Assembly (NCBI GenBank): GCA_963575745.1
Contig: CAUYUJ010012158.1
Span: 378,501-442,500 of the forward strand
DNA length: 64,000 nucleotides
Reading direction: 5' to 3'
From: Prorocentrum cordatum
Lineage: Eukaryota; Sar; Dinophyceae; Prorocentrales; Prorocentraceae
The notes under the pieces were generated by a model, which made no database searches, was not told where the DNA came from, and was given only the letters and a program-made list of their open reading frames with translations. Positions 1 to 64,000 of this stretch are shown here, piece by piece; positions within the stretch are counted from its first letter, which is position 1, and the number at the start of each line of letters is the position of its first letter. A program made the translations under genes and the position numbers.

Positions 1-160
1 CGCTTTGGCTGGCCCGGCCCAGCGCTGGCAGGACTCCCCCTCGCCCCAGCGCGCGCCGGCCGACCCTGCAGCGGCGCCGGGGCCCCGCCCGCTGCCCGGC
101 TCCGCCCGCCGGCCGAGATCCGGCAGCGAGCCGCGGAGGGCGGCCGCGGAGGAGGGCGCA

Positions 161-243
161 GGCCGCCGCCGCCGCCGTCGCTGCCGCCGCCGCCGCTGCC
201 GCCGCCGCCGCCGTCGCCGTTTTCGCCGTCGCCGCCGCCACCG
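161..243. repeat. CCG/GCC triplet microsatellite
   Basis: Imperfect run of GCC/CCG/GTC triplets. It creates Arg- and Ala-rich open frames on both strands that are not evidence of a gene. Confidence 0.9.
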
Positions 244-440
244 GTGCGTGCAGTTTGACAGTATCACAATATTCACGCTGTTGTTTTCTCTCCCCCGAAG
301 ATGTGCTGAGAGCGGCGCGCCCCGCTCCGCGTATATTTTTTCGCAGGACTGGTCCGAGCTGGTCTTTCTGATGGGCTTGTTCAAACCAAGCGTTTTTGGT
401 CCTTCAGAGCGGCGCTCCCGCTGCAGCGTGGGCCTCATTT

Positions 441-609
441 CAGGAGGAGGAGGAGCAGGCGGAGGATCAGGAGGAGCAGGAGGGGGAGGAGGAGCAGGAG
501 GGGGAGGAGGCGGAGGCGGAGGAGGAGGAAAATGAGGCGGAGGCGGTGGCGGAGGAGGAGGAGGAGGAGGAGGAGGAGGAGGAGGAGGAGGAGGAGGAGG
601 AGGAGGAGT
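441..609. repeat. GGA triplet microsatellite
   Basis: A run of GGA with scattered GCA and GCG interruptions that becomes pure towards its 3' end. It stops exactly where a dispersed repeat copy starts, as in the later copies at 54.8, 55.97 and 56.83 kb, where GGAGTA runs precede the same sequence. Confidence 0.9.
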
Positions 610-812
610 CAAGCTAGCCAGCTCGAGCGATTCAAGCATGGCATGCCCATTCCCACATGCCTTCCCACAACATTAAAAAAAGAGTGCTGGCGCAACTGGG
701 GACCGAGATCAGATCGGCAAGGTGGTTTGCCACAGCTGATGCAGCCGCGATGGCGGTTACCGAAAAGAAATCCCTGGTGCGTCTCAAAGACTGCGCTGGC
801 TTTCAGCACGAG
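606..812 (+). repeat. Old diverged copy of the 54.7-57.7 kb dispersed repeat
   Basis: Starts CAAGCTAGCCAGCTCGAGCG and continues through a variant of GTCAAGCATGGCATGCCCA, then a block around GCAGCCGCGATGGCGGTTACC. The same order appears in three near-identical copies at 54,790, 55,972 and 56,835. This copy differs by many substitutions and is therefore older. The short open frames on both strands are not preserved between copies. Confidence 0.85.
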
Positions 813-1080
813 CCGAGGAGGCTCCAGGAAACCTCAGGAACCCCCAGGAACCCCCAGGAGGCCTCAGGAGAAACCCCAGCGACCCCCAGGAAACCCCAGG
901 AGGCTTCAGGAGGGCCCAGGAACCCTGGGTAATTCCATGAGGCTTCAGGAAGCCCTAGGAAGTGTCAGGAACCCCCGGGGAATCCCAGGATGCTGAAGGA
1001 AACTCCAGGAGGATCCACGAGGCCCTGGGGGAGCCCCAGGATGTCCCAGGAGACCCTGGGAAGCCCCAGGGGGCCTTAGG
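812..1080. repeat. Degenerate CCCAGGA minisatellite
   Basis: About 270 bp of irregular 10-13 bp units built on CCCCAGGA and GGCTTCAGGA. Open frames across it (Pro-Arg-Gln-Glu rich) are repeat translations. Confidence 0.8.
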
Positions 1081-1084
1081 CGCT

Positions 1085-1460
1085 CGACGAATTGGCGAGC
1101 GAAAGTGTGCGCCGCGCCTTAGCGGGAGCGCAACTTTCAGAAAATATGCGCGCGGCGCCGAAGCGAAAGCGACATTTCGTCCTGTCGTGCGCGATGTGCG
1201 ACTTTGTATGGCTTCTGACAGGTCGGATGGCCCTTCCTTGTTGGGGTTGTCCCAGACGTCCGCGCGCGATGTGCGCCGCGCCCCATTCCTGCAACGCATG
1301 TCGCATCGTCGACGACAAGAAAGGCCATGTTGAGAGAACGGCGATGATTTTGTATGGCGTTTGTTACAGTGACGGCTGCGCGCGATGTGCGCCGCGTCTT
1401 ATTCTTGTAACGCATTTCGCATCGTCGACGATAGGAGAGGTCATGTTGAGAGAAACGCAT
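1085..1460. repeat. Diverged copies of the GTGCGCCGCGC and GACGACA repeat modules
   Basis: Contains two degenerate copies of a module reading GCGATGTGCGCCGCG, a cytosine-rich stretch, then CGTCGACGACA and CATGTTGAGAGA. Similar modules recur at 55.08-55.40, 55.77, 56.65 and 57.51 kb. No coding signal seen. Confidence 0.7.
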
Positions 1461-1518
1461 AGACATTGTATGTTTTTTTTTGTTTTCAAAGTTAGTGTGG
1501 GAGGGCCCGGATGGAACC

Positions 1519-1600
1519 CTTATCGGCCGGCCAAAGGTGGGGAAAAGAGTATATTCTAATAGGGAATAAGGATAATAGTAGGAGCAGGAGCAGGAGCATG
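1519..1600 (+). repeat. Diverged copy of the TATCGGCCGGCC...TATTCTAATA repeat end
   Basis: TATCGGCCGGCC, a G-rich spacer, GTATATTCTAATA and GGAATAAGGATA occur here in the same order as at 55,868, 56,746 and 57,602. In every copy an AGTAGGAG- or AGGAGCAGG-type simple repeat follows. With the 606-812 piece this marks an old, rearranged insertion of the same family. Confidence 0.8.
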
Positions 1601-1860
1601 ATCAGGAAAATTAATATCAGTAGCGGTTGGAGGAGGAAGACGAGGAGGAACACACCTCTCCGTGACTCCTCCTCCTTTTCCGCCTCATCCTCTTCCTCCT
1701 CTTTCTCCTCCTCTCCCTCCTCCTCTTCCTCCTCTTCCTAGTCGGCGTTTCCGAGCGAGCGATTGAGGGAACGACTCGCCCGAAGGGCGCCGAACGCGCA
1801 GCATGCCGAACCGTAGGCGTGGGTATTCCCCCGAAGACAGGGAGGGGGAGGGGGGATGGC
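1600..1860. repeat. Purine- and pyrimidine-rich simple sequence
   Basis: AGGAGC units, then a CTCCTC tract at about 1,660-1,740, then G-rich sequence. No gene seen. Confidence 0.7.
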
Positions 1861-1958
1861 TACGCATTCCCTGCGCGCGTTGCCACTATTGTTGGGGATA
1901 CCTTTCTTCTACAACCCATACGCGGCCAACACATACGAAAAGTTAGAGGACAATCGCA

Positions 1959-2580
1959 ATGCATTACGACATTGGGACACTGCTCATTTCAGTGGGACAC
2001 ACAGATGGGCAGCAGGTCCAGGAAATAACCAAACACTTAACAAAAGTTTCCATTGGGGGATTTAGCATGGTATATTTTCAGGAAAATATTGTGCAGGGAA
2101 GGAACAGACTTGGCTTTTTCCGTTTGGACCGGGCCCCCACATACTACACTAGATGGGAGGATATTGCGAACGGGGTGTTGGGGCGGGTGGAAGAACAGTG
2201 TGGCAATTGGGATTGAGGACTACACCGGTACTAGGAGGATACCTCAATACATATTTCGGTTTCCATTGGACCCCGGAAGGCACGGTGGTTGATAACACCG
2301 ACGACTTTGCCACGGTTGGCCTTTAAAGAGGAAGTGTGGAACATCACAACGGGAGGGTATTTCGGAACTCCTGCGTTCATGGTGGACTATCTATTCTTTT
2401 TGACGACGCATTGGCGCTGCGGACCGACGTGCTGCAGCCCAGTTGAAAACCGAAGCGACAGACCACGCAGCCATTCTCGCCTCGGCTTTGGGCATAGTGA
2501 CATAGTGGAAAGATGCGCGACGCTGAGGAGCCAGGGACAAAGATTGCAGCTTATACGGATGCCTAAATGATCATTTCCCA
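1959..2580 (+). pseudogene. Coding-like fragment, unknown protein, decayed
   Basis: The frame 1,959-2,216 reads 85 residues of balanced composition (start ...YDIGTLLISVGHTDG, end ...RVEEQCGNWD) with no repeat signature, unlike its neighbours. After the stop, coding-like sequence continues in other frames to about 2,570. I do not recognise the family. It is most likely a remnant of a transposable-element or retroposed gene, judged only from composition and the broken frame. Confidence 0.35.
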
Positions 2581-2603
2581 ACAGGTATAGTTTCCCCCCG
2601 CAA

Positions 2604-3066
2604 TTGTGCCCACCTGGGTCCGACCTCCGTCTGCCCGTCCCGAAGGCCGCAGGCCCCGACAGAGAGGCACTTATGCGGTGCCTCGCTGTTCCACTTCTCC
2701 CAGGAGTTGCACGACCAGAAGAAATGGGGCGCGGCGGTGGGCGAACCTGCGTCCGACGCCGCCTGGGATTGGCGGGGGGACGCAGGCAGGTGGGCCACGA
2801 GATAAACGTTCCCGAGGAGGAAGCAAGAGGACCCAGCACTGGAGGAGTTAGGAAGAATAGTGAAAGCTGCTCAAACAGAGGAGGGAAATCAGAGAGGCTC
2901 GAGGAGGGCGCCGAGGAGGACGCGCGCATGGAGGCACAGGAGGAATTGGCAACTGCGTCTGCAGCGTCGAAGGCGGCAGCAGAAGTGGCGGAGAAGGAGA
3001 GGAAGGCAAACGTAGCAGGACATTTGGCAGGTGTACGATCAGAACAATCACGGCGCGATGCGTAGA
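2604..3066 (+). pseudogene. Coding-like fragment with frameshifts, possible gag-like coiled coil
   Basis: Two overlapping frames each look coding for part of the interval. One gives HFSQELHDQKKWGAAVGEP, another ends in an Ala/Glu/Lys-rich helical stretch (residues like RMEAQEELATASAASKAAAE) with a stop at 3,063-3,065. The switch between frames suggests indels. No domain recognised. A large open frame on the opposite strand (2,387-3,934) is a GC-driven shadow. Confidence 0.35.
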
Positions 3067-3960
3067 TCAGGATCCAGTGCCAGAACAAGGGCAGGGAACC
3101 AGAACACGGGACTACTACTTCCCGCGGACCTACTGGGACAGGGGGCAGTAGTTGCACGAGCTCGGCGGGCACCCCCACAAGGGATACTTGGCAGCGTAAC
3201 CAATTTGATTCCAGACCCCGCGCGGGAACCGCACAGGAACGCGCAAATCCAGGTTGCCGCTGGCAGAGGGCAGCCGCCGGGGCGAGAGCGGCATACTGAA
3301 GCATTGCAAGAAAGCTAGGAAGAGGAGGGGCCCCCCAGATTCGGGGGGCCCCAGTGGAGTTGGCTCGGGCGGCCCTCGGCCCCGCAGTGCATCTGGAAGG
3401 CCCGGGCGCGCTTAGCACTGGGATTGGGGGGGCGAGGATCAGATCAGCAGAAGCGCGAGGGGTCTCAGGAGGGCTCGGGGGGCCCACTACCCTCTGCAAG
3501 TTGAATGAAGATAGACAGACGCTAGAGAATATGGGCTGGGCGACGGGGCAGAGGCTGGGGGGGGGGCGGAGGGGGGGGCGACGGCGCAGGGGGGGGGGGG
3601 CTCGCGAAAGCAGACCGCGCCGCGCACGCAGAGCGGCGAAGGCAGGACTGGGCGCCATTCCGACCCCCGCGCCGGACCAAGACCCCCCCCCCGCTCTCTC
3701 GACTGAAGGGGGTGCCATTAAAATGCCGCGCATCTGGGGCCGCGCCGCTGGATTGGCATCGGTCGCGTGAATTCGACGCGGATAAGCACGACGACGCAGA
3801 TGGCGTCGCAGGTGAATACATGAATTATGCGCGCGCATGGTAGCATGGGAATGTTTATGTTTTCCGATGGGGCAAGCGAGAAGGAGGGGGCCCGACCTGA
3901 TCACCCCTCGCGGGCGCAAGGTGGGCATGCGCACAGACGAGAGACAATGCCATGTTGCGC
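3066..3960. other. GC-rich spacer with poly-G runs
   Basis: No convincing gene. Contains several 7-11 base G or C homopolymers around 3,430-3,700 and fragmentary open frames on both strands. Such runs are indel-prone, in the genome and in assembly, and could hide frame-broken coding sequence. Confidence 0.5.
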
Positions 3961-3974
3961 ATCGCTAGCGCGCG

Positions 3975-4646
3975 GTGGGGGGCTCGGCGAGGGGGGGCCC
4001 GCGTGGCGCGCAGTCATTCAGATTGTGCGAATGCGTTTGCAGGCGCGAAGCGCCCCCCCCCCGCCCGGCGGCCTCGGCCTGGCGGCGCGCGCGGGAAGAG
4101 GGCGAAATGCGCGCGGTCCGAGCTATTCACTTGCTGTCCTTCAGCATGCTCTGCGCCGACAGCTGGGCCCGCGCGCGCGGCGGCGCGCGGGGGCAGAAGG
4201 GGGGGGGGGCTTCAGACGCAGCGCAGACGCCGCGCGACGCGACGCGCCCCGTCGCGCGTGAATTCCACGACCTCCCATTCAACGCGCCCATGGACGACGC
4301 GGCGACAATGGCGACGACCCCCAAAACAGGACAAGTAGTAGACATCCCCAACATGATCTCGGAGCTACTTGCCGGGGCCATCGAGGAGGGGGGGCGGGCG
4401 CTGGACCCAGAGAAGACCAACCGCCCAATCTGCCCGGCGGGCTGCGGGGGATTCGCCGCGACCAGGGGGCCGCGGATGGCGCGACGGCAACCGGGCATTG
4501 CCGGGCGAGAGATGCGAATGCGAGGGCCCTGCCTGCCATCGGGCCAGGGACTGGCGGGCGAAATAGAAGAAAGGGGAGAGGCGACGAATATGGCTCTCAG
4601 GCAATGGGGCTGCTTCTGGGGCCGCGGGGCGTCGGATGACATGTAG
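3975..4646 (+). pseudogene. Possible decayed coding stretch
   Basis: An open frame of 223 codons. Its middle part (from about 4,260; residues such as DDAATMATTPKTGQVVDIP and NMISELLAGAIEEGG) looks protein-like, while its first half is a GC artefact. No family recognised. Overlapping open frames on the minus strand are of lower quality. Treated as a remnant. Confidence 0.3.
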
Positions 4647-4649
4647 AGC

Positions 4650-6500
4650 GAGTCGTCCTCGTTGTTGCCTGCGTTGCGGGGGCAGTTCTCAGCGGCCTCG
4701 CCGCCCCCGCCCCCCCCGCGCACTTGGCCGGGGCGCTGGGCGCTACAACGGGGGGGCGGCCGGGGAAAGCGAGTCATGGGGGCGCGAGTTGGAGGGGAGA
4801 GGGCGACAATGTCAGATGCAACGCTGCGATGCAGGTATTCCCCCGCTGGGGAGCGACCGAAATGCTCTCGCACTCAGATAAGAGTCCGCCGCCGAAAATG
4901 GCACCGACGATGGGCGCGCTTCCCGAGGAAGCGCGGGGGGGGCATTGTCGGCGGCACTGGGCGCTTCGAGACTGGGCAAAGCCAGGGGGCGGAGAGATTC
5001 TGGGAAGGGATGTGGATCTACGACGGCCCCGCTCTGCGGGCAATTCAGATGGCGGCGGGCATCGACGCGTAGAGCATGTCCAGAGGCGGGGGCCCGGCGC
5101 TTCCGAGGAAGATCCGGCCTGGGCGCGTTTGCCCCAGGCGCCGACGATCGGGGTCGGCAGGCGCAATCCGACGCCGGCGATCTGAAGAGCCGGGCGCGGC
5201 GCGACAGGGGGGGGCGCCCCGCGCGCCCCGCGAGGGGCTCGGGGAGTGGAAGAAGAGGCGGAAGTATTGAGACAATCCTGCTGGCGTGGCTGGGCGCGCG
5301 CAGACGCAGAGGGGGCGGAGACGGCGCGCGGGCAGAGATTCTCGACGGCCGCTGCTCTACTGACGCGCGGGGGGGGTGAGCGCAGAGTCAGACCCCTGAT
5401 TGCGTCGCTGGAAATTGCTGGCCGACGTCCGCAGCGTCTCAGCGCCTTCGCCGCGAGGAGAGGCGCAGCTGGCCATGCCGCTCGATCAGCAGGCGGCCGC
5501 GGCATCTGCCGCGAGGGATTCAATTGCTAGGCGCGCGAAATGCGGGCATCCACGACAGACGAAGTACAGTGCCGCATCGGGGGCCGCGAGGTTCAAACTT
5601 TGAGAGCTTTTCAGTTCCGCGCCCGCCCCCGCCTCCCAGGCCCGGATAATTTCTGAGAGCGAGCAGGGGCAGACCGCGGCGCGGGGGGCCGTCCCCAGCG
5701 CGGTTGGTCGCAAAAAAGAATCGCGGAAGTGCGGGGCGACGTGGGCCTCAAAATGCTCGGAGGAAAAGTAGAGGAAGGCCCCGGCGTAGTCGACGCGACG
5801 ATGGGGGAAAGGGCGGGGGCGAGCGGTTCGCAGGCGGCGGCGGCGTCGGCGGGCGCGCCAGGAGGCGGGGGCAGCCGCTGCCTCGAGGGGGAGCGGCACA
5901 AGGCCAGCAGCAGACGAACGATCTTACCGCGGCCACGAACGAACACCTTGCAGGGGCTCGCGCTGGGGGCGGCGCAGGACGTGATGGAGGTGAACATGAT
6001 CGTGGCAAAACTTATGGGTCGCACCCCCCGAGATGCCAGCGGCGTTGCAGGCGGCGCAATCAAGCGCCCAGGCGCATGGTGCAGCAGTCAGAACGCGAGG
6101 GAGAGGGCGCGACGTAGGGCCCTCGCATCCGCGTGGCCACGGCGCTCTTACCAGCGCGCGTCAAAGCGTCGCAGAATATAATGGACAGGGGGGGCCCGAG
6201 CAGGACATGGAGTGGGCGACGATTTGCGCGCTGGAGTGGCCCAGGGCAGTCGAACCACCGTTCGGCGCAGCAGCGGGCCTCGAGACGATCGCGACGTTCA
6301 GGGCCCAGGGGGCGCGCAGGCCGAAAAAGGATGGCCCTGACGGCGGGGGGGCGCGAGACGGGGGCTAAAGCGCATGTGACATTCGTGATCAAACGGCGCC
6401 CTCTGTTCCGCGTGGTCTCGAGCAAGACGAATGCGAGCGAGGAGACGCCGCGGCGCTCAATGGGCCCGGGCCGGATCCCCGAAGGACGGCGGCGGGCCGC
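4650..6500. other. GC-rich region with short coding-like islands
   Basis: Long open frames occur in all six frames because stop codons are rare at this base composition. The least repeat-like island is plus-strand 5,930-6,050 (residues like LQGLALGAAQDVMEVNMIVA). Nothing can be assigned. Poly-G runs are frequent. Confidence 0.4.
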
Positions 6501-6506
6501 CTGGCG

Positions 6507-6891
6507 ATGCGCATCGGGGGGGGGGGCGTCGGCCGGCCCTGTGACGGAGCTGGAGCGCCCGGTGGAGAAGAAGCACTGGCAGTCCCAGTAGACGAGGGCG
6601 CCGCCAGCTTGAGGAAGGAGATGCAGATCGAGAGGGCGCTAAGCAGTGAGCCGCGGAATCTAGCAGAGAAGTTGCCAGCGAGAGTTCCAGGGCCACCTGC
6701 CTCCTCGACTCATTCGTCTGCCCCAGCACTGCGGCCTTCGGGGCCCCCGCCCCGAACGGGCCCTCAGAGACGCGGCGAGAGAGGACAAATCGCAGACAGG
6801 ATGAGCCAGGACCCAGAACAGATCAGCAACCTCGTGCCCTCAGTGAGAGCAGCAGTAGATGCAAACGCCCGCGCGATGGAGCAATTTTTCT

Positions 6892-6898
<7 letters not shown>
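6507..6898 (+). pseudogene. Coding-like fragment ending in a GA microsatellite
   Basis: The frame reads a Pro/Ala-rich stretch then DRMSQDPEQISNLVPSVRAA and VDANARAMEQFFS, a plausible helical segment, before running into the GA repeat, where it becomes Arg-Glu. Unknown family, probably a truncated remnant. Confidence 0.3.
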
Positions 6899-6945
<47 letters not shown>

Positions 6946-6957
6946 TGAATGAGAGAA

Positions 6958-7003
<46 letters not shown>
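6892..7003. repeat. GA dinucleotide microsatellite
   Basis: Two GA runs of about 45 bases each, separated by a short AATGAATGAGAGAAAGC interruption. Confidence 0.95.
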
Positions 7004-7186
7004 GTCGTAAGCAGCTGACGTACCATGATTACTATGTTCTGGTCGTTCCGACTAAGAGACACGTCGGCGATTACTTATCGGCACGGCGCTATCTGCCAAA
7101 ACCACGCACATCAATCACACCGTTACTTGCCGACTTGACGGATAGCGTGGAATGGGAATGCCCATTGCAAGCGTCGCCATCATCAG

Positions 7187-7275
7187 AGTAAGGGGGCCGA
7201 ACGGTCATTCACTGTCCCTGGGTGCGTGGCTGAAGTGGAATTCCGCGGCGCGGATTGTCGCTGTTGTTTGTCGTT
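7187..7275 (+). repeat. Dispersed repeat B, copy 1
   Basis: AGGGGGCCGAACGGTCATTC, CTGTCCCTGGGTGCGTGGCTGA and GAATTCCGCGGCGCGGATT match, in the opposite orientation, the block at 30,190-30,288 with about 85-90% identity over roughly 85 bp. The 8,768-8,813 copy shares the other end of the element. Confidence 0.85.
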
Positions 7276-7295
7276 GCTTGTTGTCGTCGTCCCAC

Positions 7296-7567
7296 CCGCG
7301 CCCCGCCCCGCGACCCGCCCGCGACCCGCCCCGCGACCCACCCCGCGACCAACCCGCGACCCACCCGCGACCCACCCGCGACCCACCCCGCGACCCACCC
7401 CGCGACCCACCCCGCGACCCACCCCGCGACCCACCCCGCGACCCACCCCGCGACCCGCCCGCGACCCACCCCGCGACCCACCCGCGACCCACCCGCGACC
7501 CACCCGCGACCCACCCGCGACCCACCCCGCGACCCCACCCGCGACCCACCCGCGACCCGCGACCCAA
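7296..7567. repeat. CGACCCACC minisatellite
   Basis: About 24 units of 10-12 bp (CGCGACCCACC). It gives open frames (Arg-Asp-Pro-Pro, Ala-Thr-His-Pro, Gly-Arg-Gly-Val) in both directions that are translations of the repeat. Confidence 0.95.
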
Positions 7568-8005
7568 ACCACGTTCAAGGTACAAACCCATTTTCGGCGC
7601 CTGCGGCGGGGTTTTTTTTTGCATTCCTTCCAGGTGGGGAGCCCGCGACCCACCCCGTGACCAACTCGCGACCAACCCGCGACCCAAACCACGTTCAGGG
7701 TACAAACCACATTTTTCGGCGCTTGCGGCGGGCATCTTTTGCATTCGTTTCAGGTGGAGAGCCCGCGGCCCACCCGCGACCACGTTCAGGGTGCAAACCA
7801 CATTTTTCGGCGCCTGCGGCGGGTATATTTTGCATTCGTTCCCGGAGGAGAACCCGCGGCCCACCCGCGACCCAAACCACGTTCAGTGTGCAAACAATTT
7901 TTGTTTGGCGCCTGCGGCGGGCTGCTTTTGCATTCCTTCCATGTGGAGGTGGAGTGCCCGCGACCCACCCGCGACCTAAACCGCGTTCACTGAACAAACC
8001 AATGC
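7561..8005 (+). repeat. Five-copy tandem repeat of 91-120 bp
   Basis: Copies start with GACCCAAACCACGTTCA or variants at about 7,561, 7,681, 7,778, 7,869 and 7,972. Each contains TTTTTCGGCGCCTGCGGCGG and TTTTGCATTCSTT, then a link of the upstream CGACCCACC unit. It looks like a higher-order repeat derived from the preceding minisatellite. Confidence 0.9.
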
Positions 8006-8189
8006 AGCACAAGCGCGGCGGCGGATGTTTGCTTGCGTTTGAGCCCGCAAGGGCCTCTTCAAGCCCCGCGCATCCACACCAGTCCGCCCAGCAACTCTGC
8101 CCTGGCGAGTTGCCTTGATCAGAGAAGGCGGGGGGCATAAAGTGGAACAACAGATTGCTTTGCAGTTATCTTGGGAAAGGAGGGGGGGG

Positions 8190-8700
8190 CAGGAGGAGTA
8201 AACAGGGGACGAGGAGAACGCGGAAGAAGAGAGGATGTAATGATAATGTGGAGAAAGAAAAGGAGGAAGAGCAGGAGGACGAGGAGGGGGGGGGGAGGAG
8301 GGGGAGGAGGAGGACGAGGAGCGGGAGGAGGGGGAGGATGATGATGATGATAATAATGATGATGATGCTGATGATGATGATGATGATGATGTGATGATGA
8401 TGGTGGTGGTGGTGGTGGTGGTTGTGGTAGTGATGGTGGCGGTGGTGGTGGTGGTGGTGATGATGATGATGATGGTGATGGACGACCATGGGGGGGGGGC
8501 GATTGATGGCGGCCGATGAGGGGGGGGGCGGCAATGGGGGGACGATGATGAAAGGACGAGGGGGGGGAGAGGGAGGACGAGGAAGAAGAGGGGGAGGGCG
8601 ACGAGGTGGAGGAGGAGGATGACGATGACGATGAGGACGAGGACGAGGAAGAGGAGGAAGAGGAGGAGGAGGAGGAGGAGGAGGAGGAGGGGGAGGAGAG
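8190..8700. repeat. Compound GGA / GAT / GGT microsatellite
   Basis: GGA-rich at about 8,240-8,330, GAT/GGT at 8,331-8,480, GA/GGA/GAC to 8,700. No gene seen. Asp/Glu- and His/Ser-rich open frames here are repeat translations. Confidence 0.9.
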
Positions 8701-8767
8701 CGCCATCGACAGGGAAGGTGGGGGCCACGAGGTCCGCGGGCTCGACGACGCCCGCGTCGCCCGCGCC

Positions 8768-8813
8768 CGCCCCCTCACTCTTATCCGCAATTGCGGGGTG
8801 CTACGTACTGCGT
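8768..8813 (+). repeat. Dispersed repeat B, copy 2 (terminal part)
   Basis: CCGCCCCCTCACTCTTATCC, the palindrome CCGCAATTGCGG and GGGTGCTAC match the reverse complement of 30,160-30,196. Confidence 0.8.
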
Positions 8814-8814
8814 G

Positions 8815-9740
8815 ATTTTTTTGTTGCCCCAGTGCCGCAGCCCAACCTCCCAGCTATCAGAACAAGAACGATGACGCCATGGGGTTTTCGACAAGAAGAG
8901 ATGGTGATTAAGAGCGCTCCGAGCGCTTCCCAGGGAGATGGGCAACGGCCAAGGCAATAGGAGGGAAAGGAGAGGATCTTCCACTGGGTCGGGCCCAGGG
9001 CCAGAGCCACCGCCCCCGCCGCCGCGTAGATTCGCGGAGCCAGGATCGTTCGCCGGGGCAGCAAGGGCGGCGAGGAGCGGGACAGCGCAGACCAGACCAG
9101 TCGGCCTCGGACTCGACAGGCAGGCGGGGGGGGAATTCGCGCCGATCGACGGGCCGCCGCCGCCGCTGAACGCGGGGGAGATCGCGGGGGAGGTCATAGA
9201 GTTCGGCGCGCGCACGGCCAGCGACGCGGGCATCCTGATGGACGCCGTGACTGGGTTCTCCAGGCCGTTGGGGCGGGTGGCGTAGATGCAAGGGAAGAAG
9301 CTCAGTAGCGCGCTCATGCTGATGAGTACCCAGAGCCCCGCCCACAGCATGGGGGGCTACGCCAACGACGACGAGGCGAATGACAGCCTGGGGGCGCGCT
9401 TCGCGTTGCTGGAGTCGTTCCGGGCCCAAATCGAAGTGGGCGGATGAGACGCAGAGGTTGATTCTCTCGGCGACGGGGGCGGCGATCCCGAGCAGCCAGC
9501 TGGGGAGGGGCCCGCGGCGCGCGAGCCCGCAGCAGGAGTTGCATTATTCAGAGGCGCGAGTGAGCTGGAGGAGAGGAAGAGGAGCTGGAACTAAAGAGAC
9601 CAGGGCCTACAAGAGGCCCCCAAATAGCCCCGGGCCCCTACAGCCTCCCAGAGGGCCCAGAAAGATCCGACTGCGTCCCCGCATGGGGTAAGAGCGCTGC
9701 CCGAAGCGAAGACTAACGCGACGGGAATGGATCGTCGGGC
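8815..9740. other. GC-rich spacer, no clear gene
   Basis: Overlapping open frames on both strands, none with a domain. Plus-strand 9,130-9,285 and minus-strand 8,781-9,350 both look partly protein-like, so no strand can be preferred. Confidence 0.4.
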
Positions 9741-9742
9741 AC

Positions 9743-10528
9743 ATGGCGGGCAATTGCGGGGTGCCGACTAGGGCTCGCCAGCGGGGGGCCAGCGCAGCTC
9801 ATCGGGGCTCAAGTGCAAGGGCGGGCTGGCCAACTCGGAGGGGCGAGCGCGACGGGGGGGTCGCAGGCCAGATCAGGCGCATCAGCGGCGAGATCAGAGA
9901 AGCGAAGTACGTCCTGAGGAGCGCAGTGGCCACTATCAAAAGGGCGGGCAGCGCGCTGGCCTCGACAGCGATCGACGTCGACGCGGTGATCATCGAGCTG
10001 ATAGACCACAGGCACAAGACAATGCTCAGCCTTAGCAGGAGCAAGGCGCAGCAGGTCAAGTCGGACCAGGAGAAGCTGGCGAAGGAAGAGGACCTGGTAT
10101 ACCTCGCCGGCCAGATGAGCCGCTGTCCACGTGCATCGCTGAGTTGCTGAGGGCGAAAAGCCTGCTCGCGACGAGGCCAGTTGGCACCGGCGTCGGGCCG
10201 ACGAGCGCCAGGAGCTACGTGGGCGCGCAGATGGGCGAGCCGACGTCGAACGAGAAGAGCGACGCGAGCAGCGAGGGGCAGCAGACCAAGCAGCAGTTGC
10301 CCCGGAGGGGCCCTGAGGATGAGGAGACCGGGATCCCGTACTGATGGGCAGTAAAGATGCCAGAGTTCTGGATCGATTGCGAGATTATTGCCAGCGACAA
10401 AAAGAAAGACGACAGCCAGGACAACGCGAAGGCGATGTAGATCACAGAGGATGTCAAGCGAGTGCCTGCAGAGGAGGAGGTAGGGAACGCCATCGCAGAG
10501 CTGCCTCCGAAGGCCACCGCGGCGTAGC
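9743..10528 (+). pseudogene. Broken coiled-coil coding sequence, gag-like in style
   Basis: Frame 9,743-10,120 gives a helical, charged stretch (QIRRISGEIREAKYVLRSAV... then VKSDQEKLAKEEDLVYLAGQ). A one-base shift near 10,118 moves the continuation (LSTCIAELLRAKSLLATRP...) into the frame that stops at 10,344. A further stretch from 10,355 (MPEFWIDCEIIASDKKKDDS) runs to an in-frame TAG at 10,437-10,439 and continues as EDVKRVPAEEEVGNAIAELP to 10,528. The order of high-quality segments in shifting frames indicates a decayed gene. Family not recognised; the organisation resembles retroelement structural proteins only in general composition. Confidence 0.5.
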
Positions 10529-10641
10529 CCCCAACAGGCCAGTGGTGCTCGGGGCCCCAGCAGGACCTTTCAGGAGACAAGGGGGTTGCTTTCTACCTGC
10601 GGACGAAGGCCGGCTGGGCCGACCGCTCGACGCAGAAGAAG

Positions 10642-10678
10642 GACCAACCCAACCCAACCCAACCCAACCCAACCCGCA
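10642..10678. repeat. AACCC pentamer repeat
   Basis: Six to seven tandem copies of CCAAC. Confidence 0.9.
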
Positions 10679-10819
10679 AAAGAAGAATTACCAACTCCGA
10701 CCCCAGCTCCAGCACTGCATATTACAGTTCTGGGTAGGATATGGGGTCAGATACGAGCAGGTCACGCTCGCGGGGGGGCGCCAGGGCAGGATGCAAAAAC
10801 GGCGCGACGGGCCAGTTTA

Positions 10820-11600
10820 GGAGGGCCCCATTACCGCAACTCCCACGGGAAGAAGCGAAGGCGTTCTTTGAACGTTCATATAGATGACGAGGGCCTTTAT
10901 TGCCAAGGCTTTACGGCCGGCGCCGCCGACCCCGAAAACGACGACGAACGCGAGAGGGAGGGGGGTGGGGATCAAGGTGGAAGGGGGCAGGAGAAGGCGA
11001 AGGAGATGTCCCCCATGTGTGCCAAGGGAGTCGTGGCAGAGAGACAGGGGGCCTTGTGGCCGGCGGCCCTTCTCGCCACCGTGCTGGGGTTTTGGTGGAC
11101 AGGCCTCCTGGGTGTTTCCGGGCCTGTTGGGGGCTCTGTTGGGCCTCTCGGGGGTCTCTTGGGGGCCCCTTCGGGCCTCTTGAGGGGCTCTTGTGGCCTT
11201 CTGTGGGCTTCTTGGGGCGGGGAGTTCAACGCGTCGGTTCGCGGTCCTTTTCTCGGGCCTGCTTGGGGCCCTCTCGGCGCGTCTTGCCGCTTTTTGGGGC
11301 CCTGGGGCGCCCCGGGGGCGGATGCGTGCTTTCCCCCCCCCCCATTCCCGGGCCCCCCCGGGGCTCCCGGGGGCCCCTCCTGGGGCCCCCTCCGCCCTCG
11401 GCGGGGGAGGGGTCGAAGGGGGGGCCCCCCCCTTCGACTGAAGTGCGACGCTGCTACGGTACGCTCGAAGAGGAGGGCGCGGGGAAAGGGGGCGTCGGAG
11501 AAACGGGGGAAGAGGGCGACGGATGCGTCGACTGAGCACGCGCCGACAGTGGGTCCACGCGCCGTCAGGGTCGGCGGATTTTCCAGAGATGAGCCCCCCC
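10820..11600. other. CTTGGGGGCC-type degenerate minisatellite and poly-C/G spacer
   Basis: From about 11,090 the sequence is a loose array of GGGCCTCTTGGGG-like units, the same theme as at 16.4-19.7 kb. Long open frames (for example plus 10,586-11,665) are caused by it. Confidence 0.6.
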
Positions 11601-11616
11601 CCCCCCCAGACGGTTC

Positions 11617-11617
<1 letters not shown>

Positions 11618-11662
<45 letters not shown>
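11618..11662. repeat. TA dinucleotide microsatellite
   Basis: About 21 TA units followed by AT-rich sequence. A CT run follows at 11,717-11,742. Confidence 0.95.
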
Positions 11663-11666
<4 letters not shown>

Positions 11667-11711
11667 ATAACTATTAGTATGTGTTATTGAAAAACTTGTG
11701 ATTTCTCTTTG

Positions 11712-11744
<33 letters not shown>

Positions 11745-12225
11745 GCATCTATATATACACACATATGTATTATTCTCGTTCTCTATATAGCTGCGTGAGT
11801 GAGCGCGCTGGCGCGCGTCTCCTCTCCCCCCTCCCTTCTGTGGAGGGCCGCAGGTGGATGCAGGCGCCCAGGCGCAAAACGTGGTTTGCGCGCTCGCCGA
11901 GGCGCGGCCGCCCCGTGCTTGTTTTTCCCCTCCCTCGAGTAGGTGGCGCAGTGCCCCCCCCCCCTCTTGAGGGCGTTGCTCCACCTCGATAGAGGTCGGC
12001 AGCGCCCTCCTTCCTGTCTAGGAACGAATTCTTTCCCAAGGAGCCCTCCCGCGGCGGGGCACGCCTGCCCCGCGGACTCTGAGTGGGCCAGGCCGCGCCC
12101 CAGGCGGCCATGGGGGGTGCTGCCCCCGCCCCACTCCCATGGAGTTCGCTGGGGCTTAGACTTGTTGCAGCGGGAGTCTGCGGGGTGGCCCTTGTGCGCC
12201 GTTGCGCTTGTTTTTGTCCTTTTCC

Positions 12226-12735
12226 CCCTCCTCCTCCTCCTCCTCCTCCTCCTCCTCCTCCTCCTCCTCCTCCTCCTCCTCCTCCTCCTCCTCCTCCTCC
12301 TCCTCATCCTCTCCTCCTCCTCCTCCTCCTCCTCCTCCTCCTCCTCCTCCTCCTCCTCCTCCTCCTCCTCCTCCCTGGACCAGAATCCTTCGCATCTTTG
12401 TCGCCCCCGTCTTTTCCCCTCCCTTCCGCTGCCTTTTCGCGGCCCTCCTGCTCCTGCCGCCCCCTCCGCTCCAGCTCCTGATGCTGCTGCTGCCGCCGCT
12501 GTTGCTGCTCGTTATCGTCTTCCTCTCCCCTCGTCCTCCCCCTGCTCCTCTTCCTCCTCCTCCTCCTCCTCCTCCTTTTCCTCTTCCTCCTCCTCCTCCC
12601 CCTCCCCTCCTCCTCCTCCTCCTCCTCCTCCTCCTCCTCCTCCTCCTCCTCCTCATCCTCCTCATCCCTCTCCTCCTGCTCCTCCTCCTCCTCTTCCCCT
12701 TGCTCCTGCTTCTCCTCCCCCACTCGCGGTCAGCG
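12226..12735. repeat. CTC triplet microsatellite block
   Basis: Nearly pure CTC from 12,226 to 12,375, then a mixed pyrimidine tract with a second pure stretch at 12,610-12,660. Poly-Leu, poly-Ser, poly-Pro, poly-Glu and poly-Arg open frames here are repeat translations. Confidence 0.95.
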
Positions 12736-12859
12736 TATTCCTGACACTGACCGATGGGATGCCACATGTTTTTTGGTCCGCCAACGGGCCGCCCAAGCGT
12801 TGGCGGAATCCGTTCGTGTGGCCCCATGGACCGCGGACAGGCCCAAGATGGGCCGTTCC

Positions 12860-13340
12860 ACTGTCACCAAACTTCAGGCTGCCCTCAGGGGTAGTTCGCA
12901 CTGTTTAATTAAGACTGGCGCGAAGTGGATTTGCTCAGTTTGCTCGACCATCTTTCCCTCGGCGAATGTCTTCGAGGCTTGCGGTCAGCCCTGCCCCGCT
13001 GTGGATTATGGCGAGACGTCGCAGGAGCTTGGCGATGGAATCTCTCGGGTGAGGCGGGCTGTGACGGCGGGGGGGAGTCTTTGCATCCCAGTCACTGTTT
13101 GCATTTCTGGCCCGAACACTCGCTGTATTGTTGTGCTCGGTGTGGCCGTTCGGCTACTGTCGATCCGAGGCAACTACGCAGCGAGTGTTCCCAGTGCTTT
13201 AAGAAAGGGGACGAGAATCTTCTCAGAATTCGTCGAGGGCTTTTCCCAGGCCACAAGGGTCCCTCGGCCCCCGTCTTGGAGGCCGCGGTCAGTCGGGTCC
13301 GACGCGTCGAGGGGCGTCGGTTAATCCCTGGCTCTCGCTA
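12860..13340 (+). pseudogene. Decayed LINE C-terminal zinc-binding tail
   Basis: Frame 1 (from 12,773) reads HCLIKTGAKWICSVCSTIFP then EACGQPC. Frame 2 (from about 13,080) reads HPSHCLHFWPEHSLYCCARC, then SECSQC and LLRIRRGLFPGHK. Two consecutive Cys-x2-Cys ... Cys units led by His have the same layout as the tail of the LINE in this window (57.8-58.3 kb: GRWVCGRCGDSRA..., HPSHKLWRAGPMIWCSKCAA, then a Lys/Arg-rich end). The switch between frames shows at least one indel. Inferred to be a remnant of a related element on the opposite strand, with RNase H and RT parts missing. Confidence 0.6.
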
Positions 13341-13387
13341 GTCCCGCCTGCCACGTAGACTGTGGCGATCACGACACTCATGACACT

Positions 13388-13800
13388 CCTGCTTTTCCTC
13401 CTCCTCCTCCTCCTCCTCCTCCTCCTCCTCCTCTTCCTCGTCCTCCTCCTCATCCTTTCCCCCTCCTTCCCCTCCTCTTCCTGCTCCTCCTGCTCCTGCT
13501 CCTGCTCCCCCCCGTTCCTGGGCAGCGCGTCTTCGCTGTTTCATCCCGGCCATCCATCCCGGCCTTGAATTCCGCACGCTCTTCCTATATGGGTCCGTCC
13601 TCCTCCTGCTTTTCCTGCCCCCCCACTGCCTCCACCCCCTCCCCCCCCTCCTCCTCCTCGCCCTCCTCCTTCTCCCTCTCCGCATCCCCCTGCTGTTCGT
13701 CCCCATCCTCCTGCTCCTCCGCCCATATTTCCTGCTCCTCGTCCCCCTGTTCATCCCGCTGTTCATCCGCCACCTCCTCCTCCTCCCCCCCATCCTCCTC
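13388..13800. repeat. CTC-rich microsatellite block
   Basis: Pure CTC at 13,395-13,440, then a degenerate pyrimidine tract. No gene. Confidence 0.9.
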
Positions 13801-14970
13801 GCATGTGCTCAGCTTCTTTTTTTCCGAATGCGCATGGCACGACGGGGCGGTTCCTTGGAGTTCCTGGCCCGCTATGGCACGACGCGTCGGCGGAGATGGA
13901 GAAGCGATCGGCGCAATGGGAAGCGCTGCGAGTAAAAGGGCAACAATTCAGATGTTGCGCGAGCGCATCTACCTTGACTTTTTTTTACCCTTTTCCTTCC
14001 TTCCTCCTCCATTTCGGACCATCGCCCAGGAGGGGGGACTTCCCAATGGTACCAAGCGCTCGCAATCGTGCCCACGATTTCCACAATCCCTCCGCGCCTG
14101 GTTCGTGAGAGGAGAGTTTTTGAAGGCCAGGTATTTGGAGGCGCAGTGCCCTCCAACTGCCGCGGGGGGTTGCGGCAGATTCGACCTGGCCATCCAGCCG
14201 AGCGCTCGTCATCCATCGCAGACCTGCTGGGGCCTCTTTCCCCGGGCCCCCCCCCCTATCGACAGGCTTGCCGGGCGTCCGCTGGGGCGCCGCGCAGAGC
14301 CGAGCGTCGCTGGAACCGCTGCAGCAGCCGAAGGACTCTTCGGGGCGGGCCTGGCCGCCCTCGGTCGGACGGCTTCCGTGCAGTAGGGGACTCCGGCCAC
14401 GCGCAGTGTGGGGTAATAGGGGGGGGCGGGAGGTTTTTTGGACATACTTTTGTTTCTTAGCAGGCGGTGGCCTTATCTGTAGAGGTAGGGCCGGCGCCTT
14501 CTAAGAAGCAGCATCCTCCTAAGAAGCCTTGCCCCCGACCCCCCTGTGCACGCCGCCAAAGGTTGATTTTCAGAGTCCAGCGATTAACCTGGTTATCGGA
14601 CCCGCCTGGCCCCCCCATTTCCCCCCTGGATGGCCTGACAGCATCGGTTGCGCAGGTCCTAAGGGGGTACACAGTGTTGGCGCGCGCGTGCAAACGCGGG
14701 GATTCGCAAAGCGAAACGTTCAGGGTATCAGCCATCATTTCCCCCCACCAGCGGATATCCTTGGTCTTCGTCGAAAAATATTGAACGAGATCCAGTCGGA
14801 GAGAAGGGGAACATGCCGTTCTTCGAGAAGCAAAAACCCGCATCATCGAACTTTCTCGGAGGTCCTCGCGGAACACCGGTTCTTATGTTTCTGCCATGTG
14901 TTCCTTCCTTAGAAAAGGAAACATGCAGCTCCTCTTCCCTCACGTTGAGCTCCGGGCCAGATCTTACGGT
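13800..14970. other. Spacer without a clear gene
   Basis: A short stretch after TTTGTTTCTTAG at 14,460 reads ALSVEVGPAPSKKQHPPKKP (to about 14,560) and could be a lone exon. Otherwise nothing recognised on either strand. Confidence 0.4.
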
Positions 14971-14974
14971 TGAG

Positions 14975-15120
14975 CCAGGGGTGGACCTAAACGGTGTTTT
15001 GGCTATTTCGTGGGCTGTTTTCGTTTCGATTTCGTTTTGCGTTAAAGGCGGGTTGAAGAGAGAACGAGGTAAAACGAAAACAAAACGAAAACGAAAAATG
15101 CCGTTTAGGTTCAGCCCTGG
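14975..15120. mobile_element. MITE-like hairpin element, 146 bp
   Basis: Left end CCAGGGGTGGACCTAAACGG and right end (reverse-complemented) CCAGGGCTGAACCTAAACGG are inverted repeats differing at 2 of 20 positions. The similarity extends inward through TTTT and a CGTTTTCGTTT/AAACGAAAACG pair. The centre is about 60 bp with no coding capacity. Size, structure and lack of genes fit a non-autonomous TIR element. A target-site duplication is not evident. Confidence 0.7.
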
Positions 15121-15469
15121 GCTGGATTCGCCCCGAAATGTTGGTCGGAACCCTGGGCGAGGCCCGAGGAGTAGCGGCATCGGAGTCGGCGTCTCCTCGT
15201 CTCATCACTCAGGGGGAGGTCCTGGCGGTGCGAGCACGATCTGGGCATCAGTGGAAGAAGGAAAAACGACCCCGAGACCCAGAACTTCCTTTTGCTTTTG
15301 CCAAGCATTCATTCCCTGTCCGATTTCTTCCAGTGAGTGCGTTCACTGATTACAAGGCTATCCATGTCGGACTGGGTTTTCAGAGTGGGTGTTCCACCCT
15401 CGTAATGAGAAGAGGATGTGTTCCAAGTTGGAGGATCGGGACTCGAGACGGGGCCCCTGGAATCCCCGA

Positions 15470-15540
15470 CCGTTTCCCCAGGACTGGCTTTTCACCCCGA
15501 GTCGCCTCATAACGGCCCTCGGGCCCGGTGAGGGCCCACA
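15470..15540 (+). repeat. Dispersed repeat shared with 54,415-54,480
   Basis: The block ACTGGCTTTTCACCCCGAGT ... CCCGGTGAGGGCCC aligns with 54,418-54,478 at about 75-80% identity. Confidence 0.6.
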
Positions 15541-15839
15541 GGGTCAGGACAAGGGTCGAAGAACATCCGTCCTGCTTGTCCAAGACGTTCAGGCCTCTGG
15601 GCCCCCCAAGAGCGAGAGGAGGAGTCTCAGAGGGATGGGCATTCGGGTTCTGGCCTTGGGCCCCGCGTTTGCCACCGCCTAGGCCAGGTCTCTTTGAGTA
15701 AATCGAGAAACACAGACGCATAACTACACACATCAACTTAGATGTCTTTGAATGTTGCCATTTTCGCGTATTCCCACCAGCCAATCCAGAACCGACGCCC
15801 AGGCGAGTTGAGACGATCACGGAAGTGTAGGAGGGAGGA

Positions 15840-16040
15840 TGAGAATGAGAAGGAGGAGGAGGAAGAGGAGGAGGAGGCAGAGGATGAGGAGGAGGAGAAG
15901 GAGGAGGAGGAGGAGGGAGGAGGGAGGAGGGGGAAGGATGGGCAAGGATGACGAATTTGTTGATGACGAGGAGAAGGAGGGGGAAGAAGGAGGAGCAGGA
16001 GGAGGAGGAGGGAGAGCAGAAGGACCAGAGGCGTTTGGGA
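15840..16040. repeat. GGA/GAG microsatellite
   Basis: Imperfect GAGGAG run. No gene between 15,120 and 16,400 beyond repeats. Confidence 0.9.
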
Positions 16041-16399
16041 TGTCTCTCGGCGTTTGAGCAGTACAGTATGAGATAATTGTCGGTGCGGTGATGAGGTGCG
16101 CGACGGAAAGAGCGGATAACAAGTATCTGACCCCCTCTGGAGGCCATCGGAAAACCATTCAGTAGGAACAGTATATACGAACAAGTGTGCGAATGGTAAC
16201 GCCAAGGGATTGTTCGTCCAGAAACGATGCCCATGCGAGTTGAGGTGATCATGGGCCATGGAAGCTTTGACGCAAAGACTAGCAGCCGTTCTCGCTCTGA
16301 GAATGAGGACCCATGTTAAGGTAGGCAGCTGAGGAGGGGTAGAACAGGGAAGACGAGCACTAGTGGGTTCTGAGGGCTCTTCGATGCCTTTGAGGCCAA

Positions 16400-17600
16400 G
16401 TGTTCATCTCACGGCGCTGTTGGTGCTCTTAAGAGTTCTTCTTCGAAGTGAGTTGGGGCGGTTGAGAGGTTTTTTGGCGGTCCCGGGAGGTTCGTAAGGA
16501 CTCTTGGGTTGCGTTGGGGGGCTTGGTGGGGACTCCTGGGGGAGCGTTTGGGAGCTTCTTGGCGGCCTATTGGGAGCTTCTGGGAGGCCTCTTGCAGCCC
16601 TCTTGGGGCAATCTTGGAGCCATCTTGCTGATCTCTTTTGGGCCTCGAAGGCTCTCTTAGGACCATCTTGGAGGATATCGATCAACGAGGGGTGAGCCTT
16701 AATTAGCGGCGCCCCTAAATAGCTTCCAAAGTCTCCCTTTGGCGACCTTTTGGCTCGAACGTGGAGCGTTCGGGAGTCCTCGGGAGGCCATCAGAAGCGA
16801 AAAGGCAAGACCGCAACACATTGATTTGCCTGCGATCGTGGAGCGAACTTGGCCTCTTGGGTGCTCTCTTGGGGGTGCTCCGAGGCCACTTGGAGCCGTG
16901 CTGGGGCGGTCTTGGAGCCTCTTGGATCACGTAGGAGGCTATCTTGAGCCTTCTTGGTGGCCATCTTGGGCGTCCTGAGGCCCTCTTGGAGCCATCTTGG
17001 GCCATGTTGGACGCTCGAATCGGTCGCGGGGCGCCCCGTCCAGGTCCGGGGGGAGGGAGTAGGGGGAGGGGTAAACCCCTCCCCGAAGGGGGAGGAAGGG
17101 AACATAGAAGAGGACACGCGCTAAGCCACTCACGCCAAGAGGGCTAGTGGGATTACTGGAACACATTGCAGATCGAGCGGAATACGAACTTCCAGACATT
17201 ATTTGATCGCTTCGCTCATTCCGCCGGCCCATACAGTCTCATGTCTGCCGTTTGCCCGAGGGCCTGGTGTCAATGCGGCGCTTTGGGGGTTCTTTTGCCA
17301 GGCGTCTCGGGAACCTCTTGGAGGCAGTGTTAAGCCTCTTGAGGCCCCGTAAGGGCCGTTTGGGGGTCGTTGGGGCTTCTGAATGGGCTTCTTGGGTGGT
17401 TCTTGGGGCGTCTTGGGGGACTTATTGGCGGGATGTTGGTGGCTTCTGAGGTGCTCCTAGGGGCAGAATCCCCCTTTGGGCGCCTCTTGGGCGGTCTTGG
17501 TGCTCTCTTGTGCCGTCTTGGGGTTATCTTGGGCCGTCTTGGGCCGATTTTAGCGGATTGTTGGGCTGTCTCGGGGCGATGTTGGGGGCTATTTGCGTAG
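16400..17600 (+). repeat. CCTCTTGGGG degenerate minisatellite, block 1
   Basis: Units of about 9-13 bp on the theme GGGCCTCTTGGG and GCCATCTTGG. Open frames across it (Leu-Gly-Arg-Leu, Arg-Gly-Pro-Arg-Arg) are repeat translations. The same units occur inside introns at 40,350 and, inverted, at 42,680-42,730. Confidence 0.85.
16740..17150 (+). repeat. Segmental duplication copy 1 (pair with 19,505-19,915)
   Basis: About 400 bp, including GTGCTCCGAGGCCACTTGGA, GGATCACGTAGGAGGCTATC, CGAATCGGTCGCGGGGCGCC and CCGTCCAGGTCC, then a GGGGAGGGGTAA...CCTCTCCCCGAA block. It matches 19,505-19,915 in the same order and orientation at roughly 85% with small indels. Confidence 0.85.
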
Positions 17601-18100
17601 TCTGAGGCGCTGTGAAACTCGAAACGCCGTTCACGCGGGAAGTGTACATGTTCCTCTGGGAATGAGACGATTTCTGATTGTAATGGCCGTCTTGGAGGGC
17701 CTCTTGAGGCTCTCTTGGGGCTTCTTGGCGGCCTCGACCGCAATTTTGAGGTCATCTTGGGCGATTTGGAACGATTGTTCGGCGACTTGAGGCCGCTTGG
17801 ATTGTTTCGGGGGCGTTCCGGTGCCGTTTTGGCGCGCTCCTGGAGCGTTCTGGGGGCATGAGCCGAACGTCGCGCTCTGGGCGGCGTGCGGAAGCCATTG
17901 TGTGAGAGGGCGCGGTGGTGAGAAGAACAGCTCACCCCACCCGGCTTTCCGGGCTTTCCGGCGTAAGGAGGGCTTCTTCGCGGCACTTGTGAACGCTCCT
18001 GGACAGTGCTTTTTGGGCAGGTTCTTGACGCTTGTTGCAAGTCTGTAGGGGCCCCGTTGGGAGTCTACCGAAAGGAGAGCACATTGTAGCATCGCTTGCA
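17600..18100. other. Spacer between minisatellite blocks
   Basis: Continuation of degenerate TTGGGGC units plus unique sequence. No gene seen. Confidence 0.5.
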
Positions 18101-18720
18101 CTTGCTTGCGTGCTCGGGGGGGCATTTGGGGGGCCTCCTGGGGCCGCTTGGGGGACTCTTGGGGGCCTCCTGAGGGCCTCGTGGGGGCCTCTTGGGGCCT
18201 CTTAGGGGCCTCTTGGGGCCTCGTGGGGGCTTCTTAGGGCCGAGGGCTCGAAATGTTGTTTCGTGTTCCCTCTCTGGGGCCCCTTTGGGGGCGTTCTTGG
18301 GGCCCTTTTGGACCGTCTTGGAGGCTTCTTGGGCCGTCTTCGAGCCCTCTTGGGCCATCTTGGGGCCCTCTTGGGGGCCTCTTGGGCCCTCTTGGGGCGA
18401 TCTTGGGGGCCTCTTGGGCCGTCTTGGGGCGTCGGGAAGCCGAAAAGGTGGAAGCTCCAAAATCTTTCAAAAACCTAAGGAAAGCAATGAATTTTGCCTC
18501 CTGGGGCCCTCTTGGGAGTGCTCTTGGAGGCCTCTTGGGGCGTCTGGGGGCTATCTTGGCCGTCTTGGAGCGATCTTGTGGCATGTCGGACCCCTCGTGT
18601 ACCGTCTTGGGGGCCTCTTGGGGGCCTTTTGGCCTTTCTTGGGGCTCTCGGAGACGTCTCGGAGCCCTGTTGGCGCGCTCATGGAGCGCTCTGGTGGAGT
18701 CGCCCGGGGATCAGCCGGGA
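18100..18720 (+). repeat. CCTCTTGGGG degenerate minisatellite, block 2
   Basis: Same unit theme as block 1 (GGGGGCCTCTTGGGGCC). Confidence 0.85.
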
Positions 18721-18954
18721 CCCGCCCGGGGTACTTTTCGTCCGGGGACCCCCAGGGGCCGCCCCGCGCGCGCGAACTAGAGAATTGTTAACCAGTTACT
18801 GGAGATCTTAGCACGCCTCTGGCCCGTTGGGCCGGCGAATTTCAAGGCATGTGAGAATTCGGAAATTGTTGAAGCTTCGCAGATCCCACGAGTCCTTGTG
18901 CTGCCTGCGCTTGGCCTGTATTTTCACGACTTCTTAGACGGCGCGCAGCTGCCT

Positions 18955-19130
18955 GAGGAGGATGGAGGAGAGCAAGGAGAAGGACGACCAGCAGCAGGAG
19001 GAGGAGGAGGAGGAATACGACACATAAGAAGAGGAGGAGGAGGAGGAGGAGGATACAGAAGGAGACGGAAAAGGCAGACGAGAGGCGGGAGGAGAAGGAG
19101 GAGGAGGAGGAGGGGGAGGATGAGGGCGAG
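18955..19130. repeat. GGA-rich microsatellite
   Basis: Imperfect GGA/AGG run. No gene. Confidence 0.85.
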
Positions 19131-19139
19131 CAGAAGGCT

Positions 19140-19740
19140 ATGGGCCTCTTGGATGCCCGGGGGCTTCCTTCGAGGCCTCTTAGGCCGCCTTGTATGCCTC
19201 TTGGCGGTCTTGGGGACCCATTGGGGCCTCTTGGGTGCCGTTGAGGGGTGCCCCTTGAGGCTTCTTGGGGCCGTTTAGGCACCTCTTGGGCCTCTTGGGA
19301 GCCTTCTCTTGGAAGCCCTGGAGGCCCTCTTGGGGCCATCTTGTAGGACATCGATTCAATAAGGGGGTTCTGAACTCCAGAGCCTCTAAAATCGCCTCTT
19401 GGGGGCCTCTTGGGTGCCTCTTATAGCGCTCTTGGCACACTCTTGGGCACTCTTGGGGCCGTATTGGGACCCTCTTGGGGCTCTCTTGGCGCCCTCTTGG
19501 GCCATTTTGGATCCACCTTGACGCCTCGGAAAGCAATCAGAAACGAAACGGCGAGAAGGCAACACACATAGTAGGGTTGGCTTGGGTCTGGCAGCGATGT
19601 TGGCCTCTTGGGTGCTCTCTTGCAGGTGCTCCGAGGCCACTTGGAGCCGTCTTGGGCGGTCTTGGAGCCTCTTGGATCACGTAGGAGGCTATCTTGAGCC
19701 ATCTTGAGCTACCTTCTTGGAGGCCATCTTGGGCTCTCCG
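19140..19740 (+). repeat. CCTCTTGGGG degenerate minisatellite, block 3
   Basis: Same units as blocks 1 and 2, overlapping the second copy of the segmental duplication. Confidence 0.85.
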
Positions 19741-19915
19741 AGGCCCTCTTGGAGCCATCTTGGGCCATGTTGGACGCTCGAATCGGTCGCGGGGCGCCCC
19801 GTCCAGGTCCAGGGTGTCGGGGTAGGGGGAGGGGTAATCCTCTCCCCGAAGGTGAAGAGGAGAAGATGGAAGATAATACACCCTGAACCACCTGCGCCCA
19901 GAGGGCTGGTGGTGT
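19505..19915 (+). repeat. Segmental duplication copy 2
   Basis: Direct-orientation partner of 16,740-17,150. It ends with GCGCCCAGAGGGCTGGTGG, and the same end phrase (CGCCCAGAGGGCTGGTGGGA) is found again at 40,392-40,411 and, degenerate, at 17,130. Confidence 0.85.
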
Positions 19916-20178
19916 TTGTGTGCATATGTATATACCCTGTGTGTATACACATATCTATGTATAGATATTGTGTCTCCCTCGGCACCTTGATTGGCGCCTG
20001 GCCTGGTTGCACTCCTGGCGCGCATCGCGGGGCATATTCATACTTCGTTGTTGATTTGATGTGGTAGTTCGTGCTTCGGGGCTTGGATGGGTGGGGTCTC
20101 GTCGTGTGGTGTTGGTGCTGTTGTTGGCGTGGATGACGTGTTGGAGTCTGTGCGTATTGGTGGGGGTGCAATTAAGCC

Positions 20179-20814
20179 ATGCGATATCACATTCGACCTC
20201 CCTCCTCATTCTCCGCCCCTCCCCTTCACGAGAGGAGGAGATCCACGGAGGATGCCCCGCCCCCCCTGGCCCCCGAGGCGTGGGAGGTCTCCCCAGTGCT
20301 GCCTGGCGCCGCGGCGTTGGCCGTCCCGGACTGGCGGCAGGAGCTGAAGCTGCGCCCCCTGTCGCTGGAGAGGGACGCGGGCGCTGGGCTCGAGGCCCTT
20401 CCCCCGCCTGGTCAGAGGTTGGATGTTTCGGGTTGGAGGTTCGAGGTTCTCGGGCGTGTTCCTCTGTTCCCAGCGGCTTTCAAGCCTCGGGGTGCTCTCC
20501 AGCAGCTGCGCCTCGCCGAGAGCGTTTTTGGGGCTGCTTGGATTGTCGCCGGAGAGCCGAGTTATGGCCCGAAAGCCAAAATCGCAGTGTCAGGGACGCA
20601 TCGACCCCCACTCGCCCAGTCGTCGCCGATACAGGGGCCGCTGGAGAGGGACGCGGGCGCTGGGGTCGAGGCCCCTCCCCCGCCCAAGGGACGAGGTTCG
20701 GGGGCAGCATTCGGGGGGAGGACGCGCTCAGGAGTGGATGCATCGGCCTCCAAGCGCCCGCTCGTCGCCGATTCACCCATAGCTGTCGTCGATGCATCGC
20801 CGACTCCAAGCTGA
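20179..20814 (+). CDS. Possible coding exon, unknown protein
   Basis: One frame stays open for 211 codons with balanced composition (for example PEAWEVSPVLPGAAALAVPD, FKPRGALQQLRLAESVFGAA) and ends at a stop at 20,814. It contains a repeated phrase LERDAGAG(L/V)EA(L/P)PPP about 100 residues apart, so the segment has an internal duplication. No domain recognised. Adjacent frames are open but look worse. It could be a single exon or a recently dead gene; start and splice sites cannot be fixed. Confidence 0.4.
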   Translation: MRYHIRPPSSFSAPPLHERRRSTEDAPPPLAPEAWEVSPVLPGAAALAVPDWRQELKLRPLSLERDAGAGLEALPPPGQRLDVSGWRFEVLGRVPLFPAAFKPRGALQQLRLAESVFGAAWIVAGEPSYGPKAKIAVSGTHRPPLAQSSPIQGPLERDAGAGVEAPPPPKGRGSGAAFGGRTRSGVDASASKRPLVADSPIAVVDASPTPS

Positions 20815-20819
20815 TGTTC

Positions 20820-22600
20820 CCCCTATGTGCCGGTGGCCCCCCCCCCAACTTTCCCCCTCAGGAGAGCTTCTGAGCGACGCCTTGCTCCTCGTGGAGAGGG
20901 GGAGGGAGGTGAGGAAGGAGGGAGAGATCTCGGTGGAGAGGCTTTCGTGGGTGCCTCCTCGACGGTCTACTTACGCGCTCTTTCGTGTGCGCCTGCCCGG
21001 CGAGTCCACGACCGGATCCCAGACGGTCGCAGAGCCCACGGATTTCCTTTGACGAGATGGCCTGACCACTTTCCGCCGAGCCTGTAGGGGCACGCAGCCG
21101 CGCCTGCGCGGCCCGTACTCAGCGCTCGTTCGTCCGTTCGTTCATTCGTTCTTTCGTCCTTTCGTGTGTGTGTGTGTGGTTCGCCTCGCTCTCAGTGCAG
21201 CTCAGTGCAGCTCAGCGCGCTGGCTGCCCCCCCCCGGCGCTCCCCTGCCTGCACCTCTCCCTGCACGCGCCTCGCAGGCCCGCAGGTCTCGGTGCTCGGC
21301 CCATCCTTGGACCGTGCCTTGGTCCGGGTCGGGATTCGCTACGTTGTGTTTCTCCATCACCTTTTGCAGCTCAGTGCTGCCTCCCCCCAGTTTCAGCTCA
21401 GTGCAGCCCAGTTTCAGCTCAGTGCCGGCGCTGGTTTCCCACCTCGGCGCTCCCCCCGCCACAGTCGGCAGCTTTGAGTGGCCTGGCTTCCTCTCCCCCT
21501 GTCGCGCCGGGGCTCCTCTTACTCCTCCGTGCATTGCGGCCTTAATTTGCATACAGCGTGTCACCTGTTGCCATTCCGCCGGTGCTGCCCAGCCGCCGAC
21601 ACAAAAAGTGTGTTCGCCTCGTTTCGTCCGTCCGTTCGTTCGCTCGTTGTGTGCTCGTCTTGCTTCGTTCGTTCGTTTGATCGCTCGTGTGTTCGCTCGT
21701 TCGTGCTTTATTTTGGTTGGCCCCAGGAGGCCTTTAGAGATGCATGCTCGGGGACCTTCGGAGGGCCTCTGGAGGGCCCCCAGTGGGCGGAGGCAAGGAC
21801 TCCCTGGTCGCGGGCGGGGCTCGGTGCCCCATCTCCCGCGGCCAGAGTTCTCGGATCCTCCTTGCCTGCTGTGGGATTGACGGCCAGGAACCGCCAGCCG
21901 CCAGGCCGCATGTATGGGCAAGATGTGCCACCTGAGTCCAGCAATCCAACCATCGCGTAGGAGATCGACAACATAATTGATTTTCCCCGCACTTGATCTC
22001 CTTGTCGGGTCTACGAGAACAGTAGACCGAATGCCTGTAGATCTACGAACATTCTACACAATGGTCGTCGATTCGGCGAGAATTCTTGAGGGTAAATCAG
22101 TTATGTAGTCGATCTCCTGCTCGAAACCAGTGGCCAGACACCGCCAGCGTCAAACCATTATGCTGCTTGGCCCCTCTGTTCCGTCGGGCCAGCGTGCCCT
22201 CCAGGGTGATGACACAAGGAAGCCGGGCCCACGAACGGGGTTAACGCGCCCCGAAGCACGGTCGAACCGGAGGTACAAGATCGAGGTCGGTTCGGGGAGG
22301 GCACCCCAATGTTCTTCGTGTTTGTCGGGTGCTCTTCGGCTTGGCCGGCGGAGGGTCTCCTGTTCTTGATGGATGTTCTTCTGTCCCAGGTCCTGCCGTA
22401 CCTCAAGTCCAGTCCTGTGGCTGCCGCTGCGGGCTGGTTCATCTGCGCGGGGTAGGAGCCCTTGTCCTCCCCCCCTCCGTCCTCATCATCCTCGCGATCT
22501 GTTTGAAATATTGTGTTTTCCGTCGTGGCCTTCACAATCAGTAGGCAGGGGCCAGGCTGACAATATGCCTTTGGTGCCGCCCCCCATCGGTGTAACGGTT
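20820..22600. other. Spacer with TTCG and CAGCTCAGTGC repeats
   Basis: Holds TTCG-rich runs (21,125-21,170 and 21,625-21,705), six or so CAGCTCAGTGC units (21,190-21,425) and short coding-like bits, for example 21,868-21,960 (TARNRQPPGRMYGQDVPPES) and 22,350-22,544, whose end (ALVLPPSVLIILAICLKY) is hydrophobic. None can be called a gene. Confidence 0.4.
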
Positions 22601-22604
22601 GCTA

Positions 22605-23000
22605 ACTTGTAAAGCTAGTCGGTGCGGCGCTACGGCGAGAGCCCCATCTTGAAAAGGCCCCCCCTATCATTGTGGTTGCTGCACGCTTTCCAGACGAAAG
22701 TTGGCAGCACTGCTGCGTTAGCCCCATTTTGAAAACCACCTTCTACCCATGATTTGTTGCAAGCTCTCCAGACGGACGTGCACGGCGCCAAGGCGAGTGC
22801 GAGACTTTGACGAAAAGCGACCCTTCCTCCATCCTTGTAGCTGTTTCAATGAAGAGGAATGTGTGCGACGAATGTGCGCGACGCAAAGATGATAGCCCCT
22901 TGTTGAAAACGACCCCCGATCCATCCGTGTAACTGGTGCACACAGTTTTAAGACAAGTGTGCGCGGCGCTACTGCGAGAGACCGATATGCAAATGACCCC
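22605..23000 (+). repeat. Degenerate 90-100 bp tandem repeat
   Basis: Four or more worn units, each containing a GTGCGCGGCGCTACGGCGAG-like core, then GCC CCAT(C/T)TTGAAAA, then CCATC-GTGTA-TGTT and a TTTCCAGACGA-like link. Further units lie at 23,425-23,600. Confidence 0.65.
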
Positions 23001-23424
23001 CCTCCATCTGTGTAATTGTTCCAAATTTCCAGCTCCAGGGTTCAAATATGGTGATGATGTCTAAGTTATCCATCGCGGACAGGGGTTGAAGAGGAGAAGG
23101 AGGACCAGTGTAAACCCAAGACTCATCAACGATGTTGATATACACCCTTCCTCGAAGATCCCTGTTCATAGGCCCCTAGGGTCATTTCCGCTGGGGGAAT
23201 TGCCCCGTTCGGAGACAACCGTGTGAACATGTTGAAGCGTTCCTCAGGACTTCAACGCCACGAGTAAATCTGCCTCTTCCGTCTTGGCGATCCAGAATTG
23301 CGCCACATCGCCGCTAATCAACGTAACTTACAACTGCTGCGCACTGGCAGTCCTGAGTCGTTCCGAAACGCCGCTCCTGGTACGTTCACCAGGAGAACCC
23401 GTGAGACCCCTGCCATGTTTTCAA

Positions 23425-23600
23425 GCGAATGTGCGCGGCGATGAGGCGAGAGCCGCGAGAGCCGCATATTGAAATCGGCCCGCCCTCAGTCCGTGAAGCT
23501 CTTCCAATTGTCTCAAGCGAGCGTGCGCGGCGCTAAGGCGAGAGCCTCATGTTGGAGACCACCCGCCCTCCATCCGTGGAGCGGCTGCCACTCTTTGAGC
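23425..23600 (+). repeat. Further units of the 90-100 bp repeat
   Basis: GTGCGCGGCG(A/C)T(G/A)AGGCGAGAGCC occurs twice, with CCGCCCTC(A/C)(G/A)TCCGTG(A/G)AGC links. The core recurs at 1,135-1,175 and 55,163-55,190. Confidence 0.65.
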
Positions 23601-23806
23601 ATCAGGGTGGGGTGCGACCGGGAGGAGCTGTGCAGAAGGAAGCGGAAAGATGGGGGGACGGAGAAAGAGGAGAAGGAGGAGACCGGGGGGGCGTGGAAGG
23701 CCGGAATGAGTTGGAGCGGGGAGGAGGGGAGGAGGAGGGACGATTATCGGATGAGGCAAGCGGATGGCATATTGGGCCTTTCGGTGGAGATCCCTATAGA
23801 ATGCGG

Positions 23807-24184
23807 GCGCTGCCACTCGGAATTTCGGTGGAGCTACTTATGGGGCCACGAAACGTGTGACGGGTGTGCCGAAACGGGTGCGGCGGTGCCATGCGGGCGT
23901 TGCCACAAGTGCCGTGGGTGTGTCGTCCTATGGAGCCACGAAGACTGTGAGGGGTATGCCGAAACGGGTGCGGCGGTGCAATGCGGGCGCTGCCACTGGG
24001 GCCTTGTCCCTTTGTGCCCATGACACGAGTGAGGGGTGTGCCGAAAGGGGTGCGGCGTTGCCATGCGGGCGCCGCCATTGGGGCTACTGGTGGAGCTCCC
24101 TATGTGGCCACGAAACATGCGAGGGGTGTACCGAGACGTGTGCGGCGGTACCATGCGGGCGCTACGAGCGTGTGAGGGGTCTAA
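23807..24184 (+). repeat. 82-90 bp minisatellite encoding Cys-rich units
   Basis: Units begin ATGCGGGCGCTGCCAC at about 23,807, 23,889, 23,979, 24,061 and 24,151 (partial), with spacings 82, 90, 82 and 90. Each carries GCCACGAAACGTGTGACGGG and GTGTGCCGAAACGGGTGCGG variants. In one frame units read CGRCH...GHETCDGCAETGAAVP, a CxxC...CxxC pattern, but the 82-bp units break the frame, so a protein running through the array is doubtful. Confidence 0.85.
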
Positions 24185-24196
24185 CACAGGAAGGCT

Positions 24197-24209
24197 GGGA
24201 TGATGATGC

Positions 24210-24247
<38 letters not shown>

Positions 24248-24551
24248 GTGATGGTGATGGTGATGGTGATGGTGCTGATGCTGCTGATGATGATGATGAT
24301 GCTGATGATGCTGCTGATGATGATAATGATGATGATGCTGATGGTGATGCTGCTGATGATGCTGTTGTTAAGGTTGATGTGAATGTTGATATTGATCGTG
24401 TTGTTGATGATTATGCTGTTGGTGGCGATACTTATGATGTTGATGGTGAGGCTGCTGCTGATACTGATGATGATGATGTCGATGCTGGTAATGGTGATGA
24501 CGATGATGATAGTTGTGATGAGGATGATGATCATGGTGTTGATGTTTATGC

Positions 24552-24585
<34 letters not shown>

Positions 24586-24905
24586 AATGATGATGATGAT
24601 GATGATGGGGATGCTGACGATGCGGATGGTGATGGCGATGGTGATAGCAATGGTGATGTTGGTGATGGCGATGGCGATGATGCTGATGATGATGATTGTG
24701 ATGATGTTGATGCTGATGGTGACGATGACGATGACGATGATGATGATGATGCTGCTGGTCATGATGCTGATGATGATGATGTTAATTATGATGATGATGA
24801 TGATGATCATAATTGCGGTGATTACGGTCAGGATGTTGATGATGATGTTGATTATGAGTATGAGGATGTTGATGGGGAGTGTCATGCCGATCATGCTGAT
24901 GATAC
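24197..24905. repeat. GAT trinucleotide microsatellite, about 700 bp
   Basis: Imperfect GAT repeat with GCT, GGT, GTT interruptions. It produces a 384-codon Asp-rich open frame and Ile/Met-rich frames that are repeat translations. Confidence 0.95.
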
Positions 24906-25208
24906 GGGGACATGTGGGCTGCAGAGGCAGCAGGCAGGGATGGAGAGGAAGGAAAGGCGATGCGGGGCGTTGTCCCTTCAAACCGAGGACCCAACACCAC
25001 ACGATGGTTGAAACAAAGCATGATCACGCAGTGCAGCGAGATGTACAGCGATGTCTCCCTTTCGAAGACGGACTGCCCCTCCCATCCGTGTTGCACAAGC
25101 TTGCCCCTGTGGTCATGAACTCCGAGGAAGACTCGAGCGGAAGCGCCATGCTGAAAACAAGCCGCGGTGGATGCGTGCAGCGCTACGCGCGTTGAAGTTT
25201 CGAGTCCA

Positions 25209-25270
25209 TATAGTCAGCAACGAAAAGTTAGCACAATATCGATCCAGCCTGTGCTATCTCTGAGAATGCG
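25209..25270 (+). repeat. 62-bp repeat containing paired octamers (inverted copy at 45,762-45,823)
   Basis: Contains GTTAGCAC (25,227) and GTGCTATC (25,251) around AATATCGATCCAGCCT. The reverse complement at 45,762-45,823 differs at only about two or three positions. The outer 26 bases (25,209-25,234) also match 51,373-51,398 exactly on the other strand. Confidence 0.9.
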
Positions 25271-25398
25271 CCACCCATCTCCCCGGGGAAACTTTTTCTG
25301 GGCCAAAACGTCGATAACAGGCCGCTTTTCGAAATTACAACCCGAAATTTCACGAGCCAATTGCGCGTGCAGTTTCAGAAAATCAATAATACATCGAG

Positions 25399-25418
25399 TT
25401 TTTTTTTTTTTTTTTTTA
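25399..25418. repeat. Poly-T run
   Basis: About 19 T residues; could be the tail of a minus-strand retroposed copy, but no source sequence is recognised upstream. Confidence 0.8.
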
Positions 25419-25504
25419 TTTTTGGCATGCACTTGCAGTGGAGAGGGCGTTTGATACGATATTTTACGCGTCGGCATTCGCGTCGGGTGACACCCGGCGC
25501 CTCA

Positions 25505-25670
25505 GGAGGGAGTAGATAGCACGCCCTGGGAAGGAGGAGGCGAGGGAGGGAGGGGAGGAGGGAGTAGATAGCACGCCCTGGGAAGGAGGAGGCGAGGGAG
25601 GGGAGGAGGGAGTAGATAGCACGCCCTGGGAAGGAGGAGGCGAGGGAGGGAGGGAGGAGGGAGGGAAGGC
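25505..25670 (+). repeat. Three-copy tandem repeat carrying GATAGCAC
   Basis: AGTAGATAGCACGCCCTGGG followed by AAGGAGGAGGCGAGGGAGG is repeated with octamers at 25,515, 25,567 and 25,615. The same phrase forms the right end of the 158-bp element at 28,730-28,887 and, inverted, occurs twice at 29,490-29,570. Confidence 0.9.
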
Positions 25671-25679
25671 TGGGACCCC

Positions 25680-25688
25680 TATGGGCGT

Positions 25689-25719
<31 letters not shown>

Positions 25720-26435
25720 CCCGCCGCCGTCGCCGTCGGGCTCCGACGCCCCGGCCCCCGTCGGGCGCCGGGCCCAGGCGCCGGGCCCCCGTCCGCGGCC
25801 CGCGGGCCGCGGGCTGTCCGACGCCCCCCTCGGGCTCGGATGTGCCAGGTCGGGCGTTGCAAGGGGTGGCGCTGGCTCAAGGTGGCCTCCGACCCCGACC
25901 TTCGACCAGCAGGGGTCGGGGGTCGGGGGTCGGGGGCCCCTTGAACCACTGCCACATCTGACAACTTCCGACCTCGGACCCGAGCCCGAATCGTCGCTCG
26001 TCGCGCGCCGCCGCGATGTGGCGCCAGGGCGTGCTGCGCGCCGCGCCCCCCGGCGGCGTGGCGCTCGACGTCGACGACGAGGACGACGACGACGAGGACG
26101 TCGCTGTCGTCGTCGTCGTCGTTGGGCTCCCCCTCCCCCTGCACGGGCTGTGCTATCTTCGTCGTCGTCGTCGTCGTAGTCGTCGTCGTCGTCGTCGCCG
26201 CCGTCGTCGCCGCCGCGTCGTCACTGTCTGTGCTATCGTCGTCGTAAGTAATAAGGGGAAATGCGCGAAACGCAAAACGGCGCATAAGAAAACGGCGAAG
26301 AGAAACGATAAAAGGTTACCTTGAGAACGCTGCTCTCTCCGCCCTACGGGGAATGCGCGAAACACAGAGACGGGCGCATAAGAGTACAGCGTAGAAAGAC
26401 GCGGCTCGTAAAACTCGTCGTCGCGGCCGGACGCG
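25680..26435. other. GTC-rich region with two octamers; no certain gene
   Basis: Contains CGT/GTC runs and GTGCTATC at 26,150 and 26,230. A stretch at about 25,842-25,944 reads MCQVGRCKGWRWLKVASDPD and might be an exon; 26,016-26,110 reads an Asp-rich tail (VALDVDDEDDDDEDV). Both calls are weak. Confidence 0.35.
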
Positions 26436-26437
26436 GA

Positions 26438-26583
26438 CGAGGGGTCCTAGGGTCGATATTGAGCGTAGTTGGGCCGCTGCTGTCTCACCGCTCCCCAATC
26501 CCCCCTTTCGTCCGACCCCAGCCTAGAAATCGACGAAATCCGCATTCAAAATCGGCCCCTGGACCCCTCCTGGAGTCCACCCT
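26438..26583 (+). repeat. Duplicated block copy 1 (pair with 29,004-29,152)
   Basis: Shares GGGGTCCTAGGGTCGATATT, GCGTAGTTGGGCCGCTGCTG and CCTGGACCCCTCCTGGAGTC with 29,004-29,152, about 96% identical. CGCGGCTCGTAAAACTSGT precedes both copies. Confidence 0.9.
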
Positions 26584-26739
26584 CTTCCTCCTCAGACTTC
26601 TCAGCTCCTCCTCTCCTCGGACTCCCCAGTCCTCCTCCTCCTCCCCCCCCTGATCCTCGTCCTGATCATCATCATCGCGTCATCGCGTCGTCGTCGTCGC
26701 CGTCGTTGGGCTCCCCCTCCCCCTGCGCGGGCTGTGCTA

Positions 26740-26780
<41 letters not shown>

Positions 26781-26852
26781 CTGACCTAGCCAGGAGCTCC
26801 TGGCCAGGTCAGGACATGGTAGTGAATCCCCCTGCGCGGGCTGTGCTATCAT

Positions 26853-26897
<45 letters not shown>

Positions 26898-26922
26898 TGT
26901 CGTCGTCGTCGGTGGGCTCCAG

Positions 26923-27941
26923 CCTCTTCCGCTTCTTCCGCCGAGGAGGCCGAGGAGGGGGCCGAAGCGGAGGGCCCGCCACCCGCCGCGCCGCCGGTGC
27001 CCCAGAAGGGCATGGGCAAGCGCGTCGTCGAGCTGAGCTCCAGCGACGACGACGACGTCATCGTCGCCCAGAGGCCGCCGCCTCCCAGAGGCCGCGGCGG
27101 CGGGCGCCGCGGCGGGCGCAGCGGTGGCCGAGGTGGCCGCGGCGGGCGCCGCGGTGCCGGCGCTGCCCACGCGGGCGGCGGGAGGGGGCGGCTGGCGCTG
27201 CCCAGCGCCGCCAGCGCCGACGCCGGCGCCAGCGCCAGCGCCGCCCCCGTCCACGTGGAGCCGCCGGCGGCGTCGGGCGAAAGGATCAGGACGTTTGCCA
27301 TGGTCTGTGCCGACGCCGGCGCCAGCGCCAGCGCCGCCCCTGTCCACGTGGAGCCGCCAGCGGCGTCGGACGCATGGGCTGCGGTCTGTGGGCTGCGCCC
27401 GCCACCTGGCGCGGGCGACAGCGTCTGGGCTCGCCCAGCGGACATGACCCCAGCGGTCATCGCGCTGGGAGACATCGATCGCCCGCCGGCGGCGCCAGCG
27501 CCGACGCCAGCGACGCCAGCCCCGACGCCAGCGCTGGCGCCAGCGGCGCCAGCGCCGCCAGCGCCAGTGGCCGAGGCGGCGCAGGGAGGGCCGCCGACCG
27601 AGGAGTCCTCGCCCAGGACGCCGCCTTCGCCCTCCGTGTGGTACGCGACGCCGCCGTCGACGCCCGAGGCGGCGTTCCTGGCCTACGGGGTGCAGCCGCC
27701 GCCGCTCCCCGCGCCGACGACGCCGGAGGCGGCGTGCCTCGCCGAGGCGCCGAAGACGCCCGAGGCGGCGCCGCCGCCCGCGCCCGGCGCCGCCGCCGCC
27801 GCCGCGGCGGTGCCGCAGCCGGCGCGCCCGAAGAGGCCGCTCCCGAGGCCGATCCGCGCCCTGCCCGCGCTGCCGCCGCCGCGCCCAGCGCTGCCCGCGC
27901 TGCCGCCGCCGCGGCCATCGGCGAGCCCAGCGCTCGGGTGA
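26923..27941 (+). CDS. Low-complexity RGG and Pro/Ala-rich exon
   Basis: After GGTGGGCTCCAG (acceptor-like AG at 26,922) the frame reads an acidic Ala/Glu stretch, then GKRVVELSSSDDDDVIVAQR, an RGG-type block (GRGGGRRGGRSGGRGGRGG), two copies of a 20-residue ADAGASASAAPVHVEPP unit and four TPEAA units in a Pro/Ala-rich tail. The frame stops at 27,939-27,941, but CGG|GTGAGC at about 27,937 is a better-looking donor, so the exon may continue elsewhere. RGG plus CK2-like acidic serine stretches are typical of disordered nucleic-acid-binding proteins; function is not assignable. The minus strand is also open, but its translation is less protein-like. Confidence 0.5.
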
Positions 27942-27959
27942 GCGGGAGGAGAAGCGGCA

Positions 27960-28189
27960 CCACCACCACCAGGGGGGGCGACCGAGACGACGACGGCGAG
28001 GGGACGAGGTCGACGACGAGGACGACGGCACCACCACCACCAGGGGGGGCGACCGAGACGACGACGACGTCGATGCCGAGGACGCCGACTCTGGATGATG
28101 ATGAGGTCCCCGATGACTGGGAGGGGGGACCACGCCACCCCGATCCCTCCGCCACCGCGTCAGTGGTGGTGGTGCCGCACGGGTCCTAG
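27960..28189 (+). CDS. Possible downstream exon ending in an acidic tail
   Basis: One frame reads a Thr/Asp-rich segment with a 38-bp direct duplication (27,958 and 28,027; ACCACCACCACCAGGGGGGG) and ends RTPTLDDDEVPDDWEGGPRH ... stop at 28,189. May be the C-terminus of the gene starting at 26,923. Low complexity makes the call uncertain. Confidence 0.3.
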
Positions 28190-28190
28190 G

Positions 28191-28665
28191 CACGGCGGCG
28201 GCGCGGCGAGCGCGGCGGCGGCGGGGGCGGCGCCCGCGGCGGAGCGCCGGCGGCCGCCGCCTGCGCCGCGGGGCTCGGTGACGGCCGAGCTGCCGGCCTG
28301 CGGCGGCGCGGCGAGCGAGGCGGCGGCGGGGTCGGCGCCCGCGGCGGAGCGCCGGCGGCCGCCGCCTGCGCCGCGGGGCTCGGTGACGGCCGAGCTGCTG
28401 GCGCTTCCAGCACCGACGCCGACGCCAGCACCGACGTCGGCACCTACGCCAGCGACGCCAGCGGCACCGCCGGCAACACCAGGCGCTTGCGCCCGCACCG
28501 ACGCCAGCACCGACGTGACTGGCACCAACGCCTGCGCCTACGCCAGCACCTACGCAGCCAGCACCGGCACCAACGCCTACGCCGGCAACAACGCCTACGC
28601 CAGCACCTGCGCCAGCACCTCCGTCTGAGGCGGTGCCGGGCGGCGCCGTGGCGCCCCTTGCGCGC
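28191..28665 (+). CDS. Possible Ala/Pro/Thr-rich coding stretch with 114-bp tandem duplication
   Basis: A unit reading AAERRRPPPAPRGSVTAEL occurs twice in the same frame (about 28,222-28,285 and 28,336-28,399), followed by Pro-Thr-Pro-Ala repeats to a stop near 28,665 in a shifted frame (...SEAVPGGAVAPLAR). The duplication is clean at the DNA level. Coding status rests only on the long open frame. Confidence 0.3.
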
Positions 28666-28729
28666 TGACCCTGGAGTGCGCCTCTCGCTTGCTTCTCGCT
28701 GCAGTGCGCCTCCTCCTCCTCCTCCTCCT

Positions 28730-28887
28730 CCTGGGTGTGCTATCGACTCTCTGCGCGTCCCCCAGGGGTCGCCTCTCTGGCCTTTGCGGGGGCATCTTGT
28801 CGCTGCGGCTGGACGCGGCTCGTAAAACTGGTGTCCTCGGTGTCGTCGGCCCCTCGAAGTAAGGAGAGAGTAGATAGCACGCCCTGG
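28730..28887 (+). mobile_element. 158-bp introner/MITE-like element, copy 1
   Basis: Begins CCTGGGTGTGCTATCGACTC and ends GTAGATAGCACGCCCTGGG. The ends are inverted repeats (CCYGGGYGTGCTATC). The whole unit reappears inverted at 29,544-29,701 with about four differences and the same length. No coding capacity. It belongs to the set of units bounded by the GTGCTATC octamer. Confidence 0.8.
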
Positions 28888-29003
28888 GAAGTCGTCGTCG
28901 TCGTCGTCGTCCTCGTCGTCGTCGTCGTCGTCGTCCTCGTCGTCGCCGCTGTCGTCGTCGTCGTCGTGGGCGCGGCTCGTAAAACTGGTGCGATCGGACC
29001 CCG

Positions 29004-29152
29004 CGAGGGGTCCTAGGGTCGATATTGGGCGTAGTTGGGCCGCTGCTGTCTCACCGCTCCCCAATCCCCCCTTTCGTCCGACCCGAGCCCAGAAATCGAC
29101 GAAATCCGCATTCAAAATCGTCCCCTGGACCCCTCCTGGAGTCCACCCGACG
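29004..29152 (+). repeat. Duplicated block copy 2
   Basis: Direct-orientation partner of 26,438-26,583. The duplication sits 2.57 kb away, next to the octamer-bounded element. Confidence 0.9.
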
Positions 29153-29282
29153 CAGTTTTCCACCCCGGCTGGATCGATTTTCGAAGGTCCAGGGCCCCGA
29201 ACACGGCCTCCAGAGGCCGAAAACGCCGAAAAGCCTCCTCGAACCTCGACGACGACGACCACGATGGAGGCCCGTGCCGTCT

Positions 29283-29324
<42 letters not shown>
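29283..29324. repeat. TA microsatellite
   Basis: About 20 TA units. Similar arrays lie at 30,130-30,163, 32,610-32,635, 39,797-39,841, 40,200-40,229, 40,312-40,330, 41,058-41,089, 41,522-41,565, 45,686-45,724 and 46,335-46,355, all in introns or spacers. Confidence 0.95.
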
Positions 29325-29328
<4 letters not shown>

Positions 29329-29543
29329 CTCGTTTTCGCCCTGGTGGGCTCCTCGTCGCCCTGGCTGGACTCGGCCTTGGTGGTCGCTCGGCGGCCTGGC
29401 GTTCGCGTGATGCATGCGCGTGCGAGGGGGGGGCCGACCTTCTGACTCTCTCTTTTTCTTTCTCTCTCTCTCTCTCTCTCGCTTCCTCCTTCCCAGGGCG
29501 TGCTATCTACTCCCTCCTTCCCTCCCTCCCTCGCCTCCCCCTT

Positions 29544-29701
29544 CCCAGGGCGTGCTATCTACTCCCTCCTTACTTCGAGGGGCCGACGACACCGAGGGCA
29601 CCAGTTTTACGAGCCGCGTCCAGCCGCAGCGACAGATGCCCCCGCGAAGGCCAGAGAGGCGACCCCTGGGGGACGCGCAGAGAGTCGATAGCACACCCAG
29701 G
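29544..29701 (-). mobile_element. 158-bp introner/MITE-like element, copy 2 (inverted)
   Basis: Reverse complement of 28,730-28,887 over its full length, about 97% identical. A second copy of the CCCAGGGCGTGCTATCTACT end lies just upstream at 29,493-29,512, so the end itself has been tandemly duplicated, as at 25.5 kb. Confidence 0.8.
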
Positions 29702-29921
29702 GACGGAAGGAGAGAGGGGGGAGTCAGTGCAGCGTTTGGCTTCGAGGCGCCGTCAGTTTCAAGGATTCGTCGGCCCCATGCGCACGAAATTAAGTCTCTC
29801 CGATTTCGACCGCGTGGAGGTGGCCCGCGATGGGCGCTGCTTCTGGGGCACAGCCGCTGTCAGCCGCGGGGGCGCCTACGCTGTGAGGGAGCAGAAGGCT
29901 CACAGTGTGGGGAGGGGGCAA

Positions 29922-29966
<45 letters not shown>

Positions 29967-30128
29967 CAACCCGTTGCACTTTTGGCGCCCAGAGCCTCGC
30001 GAGGCCCAGATCCGGACCAGCTCGGGCTACGCGGTGAGCAAGCAGAGGCGAGAGCTGGAAGCCGCGCGCGCGCGTGAGGCTCTTGGGCGAGGAGGAAAAG
30101 GGCGACAACGACGAGGACGACAAATACA

Positions 30129-30157
<29 letters not shown>

Positions 30158-30163
<6 letters not shown>

Positions 30164-30288
30164 CACCCCGCAATTGCGGATAAACGTGAGGGGGCGGCAA
30201 CAACAACGAGAATCCGCATCGCGGAATCCCACTTCAGCCACGCACCCAGGGACAATGAATGACCGCTCGGCCCCCTCACTCTGACCCA
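30158..30288 (-). repeat. Dispersed repeat B, copy 3 (longest)
   Basis: Joins both parts seen separately at 7,187 and 8,768. On the minus strand it reads from AGAGTGAGGGGGCCGAGCGG to the palindrome CCGCAATTGCGG, then GGGTGCTA and a TA microsatellite. The TA run directly at the end suggests a retroposon-like tail or an insertion into TA repeats. Confidence 0.8.
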
Positions 30289-30420
30289 CAGCCTCTGCGA
30301 CGACGACGATGACGAGGAGGTGGAGTGGAGGGGGAGGGGAGGAGCATGAGGAATGTCCACACCAGGCTGTGCTAAGTACGCTGCGTCGACGACGACGACG
30401 ACAAGCATGTGCCTCTGTTG

Positions 30421-30522
30421 TAGAGTCAGAGGCACGACAGCTGGAGCAGCGCTCCAGCGACGACGAGGAGGATGAGGACGAGGACAGCGACGACGACGAG
30501 CCTCTGCCGCGTCGCAGGCTGC
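30421..30522 (+). CDS. Acidic exon, unknown protein
   Basis: Reads VESEARQLEQRSSDDEEDED and DSDDDEPLPRRRLL, a charged linker. The frame stops at 30,535, but coding continues in another frame after CTCAG at 30,523, so a splice or AG shift is likely there. Unknown function. Confidence 0.4.
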
Positions 30523-30523
30523 T

Positions 30524-30629
30524 CAGATCTTCTTGATCCAGCTCCGCGCCCGCGGATTGCACGACCTGGCGGACAAGGTGGAGAAGGGGGCCCCGCCGCC
30601 GGAGGACATGCACGAGATGGCTGCGAAGG
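30524..30629 (+). CDS. Short exon following an acceptor AG
   Basis: Reads IFLIQLRARGLHDLADKVEK then GAPPPEDMHEMAAK and ends at AAG|GTGATGG, a good donor at 30,630. GTGCTAAC lies 53 bases further into the presumed intron. No family recognised. Confidence 0.5.
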
Positions 30630-31229
30630 TGATGGCATCACCTCGCACCCCCTCTGCTTCCTCGTCGCCCCATCCACAGGCTGTGCTAACTGCCCCTTTC
30701 CCCTCGCCCCACCTGTCCTCCTCAGCCTCTTGTGGAGGCCGCCCAAACGGGGTCGAAGTAATTGGGGTCTGTGGATCGCGCCGAATCGCCGATGCATCAG
30801 CGATGCAAATGCGACGCCAGTGATGCATCGGCGACGCTTACATGGAGAAACTCGGGCCCCTCGGCAGCCTCTTGAGCCTCTGCTGCTCCTGCAGGAAGGG
30901 TTTCGCGGGGGGTCCTCCTCCTCCTCCTCCCCCTCCTCCTCCTCCTCCTCCTCCTCCTCCGCCTCCTCCTCCTCCTCCTCCTCCTCCTCTCGGGTATAGT
31001 CATAGCGACATATCCTATAACCAGGCCAGGGACCTGTAGGCTGGCCCCTGCAATGCAGGCTGTGCTAACTGTCCTCCTCCTCCTCCTCCCCCCATCCCTT
31101 TCCTCGTCGCTCTCCACTGTGCCCAGGCTGTGCTCTGAGGGGGTGGTCTCGACATTTTTAGCCTCCTGGGGTCTCGTGTTGTGCCCCACCTTGTAGCTTT
31201 CCTCCTTCTCCTCCTCCTCTTCCCCCCCC

Positions 31230-31992
31230 ACTCCGAACTCGGCGCTTGGCATCCGCTTGTTCATCCACAACGCGGGGGAGACCATGTCGCCCGACCACAC
31301 GTGGGTCGATTGCTTCAACGAGGAGGGGGAAACAACTGTGCACATGCTGTTGCGCCTGGTGCCGAACAATGGCGACGATGACGACGAGCACCTGACGGAA
31401 CACTACGACCTCCTGTGGCCGAAGGCTCCCCACAGAGTCCTCGGCGCATGGGACACGCACATTCCGGAGCTGGGCGTGGACGAGGAGGCCCCGAGGGGGC
31501 CCGCCGAGGAGACCCCGAAGGAGCAGCCAGAAGCGGCCCTGCCGCTGCCCCAGGCGCCCCCCGCGCTCGCAGGCGAGCCCCCTTCGGCGCCCCAGCTCGG
31601 GCTCCCTGGCCACGCCGAGGAGGCCCCGCAGGAGCAGGCAGATGCCGCCCAGCCCGCGCCCGCAGGCGAGCCACCCCTGGGGCCCGAGCCCGCGGCGCCC
31701 CAGCTCGCGCCCCCTGGCGACGCCGAGGAGGCCCCGCAGGAGCAGGCAGATGCGGAGGCGCCCGCAGGCGAGCCTCCCCTGGGGCCCCAGCCCGCGGCGC
31801 CCTCTGGCAGCGCCGAGGAGGCCCTTGCGCAGGAGCAGCCAGAAGCGGCTGGGCCCAAGAGGGGCCGGCCCGACTCGGGACATGAGTCAGCGGACGATTC
31901 GTGGCTGGAAGCAGCGACGCCGGATGGAGACTCTGGGAATCAGCTGGCTGGCGACGAGGTGGCCTCGGCGTTTCCGAACGTCGTTGCTGCCC
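31230..31992 (+). CDS. Exon with acidic N-part and Ala/Pro/Glu repeats
   Basis: Starts after a pyrimidine tract and reads NSALGIRLFIHNAGETMSPD, then HTWVDCFNEEGETTVHMLLR, followed by three to four copies of a 30-40 residue repeat built on EEAPQEQADA...PAGEPPLGPQPAAP. It ends near SGNQLAGDE|VASAFPNVVAA. A donor GAG|GTGGCC at about 31,956 would join in phase to the next exon at 32,140; the alternative donor at the octamer (31,993) would not. Secreted or nuclear role unknown; the repeat region is probably disordered. Confidence 0.6.
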
Positions 31993-32139
31993 GTGCTATC
32001 CGCCCGCCCCCCCCCCTCCTCCCCCGGCGAGGGTTGAGGGGGGAGGGGGGGGGAGGAGGGAGGAGGCAATGGGGAGCGGATGTTGGTATATATTTCGTTT
32101 GGTATTTCGTTTATTGCACCCCCCTCCTCCCCCCGCGAG

Positions 32140-32219
32140 GTGGGCGACATCAAGTTCGAGGAGCTCTTCGGCGAGATGGAGGACGTCTGCGATGCCGAGC
32201 AGGCTGCCAAGTCCTGCCT
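32140..32219 (+). CDS. Short exon, continuation of the 31.2 kb gene
   Basis: After CCCCCGCGAG the frame reads VGDIKFEELFGEMEDVCDAE then QAAKSC. The exon ends at or before GTGCTATC at 32,220. CAG|GCTGCC inside it could be a GC-type donor. Unknown protein. Confidence 0.5.
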
Positions 32220-32280
32220 GTGCTATCTCATGCCAACTCTTCTCCCTCTCCCTCGGGGCCCCTGTGGTGGGGGGCCAGAG

Positions 32281-32480
32281 GCTTTCGAACGGTTGCACGA
32301 GCGGAGCTGGAAACTTGGGACCCTGCGTCCGGCATTCTGTCGTCTCGTGGACTTGTGGGCCCATTGCAGTTCGCGCCCCGGCCGCGCCAGTGCGCTTCAT
32401 GACGAAGTGATGGCCGTTAGGCGTTTCGAAAGTGCGAGCTGTGTTTGGGGTTCCTGCATTGCCGACGATCTGTGTGAGGG
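32281..32480 (+). CDS. Exon, continuation of the 31.2 kb gene
   Basis: Reads AFERLHERSWKLGTLRPAFC, RLVDLWAHCSSRPGRASALH, DEVMAVRRFESAS and possibly CVWGSCIADDLCEGW. The composition is clearly protein-like, with Cys and Trp present. The right border is uncertain because a GGGCGTCTT triplication follows at 32,505. Confidence 0.5.
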
Positions 32481-32848
32481 GTGGGTCGTGATGGGCGCTG
32501 GTTGGGCGTCTTGGGCGTCTTGGGCGTCTTGGGAACGTTTCCCACTTACCGCTGCTGCGTCAGGTATATATCCGCTTGGGAACGTTTCCACTACGTGCCA
32601 GTGTCAGGGTACATATATATATATATATATATATACGACGACGCCGACGATGACGACGACGAAAGCGTTTCGATATATAAAGCCCTTTGAGGCTTCTCCC
32701 TCCTGCATCGGGCTGTGCTATCATGCGTTCGCTGTGGCTGGATCCGTTTCGAATGTTCTGGAGAGATCGCCCAGGACAGAACCTGCCCCTCCTCTTTCCA
32801 CTCTCCAATCCGCGGCCTGCCCATCTGATCGTCGCCCGCCTGCGCCAG

Positions 32849-33262
32849 GATGAGGGAGCCGCTGGTCAGCAGGTCGAGAACCCTGGGGGGTCCCAGGTGG
32901 CGCGCCCCCGCAAGAGGAGGAAACGCATCGTCAAGGCGAAGCCCTTCGGGGGACCTGGTGGACCTGGTGATCCTGGGGCGCAAGGCGGAGGCGTTGGACA
33001 GGGGGGGGTGACTGGTCAAATGGCGATCTCTGGTGGTTTCCTGCAAAACATCGTTATTGGGGCCAAGAGGATTGAGTACAGGGCGGATAAGCCATACATT
33101 CGTCGCCGGCTGTTTAAAGGTGGGAGGCGAATCGACCAGTTGCTGCTCACACATGGGTACCCAGCCGCTGACGGCAAGAAAGTGGAGGCCCTCTTCAACG
33201 TCAAAAGCATCACCACGAAAAACAAGCGCCAAGCGGCGGCAGAGGCGCCTGCGTATCTCCTC
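32849..33262 (+). CDS. Basic, Gly-rich exon
   Basis: Begins after CGCCTGCGCCAG; the presumed intron starts with GTGCTATC at 32,715. Reads DEGAAGQQVENPGGSQVARP, a basic cluster RKRRKRIVKAK (nuclear-localisation-like), a collagen-like GGPGGPGDPGAQGGG, then SGGFLQNIVIGAKRIEYRAD, RRRLFKGGRRIDQLLLTHGY and KKVEALFNVKSITTKNKRQA. Possibly a nucleic-acid-binding protein; no named domain. Confidence 0.6.
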
Positions 33263-33330
33263 CTCAGTCCTCCCTCCTCCTCCGCCTCCTTGATGCCAAC
33301 CTGACCACCTGCCCACGCTGCACCCTCCTA

Positions 33331-33456
33331 CTGCTCGTGCTATCCTGATGCCCCCCCCCCGCCCTCCCCAACCGCCGCCCCCCGCCCGCCGCCCCCCCAT
33401 CATTTTTGCCCTCCCCCATCGACGTCAAGGGGCAGTCGGGTAGATAGCACGAGCAG
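33331..33456. other. Probable intron bounded by inverted octamer ends
   Basis: CTGCTCGTGCTATC at 33,331 and GATAGCACGAGCAG at 33,443 are perfect 14-base inverted repeats flanking a C-rich 98-bp interior. Coding sequence starts right after the second copy. The unit could be an intact introner. Confidence 0.55.
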
Positions 33457-33622
33457 TGGCGCCCGCGAGGCGCCGGCCGGCTGGCTTCCGGATCTCGACA
33501 CCAAGGCGTGGTTCAATTGCTTCCAGGACTGGCCGGAACTGTTGTGCATCGAGTTGGAGTTGCCTGCGGTGGAGAATCGCACTCCCTGGACCTTCGACCC
33601 CGAGGCGCGGGGGGCGCAAGGA
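33454..33622 (+). CDS. Exon, unknown protein
   Basis: Reads SSGAREAPAGWLPDLDTKAW, FNCFQDWPELLCIELELPAV and ENRTPWTFDPEA, then degrades into GGA repeats. The FQDWPELLC phrase resembles SQDWSELVF encoded at about 345-370, also after a T-rich tract ending in CAG, which hints at a repeated exon. Confidence 0.5.
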
Positions 33623-33762
33623 GGGGGGCTGGGGAGAGGAGGAGGGCGATGGGGCAGGATGGAGGGCAAGGAGGAGGAGGGAGGAAGTGGACGAGACAGA
33701 GGGGGAGGGGAAGAGCGGGGGGGGGGGGAGGAGGATGGAGGAGAAGGGGCGCCCTCCATTGC

Positions 33763-33940
33763 GCAGGTGGCAGCGGCATCAGCGCGTCAAGTGGCCGCAT
33801 TGGCAGCGGGGGCAGCATCGGCGCAGCCCCCCCCTGCAGCGCCTGCAGTGATCGTGGAGGCGCCTGCCGCAGCGCAGCCTCCCCCTGCAGCGCCGGACGT
33901 GGCGCCTGCGGTGCGCGTGGAGGCTCGCATCCCTTCCACT
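33763..33940 (+). CDS. Ala/Pro-rich exon
   Basis: Reads VAAASARQVAALAAGAASAQ then two copies of PPPAAP(A/D)V and a short AVRVEAR end. Low complexity. Likely belongs with the exon at 33,454 but splice sites are unresolved. Confidence 0.35.
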
Positions 33941-34339
33941 CGACCTCTCCCTCGTCGCATATATTCCTCTCACTCGGTCGTCGCGATGTCTCGGCTCCGA
34001 GGCCTGCATCAGATAGCACGGTCCGCTGCAGCTGATGCGTTATCTGGCCCAATAGGGCCCTCCACGAATGCCTCAAGAGGGCCCCTGGAGGGCTCGAAGA
34101 GAGAGAAAATGGTAAACAACCAGCTGTTTCGTACTTGTTTTCCGCCTTTGTTGGTGTGGGCGCCCTCCTCAGGCGGCCCAAGGGGGCCGCGTCGGCCACT
34201 GACCAGCTTCTACCCTTTACCCTCACCTCCGACTTCCTTCATCACTTCCTCACCTCCTCCTGTCGTCGCTGTCGCCTCTCGTCGCTGATGCCCGCCCGCC
34301 GCTTCCCCCTGTCGTCGCCGTCGTCGCCCTGTGCCGCAG

Positions 34340-34563
34340 GCTGACACCGAGCGCTGGCACCCGATCTTCACATTTGCCAAGCGCGCAGTCAATTTGGTCA
34401 CATCCAACCAGGAGATGCCATGCTGGGCCAATCTGGAGAAGTCTATGCTTCTGAATCTGGGCAAGTGCCGCCATAGGACGTTCTGCTCTGGGATTGGGGC
34501 CATTGAAGAGGCAGTTATGCAATTGAACGCCGCTTTCACCGAAGTGCGTTCGGAGGCTGCTGC
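34340..34563 (+). CDS. Cytosine-C5 methyltransferase-like, exon with SAM-binding motif I
   Basis: Starts after GTGCCGCAG. Reads ADTERWHPIFTFAKRAVNLV ... LLNLGKCRHRTFCSGIGAIE and EAVMQLNAAFTEVRSEAAA. The phrase TFCSGIGAIEEA fits motif I of C5 cytosine methyltransferases (FxGxGG-type S-adenosylmethionine loop, here FCSGIGA). The next exon carries the later motifs in correct order, so the two are inferred to be one enzyme. Donor probably GCTGG|GTCTCA at 34,564. The family transfers a methyl group from SAM to carbon 5 of cytosine in DNA (some members act on tRNA). Confidence 0.65.
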
Positions 34564-34733
34564 TGGGTCTCATGCGCTGGCCTCCGCCTTCCGCCGCCCC
34601 CTCCCTGCACCTGTCTCCCCCGCCCCTCTCTGCTGTCGTCGTCGTCAAATGGGCGATGGGGGGTCGTCTCCGGGCCATCGCCCGACCAGCCCGTGCTATC
34701 TACGCCCTGTAGCGCTGTCGTGAGGGCTAGGAG

Positions 34734-34798
34734 GGTAGGGTAGGGTAGGGTAGGGCTATATAGGAGGCTATATAGGAGGGTAGGGTAGGGTAGGAGTT
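34734..34798. repeat. TAGGG simple repeat in an intron
   Basis: Two short TAGGG runs separated by a duplicated CTATATAGGAGG. Lies between the two methyltransferase exons. Confidence 0.9.
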
Positions 34799-34939
34799 GT
34801 CAGCGACTGATTCGGCGAGCAGAAAATACGTAATCAGGGAAGGCAATTTTGCTCCAGTCTGTGCTATATGCGATCGGGGAACCCTTGCGTTATATAGCGG
34901 GTGTGCGGACAACCCTTCGATGGCGATATATGGCGCGAG

Positions 34940-35581
34940 CACGTCCGACAAGGACCAGCATTGTTCCGAATTCTTACAACGACGCCATGCAGATTCCTGC
35001 ATATTCGGGAATATCATGAACTTCGTTGACATGAGGGCCCAGCGGGCCATCGACGAGGCCCAGCGTACGTCAGATAAGGCATTTGCAAAGGTACAACATA
35101 TCATCCAGGACGCTGGAGTCCTCAGCCATGCGCCCTGCCGTGCCCACCCACTGAACTCGTGCGTTCGTCCAGGGGCTGCGCTCGATCCATGCCCTGACCC
35201 CTTGATCCTGGACAGTGCCGGCACCCCCTGCATCCCCTGGGCTGCTGGGGGGAAGCACTTGGGGGCAGAGGACCACATCCACAAAGTGCCCCTGGTGTGG
35301 GCCGAGATGATGTGGAGGGACGAGCCTCCACTGGGGTTCCACGAAAACACGCCCCTCTTCGATTCAGCGACAATGCTTGGGCGACTGGATGAGAAATACT
35401 TCAAGATCGAGTTTGAGGTTTCTCCCACAGATGTCGGCGTCCTCGCCCACAAGCGCAAGCGCCTCGTCACTGTGTTCATACATAAGACGAAATGCAGGGT
35501 GCTGGGGGACGTCGAGGCGACCCCAGGGGTTTCAAGAATTCACTGGGGCCTCCGAAAACGTCAACTAAATCTAACCAGCAT
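34940..35581 (+). CDS. Cytosine-C5 methyltransferase-like, catalytic exon
   Basis: Reads TSDKDQHCSEFLQRRHADSC and IFGNIMNF (motif II/III-like acidic residue plus FxDI-type strand), then ILDSAGTPCIPWAAGGKHLG (motif IV, Pro-Cys with the catalytic Cys at about 35,228), GFHENTPLFD (motif VI, ENV-type, here ENT) and SPTDVGVLAHKRKRLVTVFI (motif VIII, QxRxR-type, here HKRKR). Order and spacing match the family; motifs IX and X and a target-recognition domain are not obvious. The loss of Gln/first Arg in motif VIII and Thr for Val in motif VI are departures. The exon ends at or before GTGCTATC (35,582); splicing there joins in phase to 35,918. Dinoflagellates are known to carry diverse C5 methyltransferases, some inside retrotransposons, so this could be host or element-borne. 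Confidence 0.7.
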
Positions 35582-35917
35582 GTGCTATCTGCGACGCTCT
35601 CCCCCGCGCGCCCTATATGGCGGATTTCAGTCGGCGGGCGGCCGCTGAGGGCTGGCGGAAGTAAACAGCAGCGGCCTGCCTGCGGAAGCTTGCGGATGGT
35701 AAATTGGAGGCGGCGGAAGTAAAAAAGGAGATGTCGACATATTGAGCGCGGGCGTTGGCGAAGTCGGCAGTGGGCCAATCAAGGGGGGAGGAGGGAACAA
35801 TGGAGGCAGTGGGTGAAGGTGGGTCGGGGTTCGAGAAGGTTGTTTTAAAGCTTCATTCGGGCCGGGGGGCCATCAGGAATCGATCCAGAGCGAGAAAATT
35901 GCCAGGATGGGCCCCAG

Positions 35918-36190
35918 GAGGGGTTGGGGAGCCGATTTGAACAAATTTCGAAGTGGGAGATGGAGGGGGGAAACCGCCCATTGCCACAAGGCCACGTACC
36001 ATGCGCTTTCCCAAGCGTTGTCTGGACACACTGTCGTCGGGGAGGACCTGTGGGTCGAGGGCGACGCTGGGCGCCTGCTGTCAGAGTTGCAGGGGAATGG
36101 CGCCGCAGGCGCTGCCGCTGCAACTGACGTTTCTGACTGGAGGATCTCGGGTTATACACAAAGTCGTGTAAACCACTTCCTCGCCAGGCT
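35918..36190 (+). CDS. Exon downstream of methyltransferase, unknown
   Basis: After GGGCCCCAG reads GWGADLNKFRSGRWRGETAH, CHKATYHALSQALSGHTVVG and EDLWVEGDAGRLLSELQGNG, then an Ala-rich linker, DVSDWRISGYTQSRVNHFLA. Its first base is the third position of a codon, matching the two bases left by the 35,581 exon end. Likely the same transcript as the methyltransferase. Confidence 0.55.
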
Positions 36191-36514
36191 GTGCTATCTC
36201 ATGCCCTATCTATCTCTCTATATATGTGTATCCCCCACATCTCTCTAACTATGCATGTATCTATGTAAGTAAGTATGCATGTATGTATGTATATATGCAT
36301 ATATGTATTTACCTTCCCTATATACTACCCCGCCCCTGACCAGAAGCTTTCAGAGGGTCCCCAGGGAGCACTTTCGGAGCCCTCTTGAGCCTCTCAGAAC
36401 GCCCTGGGAAGCCCCAAGAGGAGCCCAGATCCCCTGGGTGTGCTATCTGAGCGTCGTTTGATGCCCCGCCCCCCCACTCGCCGGCCGCCCGCCTGCCGGG
36501 AAATTCCTGACCCC

Positions 36515-37178
36515 TGCAGAACAGTCTCACTTGGATGCATATATTGAGTATTGGGAGAGGGACTATGCGACCAACCCCGCAGAAGATGCTCGAGCTCTCT
36601 TCGCTGTGACCCAGAACCCAGACGAGTTCAACTCGCGCTCCAGCTCGGATGGGGCGTGCCCGTGTTTCAGGCACCATGGTACGCCACGCATCTGGGGGGA
36701 AGCCAAGGCACGGTGGCTCACTTGCTTGGAGAAGCTGAATTCTTTAATGTTTCCTGTGTACTCTGGGCCTGCAGATGCAGCTGGCGTCGATGTAATGGAT
36801 TTCAGCCTCTTTAAATCCAGCGTGGTGCATGCGATGGCAGGCAATTCGATGTTTATCGGCAACTTCGTACTTCTCTTCTTAAGCACATTCGCTAATGTGT
36901 CACTCGTGAGGGCGCAGGAGCTCGTGCCCGCCCCAGCCCCCGCAGCGGCAGCTGCAGACGAGGTACCTGCTGATCTTCCAGAAGGATTGCAGGTGAACAA
37001 GAGGATTGCAGGCGGCGCAATTATGCTCCAATATAAAGAGTACGGCATCAAGAAACAGTTCAAAGTCAAGGAGACTGGCAGCTACAAGCGCGCAGAAGAA
37101 TTGGCCACCGCTGCGCTGGCTGAGCTCCGGGTGGCGGAGGTCCGGTTCAATCGGGCGCGAAGCCCGTCGCTACGGACT
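36515..37178 (+). CDS. Exon with an AP2-like stretch
   Basis: Starts after CTGACCCCTGCAG (intron with GTGCTATC at 36,440). Reads QSHLDAYIEYWERDYATNPA, EDARALFAVTQNPDEFNSRS, a Cys-containing SDGACPCFRHHGTPRIWGEA, a hydrophobic MFIGNFVLLFLSTFANVSLV, an Ala/Pro linker, then KRIAGGAIMLQYKEYGIKKQ and FKVKETGSYKRAEELATAAL. The last part resembles an AP2/ERF-type DNA-binding strand-strand-helix (strand, FxVKxxGxxxAxxLA), a tentative reading. The exon ends near the octamer at 37,179. Confidence 0.6.
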
Positions 37179-37558
37179 GTGCTATCTACCACCCGCCCCC
37201 CCCCCCCTAACGTATTGTATGTATTGAGGCATCCGCTCGGGCACTCCTCTGGAATTGTTCTTGAGGCTCTCTTAGGCCCCTCTGCAAAACCCCCATAGAG
37301 CCACATGGAGCCCCGCTCGAGACTTCTTGGAGTTATATACCGAGAACTCCCCCCGAGGAGGTGGAGGAGGAGGCCCCGCTGGAGCCATCTGGGGCTGTGC
37401 TGTACCCTCCCTGGGCGTTCCTGGGGCCACATTGAATTGTTTTGGCTGATCTTGGGGGATCTGGCCATTTGGGATCACCCCGGGCCCCCTCTCATCGGGC
37501 TGTGCTATCTGCGTGTTCGGCATGGGCAGGGGGGGGCGGGGGGGGGGGGGCGGATCAG

Positions 37559-38040
37559 GTTCATGGGCTACCGAGTCAACGAACTCAAAGAGCTTGTCAA
37601 GGAGGCTGGCTTCAAGCCTGCAGGCAACAAAAGTGATTTAATCTGTGTACTCATGAACAACAAGGCTGGGTCCCTCGTGGCAGACCTCCTGCACAAGAGC
37701 GCGCTAGGTTCGGGATTGATGGCCCCTGCGCCCAAGAAGTTCGATGAAGCTTGCGTGTCGAAGACGATCACCCAACGCTTTACTGACCCTGCCGACCAGA
37801 CGCGCGCGTTGGTTGAGGCCCCTCCGAAGCCGCCCCACCTAACAGAGACAGAACCGCAATTTGTGATTGGGAGCTTCGTCGCAGGAGCGCTTGAGAGGGC
37901 ATTGGCTTCAAAGGATGCGCCCGAAACAGTGTATGGGTTATTGCTTGGGTGCCGCGTTCGACTGAGCAAGAAACTTGACCATGTTCTCGTTGCGAAGTTG
38001 GTTGCATCAGTCTTGCTGCGCACCCTCGCCGCCGGGAGAG
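37559..38040 (+). CDS. Exon with SAP-like DNA-binding motif
   Basis: After GGCGGATCAG (the 57-nt upstream intron would start at GTGCTATC 37,502, and the phases agree) reads MGYRVNELKELVKEAGFKPA then GNKSDLICVLMNNK, which fits the SAP motif (helix, GLxxxGxKxxLxxRL). It continues LLHKSALGSGLMAPAPKKFD, VSKTITQRFTDPADQTRALV and VIGSFVAGALERALASKDAP, ending about LLRTLAAGREGRG before repeats. SAP domains bind AT-rich or scaffold DNA. May be part of the methyltransferase transcript or a separate gene. Confidence 0.6.
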
Positions 38041-38079
38041 AAGGCAGGGGGGTCGAGCCTGGCCGAGCTTGGCATAAGG

Positions 38080-38700
38080 GTCCCCGCATAGGAGGTCTCC
38101 TAGAGACCTCTCCCAGACCTCCCCCCAGCCTGGGGGGAGGCCTTCCGGAGCCCCCCCCCCAGCTTGGGGGAGGTCTGGTACCAGACCTCCCGTGGTCCTC
38201 CACCAGGCCTGGGGGGAGGCCTCCCCCCAGGCTGGGGGGAGGCCTCCCCCAGGCCCCCCCCAGGCCTGGGGGAGGCCTCCAGAGGCAGGCCTCCCAGAGG
38301 TCTGGGGGAGGCCTCCGGGAGGCCTCCCCCCAGCCTGGGGGGAGGCCGCCCCCCAGGCCTGGTGGAGGACCAGGGGAGGCCTCCTGGAGGCCTCCCCCCA
38401 GCCTCGGGGGGGGCCTCCCCAGGGAGGTGTCCTCGCGACCTGGGAGACCTCCCCAGGGAGGCCCCAGGAGGTCTGGGGGAGGACCTCTGGGAGGTCTGAG
38501 ACCTCCCAGGCCTCCGGGAGGCCTCCCCCCAGGCTGGGGGGAGGCCTCCCTCCAGACCTCCCACAGGACCAGGGGAAATCTCCCGGAGACCCCCGGGAGG
38601 TTTTTCCTGAGCAGGGGAGGTCTCCAGGAGGACCAGGGGAGGTTTGCCGGAGGCCTCCCCCCAGCCTGGGGGGAGGCCTGCAGGGTCGAAACGACCCGGA
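38080..38700 (+). repeat. Palindromic AGGCCTCCCCCCAGCCTGGGG minisatellite
   Basis: About twenty units of GGGGGGAGGCCTCC and CCCCCAGSCTGGGG. Adjacent halves are complementary, so the tract can fold into many short hairpins. Open frames in it are repeat translations. Confidence 0.85.
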
Positions 38701-38831
38701 TGTTAGGGTCAGCCCGTCCCGACTCGTCTCGATTGTTAGGGTCCGCCCTCTTGGCCCGACCCGATCCGCTCGTTCGGGTACTCGCGTGACAGGTCGACGA
38801 TGTATTAAATTTTATAACCCGCCCGAGGGGT

Positions 38832-39489
38832 TCCCGGAGGCCAAGACAGCCCGCTGCACTTAAGGGGCCCTTAAGTGCAGCGGCTCTGCTCCTCCTTCGG
38901 GGGGGCTCCCGGGGGGGTTCCCGGATTACAGGGCTGTACTTCAGGGGCCCTTAAGTGCAGCGGATCTGCTCCTCCTTCGGGGGGGCTCCTGGAGGCCAAG
39001 ACAGCCCGCTGCACTTACGGGGCCCTTAAGTGCAGCGGATCTGCTCCTCCTTCGGGGGAGCTCCCGGAGGCCAAGACAGCCCGCTGCACTTAAGGGGCCC
39101 TTAAGTGCAGCGGATCTGCTCCTCCGTCGGGGGGGCTCCCGGAGGCCAAGACAGCCCGCTGCACTTAAGGGGCCCTTAAGTGCAGCGGATCTGCTCCTCC
39201 TTCGGGGGGGCTCCCGGAGGCCTAGACAGCCCGCTGCACTTAAGGGGCCCTTAAGTACAGCGGATCTGCTCCTCCTTCGGGGGGGCTCCCGGAGGCCAAG
39301 ACAGCCCGCTGCACTTAAGGGCCCTTAAGTGCAGCGGATCTGCTCCTCCTTCGGGGGGGCTCCCGCAGGCCAAGACAGCCCGCTGCACTTAAGGGGCCCT
39401 TAAGTGCAGCGGGCCTGCTCCTCCTTCCGTCGGGGGGGCCCCGGAGGCCAAGACAGCCCGCTGCACTTAAGGGGCCCTTAAGTGCAGCG
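38832..39489 (+). repeat. 76-bp tandem array, each unit with a 15-bp-stem hairpin
   Basis: Eight to nine units. Each contains CCGCTGCACTTAAGG, GGC, CCTTAAGTGCAGCGG (15-base perfect arms, 3-base loop), then ATCTGCTCCTCCTTCGGGGG and CTCCCGGAGGCCAAGACAG. Units from 39,080 on are near-identical and 76 bp long; the first units are longer and more variable. One unit (about 39,313) lacks the loop and is a perfect palindrome. Confidence 0.95.
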
Positions 39490-39517
39490 GAGGGCGAGGT
39501 GGAGGAGGAGGAGGATA

Positions 39518-39720
39518 GTTAGCACAGCCTGGGCACGGTGGAGAGCGACGAGGAGAGGGAGGGGGGAGGAGGAGGAGGAGGAGGAGGAGGAGGAGGAGGA
39601 CGACGACGACGACGACGACGCGAGCGCCAGCCGCCGGCGGGGGCCGTCGCGCCTGCGCGGGGGCGGTGCCCCTCATGAGGCCCGGCAGCGCGAGCAGGAG
39701 GCCCTCGGCGCCGCCGCCGC

Positions 39721-39754
<34 letters not shown>

Positions 39755-39790
39755 CTCGGACGGGCTTCAGACCTAGGCGCCGGCGCCAGG
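39518..39790. other. GGA/GAC/GTC simple repeats with one GTTAGCAC octamer
   Basis: GTTAGCACAGCCTGGGC at 39,518, then GGA, GAC and GCC/GTC runs. No gene seen. Confidence 0.7.
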
Positions 39791-39798
39791 GCACATTG

Positions 39799-39840
<42 letters not shown>

Positions 39841-39979
39841 TGCGTGACCCCCGCGCGTTCGGGGAGGCGGAATGCTTCCGCCGGGCCACTGCCTCCCTAT
39901 TGCTACTACCTCAGAAGAGCTGGCAGAGGGCCTGCGGAGTCTACAGCCAGATCCCCATCGCTTCCCATAGTTCCAGGTT

Positions 39980-40188
39980 ATGGGATGGATCCAGGGGAGC
40001 AGAGGGGGAACTGTTCAGCCGAAAGATGTGGCATTCGACGCCCTGTTGCGGAGGGCTCAGCCTGGTGCTTCTCTGGTTGGCATTGTGCACGGGGGTGCAG
40101 CTGGCGAAGGCAGCGGCTGGCCAGGCAGCAGGAACTTCCACGTTATTCAGCCCGTGGATCCAGCCTTGATTGGGGGCCCTGTCAACGT
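39980..40188 (+). CDS. Exon, unknown protein
   Basis: After CATAGTTCCAG reads VMGWIQGSRGGTVQPKDVAF, DALLRRAQPGASLVGIVHGG and SRNFHVIQPVDPALIGGPVN and ends at AAC|GTGAGGAAG, a conventional donor. Two other frames are also open over the interval, so the frame choice rests on composition and the good splice sites. Confidence 0.45.
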
Positions 40189-40197
40189 GAGGAAGTT

Positions 40198-40228
<31 letters not shown>

Positions 40229-40514
40229 TGACGCTTCGCGTTTCTCCACCAGCCCATCCAGGGAAGATGCCTATATAGGCGAGTTGCTGTGGTCAGGGAG
40301 GTGTGTGTGTGTATATATATATATATATAGCAGCGCGCAATGTAGCAGCCGTCTTGGGGCCCTCTTGGGCCTCTCCCTAAACCACCTATACACGCCCAGA
40401 GGGCTGGTGGGATTCCCCCCCCTCCTGCGGGCTGTGCTATCTGCCATCGTCGTCGTCGTCGTGGGGGGCCTCGAAGCGGGGGCAGATTTTATCTTCCTCA
40501 CCTTCCAATCACAG

Positions 40515-40975
40515 GTGAAACTCGAGATGCGCGGAGAGCGCTCCGAGGGCGTCGTGTGCTATGTCGACGAGGGCCCTGATCCCGAGGAGGCTCTTACGAT
40601 AGGCTTGAACGAACTGACGTCTATGAGCTGGGCTGCCCGGCAGGGCTCGTCATCCTCCAGTCTTCCTTCGCATTCCTTGGAGTCTGGGCCCTTAGTTGAG
40701 TCTTTAGCTGGCGAGGGGGGCGACGATGATGAATGTGGCGTGGAGAAGCGATGCTTGAATACGATTGACAAATACATTCAGAGCATGCATGCCGAGGGCA
40801 AGGTGGTCAGTGGCCATCTTGCGCGCGTCCACAGCCTGAACCGAGGTTTCAAAGGCGTGGATGCGACCTTCCTCCGACGGTGGTATTGTCTCAAACCTGG
40901 CCAGAGCAACGTATTGATGGGCGTTCTCGGATTCAAGGATGTCCAGGGGAAAGGAGGTATGCAGGGGTGCTGCCT
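40515..40975 (+). CDS. Exon, unknown protein
   Basis: After TTCCAATCACAG reads VKLEMRGERSEGVVCYVDEG, PDPEEALTIGLNELTSMSWA, a Ser-rich linker, GGDDDECGVEKRCLNTIDKY, IQSMHAEGKVVSGHLARVHS and DATFLRRWYCLKPGQSNVLM. Balanced and clearly protein-like; no domain recognised. Ends at or before GTGCTATC at 40,976. Followed by an intron with a TA run. Confidence 0.65.
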
Positions 40976-41055
40976 GTGCTATCGTCCCGCGTTCAGAACT
41001 TGCTTGAGGACCCAACAAGGGCCCAAGAGGGCTCCGCCCGCCCGCTTGCCGCCAG

Positions 41056-41091
<36 letters not shown>

Positions 41092-41105
41092 GCTGCCGCC
41101 GCCAG

Positions 41106-41237
41106 GACCCCCTCAATCCAGGGGCCAGACTCGACGAGGGTGACGTAGAGCCAGCTGCGCTGGATCTCCCCGAAGGAGATCTCTCGCTCGAGGAGATCGA
41201 GAAGCTCATGAAGGCCCACCCCTGGATCTGGACATGA
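41106..41237 (+). CDS. Terminal exon of the 40.5 kb gene
   Basis: After CCGCCGCCAG reads DPLNPGARLDEGDVEPAALD, LPEGDLSLEEIEKLMKAHPW, IWT and a TGA at 41,235-41,237. The acidic amphipathic end (LSLEEIEKLMKA) is probably helical. Phase with the preceding exon is best if the acceptor is the CCAG ending at 41,128 rather than 41,105. Confidence 0.6.
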   Translation, partial: DPLNPGARLDEGDVEPAALDLPEGDLSLEEIEKLMKAHPWIWT

Positions 41238-41259
41238 ATGGGGTTTCGTGAAATCAGCA

Positions 41260-41520
41260 GGCCCAACTCCAACTCCCCAACTCCAACTCCCCCCAATTCC
41301 AACGATGACGATGGCGACCGCGACGACGACGACGACGACGCCGGCGGCGACGACGACGACGACGACGACAGGGGCCCCCAGGGCTGCTCCCTCGGGAGGG
41401 CCGCCGCCCGCCGCCCCTGAAGCAGCCGCGCAGGCCGGGCCCCAGGGGCGCCATCGTCCAGCGTGTGCTATATATCTGTGCCCCAACTCCAACTCCCCCC
41501 AACTCCTCCTGCCCCAACTT

Positions 41521-41568
<48 letters not shown>

Positions 41569-41850
41569 GGGCTCCGGGCTCTGGAGAGCCCCCGGGGTGC
41601 ACTGTCCCAGAGGCAGCGCGCGAGGATGACTCGGGCGACACGGGCTGACCGCTCGGGAGGTAGATAGCACACGCAGCCAAATGGGGGAGGAGTGGAGAGG
41701 GGGATATCCAAAGCAGCGTCTGGGGATGGCGAGATTTGCCGAGCCCAGTGGCACCAGCGCCCGCTTCCCATTCCCGACCCCGCCGCACGCTCTGGCCCCT
41801 CCTGCCCTCCACTCTCTCCCTCTCTCTCTCTGCCTCTTTCTGGGGAAGGA
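41260..41850. other. Intergenic repeats: CCAACTCC, GAC, TA runs
   Basis: CCAACTCCAACTCC at 41,268-41,300 and again at 41,478-41,510, a GAC run, a 44-bp TA array and octamers GTGCTATA (41,465) and GATAGCAC (41,663), which share extended ends (GCGTGTGCTAT). No gene. Confidence 0.7.
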
Positions 41851-41853
41851 CAG

Positions 41854-42402
41854 CCTGCTTCGACATGTGGTCGGCGGGCGTGGGGAGCAAGCTGATCAGC
41901 AAGAGGATCAAGAGCATGGCCGCGTCGCCTCCCGCCTCTTCTTCCACCATCACCCTGAGAAGCTGGAAAAAAAGACAGGCAAAACGTGAGACTGACTTCG
42001 AGGGGCAGAAGAAGAGAAGGACTCAAGCTGAGCTGAGCTTGCACAAACTGAAGGGCTTGTTTGGTAAAGCCGACGACAAGACTGCTCGGACCCACCCCAG
42101 TGGGCCCAAGCGTCGCAAGAGTGCTCCCACACTTGGCCAAGGCTCCAACGCTGCGTCACCTGCGCCACTTGCCGGCGACCAGGGCGCCCCCCCGCTTGCG
42201 GACAGACAGGGCACTGGCACTCCATCACCTGCCCAGCCTTCGGGCAGCCAGGGCACCGGCACTCCATCACCTGCCCAGCCTTCAAGCAGCCACGGCACCG
42301 GCACTCCATCGTCTGCCCCGCTTGACAATGGCCAGGGCGGCTCGAATCCAGATGGCCAGATTGTGGGTCCTGCAGAACAGGTGATTCGACCAGCGAATAA
42401 GC
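41854..42402 (+). CDS. Pogo-like gene, first recognised exon (linker with repeats)
   Basis: After GGGGAAGGACAG reads CFDMWSAGVGSKLISKRIKS, a basic KKRQAKRETDFEGQKKRRTQ, then three GTGTPS(P/S)AQPSGSQ-type repeats and GGSNPDGQIVGPAEQVIRPA. Donor GC|GTGATT at 42,403 leaves one base, matching the acceptor of the next exon. The frame otherwise runs to a TAA at 42,460. Start codon not identified. Confidence 0.5.
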
Positions 42403-42817
42403 GTGATTCCATTGTAATTTTCAAAAAGATGCAGATCATTCATTCTCTGGCTTTGCCGTAATCCGCCTGACCAGGCCATGCTGACTGATGTGCCATTCCC
42501 CCTCCTCGTCTCTCGTTGTGTCGCTTCTCATCCTCCTCATTCCTCGTTTCTCTTCCTCCTCAATCTGTCGATGTTGCTTCTTCCTCTTCCTCCTCCTCCG
42601 CCCAATGGCCCAGCCGCCTGCCTGTGCTATCCCCTCTCCCGCCTGGTCGCCGCCAGGTCCAACAGGCTTACCGCGACCAAGAGGGCCCCAAGACGGCTCC
42701 AAGAGGGCCCCGAGAGGGCTCCAAGAGGCCCCGGCAACAAAAAAACAATGTATTTTTGCCATGCTGTTATCAGATTCCACTGGGGGCTTCTGAAGAGCCC
42801 CAAGGAGGGGTCCTCAG

Positions 42818-43424
42818 GCTTCTCCATGCGCTGCCAGGGGCTGTCTCTGGGAAGACAGGTGATGGATTTCTATCAAAGTATGGAGGGCCCTCACAGAATC
42901 CGCGAAGATCTGACTATAGCAGAGTTCCCTGAATCTATAAAAAGGACAATGATTCACCGTTGGATTGCCTCTTCTAAGAAGTACTATTGGGGCCAGCTCC
43001 CAGTGAAGGTGGCAAAATCGCAGAAAGAGGTGCCCAAATGGTTTCGGAAGGCGATGAATTTGGATTTGAAGGGCCCAGGTTCCAACAACTTCTTGCCTAT
43101 GGAAATTCAGATCCTGCTAGATAAGTGGCTGTGCAGCAGGACCCAAGCCATGGATCACAGCAAAGCAATCCGGGAGCAGCTCTCAACTAAGAACATCGTC
43201 GAAGCGGCCAAGAAGGTGATCAGCCGCTACAACCTCAGGGCCATAAAGACAAACAAGGACATCGACGCGACGAACAATGCAACATGGGATAAATTCCTGG
43301 CTAAAGAGATCACTGACGACCAAGCCACAGAGATGTACCTGAAGCGTATTCCTCTAGCTGAAGGCCATCCCACAGCGACGTGGGCGAAGCGGTTCAAGGA
43401 CAGATTTGGCTGGCGTACCAAGAG
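42818..43424 (+). CDS. Pogo/Tigger-like transposase, CENP-B-type helix-turn-helix exon
   Basis: After GGGTCCTCAG reads FSMRCQGLSLGRQVMDFYQS, EFPESIKRTMIHRWIASSKK, then PMEIQILLDKWLCSRTQAMD, TKNIVEAAKKVISRYNLRAI and GHPTATWAKRFKDRFGWRTK. The second half matches the CENP-B HTH pattern that ends in a GW-x2-RFK-x2-R-like phrase, preceded by a first HTH ending ...MIHRWI. Donor AGAG|GTCCGAG leaves two bases, exactly what the acceptor at 44,303 needs. Binds DNA in the family. Confidence 0.7.
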
Positions 43425-43640
43425 GTCCGAGCTCCCCCTTCCAATTTAGATAGCGGGCTGTGCTAACTACACTGCGTCATTCTACTCGCTGGGGTGGGCC
43501 CTCGTCGTCGCGGCTCGACGCGGCTCGAAAGACTCGTGGCGTCGATGGCCCCCGAGCGGTCGAACGAACAGAGTCCAAATGGCTGGGGGAGGGCATTCCG
43601 AGCGGTCGAACGAACAGAGTCCAAATGGCTGGGGGAGGGG

Positions 43641-43883
43641 GATAGCACAGGCCAGGACAGAGGAGGACGGGGAGGAAGGGGAGGAGGGAGGGAGGGGCGA
43701 GGAAGGGGTGCAGCAGCATAATGAGCACCCTTCCCTCCCTGCACCCCTCTCCCCATCGCCGCCTGGCCAGCTGCTGCCTGCTCGGCCAGGATCGCCTCGA
43801 TGCCCAGGCAGTCGTCGGCCTGGCGAGGGAGGTGGGGGGGGGGGGCGAGGAGGAGGAGGAGGCGGCGCCCTGGCTGTGCTATC
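43641..43883. mobile_element. Octamer-bounded unit, 243 bp
   Basis: Starts GATAGCACAGGCCAGG and ends CCCTGGCTGTGCTATC, inverted repeats apart from one base slip. The interior is GGA-rich and CTCCCTGC-rich, with no coding capacity. Confidence 0.5.
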
Positions 43884-44086
43884 TGCGAGTCGTTACTCTC
43901 TCGGGCTTTTCCCTCTGAACTTCTTGGGGCCCTTGGTCCTCGGTCCTCGATCGCCGCCGCCGACGACGACGACGACGACCAAGACGACGACCAAGACGAC
44001 GACGACGACCACGACGACGACCGCGACGACGACGACGACGATGGAGGCGGCGGCGTCGGCGCCGGAGCCGGCAGCGGCCTGGGCCT

Positions 44087-44263
44087 CTTGGGCGTTGCGT
44101 AATGGAGGGGTCATAAATAGGGGGGTGGCGAGGGTGGTCCGAAAAGGTACCCAAACGGTACCTAAACGAGCCCCCTGGGGGTCTGGAGGGGCCCGAAAGG
44201 GGCACGAAAGGGGACCGTTTCTGACCCCCCCATTTATGACCCCCCCATTAAGCAACGCCCAAG
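44087..44263. mobile_element. MITE-like hairpin element, 177 bp
   Basis: Left arm CTTGGGCGTTGCGTAATGG continuing AGGGGTCATAAATAGGGGGG. The right arm is its inverted repeat with three mismatches over about 38 bases (arms 44,087-44,126 and 44,224-44,263). Interior holds GGTACC twice. No coding capacity. Sits in an intron 40 nt before the DDE exon. Confidence 0.75.
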
Positions 44264-44302
44264 CCTCGGAGCGCCCCTGCCCTGCCTGTGCTATCCGCTC
44301 AG

Positions 44303-45102
44303 GCTGTCTGCGCCTGGGGACGCGCTCCCGCTGAACCACTGGAAAGTGGTGCAATGGAGACGGGGTTGGACAGAGGATCTTGCCAGGGCCAACGTGGACG
44401 AGCGCCTTGTCTTGAACTATGACCAGGTTTGGCGCATTGTGCATCGCGGGAGCCAGGTAAAGCTATACAAGGCACGGGACCGATCAGGACGCCAGCTCGA
44501 TGGGCTGTCGCGCAAGCAGCAGTTCATGGCGAGAGAGGCTCGGGGATCTCTGGCTATGCTCAAGAAGAAAGCCTACGACGAGGCCAACACCTACCTGGAC
44601 TACGAGTGCCTGGGCGATTCCACTGATGAGGAAGTCGAGGCCGATCCTGACTTCGTCTCCAACATCCCTGTGGCCGGGGCCCGGCTGCCACATACCTGCG
44701 TCACCTCAGTGTGGGCCAGCGGCCACACAGGGCCCCTCATCTACGTGTTCGGGTCGAACGGGCCACTCAAGGCGAGCACCGTCGCTGAGCTGAACAACAA
44801 GTACCAGGGGGAAATCTTCTGCATGATGAGCGGCATAGCTACCCACTTCATGGACACAGATTCAACTCTGCGCATGTGGGAGGGTGCCTTTGCACCAGCC
44901 TTCGCCCAGCGCCGCAAGGATTTGGGCTTGACGCGCGCCGTCAGAGGGGCCCTAGTCTATGATTCATTCTCGGGAAACGAGGGGAGCGGTGGGAATGTCC
45001 AGCGCGAGAAGTTCCTGGAGGACCACAACCTGATCGCGAAGCAGATTCTTCCGCACGGCACCGCTGTACTCCAAGCATGCGATAAGATACACGCATACTG
45101 GC
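44303..45102 (+). CDS. Pogo/Tigger-like transposase, DDE-superfamily exon
   Basis: Reads LSAPGDALPLNHWKVVQWRR, then NVDERLVLNYDQVWRIVHRG (first catalytic Asp in an NxDQ context), HTCVTSVWASGHTGPLIYVF, GALVYDSFSGNEGSGGN (second Asp) and LPHGTAVLQACDKIHAYWRR (third Asp, in the LP-x-T-x2-LQ-x2-D context). This is the DDE_1 pattern of pogo/Tigger/Jerky transposases. All three acidic residues are present. The gene is cut by introns and has a long C-terminal extension, so it is probably a domesticated or host-spliced derivative, although intron-bearing elements cannot be excluded. A GC-type donor GGC|GCAGGT at 45,103 gives the right phase for 45,502. Confidence 0.7.
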
Positions 45103-45219
45103 GCAGGTCCGCCGGGCGGGGGGGAGAAGGAGGAGGAGGAGGAGGAGGAGGAAGAGGGGGGGGCGACGACGACTCCTCTGTTCTTAGGTGCGTGCGAAGC
45201 GCGCGGTGGCGCTCAGTTA

Positions 45220-45331
45220 TATAGCACAGCCTGGGACGAGGGGGCGAGGAGGAGCATGGGGGAGGAGGGGGAGGAGGAGGAGGAGGAGAAGAAGGATGTG
45301 CTAACCGCCCACCTGGCCAGGCTGTGCTAAC
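45220..45331. mobile_element. Octamer-bounded unit, 112 bp
   Basis: Left TATAGCACAGCCTGG and right CCAGGCTGTGCTAAC are inverted repeats over 13 bases. A further GTGCTAAC lies inside at 45,298. The interior is GGA repeat. Confidence 0.6.
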
Positions 45332-45501
45332 CGCCCCCCTTGGTGCTAGCGGGTGAGGGCGAGATGCAAGACGCGGGCCCCCCGATGTCCCTTGGGCCCC
45401 CTGAGGCTACAAAAAGCTTTGGATGTTCCAGAACGAGAGGCCCCCTGAGACCCGAATGCGATATTTTTAAAACGTTACCTTGCGACCTGTCCTCCCCGCA
45501 G

Positions 45502-45639
45502 TCAGGTTGACCGATGCTTACGAGGCCGAAGCAGTTGGATTCAATGCTAACCCCATGCGACGCGCAGCACTTCATGATATTGCTCGCAATGAATCAGGAT
45601 TTGCAGATCGGCGCCTGGGAACGCCAGAAGAGGTCCGAT
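45502..45639 (+). CDS. Pogo-like gene, exon after the DDE domain
   Basis: After CTCCCCGCAG reads RLTDAYEAEAVGFNANPMRR, AALHDIARNESGFADRRLGT and PEE. Donor AGAG|GTCCGATG (same GTCCG form as at 43,425) leaves phase 0, matching the next exon at 46,154. Helical in character, as expected for the end of this transposase type. Confidence 0.6.
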
Positions 45640-45685
45640 GGGGCATCAAAAGTTCACGTTCCTCGATTCTGTCACACCCCGAACT

Positions 45686-45716
<31 letters not shown>

Positions 45717-45761
45717 CTATATATCCATCTGGCATTCGGCTACCCGCCGCCCTGCCACCCT

Positions 45762-45823
45762 GCGTTCTCAGAGATAGCACAGGCTGGATCGATATTGTGC
45801 TAACTTTTCGTTGGTGACTATAG
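45762..45823 (-). repeat. 62-bp repeat, inverted copy of 25,209-25,270
   Basis: Holds GATAGCAC (45,773) and GTGCTAAC (45,797) flanking AGGCTGGATCGATATT. Confidence 0.9.
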
Positions 45824-46153
45824 TGGAGTCTCTCGGGAGAATGGCGAGAAACCGCGCTGTGGGCAGGCCCCTCCGCCTGGCGGATGCCCTCGTCGTCGCC
45901 GCCGCCGCCGCTGCCGTCGTCGTCGTCGTCGTCGTCGTCGCTTCTCATCCCCCGGGCCTGGCGGCTGGGCGCCAGCGCGCGCCGTTGGCGGCCCATCGGC
46001 CTGCGGCGCCCTGGCCTGGCGCGCGGCGGGGGGCGTCGCTGTCGCCGTCGTCGTCGCTCGTCGGCCTCGGCCTCCCGGGGGGGCATTGGCGGGGCCGCCA
46101 AAGAGAAGGATCGTCGAGTTTTTTTCGGCTTCTGGGAGCCGCTTTCCTGACAG

Positions 46154-46327
46154 GTTGTGCTGAGCGGCCTCTGGGCGTGGCGCAACTTGCCAAAGACTCT
46201 TTTGGAGTGGGCTTGGTTGTCGGTCGGCCTCGTGAGCGAAGAGTCCATGGCGCAGATGAACAACCGAGAGCCCAGGGGCGAGGACCTTATCGACGAGCAG
46301 GCGGCCAAGGTGTACAAAAAGGCCAGG
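46154..46327 (+). CDS. Pogo-like gene, C-terminal transposase exon
   Basis: After CTTTCCTGACAG reads VVLSGLWAWRNLPKTLLEWA, WLSVGLVSEESMAQMNNREP, RGEDLIDEQAAKVYKKAR and ends at CCAGG|GTGTGTATAC. The AWxxxP-x10-W-x2-VGL phrase resembles the last helices of pogo-type transposases. Phase 0 at both ends. The octamer-like GTGCTGAG at 46,157 here is coding. Confidence 0.6.
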
Positions 46328-47043
46328 GTGTGTATACATATATATATATATATCGCTCCTTCTCTCCCCCATCCTCATTTTCCTCCTGCTCATCGGGCTG
46401 GGCGCCCTTTCCGGGGACGTCTCAAGCAATCGACGTGCTGCACTTCTCCTCCTCTCCCTCCTCCTCCTAGACCCTGAGGGCCAGACCCTCAGGGTCTTGG
46501 CCCCTCCCCCCTCCCCCAGTTGATCCCCCCCTGCGCGGGCTGTGCTATCTCTGGAACCCCGCTTTGCAAAGGACGTGTCTCGGCATCGTTCGGACGTGTG
46601 CATTTTTCGACGTCGTCGTCGTCGCCGCCACTGTCGGCGTCTCGGATGCATCCGAGGCGCTGAAGCCCCTCCCCCCCCCCTTTCCCCATGGAGGTGGAGG
46701 AGGAAGCCTGTTGTGGAGCCATCTGGGGCCTCGCGCCGTCCCGGGCGTTCTTCTGGGCCGTTTTAGGGCATCTTAGGGCATCTATATAAGGCCATTTGGG
46801 GCTCCCCCCCCCCGTGCGCGGGCTGTGCTATCTCGTCGTCGTCGCGGCTCTCTCCACCTTCCCCTCGACCTGTCCTCCAAGTCCGCCGCCGGGCCCTCGG
46901 CCTGCCCCGAGGCTGCCCGAGGCTGCCAGGGGGACCACAAATATCCTGTCGTCGCTGTCGTCGTCGTCGCTGTCGTCGTCGTTCGTCGTCGCTGTCGTCG
47001 TCGTCGTCCTCCTCCTCGTCGTCGTCGTCGCGTCTCGCCCGAG

Positions 47044-47292
47044 TTCATTATGCTGGACGGGAAGCCCGACGTCGAGCCCGACCCAGAGAAGCGCCATGAT
47101 GACCACTCAGCGGAGCTCCCCCACACCCGGGTGTGGCTGTTGGGCGATCAGATGCTCCCGAAGTACATGTACGTTGCCCTGGAGACCGCTCTGTACTCAC
47201 ATCGGAACCAAGTGGCAGCGGCCCTGGCAGCTAAGACGAAGGCTCCCCCTTTCCTCCTCCTCCTGGGGGGGCCCAGGGGGGCTCAGGATCTG
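47044..47292 (+). CDS. Pogo-like gene, extension exon
   Basis: After GTCTCGCCCGAG reads FIMLDGKPDVEPDPEKRHDD, HSAELPHTRVWLLGDQMLPK, YMYVALETALYSHRNQVAAA and KTKAPPFLLLLGGPRGAQDL. Phase 0 start follows the previous exon. Donor CTG|GTGCGC; GTGCTAAC follows 14 nt later at 47,307. Unknown domain. Confidence 0.55.
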
Positions 47293-47780
47293 GTGCGCAC
47301 CAGGATGTGCTAACTAGACGTCGTGAAACCTCTCTCCCTCCCCCTCTTCCTCCTCCTCCTCTTCCATCCCTTCTCCTGGTGCATCAAAAAGATACCCCTG
47401 TCAGACCGCCAGACTTTGCAGCTAAATATGTATATATACACACACCTATATATTAAACAAACCCAGAGGAGATGAAAGGCTGGGGGGATCAGAGATCTGC
47501 AATGCACCAGGCTGTGCTAACTAGATGTCGTAAGAACCTGCCCCCGACTCCCCCCCTCTGCTCTGGACTCTCCTGTGTAGGGCGGGCAGGGCGTTTCGCG
47601 CCGCCGCCCTGGGCCCGACGCTCTCGGGCCACGCCGAGGCCCTCTGGGGGAGGCCGAGGCTCTCGGAGGGAGGCGACGGTTTTGTCGTCGTCGTCGCCGC
47701 CGCTGCTGTCGCCGCCGCCGCTGTCGTCGTCGTCGTCGTCGTCGCGGCCCCAAGGGGGATATGGGGGTCCCATCCGCCAG

Positions 47781-48148
47781 GCTGAGGCGCTGGAGGACGG
47801 CCCGGCCAAGGCGAAGGCGGTCGCAGCCACCGCCGCCGCTGTTGACAAGGTCAACTCGAATCGCTTCTACACGTTTCTCTTTAATCCATCACAGCATCGT
47901 GAGATCAGGGGGAGAGAGAAACTCATGAAGCTGCCAAAGTACAAAGGGGCGACCAAGCATGGTATTGCGTTTCGCCTCGACCCTGCAACTCCGAGCATTC
48001 GCGTAGACCCGCTATCGCCTGGTGAGTTCGTGCCCATTCGGTGCGTGGAGGTATTGCCAGGTACTGACCCAATGCCTGCCATCTTCGCGCTGGACGCCCT
48101 ACCAGAACCGCCCCCCGAGCCTGAAGACGACGAAGGCGCGGGGATGGG
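47781..48148 (+). CDS. Pogo-like gene, extension exon
   Basis: After CCCATCCGCCAG reads AEALEDGPAKAKAVAATAAA, VDKVNSNRFYTFLFNPSQHR, REKLMKLPKYKGATKHGIAF, RLDPATPSIRVDPLSPGEFV and VLPGTDPMPAIFALDALPEP, then an acidic tail. Likely ends between 48,130 and 48,149; a GC donor GAAG|GCGCGG would fit the phase of 48,326. Unknown domain. Confidence 0.55.
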
Positions 48149-48325
48149 GGTCCAGGGAAAACGCCCCAACCCCATTGCGCCAGCTTGTGCTATGTGCTGT
48201 CTCCCCTCGCAGTCGCTGTCGCCGTCGCTGTCGCCGTCGCCGTCGCTGTCGTCGTCGTCGTCGTCGACCCCCCTCCCTCGCCTTACCTCGCCTTCCTTCT
48301 CTCTCAAGCTGCGGCCTCAACCCAG

Positions 48326-48723
48326 GTGGTGACGTCGACCCCGTGATGGCCGAGGGCGGCGCGGCAGTGCCCCTGGCTGGGCCAGGCGGCGACGGAGGGG
48401 GCGGCGGCGGGGGCTTGGGCGCGGCAGTCGAGCCAGGCGGCGGCGGAGGGGGCTTGGGCGAGGCAGTCGAGCTCGAGGAGCTGAACGATTTAACTGTCGA
48501 CGAGTTCCTGAAGTACGAGGCTGGACGCAAGGGCGCGCTGAGGGCTCCGGTGGCGACGCCGCCGGCGCTGCCTCATCACCTGCCCGATGGGGGCCGCCGT
48601 CAGGCCCACGGTGACAAGTGGCAGTACTGGTACGAGAGGTGCCCACGCACAGGGCTGCCCACTGGCTCCGGCGTGGGCCAGTGTAAGTGCCTCGGGATTG
48701 CATGGGCCGATCGAACTCCTTAA
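48326..48723 (+). CDS. Pogo-like gene, terminal exon
   Basis: After GCCTCAACCCAG reads GDVDPVMAEGGAAVPLAGPG, two Gly-rich repeats (GGGGG-LG-AVE), LEELNDLTVDEFLKYEAGRK, GDKWQYWYERCPRTGLPTGS, GVGQCKCLGIAWADRTP and a TAA at 48,721-48,723. The Cys/Trp-rich end could bind a metal (Cys-x-Cys). Closes the gene that starts at or before 41,854. Confidence 0.6.
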
Positions 48724-48790
48724 ACCCTGGCCCTCGATCCTCGAACCTCCAACCTCGATCCTCGAACCTCGAGCGTCGAACCTCGACGGA

Positions 48791-48868
48791 GATAGCACAG
48801 GCAGAACAGGACAGGGAGGATCGTGGAGGAGGGGGATTAGATCCCCCTTCCCTTCTGCCTGTGCTAAG
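48791..48868. mobile_element. Octamer-bounded unit, 78 bp
   Basis: Starts GATAGCACAGGCAGAA and ends TTCTGCCTGTGCTAAG: 14-base inverted ends. Contains GGGGGATTAGATCCCCC, an internal palindrome. Lies 67 bp after the stop codon at 48,723. Confidence 0.65.
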
Positions 48869-48885
48869 TTTGGGCCCTCAAGGAC

Positions 48886-49078
48886 TCGGGCCAGGCGAAA
48901 GGGGGGGATTGGGAAAGGGGGGGTTACGAAATCTGCTGCATGCAGCTGGTTTCGGCCTCGCCGAGGGGCCCATTCCTCGATGCATGGCCGCCTCCGGCGC
49001 CGGGAGGCGCCGGGAAAATCAGCTACATGAGCTGATTCTCAAACCCCCCCTTTGCTATCCCCCCCCTTCGCCCGACCC
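48886..49078. mobile_element. MITE-like hairpin element, about 193 bp
   Basis: Left arm TCGGGCCAGGCGAAAGGGG continuing GGGATTGGGAAAGGGGGGG. The right arm is an imperfect inverted copy (about 35 of 40 bases). The interior contains a CTGCTGCATGCAGCTGG palindrome and duplicated GGCGCCGGGA. No coding capacity. Confidence 0.6.
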
Positions 49079-49497
49079 GAAGGACGTCTGTCTTCCAGAG
49101 CAAGACGTTCGCCTGGCCCCAGCACTACCCCACGAGCGAGGCAGCCCAGGCGGCGGGGAGCGCTTGGGCATGGCAGCAGTGCGCAGTTCACACTGCTGGC
49201 CCTGAGGAGTAGCCATTTTCCCTGTGGCCTGTGCAGCTGCTAGTGGCAGCGCGACCAGGGAGCGGTTCGTTTGCGTCGCAGCCGCCGCCCCCATGCGCGG
49301 GCGCGGCGGACGCGCGGGCGTGGGCGCGGGCTTTCCTCCACCTCCTTCTCCTCCTTCTCCAGTTCCTCCTCCTCCTCCTCCTCCTCCTCCTCCTCCTGCT
49401 CCTCTCTCTTTCTCTGGGCGCCGCTGAGGCGCACCAGGTGGGCCTGGGGCGGGCCTGCCAGGTGTTTTAAGTTCCCGCTTTTGCCTGGTTGGGACAG

Positions 49498-49721
49498 GCG
49501 TGCCAGCAGATGATTCTAAATCCTGGAAGCCAAAACAGGAAAACAACCAGCTGGCGATTTGGCATCCAGGATTGGCGTGGAGCCTGGGGGCGCTCAGCGG
49601 GAGAGACCTGGACTGGTTGCGGGTGCGGCGAGCAAGGCATCTGCTGGCCCACTTCCAGAGCACAGAGAGAAAAAGACTCGCTGATCCACTCCTGCCCCCT
49701 ATCCTGGGGTTCGAAGGGTAA
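49498..49721 (+). CDS. Terminal exon, unknown protein
   Basis: After GGTTGGGACAG reads VPADDSKSWKPKQENNQLAI, WHPGLAWSLGALSGRDLDWL, RVRRARHLLAHFQSTERKRL, ADPLLPPILGFEG and a TAA at 49,719-49,721. Trp-rich, basic and protein-like. Upstream exons not identified (the preceding 500 bp are repeats and a hairpin element). Confidence 0.5.
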
Positions 49722-49793
49722 GGAGTGGGAGGTCAGATCAGATCCAGATCAGCTCGTGCTATCTGCCCTGGCCAGTAAGGGCGGGAGGGGGAG

Positions 49794-49796
<3 letters not shown>

Positions 49797-49842
<46 letters not shown>
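49797..49842. repeat. GA microsatellite
   Basis: About 22 GA units. Confidence 0.95.
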
Positions 49843-49847
<5 letters not shown>

Positions 49848-49999
49848 CCCTCAGAGAGAGCGGGCGCCCTCCGCGGCCTTCTGGCGGCCCCCTGGTGGAG
49901 GAGGAGGAGGAGGGGGAGGAGGAGCTGCCACGTGCGGCTCAGTGGTGCGAACAGAGAGGGCCATTCTGGGCTCCCCCTCCCCTTGCGCGGGCTGTGCTA

Positions 50000-50029
<30 letters not shown>

Positions 50030-50030
<1 letters not shown>

Positions 50031-50520
50031 CGAAGAGGGGGATGGGGCGGGGCTCGCCCCACTCGCCAGGGGCCCCCTCGCCGCCGCCAGTGCCTCTTCA
50101 GCGAGCTTCGCGGCGCGCGCCGTGGGCCCCTTACCCCCCCGGCCACAGAAGCATCGGCATCGGATGTGGCTGCTGCTCGGCTCGGTGCTCTTGCTGCTCA
50201 GCTTCATTGCGGGCGTTTGGATCGGTCGTCGCTGGCCGAAGGCCCCTGAACCGAGCCCGACTTCTCCACCGCCCCCGCCAGCTGTGGCGCTTCCACCGCT
50301 TCCACCAGGGCCACCAGGCAGCCGCTCGTCGTCGTCGTCGACGAGCCCACCGGAGCCGAGCCCGACCCCTCCTCCGCCCGGACCGCCAGAGCCGCGCCTG
50401 AGGGCCCCTGGATCGAGCCTGAGCCAAATCACGATGGTGGTGACCGCGCCCTCTGGGAAGGCCTTCCACTTGCGGGATGATTGCAAAGGCCTGAATTTAC
50501 CTCGCGATGCTGCTGAGGGT
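50030..50520 (+). CDS. Single-pass membrane protein exon with His/Cys motif
   Basis: Follows an octamer and GTC run at 49,994-50,030. Reads a Ser/Glu/Ala-rich lead, then a transmembrane helix MWLLLGSVLLLLSFIAGVWI (about 50,163-50,222) followed by basic GRRWPK, a Pro/Ser-rich linker, then SQITMVVTAPSGKAFHLRDD and CKGLNLP. The last part with the next exon gives H-x4-C-x3-L ... LC-x2-C, a probable small zinc-binding unit. Membrane anchor predicted; function unknown. Confidence 0.55.
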
Positions 50521-50836
50521 TGGGAACGCGGGGGCCCGCCCAGGCTTGAATCTCTCTCTCCGCCCCCCTGCCCTGCCTGTGCTTTCTCTTCCCCCATGCC
50601 CTGCCCTGCCTGTGCTTTCTCCTTCCCCACTGCCCTGCCTGTGGTGCCTCCTTCCCCCTCCCCCCCTCCTCCTCCCTCCCTCTCCTCTTCCCCCTTATCC
50701 GTCTTCCTCTTCTTTCCTTCGACTCCTCCTTTTCCTCGTCGCCACATCCCTCCACCTCCTTCTCCTCCATTTCGCCCTCGACTGGAAAAGCGAACCCCCG
50801 GTTCCCAACCCCTGTTTCCGGCCGCCTGGACCGCAG

Positions 50837-50885
50837 GAATGTGAAATATTTGCCATTGTGCAAGATATGCGCCAAGCGCGAGTAG
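50837..50885 (+). CDS. Terminal exon completing the Cys motif
   Basis: After CTGGACCGCAG reads NVKYLPLCKICAKRE and a TAG at 50,883-50,885. Cys-x2-Cys completes the motif begun at about 50,470. The intervening intron holds degenerate octamers (GTGCTTTC twice). The exact donor is not resolved. Confidence 0.5.
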
Positions 50886-51149
50886 GTGCCCCGCCCGTTC
50901 AGGGGGGGGCCAACCTTCTAAATAGCAGAGAGTAGGTGCCCCGCCTGTTCAGAGGGGGCCTGCCTGTGCCATGCCGCAGCTTGGAAGAACGCATTCCTCC
51001 TCCTCCTCCTGCTCCTCCTTCTCTGCCTCGGATGCCCAGGAAGGGGGGGAGAGGAGAGGAGAGGAGGACGATGTGGGAGAGGAACGGAAAATGAGGAGGA
51101 GGAGAAGGGTTCGAAGGGGTAGAGATCCAGCCCTAGCTGCACCCCACCC

Positions 51150-51245
51150 CGCGAAAAGTAGTTAGCACAAGTGTTCCAACCCGCGAAAAGTAGTTAGCGC
51201 AAGTGTTCCAACCCGCGAAAAGTAGTTAGCACAAGTGTTCCAAGG
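51150..51245 (+). repeat. 32-bp tandem repeat carrying GTTAGCAC
   Basis: Three units of CGCGAAAAGTAGTTAGCACA plus AGTGTTCCAACC; the middle unit has GTTAGCGC. Confidence 0.9.
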
Positions 51246-51399
51246 AGTAGATAGCACACGCTGGCCTGGATCCATTCCGCAACGCCCAAAGAGATAGGAT
51301 TTTCAGGCCCAAGAGGGCACCGAAGAAGATAGCACAGTTACCAGGCGGTGCTAACTTTTCCTTGGAATGCTCGTGCTAACTTTTCGTTGCTGACTATAT

Positions 51400-52200
51400 C
51401 GGATGGCTACGTACTATTGGGACCTACGACCAAGGGATTATTACCAGCCTATGGCAAAAAAATGAGGGGGGCGGCGGTCTTTCTAATTATGCAGCCGTCA
51501 CCCTACAATTACACGGGCTCCCACTACCTACGCCCTCTCCCCCACCAACTCCCACTTCCCAACCTATCATCTTTCTCCAGGCAATCAGCTCTCTACGAGT
51601 GTCACTCACATACGGGGTTTGCCTGTCATACAGTATTGTTGATGCACGCTCGAAGTCTGAAGTACCGTGACATCGTAATGGACAGCACACAGAACGACAG
51701 TACATGATAATGGGTACACATCGAGTACTACGACAGCACACACAGGGAACTACCATACCACATCAACCAGCACAGACATGCGATTGTGATCCGACCACGG
51801 TTCGACCTCTCCTCTCCCGCTCAGCTACATCCAGCTCTTGCCTGCTTAAGCTATCACAAATGTTACCTATCTCGACATCCAGAGAATAGTGTGAGTAAGA
51901 GTTGCATACTAAGGAAAGGCACAGGACTCCGACACCAGCGAACCACTGTGCCTACGCCTACTATCACATCAAGGTCTTACTACGATTCCTTACGGCCCAA
52001 CCACTGGGAACTAAGGAAACGACTACAATATCTAAGGTGCACAACAGTAGGCGGGAACAACTAAGGTAACGAGGAATGGTATACAGCTCGACATACCACC
52101 AGAGGACATTTGCGACTCGAGCATCTTCGCGGCTTCCCATCCAGTGCTGGCGGCCACCCCGCCTACATCCAGAGCCAGCGCCCAGAGGGCGCGCGACCAG
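51400..52200. other. Repeat-free, lower-GC stretch without a certain gene
   Basis: Starts straight after the last octamer repeat (GTGCTAACTTTTCGTTGCTG at 51,373). Simple repeats stop and composition shifts. A 119-codon frame (51,348-51,707) is open but not recognised. May be the 5' flank of the ORF at 52,208. Confidence 0.4.
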
Positions 52201-52207
52201 TGCGGCG

Positions 52208-53029
52208 ATGGCGGCGCAGGCGCACATGGAGAAGGGCGAGATGGCGAAGCAGCATGATGCAGGAGACCATCTGCAGCCGACGATTGTGCAGAAGCCGCTC
52301 GACAGAGGAGGCATGGGAGGAGCTGCGGACCAAGTGGCGGGCACGGCGGCGTACAGGCTCGAGATCGCGCACAACACGCTCCAGAGTGCGGCCGCATCGT
52401 TCAAGGTGGCGACCGAGCACAGCAAGAAGGCCCTCCACGCGCTCCACAAGCAGCGGGAGAGGGTCGTGACCACCCTGGGCCGCTTGAATGCGAAGAGCCT
52501 CAACCCACACGAGGAGGCGGAGCGCAGCCAAGCGGAGCTCTACCTCAAGGAGCAGCTCCGCGACATCAACGGCGCCATCAGCTCAATGAGGAGCGCCATC
52601 GGCATCACCGACGACAAGATGGGCAAGACCACGCACGGGCCGATGCCATGGGAGCTGGACTTCACGAGGCGCCAGTACGACGAGCTCGACAACATATACA
52701 CGCGCTGGACGAAGGGCCCGCACGGCTACGCCTACGACGAGGCGTTCTTCGATGGCGACCTGCAGACGGAGCTAATGTTGGAGCCGCAGATGGAGATAAA
52801 GGACTACCTCCAGCCACCACGCAGGCCGCCGTGCACCAACCCGAGCAAGAGCATCGAGGGCTGGGAGAACCGTGGCAAGGTTCTCAGCAGTGAGGCCAGC
52901 TCGAGCACCACCCCAGCCGCCGCCTCGGCAGTCACTAAGGATGACAGCTCAGGCCAGAGCAAGGACATCAGGCTGTCCTCGCCAAGGGCGGCAGCGGCGG
53001 CAGGCTGGGGCATAGGGCAGCAGCAGTAG
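52208..53029 (+). CDS. Intronless ORF, coiled-coil protein of unknown function
   Basis: ATG at 52,208 opens 273 codons to tandem TAG stops at 53,027. The N-part is Gln/Gly/Ala-rich. A long helix follows (RLEIAHNTLQSAAASFKVAT, EHSKKALHALHKQRERVVTT, EERSQAEL-like region, LKEQLRDINGAISSMRSAIG), then a Trp/Tyr-rich part (MPWELDFTRRQYDELDNIYT, RWTKGPHGYAYDEAFFDGDL) and a Ser/Ala-rich tail. The frame is also open upstream to 52,076, but the residues there are not protein-like. No octamers or introns, unlike the cluster upstream, so it may be a retroposed gene or retroelement structural protein. Codon usage favours G/C-ending codons. Confidence 0.65.
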   Translation: MAAQAHMEKGEMAKQHDAGDHLQPTIVQKPLDRGGMGGAADQVAGTAAYRLEIAHNTLQSAAASFKVATEHSKKALHALHKQRERVVTTLGRLNAKSLNPHEEAERSQAELYLKEQLRDINGAISSMRSAIGITDDKMGKTTHGPMPWELDFTRRQYDELDNIYTRWTKGPHGYAYDEAFFDGDLQTELMLEPQMEIKDYLQPPRRPPCTNPSKSIEGWENRGKVLSSEASSSTTPAAASAVTKDDSSGQSKDIRLSSPRAAAAAGWGIGQQQ

Positions 53030-53139
53030 TAGAGAGCAGACTGCACTAGGCCTGGCCTCCCCTTTTTTTTTCTCTCCCCACTACCGCTACAAGGGAGAGC
53101 TCGGCAGCAGCACTCAACGCATGAGCCAGTGCGGCCATG

Positions 53140-53570
53140 CACTACATACTACGTAAGCCGAGGGCAGGGAGTACCAGGCCGCCTCTTTTTCTTTTTTGCC
53201 TCTCTACCGTCCTGGGAGTGGGGGAGAGGTGGGAGGAGGGGGGCGGTGGTGGGCGGGCTCTCAGCGGTGAGGGGTGCGCCCAGCGAGGCAGCCCCACATC
53301 GCCTGCAACAGTCGACAGGCCGCAACCGAGGCAGGGTCTCCCTGCTAGCGAGGCACGGGGCCCCGTCGACACAGGCGGGCCCCGACGCCTCAGGCGGCCC
53401 CCCCAAAGCAAGGGTGGGCCCGCATCCGTATGCTTCCCAGGGGTCAAAGCCTTTTTCGGTAGGCGGCAAGACCAGACCCCCAAGGGCCTTATCCTTATCC
53501 TCCCCCTCCCCCTCCCCCTCCACAATTACTCAATATGAATACTACTCTCCCTCTTCCCCTGATGACGTCT
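53140..53570. other. Spacer, overlapping open frames only
   Basis: Both strands open. Contains CCCCCTCCCCCTCC at 53,497-53,520. Nothing recognised. Confidence 0.4.
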
Positions 53571-53574
53571 TGGG

Positions 53575-54115
53575 AATATTCGCACCCCCCCCGCGTATTG
53601 TTTTTTACACACAGGTTTCCCTGGAGTTGGGTTTTCGTTTGCATTTTTTTCCAAAATGCTACTCGCTGAAGCGCCAGCCTCATTTTCGGGCCCCGCTCGT
53701 TCCGAATCGTGCTCCCGCTGCTGCGCTGGCCTCATTTCCGCTGGTGCCCGGGCTGCACGCCCGAGCTGGCGCCCGGGCCGGCCCTCGGGCCGGGTCCAGA
53801 GCCGGTTCCGGCCGGCGCTGGAAAATCGAGTTCCGAGGCGGCGCCGAAAAAAGGCTATTCTAATACACATTGTTCTTTTGAGAATGCTGCATTTCTGCTT
53901 CCGGCGCCCAGGAGGCCTCCCGGGCCGATTCCGACGCCCAGGCCGGCGCCTGAGCCGGCGCCCGGGCCGGATGCCCGAATCGGCGCCCGGGCCAGCGCCC
54001 GGGCCGGGTCCGGAGCCGGTTCCCGCCGGCGCCGGAAAATCGAGTTCCGATGCGGCGCCGAAAAAAGGCCATTCCAATACAATTTTTTCTTTTGAAAAGC
54101 AATGCTAGGTTGATA
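53575..54115 (+). repeat. Tandem duplication of a CCGGCGCC-rich repeat with GGAAAATCGAGTTCCGA
   Basis: GGAAAATCGAGTTCCGA, GCGGCGCCGAAAAAAGGC and ATTC(T/C)AATACA occur at 53,820-53,870 and again at 54,035-54,085, preceded each time by CGGGCCGGGTCC-GAGCCGGTTC. The unit is about 220 bp. Upstream CGTATTGTTTTTTACACAGG resembles the TATTGTTTTTTACAGG of the 55-57 kb repeats, and GCTCCCGCTGCTGCG-TGGCC matches 416-437. Confidence 0.8.
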
Positions 54116-54363
54116 CAACGCTTCGCGGTGCTCTTCTACGCCATGCCATGCCGTGCTCTACAATGCATCGCGTACCCTTTCGGGATCATCGCCCTGCTTG
54201 ACATCCGAGTGTGCGAGTAGAGAGGGGATCTGCGCCATGGTAAGGGATGGGAGGGAGGGGTAGGATGTCAGCTATGACGCGAACGCACCTAGCTTGCCCT
54301 CCCCCCCCCCTCTCCCGCCCCCGCCTCGCCCCCCTTCCCCCGCTGGACCTCTCCCCAGACCCC

Positions 54364-54390
54364 CGACGTCATGATTTTTTCATGACGTCG
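54364..54390. repeat. Perfect hairpin, 11-bp stem
   Basis: CGACGTCATGA, TTTTT, TCATGACGTCG. A relaxed copy (CGTGATTTTTTCATGACTCG) follows at about 54,509. Confidence 0.85.
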
Positions 54391-54727
54391 ACCCCCCGAG
54401 GTCCCGACCCTTTCCCCATGACCGGCTTTGCATCCTGAGTCGTTTTTTGACGCTCCCGAAGGCCCGGTGAGGGCCCCCGGAGGCCGAAAATTAGGAAAGA
54501 CCTCCCGTCGTGATTTTTTCATGACTCGAGGGGGTCTGGGCCCCCTCCCGCAGGGCGGGGGCCCTCCACGCCACGGCGAGGAGCGGGCCTCCTCGGCTCG
54601 CCCCGGCGCCCGACGGCGCGCCTGCGCCTCCTTCCGAGGCAGCGGCCCCTGCTCTGCGAAGCCCCTCCGCTGGCTCCGTTCTCGGTGGCCCTCGGGTCCT
54701 GCAGAGGGCCCCTGGGGGCCGAGGGGA

Positions 54728-57700
54728 GGAGGAGGAGTAGGAGTAGGAGTAGGAGTAGGAGTAGGAGTAGGAGTAGGAGTAGGAGTAGGAGTCAAGCTAG
54801 CCAGCTCGAGCGAGTCAAGCATGGCATGCCCAGTCCCACCCGCCCTCCCACAACATAAGAAGCAAAGCTGGCACAACTGGGGGCCGAAGTCACACCGGCC
54901 AGCCGGTTTGGTACAGCTGATGCGGCCGCGATGGCGGTTGCCGACGGGAACTGGCGAGCGCGTGTTGAATGCCGCGCACGCATTGCCAGACGAGTCGAGA
55001 ATGGCCCGGTACACCGCAGGAAGCCTGAAGGCCCCAACTTGTATTGTTTTTTTATAAAGGGGGGGTTTGGATGGGCGGGCGCGGGGTGTGCGCCGCATCC
55101 CATTCCTGCCAAGCATTTTGCGACGTGGACGACAGGACGTCCATGCTGAGAGGAAAAACGTTGGTGCGCGGCGCCGAGGCGAGAGCGACATGTCACCCCT
55201 TCGCGCGGGGTGTGCACCGCGTCCCATTCCTGCCACGCATTTTGCGACGTGACGACAGCACGACCATGTTGACAAGAAAAACAAAAACTGTGTATTGTCT
55301 TTTGCAGATTAGAATGGGACGGATTGGATGGGCGGGCGCGGGGTGTGCGCCGCGTCCCATTCCTGCTATGCATTTTGCGACGTGGACGACAGGACGTCCA
55401 TGCGACGGTGCCAATGACGGCGACGACTCTAGAAGGATTTGAGCATGCGCTCGCGGCGACGCGCGCGCATGTCGCCCGCGTGGTATTTTTTGCACAGGAT
55501 TCGCGGCCTGGGTGCATGACAGAGCATCGCGAGTGCACCGCGCGATGACGTGAAATCGCTGGATTTGACCGAATTCTTAAGATTCCTATGGTTTTCCTAT
55601 GATTTCAGCAAGAGAGCCCGGGCAGGAAATTGTAGAATTTTTGTGAAAAAAACATTGGGTTTTTGATGTTTTTATGTTGAAATGCTTGCAAACACACGGT
55701 GTTCGGTAGGATTCTGACATGAACGCGCGCGTGTGCTCTTTGTGGTATTTTTTGCAATGGATTATCGCCGTGGACGACAGGACGTCCATGTCGAGAGGAA
55801 AAAATAAGAAACATGTTGATTTTGTATTGTTTTTTACAGGTTAGGATGGGACCACCCGGATGCGGCCCCTATCGGCCGGCCTGAGGGGGGAGTAGGAGTA
55901 TATTCTAATAAGGAATAAGGATAGGAGTAGGAGTGGGAGTAGGAGGGAGTAGGAGTAGGAGTAGGAGTAGGAGTCAAGCTAGCCAGCTCGAGCGAGTCAA
56001 GCATGGCATGCCCAGTCCCTGCCCTCCCACAACATAAGAAGCAAAGCTGGCACAACTGGGGGCCGAAGTCACACCGGCCAGCCGGTTTGGTACAGCTGAT
56101 GCGGCCGCGATGGCGGTTGCCGACGGGAACTGGCGAGCGCGTGTTGAATGCCGCGCACGCATTGCCAGACGAGTCGAGAATGGCCCGGTACACCGCAGGA
56201 AGCCAGAGGTGGCCGGAGGAAGCCCGACGGTCTGACAGGACACCCCAAAACATTTTTGTGAAAAAGCATTGGGTTTTTGATGTTTTTATGTTGAAATGCT
56301 TGCAAACACACGGTGTTCGGTAGGATTCTGACATGAACGCGCGAGTGTGCTCTTTGTGGTATTTTTTGCACAGGATTCGCGGCCTGGGTGCATGACAGAG
56401 CATCGCGAGTGCACCGCGCGATGACGTGAAATCGCTGGATTTGACCGAATTCTTAAGATTCCTATGGTTTTCCTATGATTTCAGCAAGAGAGCCCGGGCG
56501 GGAAATTTGTACAATTTTTGTGAAAAAAAACATTGGGTTTTTGATGTTTTTATGTTGAAATGCTTGCAAACACACGGTGTTCGGTAGGATTCTGACATGA
56601 ACGCGCGCGTGTGCTCTTTGTGGTATTTTTTGCAATGGATTATCGCCGTGGACGACAGGACGTCCATGTCGAGAGGAAAAAATAAGAAAACATGTTGATT
56701 TTGTATTGTTTTTTACAGGTTAGGATGGGACCACCCGGATGCGGCCCCTATCGGCCGGCCTGAGGGGGGAGTAGGAGTATATTCTAATAAGGAATAAGGA
56801 TAGGAGTAGGAGTAGGACTAGACTAGGAGTAGGAGTCAAGCTAGCCAGCTCGAGCGAGTCAAGCATGGCATGCCCAGTCCCACCCGCCCTCCCACAACAT
56901 AAGAAGCAAAGCTGGCACAACTGGGGGCCGAAGTCACACCGGCCAGCCGGTTTGGTACAGCTGATGCGGCCGCGATGGCGGTTGCCGACGGGAACTGGCG
57001 AGCGCGTGTTGAATGCCGCGCACGCAATGCCAGACGAGTCGAGAATGGCCCGATACACCGCAGGAAGCCAGAGGTGGCCGGAGGAAACCCGACGGTCTGA
57101 CAGGACACCCCAAAACATTTTTGTGAAAAAGCATTTGGTGTTTGATGTTTTTATGTTGAAATGCTTGCAAACACACGGTGTTCGGTAGGATTATGACATG
57201 AACGCGCGAGTGCGCTCTTTGTTGTATTTTTGGCACAGGATTCGCGGCCTGGGTGCATGACAGAGCATCGCGAGTGCACCGCGCGATGACGTGAAATCGC
57301 TGGATTTGACCGAATTCTTAAGATTCCCATGGTTTTCCTGTGATTTCAGCAAGAGAGCCCGGGCGGGAAATTTGTACAATTTTTGTGAAAAAACATAGGG
57401 TTTTTGATGTTTTTATGTTGAAATGCTTGCAAACACACGGTGTTCGGTAGGATTCTGACATGAACGCGCGCGTGTGCCCTTTGTGGTATTTTTTGCAATG
57501 GATTATCGCCGTGGACGACAGGACGTCCGTGTCGAGAGGAAAAAATAAGAAACATGTTGATTTTGTATTGTTTTTTACGGGTTAGGATGGGACCCCCCGG
57601 ATGCGGCCCCTAATGGCCGGCCTGAAGGGGGAGTAGGAGTATATTCTAATATGGAATAAGGATAGAAGGAGTAGGAGGAGTAGGAGGAGTAGGGGGAGGA

Positions 57701-57735
57701 GGAGGAGGAGGAGGAGGAGGAGGAGGAGGAGGCTC
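54728..57735 (+). repeat. Tandem/dispersed repeat array, three units
   Basis: Units begin with a GGAGTA run and GTCAAGCTAGCCAGCTCGAG at 54,790, 55,972 and 56,835 (spacing 1,182 and 863 bp). Each contains a 200-bp block ending GTACACCGCAGGAAGCC, a TTTTTGATGTTTTTATGTTG module present twice per full unit, GTGGACGACAGGACGTCCATG, TTTGTATTGTTTTTTAC(A/G)GG and CCTATCGGCCGGCCTGA ... TATTCTAATAAGGAATAAGG. The two latter units are about 97% identical. Minus-strand open frames are shared between copies, but two frames are equally open, so coding is unproven. Confidence 0.95.
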
Positions 57736-57797
57736 TGGAGACTCTGGATTACGACGAGGTGTGCCGAGAACGATGCACCAAGCCACAAAAAGGAACC

Positions 57798-58850
57798 TCA
57801 GACACGCCGAACACAGCGTTCAACACAAACGAAGATTGGAACAGGCCTGTAGAAACCACCTCCAACCTTCTCGCCAGAGGGCCCTTTCCCTTGGATGAGG
57901 TAACTCCTCTTGAAATGCCTCGGAGAACCCAAGGGCGGCCTACCTAAACACGGCTTAGAAATGAGAAGCCCTCGAGACACACCTAGCAGCACATTTTGAA
58001 CACCAGATCATTGGGCCAGCACGCCAGAGTTTATGGGACGGGTGCGCTTCCCTGACCCCTTTAGGATCACCACCGCACGGAAGCCCCGCAAGGTCACACC
58101 GCCGAGCACGGCTATCTCCGCACCTTCCGCACACCCATCGTCCCCTAAACCTATGAATGACATGTCCTCCATCTTCAGAGAGGACAAGAAAGGAACTGCG
58201 ATCTACTCTGCTGCTCTCATTCACCTGTGCATCACTCCATCCTCCTTTCTGACACAGCCGCAAGATGCGCAGCACACATCTCAAGGTGAGCGGGACGGCG
58301 GCCTCCCGCAGTTTCCTGACCTGCTCACTGGGCCTCTCGCGTGGATGGCCGTCCGCCCCCATTCTCGCATAGTAGTCAGCACTTCTGTTCCCGTTCCAGT
58401 ACGTCATATTGATTCCTTGATCAGCAGCTTTGCTCCTCGTCATGTGCGAGGGGATCCACTCGAATTCAATCTCGTCAACTCCGATGTCTTGTACAACCCG
58501 CCAAAAAATCTTCCACAGCTCCATATACTGATGCCCAGCCTGGCACCCGTATGGAAATCCCAACGTCCATGCTGTCTTGAGACCTTTGTAGTCGGTGACA
58601 ATAGTGATGCGCCCTGCAGAGTTGTGCTGCAAGGCCTTTGTTGCGCCCCAGATTTCACCAGCACCTGAGGTCTGCCAGGGATACGGTACAGGTCCCGAAG
58701 CCGCCGCCACAGTAGCACCAGCCTCATCAATCATGACAAAGGACCATCCAGCACGTTCTCGAACTTCACAGTGTGGAAAAATACAGCTGCCATCAATGCA
58801 CACCACACCACTGATGAGTCCACTAACAGTGCCTTGTGCCAATTGATTAT
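57798..58850 (-). pseudogene. LINE ORF2, RNase H and zinc-binding tail
   Basis: In the frame starting near 58,842: SGVVCIDGSCIFPHCEVRER (first Asp), GEIWGATKALQH (Glu), IVTDYKGLKTAWTLG (Asp), WNGNRSADYYARMGADG (fourth acidic residue), the RNase H quartet. Then two zinc-like units, GRWVCGRCGDSRARRCDLAG and HPSHKLWRAGPMIWCSKCAA. That frame stops at 57,955. The matching C-terminal end (KPCLGRPPLGSPRHFKRSYL, IQGKGPSGEK) is in another frame to 57,798, so an indel lies near 57,985. RNase H would remove the RNA strand during target-primed reverse transcription. Confidence 0.8.
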
Positions 58851-61800
58851 GTTCTCGCTGGTCGGCATGGGTGAGTTGAAAGTGGGGTCCTCCATCAAGG
58901 CTTTTGTCGTCATCATTGTGTGAGGATGTCGCAAACGCTCCAGCGCGTGCCAGTCACATCGATGGATACGATGAGTATCCGTGCCAGCTTCCACACCGCA
59001 CTTAGCACACAAGGGGCTATGCACTGCGCGAAATTGATGCAACCGCTCTTGGCATAGGAAACCTCCAGCCAACCAAGTACGAACAAGCCCAGCACCTTTG
59101 AAATCCTGCTGTGCCCTGAGCCGAGTGATGAAGCGCTTGGCAGGTTCAAGCAAAGGCGGGCCAGTGAGCCCTTCCATACCTCTAGAAAGTGGTATCTCGC
59201 GCAGTAGGCGTCTTTGCGTACTTTGATTGACTATCTTCTTAAGCGTCGCAGGGCCTATGTCGTGCAAATCTAACTTCATCCCACGTTCAGTATGCCAACA
59301 GTCCCACGCCGTTGCCTTCCATCCCAGTCGCTTGGGAGTGAGCACCGCTGCACCCGCTGGCCCTCGTACGCTCCTCCATGTACCACCGTGGTTTTGTGCC
59401 TGCATAAAGGCCAAGGCCATCGCGCGATGCTTCGCCCACTGTCCGTGCATCGCTCTGAGCCAGTACACCACAGGATATTCATCGGCCGCAAAGGTAGGAT
59501 CAGCTCGGGGACAGTGGGATAGTTGAAACTCCATTGTTCTGCACCTGCCACGCGCTGATCCAAACAGTGCATGACCAGCTATGCTCCTGACTTGTTTTAA
59601 TTGTGTATCTGACATCCCTTTCACCTTGACAGTGTAGGTGACTGGCGCCAAACCTCCTCCTCTGAATAGGCGTCCCATCTGTCGTCCACCCATGGCCGAA
59701 CGTCTGTGCCGAGAAATCCTTCTAGATGTGGCGAGTACCCGAGCATGCTGCACTTCTCCTCCTGATCCTTGTCGTAACGTCCGATCATGACCGAGCTGTC
59801 GCACTTTGTGATGCCTCCGAAATTTATGCTGCTTCAACGCCGCCTCAATTTGCTTCTCCAACTGAGTGCTGGTCGCTATTGCGTGTCCTTTGCTGGGGCT
59901 TAGCTCCAGTCCAAGCTCCACCAACTCCTTACACAGCATGCGGGCAGCTGGTATGATGATCTTGAGCACTTGGTCGTGAGTGCCCGTAGCTTGCAAGCTC
60001 CCATCATCAACCACTTGGGTTAGACTTAGTGACGGCCACAACTTGTACACTTGTTCGCAAGCCCCTAACGTGAACAGCATCATCATCGTTGTCGCGAAAC
60101 CACATCCCGCAATGACACCGTGATTCGTCTTGACAGCCCCTGACACCATGTCGCCATACTTGATCATGCGGCCACCAGCGTACGATTTGAGTAGCAGCGC
60201 CAATCTTGACTTCTAGAAACCATGTCGGCAGCCAACGTCCCATAAAGTGGCATGGGGGATCTTTTCGAACGCTTTCTTGAGATCAAGCATAACAGTTGCG
60301 GTGTGCCTCTTGAGAGCAAGCCCAGCTTCTGCCAGAAGTGATTGCGACCACACCGCCTGCTCAGAACTTCGCCCTGCAACAGCATAGTGGTAGTCTTTGA
60401 CATTCTTATTGAGCCATTCCTGCTGGTCCGTTTTGTGGCACTTGTTGTGCACTCGTAGAAGGTCAGGTAGCAACCCAATGAGCCGGTGCCCTCCCTCAGG
60501 CTTTGGGAGTCGGGGCATGATGTTGTAGGTGAGCTGCGGTGGCAACTCCCCTATGGTCTCGGCCCTGTGCATGAGCTCTGCAAAAGCTGTGAGCGCGTTG
60601 TCAGAGAGCAAGGCGACATTCCTGGGGCCTAGGTTGTCAATTCCTGAAGCAGTGTTGACCTTAAACGTAGTGGCCACCTTCCTGATGCTCGCAGGATCTA
60701 ACATCTTCACCTCCTCGTCATGTGTCTGCAATCGTAAACCTTCACCAAAACTTCGCTCCCCTTGCTGATATCTCCACACCTGCTTCCACTCTTCCAAGTC
60801 TGACTGTAAACGGAGCGCATGGGATCTCACACTTTGCGTGGGGTGTATGTCGGCCTGTGTCCACATCGCGGGTAGCTTAGACCATCTGTGGGCCTGCTTA
60901 CCGCCCTTCTCAATCACGTCGGCAATCAACTTGCGCCACTGCTTTACACGGCTATTAGCAAACTTTACCTCCAAGATAGTAGCTTCCTTGGCCGCAGTCC
61001 AGCTAGCTTCTCTCAGCCATTCATCCTCCCAACTGAACTCGTTATCGTACCTGTAACACCATATGTCCCAAGCTTCGCCCATGTCCAGCCTTTTCCTCTT
61101 GAGGTTCTGCATGGTGTTAAGCCTGTCTTGAATGAATTTGCAGTCTGCGGACCAACTCCGCTTGCTCGCATGCAGGAGATCAACCATGACCATTGAAGCG
61201 CGCCTCCACTGCCTGGACCTTGGATCTCCTGGAGGTGAGTGTCCTGGCGCTTTGCGGACCGCAGCCACCATCTTGAATTCGGGCTCTGTGAACGGTGCCC
61301 GCCCCCTGCAGGCTCGTCCGCGTCGATCCTCGAGTTGAAATCGGCGAACGAGTTCTTGGTCAGCTAAGGCATGCCATTGAGAAAAACACCAATGTAGGTC
61401 CTCACGGTCTGTGGCATGTTCACATTCACGCTGAACTTGCTGATATGATGGCGGCGGGGGCGCTGCTCCTAGCGGGCATACCTTCGGCAACTTCTCTGGG
61501 ACCTTGAGCTGTTGTACAAGAGCTGCACCTGGCCCCACACGAAGCGTGAGCCGAACACCCCAATGCGTCGCTATCGAGAGCCCCTCAATCCTGGCCACAT
61601 TCATAATGAGTCCTTTGAAGTGCTGACTGACCACAAAGTAGTCGAGCACTCGCCCTTCTCCACATGCACATGTCCATTGCGTGGGAGCTGCTATCATCGC
61701 TGGTACCTGCGCAAGGATGTTAAGGTCGGTGAGCTCTTGCGGAGTCATATTCCAGTCCCCGCCTATGATGAAAGGCCTTCCTAGCCTCTGCAGCTGCTCC

Positions 61801-62861
61801 ATCACCAGCATGATGATTCGCTTGTTCTCGTCCTCATAGTCACGCACCTTGTGCCCTGATATCAAGTATATGGACGCAAGAATGAACCCACCTGGCATCA
61901 TACCATCGACCCATTGCATAGCCCATCTCCACTGTGGTGCACATACTCCCCCAAGGTCAGGCGGCACCGCCGACGCTATATCTTGTCTGACTCCAACCGC
62001 AACACCAGAGCTGGCGGCATGTCCTTGACCTTTGTAAGCAGACGGTATATGGCAATTCCAACCTTGGTGCTGTAGACGCATCTGCGCGTCTCCTGTGTTG
62101 CCTTTGAGAATCTTGTGCTCCTGAAGCAAAATGCCATCCGTGTTAGGAAACATCTCTGTAATCTCTGTGGCTACTAGTACCATCTTGACAGCTTCCTTCT
62201 GCGCCGCCGTGATATTCACCGTGACAAAACTCCAGTCTCTCTCATGTCGCGATTGCGTCGACACTGCCGAATCAGCATCGAGCTCCCCAGTGCCATCTGA
62301 CCGCGCTCGTAGCGCATGTGCGGTGGTGCCTCCTCTGCACCCCCCTGCAGGGGCTGACCTCCCGTCGGAGGACCCACAGGGCGGATCTCCTCCAGTCTGG
62401 GCATCGACCACCTGCCCGTCGGCAGCCAGACCAGAGGGTTCAGCACCACCGCTGTCGCGTGCTCGTCGTTCATGGGTGGCAGGGCCTCCTCTGCACTCCC
62501 CTGCGAGGGCTGGCCTCCCGTCGGAGGACCCGCAGGGCGGATCGCCTCTGACCTGGGCAACGACCACCTGCCCGTCGGCAGCCAGCTCAGAGGGTTCAAC
62601 CCTACCACCAGTACTAGAGACATCTCCAGTTCCCAAAGGCACTCCCAAAGGCACGAGCACCTGATCCAGAGCGTGAACTATCCGTCCGTAGCCCACTGCG
62701 TCACCTCTGCGACCACTACCGTCATGTACGTCCAGGAGACCTTGCTTCAGGCCCTCCCTAATCCGCTTCACACAGCCCCGTATAAATATAAGTACATCAT
62801 CTTGTTGCCCCCAGCCAACTTGCCCATGTCTCGCAGCCTCACAAATGACCGTCTTGCGCAT
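58731..62861 (-). pseudogene. LINE ORF2, endonuclease and reverse transcriptase, interrupted by one stop
   Basis: From ATG at 62,861. An unstructured part with an imperfect 40-46 residue duplication (GDPPCGSSDGR occurs twice). Then an APE-type endonuclease: ILLQEHKI, FIIGGDWNMTP (about 61,760), RVLDYFVVS, ATHWGVRLT. Then reverse transcriptase: ASGIDNLGPRNVALLS, MPRLPKPEGGHRLIGLLPD, VMLDLKKAFEKIPHATLW (motif A), the TAG at 60,213, GVIAGCGFATTMMMLFTL (motif B), LTQVVDDGSL (motif C, catalytic Asp pair near 60,010) and SPSKGHAIA (motif D). A CxxC-x7-H-x3-C unit (CAKCGVEAGTDTHRIHRC) follows. All catalytic residues are present; the stop separates palm motifs A and B. Confidence 0.9.
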
Positions 62862-63128
62862 GTTCAGTAGCTGGGGGCTGGGTTTTGTGCCGCGTTGCGA
62901 CAGCGGCCATGTTGGCTGCAACCATTGTCTCGAGCATGCGGCTTCTGGCTGCCTTGATTCGCTTGCTCTCCTCGTCTGAGTCGACCCCATCCAGCTTGAG
63001 TCCAACTTGCTCGAAGACTTCTTCATAATCTGCTTCGTCAGGTACGGGAATGTCAACAGCCATATCAGCATCATCATCATCATCAACGTCAGCATGCACA
63101 GGCTGACGTGTCTGGTTGGGTACATTCG

Positions 63129-63159
<31 letters not shown>

Positions 63160-63984
63160 TCTCTCGGCCAGCTGCTTGTCGAGCGTCTCGAGCGCTTGCT
63201 GAAGTGCTTTGAGAGGCCCAGCGAGTTCATCAGGCACCCCAGGCTTTCCCAAACGCTTCTGCAGGTTGGCCACCTGCCCACAGAGAGCAATAGCTGGATG
63301 CGCGGTCTCAGCGTGTCCTCCATCGGCGGCTTCGCGCATGAAAGCAGAAGCCTGCGCTTCTTTGATCTTCTGCCTCCTGTTCTCATGATTGCGCGCGATC
63401 TCACGTTCGGCGTCTCTGGCTTCCAACGCTGCTTCAAGCTCTGCCTCTCGTTCTCGTAGTCGTTCTTTGGCCTTGTCCAGCTTCTGAGTGACCCCCAGCA
63501 TGCGCTGACCAAGCTGGAACGATGACATGTTATCGTAGTCGGGTGCCTGGTACACCTCGTCCTCTTTTGGCTCGGACTGCACAGCCTTGTCCCGCACGGC
63601 CACGAGCTGCTTGCAGCCGTCAGGCCAGCTCGATCGATCGTCTCCATGCGCCTTGGCCATGCTGGCCAGCATGGTCCTCGCTGTCTCAGGGTCCGTCTCG
63701 ATGATCTTGGCGTCCCCATCAGGAGCTGCAGTGGTACGTGCCTGAGCGTCCGCTTCGGCGTTCTGCTCCCCGCGCCCGAGACGGGGCGGTCCAGCAACCC
63801 AGCGGTTCGGCCTCTCAGCCTTTGCCCCTCCATAGCCATAGCCCGACCTCCAAGGCCAGCGCTGCTGCTGGGCCGAGCGCGGGGCGGCATGCCCGCAGCG
63901 GTAGCAGCGCGTCCTGAACCCGTAGTTCTCGAACGCCCCGCCATGCTGCTTCGCACAGTTGCCGCACTGCCACGCCTTGCCCAT
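62839..63984 (-). CDS. LINE ORF1, zinc-finger and coiled-coil protein
   Basis: ATG at 63,984 gives 381 codons to TGA at 62,839. The N-terminus WQCGNCAKQHGGAFENYGFR then TRCYRCGHA is a Cys4 (Ran-binding-type) zinc ribbon. It is followed by a Gln/Arg-rich linker, a coiled coil (DKAKERLREREAELEAALEA), a second helical segment (LDKQLAEREQ then poly-Gln from a CTG/GCT run at 63,133-63,153) and an Asp-rich part (DVDDDDDADMAVDIP). The ATG of ORF2 overlaps the last 23 bases, a typical LINE arrangement. Probable RNA-binding structural protein of the element. The frame is open upstream of the ATG, so a longer start outside the window is possible. Confidence 0.85.
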
Positions 63985-64000
63985 CCGCCGCGGGCGCGCC

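Follow-up and report, generated by a model that had tools for sequence, protein, structure and literature searches.

A family-wide octamer of giant terminal-inverted-repeat transposons in Prorocentrum cordatum

A 26-kb transposon and its octamers

The window, a stretch of 64,000 nucleotides from the multi-gigabase genome of P. cordatum, contains one transposon of 26,186 bp (25,211-51,396; family 1) with perfect terminal inverted repeats (TIRs), and the domain in which the octamer recurs is this transposon. The left TIR (TAGTCAGCAACGAAAAGTTAGCAC; 25,211-25,234, plus strand) and the right TIR (51,373-51,396, minus strand) are exact reverse complements, identical at 24/24 nt, and the octamer makes up their inner 8 nt: the left TIR ends in the minus-strand form GTTAGCAC, and the right one begins with GTGCTAAC. 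A TA on each side (25,209-25,210 and 51,397-51,398) is the probable target-site duplication by comparison of filled and empty sites; a TA duplication fits the empty site in 5/5 fetched repeat copies, the two filled halves coming from different contigs. Other copies, with the same type of end, are found at unrelated sites, and stretches of the element recur elsewhere at 98-99.6% identity. Among the copies read, most have unrelated flanks; the exception is the pair formed by the window copy (C12158) and C15516, which have one flank in common.

The octamer counts made by eye in the earlier note were exact: GTGCTATC 27, GTGCTAAC 10, GATAGCAC 13, and GTTAGCAC 4, or 54 in total, all confined to 25,227-51,380 (the first starts at 25,227, the last occupies 51,373-51,380), with none in the remainder of the 64 kb. 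The accompanying expectation of about one copy per 8-mer was too high, since an order-2 Markov model computed over 25-51.5 kb gives 0.28, 0.08, 0.12, and 0.03, respectively. With simple repeats masked, the octamer is the top-ranked enriched 8-mer in the region, and its one-mismatch spectrum is sharp (40 GTGCTATC and 14 GTGCTAAC, strands combined, vs 13 for all other one-mismatch variants of GTGCTATC). The median spacing of the 54 octamers is 412 nt, and 11 of them lie within 500 bp of an end, in a left subterminal cluster (25,227-25,622; sites at 25,227, 25,251, 25,515, 25,567, and 25,615, partly in a 48-52 bp tandem repeat) and a right one (51,161-51,380; sites at 51,161, 51,225, 51,250, 51,328, 51,348, and 51,373). 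The other 43 are internal (26,150-50,001), none of them in a conserved coding block. Part of the copy number is due to tandem duplication, the element containing tandem units that bear the motif. In addition, a 162-bp unit (28,730-28,891) with octamers near both ends has an inverted copy at 29,541-29,701 (97.5%), and an extra copy of the left end (the TIR and two octamers) lies inside the element at 45,762-45,830 (minus strand); C15516, C15130, C19642, and C20385 have an internal TIR copy as well.

A conserved gene of the element encodes a candidate transposase. Its N-terminal part (42,859-43,424, plus strand) is conserved with family 2, has an HTH-like region by eye, and partially matches the proteins P0001 and P0004; an intron follows (43,425-44,302; AG/GT...AG/G), as the earlier note had proposed, containing four octamers and backed by the NCBI protein P0001, in which GWRTKR is joined to LSAPGD. 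The catalytic-like part (44,303-45,107, plus strand; motifs NYDQVW, VYDSF, and QACDKIH) matches P0001 and P0002 as well as families 2 and 3. After it come an intron without a family-2 counterpart (45,108-45,503, plus strand; octamers at 45,298 and 45,324, and an imperfect minus-strand one near 45,222) and a further coding block conserved with family 2 (45,504-45,617, plus strand). Three aspartate motifs can be discerned by eye in this gene, and together with the HTH-like stretch they presumably resemble those of pogo transposases. No Pfam family and no PDB chain was matched by sequence: P0001 and the family-3 frames gave 0 Pfam families at E up to 10, DDE_1/CENP-B-type HTH included, P0003 gave none at E up to 1, and P0004 only the unrelated DUF6620 (0.15, sub-threshold). 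The AlphaFold model of P0001 is poor and unusable (pLDDT 41.6).

An upstream gene on the plus strand, conserved in family 2, comprises coding blocks at 34,998-35,168 and 35,265-35,516 (together spanning 34,998-35,516) and at 36,507-37,175; the latter has 13 matches genome-wide, all on contigs with the candidate transposase or with family-2 ends and motifs. A homologue search with the exons of this gene was empty. Another block conserved with family 2 (37,560-37,970, plus strand) contains a sub-threshold SAP match (about 37,560-37,645), the only Pfam match in the three plus-strand frames of the window; in the plus frames of family 2, nothing but sub-threshold matches to an alanine zipper and to DUF4381 appeared. 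Scans of the window for tRNA, tmRNA, and Rfam RNAs gave 0 matches.

The placement of the octamers in introns and spacers, as the earlier note described it, is borne out: 0/54 lie in the coding blocks shared with family 2 (3,373 nt), where 7.0 would be expected, the block that starts at 44,286 being cut back to the acceptor established at 44,303 (at full length it would take in the octamer at 44,288). The blocks leave out weak, minus-frame or low-complexity rows (29,081-29,242; 31,263-31,427; 42,664-42,747; 50,434-50,882) and antisense rows, which by the listed starts contain no other octamer. Similarly, 0/43 octamers of family 2 lie in conserved coding blocks (5.6 expected), the partners of the omitted rows being likewise omitted except for 11 nt.

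Related copies and the distribution of the motif

A search with the ends of the element returned 55 matches (5 in the control), 34 of which pair up, giving 5 complete giants of 25-29 kb and 12 small elements of 1.0-1.6 kb. Of the 21 unpaired matches, 5 are internal copies and 2 are ends belonging to the incomplete copies on C19642 and C20385, which leaves 14 others. Five further giants contain 55, 52, 47, 43, and 44 octamers, with zero in the short flanks fetched, and throughout the introns and spacers of the giants the density is about 1.5-2 per kb. We find three families: the candidate transposase of family 2 is 39-44% identical to that of family 1, and this family has 43 octamers, again with a sharp one-mismatch spectrum; that of family 3 is 29-31% identical to family 1, with 4 and 8 octamers in two 6-kb pieces. 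The core GTGCTA[T/A]C is kept in all three, and the bases upstream of it differ (CDGSYT in family 1, CATTNY in family 2, mostly AT in family 3). The termini of the family-2 giants bear TTGCTAAC instead of the exact octamer.

The analysis covered five of the 12 small, MITE-like elements, three of family 1 and two of family 2. Those of family 1 are internal deletions that retain both octamer-rich ends, the left subterminal cluster region included in all three, and they contain 11, 11, and 10 octamers and lack the two conserved genes. Those of family 2 match the family-2 giant at both ends and have 4 and 5 exact octamers; a further 3 and 4 sites take the form TTGCTAWC. The octamer is a sequence mark common to a whole lineage of TIR transposons in P. 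cordatum, giants of 25-29 kb that apparently insert at TA. The earlier note had offered the terminal repeats of an introner or MITE family as one explanation; the terminal part of this stands, the octamer being the inner end of the TIR, but what carries it is one transposon, 26 kb long and covering all of the gene-bearing region, not a family scattered through host introns. The odd word count now stands for a defined lineage of mobile elements, several of whose copies are near-identical and probably recent, with empty sites available.

Genome-wide counts were made for the two extended forms of the motif and not for the bare octamer. For the family-1-type form, 24/34 matches lie in element copies or element-bearing contigs, and for the second form 44/47. 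Ten of the 34 are outside the four family-1 copies, of which those on C13748 and C6758 look element-linked; roughly 11 would be expected by chance (an estimate from pattern length, made by hand), and the reversed-pattern control gave 1. A 16-mer search gave nine matches, one of them (C16445) without similarity to the window, against a control strand count of 1. As the main explanation, a host-wide intron or splice signal is rejected, because the extended forms are concentrated in the elements. A virus-borne motif was likewise rejected as the main explanation (8 viral contigs, one 16-mer match each). In open PMC text we found no paper on the element or the octamer among the matches listed.

A probable protein-binding site and its alternatives

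The octamer is probably the recognition site of a DNA-binding protein encoded by the element, serving transposition at the ends and perhaps anti-silencing inside. Several observations argue for a protein site: the octamer closes, on the inner side, a perfect 24-nt TIR whose type of end is common to the 5 giants and 12 small elements; the core persists across three families, with candidate transposases 29-44% identical to that of family 1, while the upstream bases change; the one-mismatch spectra are sharp and the coding blocks octamer-free; and the three family-1 small elements keep both octamer-rich ends, with motif-bearing units in tandem. At the ends, such a protein, whether the transposase itself or an accessory factor, would build up the transposition complex. 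Its role in the interior would be to cover the element and maintain it in an open or expressed state, in the manner of VANC on Arabidopsis VANDAL, and the family-specific upstream bases may be a half-site that co-evolved with the diverging proteins. Against a DNA site count the strand bias of family 1, unexplained and not needed by a pure DNA site, and the TTGCTAAC termini of the family-2 giants, of whose octamers only 3/43 lie within 500 bp of an end. Conservation among recent family-1 copies is also weak, the octamers being slightly less changed than average (4/155 site comparisons changed, 9.3 expected).

An unlikely alternative is that the octamer serves transposition only, as a site for the transposase or an accessory protein at the ends, the interior copies having arisen secondarily through tandem duplication, the capture of ends, and rearrangement. 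This would suit the terminal clusters retained in the three family-1 small elements, the left-end copy at 45,762-45,830, and the several internal octamers that lie within duplicated units. However, 43/54 octamers in family 1 and 40/43 in family 2 are more than 500 bp from the ends; and the internal contexts of the two families are dissimilar while the octamer is identical, with few one-mismatch variants, unlike neutral decay.

We give somewhat less credence still to a role at the RNA level, the octamer being an intron signal of the genes of the element or the mark of introner-like insertions that created those introns. The octamers are found in non-coding DNA only, and some lie close behind exon ends by eye (37,179, which fits a donor 4 nt upstream, and 201,656 in family 2). 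In one family-3 intron without a family-1 counterpart (C4717), the octamers form an inverted repeat close to the two splice sites, where GTGCTATC begins 25 nt after the donor and GATAGCAC ends 23 nt before the acceptor; in the C3335 copy of this intron the GATAGCAC near the acceptor is altered by one base. The plus-strand bias reported in the earlier note also fits such a role in family 1 (37:17, binomial P 0.009), but it vanishes in family 2 after de-duplication (13:12 clusters). Moreover, the extended motifs lie mostly inside these elements, octamers cluster in the family-1 termini and in small elements that lack the two conserved genes, and there is no obvious U1 complementarity by eye. The intron at 43,425-44,302 has its outermost octamers 35 nt behind the donor and 7 nt ahead of the acceptor; these share the plus strand and form no inverted repeat. 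The earlier suggestion of an RNA-level intronic signal is therefore disfavoured as a sole function, and an introner-like use may apply to the one family-3 intron. The note's proposal that the octamer serves as a phase-keeping donor at 35,582 and 37,502 found no confirmation, and 36,191 and 40,976 give no clean fit by eye.

Particular splicing roles were also considered and rejected. As a 5′ splice site the octamer is misplaced, being 4 to 99 nt away from the donors placed by eye, and as a branch point it lies at a highly variable distance from the AG (by eye); we take the commoner form GTGCTATC to have no canonical branch A. Folding gave no consistent stem for an RNA hairpin (pairing averaged 0.62-0.74 over GTGC but 0.30-0.48 over TAWC, vs a control mean of 0.61). 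All family-specific introns contain octamers, for which chance alone could suffice by our own estimate, made by hand.

An assembly artefact, or a collapsed repeat giving false clustering, is very improbable: the left flank of C12158 equals the right flank of C15516 and its right flank that of C20385, so that the C12158 copy may be an assembly chimera, but the same structure is found on C15516, C15130, and C19642 and in the diverged family (C14501, C16218, and C1747), and the metagenomic proteins P0003 and P0004 continue into introns, where their residues at the corresponding positions agree with the octamer.

Comparison with known elements

VANDAL elements are Mutator-like, and the P. cordatum element has a TA rather than a MULE-type target duplication. 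No MULE transposase or VANC Pfam match was found in the plus frames scanned, and no VANC-like protein was recognised. The protein-site reading nevertheless has its closest parallel in VANDAL/VANC of Arabidopsis, where, in the parts of the sources cited, an 8-9-bp motif with two one-base forms is repeated, partly in tandem, in the non-coding parts of its own element and the families have diverged (PMC5735166; PMC10398659); VANC21 and VANC6 motifs are described there in these terms (PMC5735166). The P. cordatum element differs in its size (25-29 kb), its insertion at TA, and a core octamer that is constant across three families.

We raise, tentatively, the possibility that these elements are a new lineage, perhaps a new superfamily, of giant TA-inserting dinoflagellate transposons that write one octamer through all their non-coding parts, where it would address a sequence-specific anti-silencing or chromatin-opening protein of their own, a system convergent with VANDAL/VANC. 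Dinoflagellate chromosomes are packaged largely by non-histone proteins; if the interior sites act in anti-silencing, they would mean that this kind of system arose yet again, in organisms remote from plants, and would offer a handle on how dinoflagellate nuclei keep DNA open. Since three diverged families keep one core recognition word while its flanks change, it becomes directly testable whether a transposon's DNA-binding protein has co-evolved with the site.

Other elements share single features. Polintons and other giant transposons are similar in size and in having TIRs, and no Polinton-type Pfam domains (PolB, capsid, integrase) were found in the plus-strand frames of families 1, 2, and part of family 3. 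Tc1/mariner-pogo (IS630) elements share the TA target duplication; the usual members are far shorter than the P. cordatum giants, which have more than one gene and no Pfam match. The En/Spm (CACTA) type, as far as the cited portion describes it, is alike in being large and intron-bearing (20.5 kb in soybean Tgmt*) and in its TIR-adjacent repeated motif, with a conserved sub-motif, a variable part, and subfamily differences, the subterminal repeats being bound by TNPA in En/Spm (PMC2613891). In contrast, the P. cordatum TIR begins with TAGTC, the target-site duplication is TA rather than 3 bp, and the motifs are mostly interior. Introner elements have been reported in P. cordatum and Amoebophrya and are characterised, in the passages cited, by 8-20-nt inverted repeats no more than 30 nt from either end of the intron and direct repeats of 3-5 nt (PMC10666404, PMC7789003). 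The extended motifs belong to one transposon lineage and are not spread over host introns, and the intron at 43,425-44,302 lacks inverted repeats of the kind described in those passages; the family-3 intron comes near that description, with repeats that, by eye, start inside the outer 30 nt at either end and with CAGGC on its flanks.

Ends and Copies of the Element

The octamer GTGCTA[T/A]C, which occurs in two one-base forms, is the inner 8 nt of a perfect 24-nt inverted repeat (TAGTCAGCAACGAAAAGTTAGCAC at 25,211, its complement ending at 51,396) that bounds a terminal inverted repeat (TIR) transposon in the window (the family-1 element). We searched the assembly of the window (4.13 Gb, 21,875 contigs) for this end: a 26-nt version, allowing up to three mismatches, gave 44 matches versus 0 in the reversed control, and a degenerate version, allowing up to two mismatches, gave 55 versus 5 in the control. 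Pairing the 55 matches yields five complete giants and 12 small elements (1,028-1,597 bp); of the 21 left without a partner, 5 are internal, 2 terminate incomplete copies, and 14 are unassigned. The giants with paired ends lie in C12158 (the window copy; 26,190 bp, both TAs counted), C15516 (26,853 bp), C15130 (25,288 bp), C14501 (28,740 bp), and C16218 (28,737 bp). In the copies whose termini were read, these are TATAGTC at the start and GACTATA at the end. Exact matches to the 16-mer GGCTGTGCTATCTGCG number only 9 genome-wide and are spread over five contigs, four of which bear copies of the window's element; C16445, with a single match, is without similarity to the window.

Three aligned family-1 small elements are internal deletions, keeping 459-776 nt of the left end and 520-628 nt of the right end of the window element, and they contain 11, 11, and 10 octamers; two family-2 small elements align with both ends of C14501. 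The element's own end is also present internally (45,762-45,830 in the window; C15516:247848, C15130:108435, C19642:151811, and C20385:141248), and the variant GTTGGTGAC is found in the internal end copies of the family-1 giants and also terminates family-1 small elements. A 75-bp tandem unit, in about nine copies at 38,827-39,491 inside the element, holds the long palindrome CCGCTGCACTTAAGGGGCCCTTAAGTGCAGCGG.

The right flank of the window copy (51,399-51,650) is an interspersed repeat, scored at 40 places including itself (89-100% identity); all five of the other places fetched read ...(C/T)ATACCTATA-(T/C)CGGATGG. The C19642 copy bears the matching left flank, ...ggcataccta followed by TATAGTC. 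A TA duplication with the TIR TAGTC...GACTA fits these sequences, the two filled halves being taken from different contigs. The left flank of the window copy (25,209; C12158:403709) is 100% identical to the right flank of C15516, and its right flank (51,398; C12158:429898) is 100% identical to the sequence adjoining the end of C20385. Since the two flanks match two different insertions, the window contig may be an assembly chimera joined inside the element, or the copy may be a recombinant.

The Octamer in Three Families

The octamer counts of the earlier note proved exact, and all 54 copies lie within 25,227-51,380; an order-2 Markov model gives 0.28, 0.08, 0.12, and 0.03 chance copies of the four octamer words in the gene region, where the octamer ranks top among enriched 8-mers once simple repeats are masked. 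GTGCTATC occurs 40 times and its one-mismatch variant GTGCTAAC 14 times, with all other variants summing to 13. When aligned, the family-1 flanks read C-(A/G/T)-G-(G/C)-Y-T upstream (C at -6 in 46/54, G at -4 in 49/54) and T, N, C downstream.

P0001, an NCBI protein matching the candidate transposase, matches the genome at 20 places. Family 1 is represented on five contigs, family 2 on C14501, C16218, and C1747 (39-44% identity), and family 3 on C3335 and C4717 (29-31%); others are on C13748 (69%, short) and C14148 (28%, weak). The coding blocks of families 1 and 2 are collinear over 35.0-50.9 kb of the window, and an exon of the gene upstream of the candidate transposase has 13 matches, every one on contigs of these families, including C3547 and C13748. 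The pieces C13748:1418-2073 and 6717-6842 belong to a family-1 relative that has diverged (amino-acid identity 68-76%); one of them is interrupted by one stop.

Among the further giants, C15516 contains 55 octamers, C15130 52, C14501 43, and C16218 44; the C19642 copy, cut by the contig end, contains 47. In these five copies all octamers lie inside the ends, with none in the fetched flanks (at most ~1.1 kb per side). In C14501 the context at -6 to -3 is C-A-T-T (41, 39, 41, and 38 of 43) and T directly follows the octamer in 43/43; the left part of this family-2 copy (C14501:185200-190000) has repeated units with octamers in CATTGCGTGCTATCTAG context. The two 6-kb family-3 pieces hold 4 (L069) and 8 (L070) octamers, 12/12 within TGTGCTATCT and, by eye, 9/12 preceded by AT. 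Thus GTGCTA[T/A]C is kept in three families, while the upstream bases differ.

Genome-wide specificity (4.13 Gb) was counted with extended motifs rather than the bare octamer. CDGGCTGTGCTAWCTNC has 34 matches (control 1), 24 of them in four family-1 copies with six each; CATTGTGTGCTAWCTR has 47 (control 0), 44 on contigs with family-2-type ends or genes and the others on C615, C6947, and C12180.

Placement and Proposed Recognition

With some rows dropped and one block trimmed, no octamer overlaps a conserved coding block in family 1 (0/54 in 3,373 nt; 7.0 expected) or family 2 (0/43 in 3,752 nt; 5.6 expected). Within 500 bp of an element end lie 11/54 octamers in family 1 and 3/43 in family 2. 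The two orientations split 37:17 in family 1 (P 0.009) and 26:17 in family 2 (P 0.22); after clustering at 0.7 flank identity, 29:11 and 13:12 clusters hold each orientation. Octamers are changed in 0/54 cases in C15516 (2.5 expected), 0/47 in C19642 (1.4 expected), and 4/54 in C15130 (5.4 expected), which is only weak evidence for constraint on the time scale of recent copies.

Three motifs of the candidate transposase contain aspartate (LVLNYDQVW, GALVYDSF, and LQACDKIH) and by eye resemble those of pogo transposases; sequence searches returned no Pfam or PDB match supporting this likeness. Pfam scans of three + strand frames of the window gave only a sub-threshold SAP match. The octamer lies in the TIR, is retained in small elements, and is conserved across the families, all of which points to its being recognized by a protein of the element. 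The proposed binding by such a protein would serve transposition, anti-silencing, or both. VANC21 and VANC6 have the targets YAGTATTAY and AGTTGTCC/AGTTGTAC, respectively, and the likeness lies in the spread over the whole element's non-coding DNA, the tandem units, and the one-base alternative form (PMC5735166). The closest known motif that combines a conserved with a variable part is the CACTA subterminal repeat (PMC2613891), but it differs from the octamer in being subterminal.

Introns and Related Proteins

P0001, which joins GWRTKR to LSAPGD, confirms the intron at 43,425-44,302. The intron at 45,108-45,503 is found in family 1 only, and that at C14501 202,015-202,354 in family 2 only, as is a stretch (C14501 202,926-204,675) that by eye comprises two introns flanking a short exon. 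In family 3, the candidate transposase has one intron without a family-1 counterpart, with CAG|GC at both its ends; in C4717, GTGCTATC begins 25 nt past the donor and GATAGCAC ends 23 nt short of the acceptor, the latter octamer differing by one base in C3335. This intron resembles introners as PMC10666404 defines them for P. cordatum, where inverted repeats (8-20 nt) and direct repeats (3-5 nt) lie at most 30 nt from both ends.

The candidate transposase has three unnamed relatives among ENA proteins (P0002, P0003, and P0004). Two of them, P0003 and P0004, continue into introns, and there their residues agree with an octamer in matching positions, which indicates that related elements exist in other samples.
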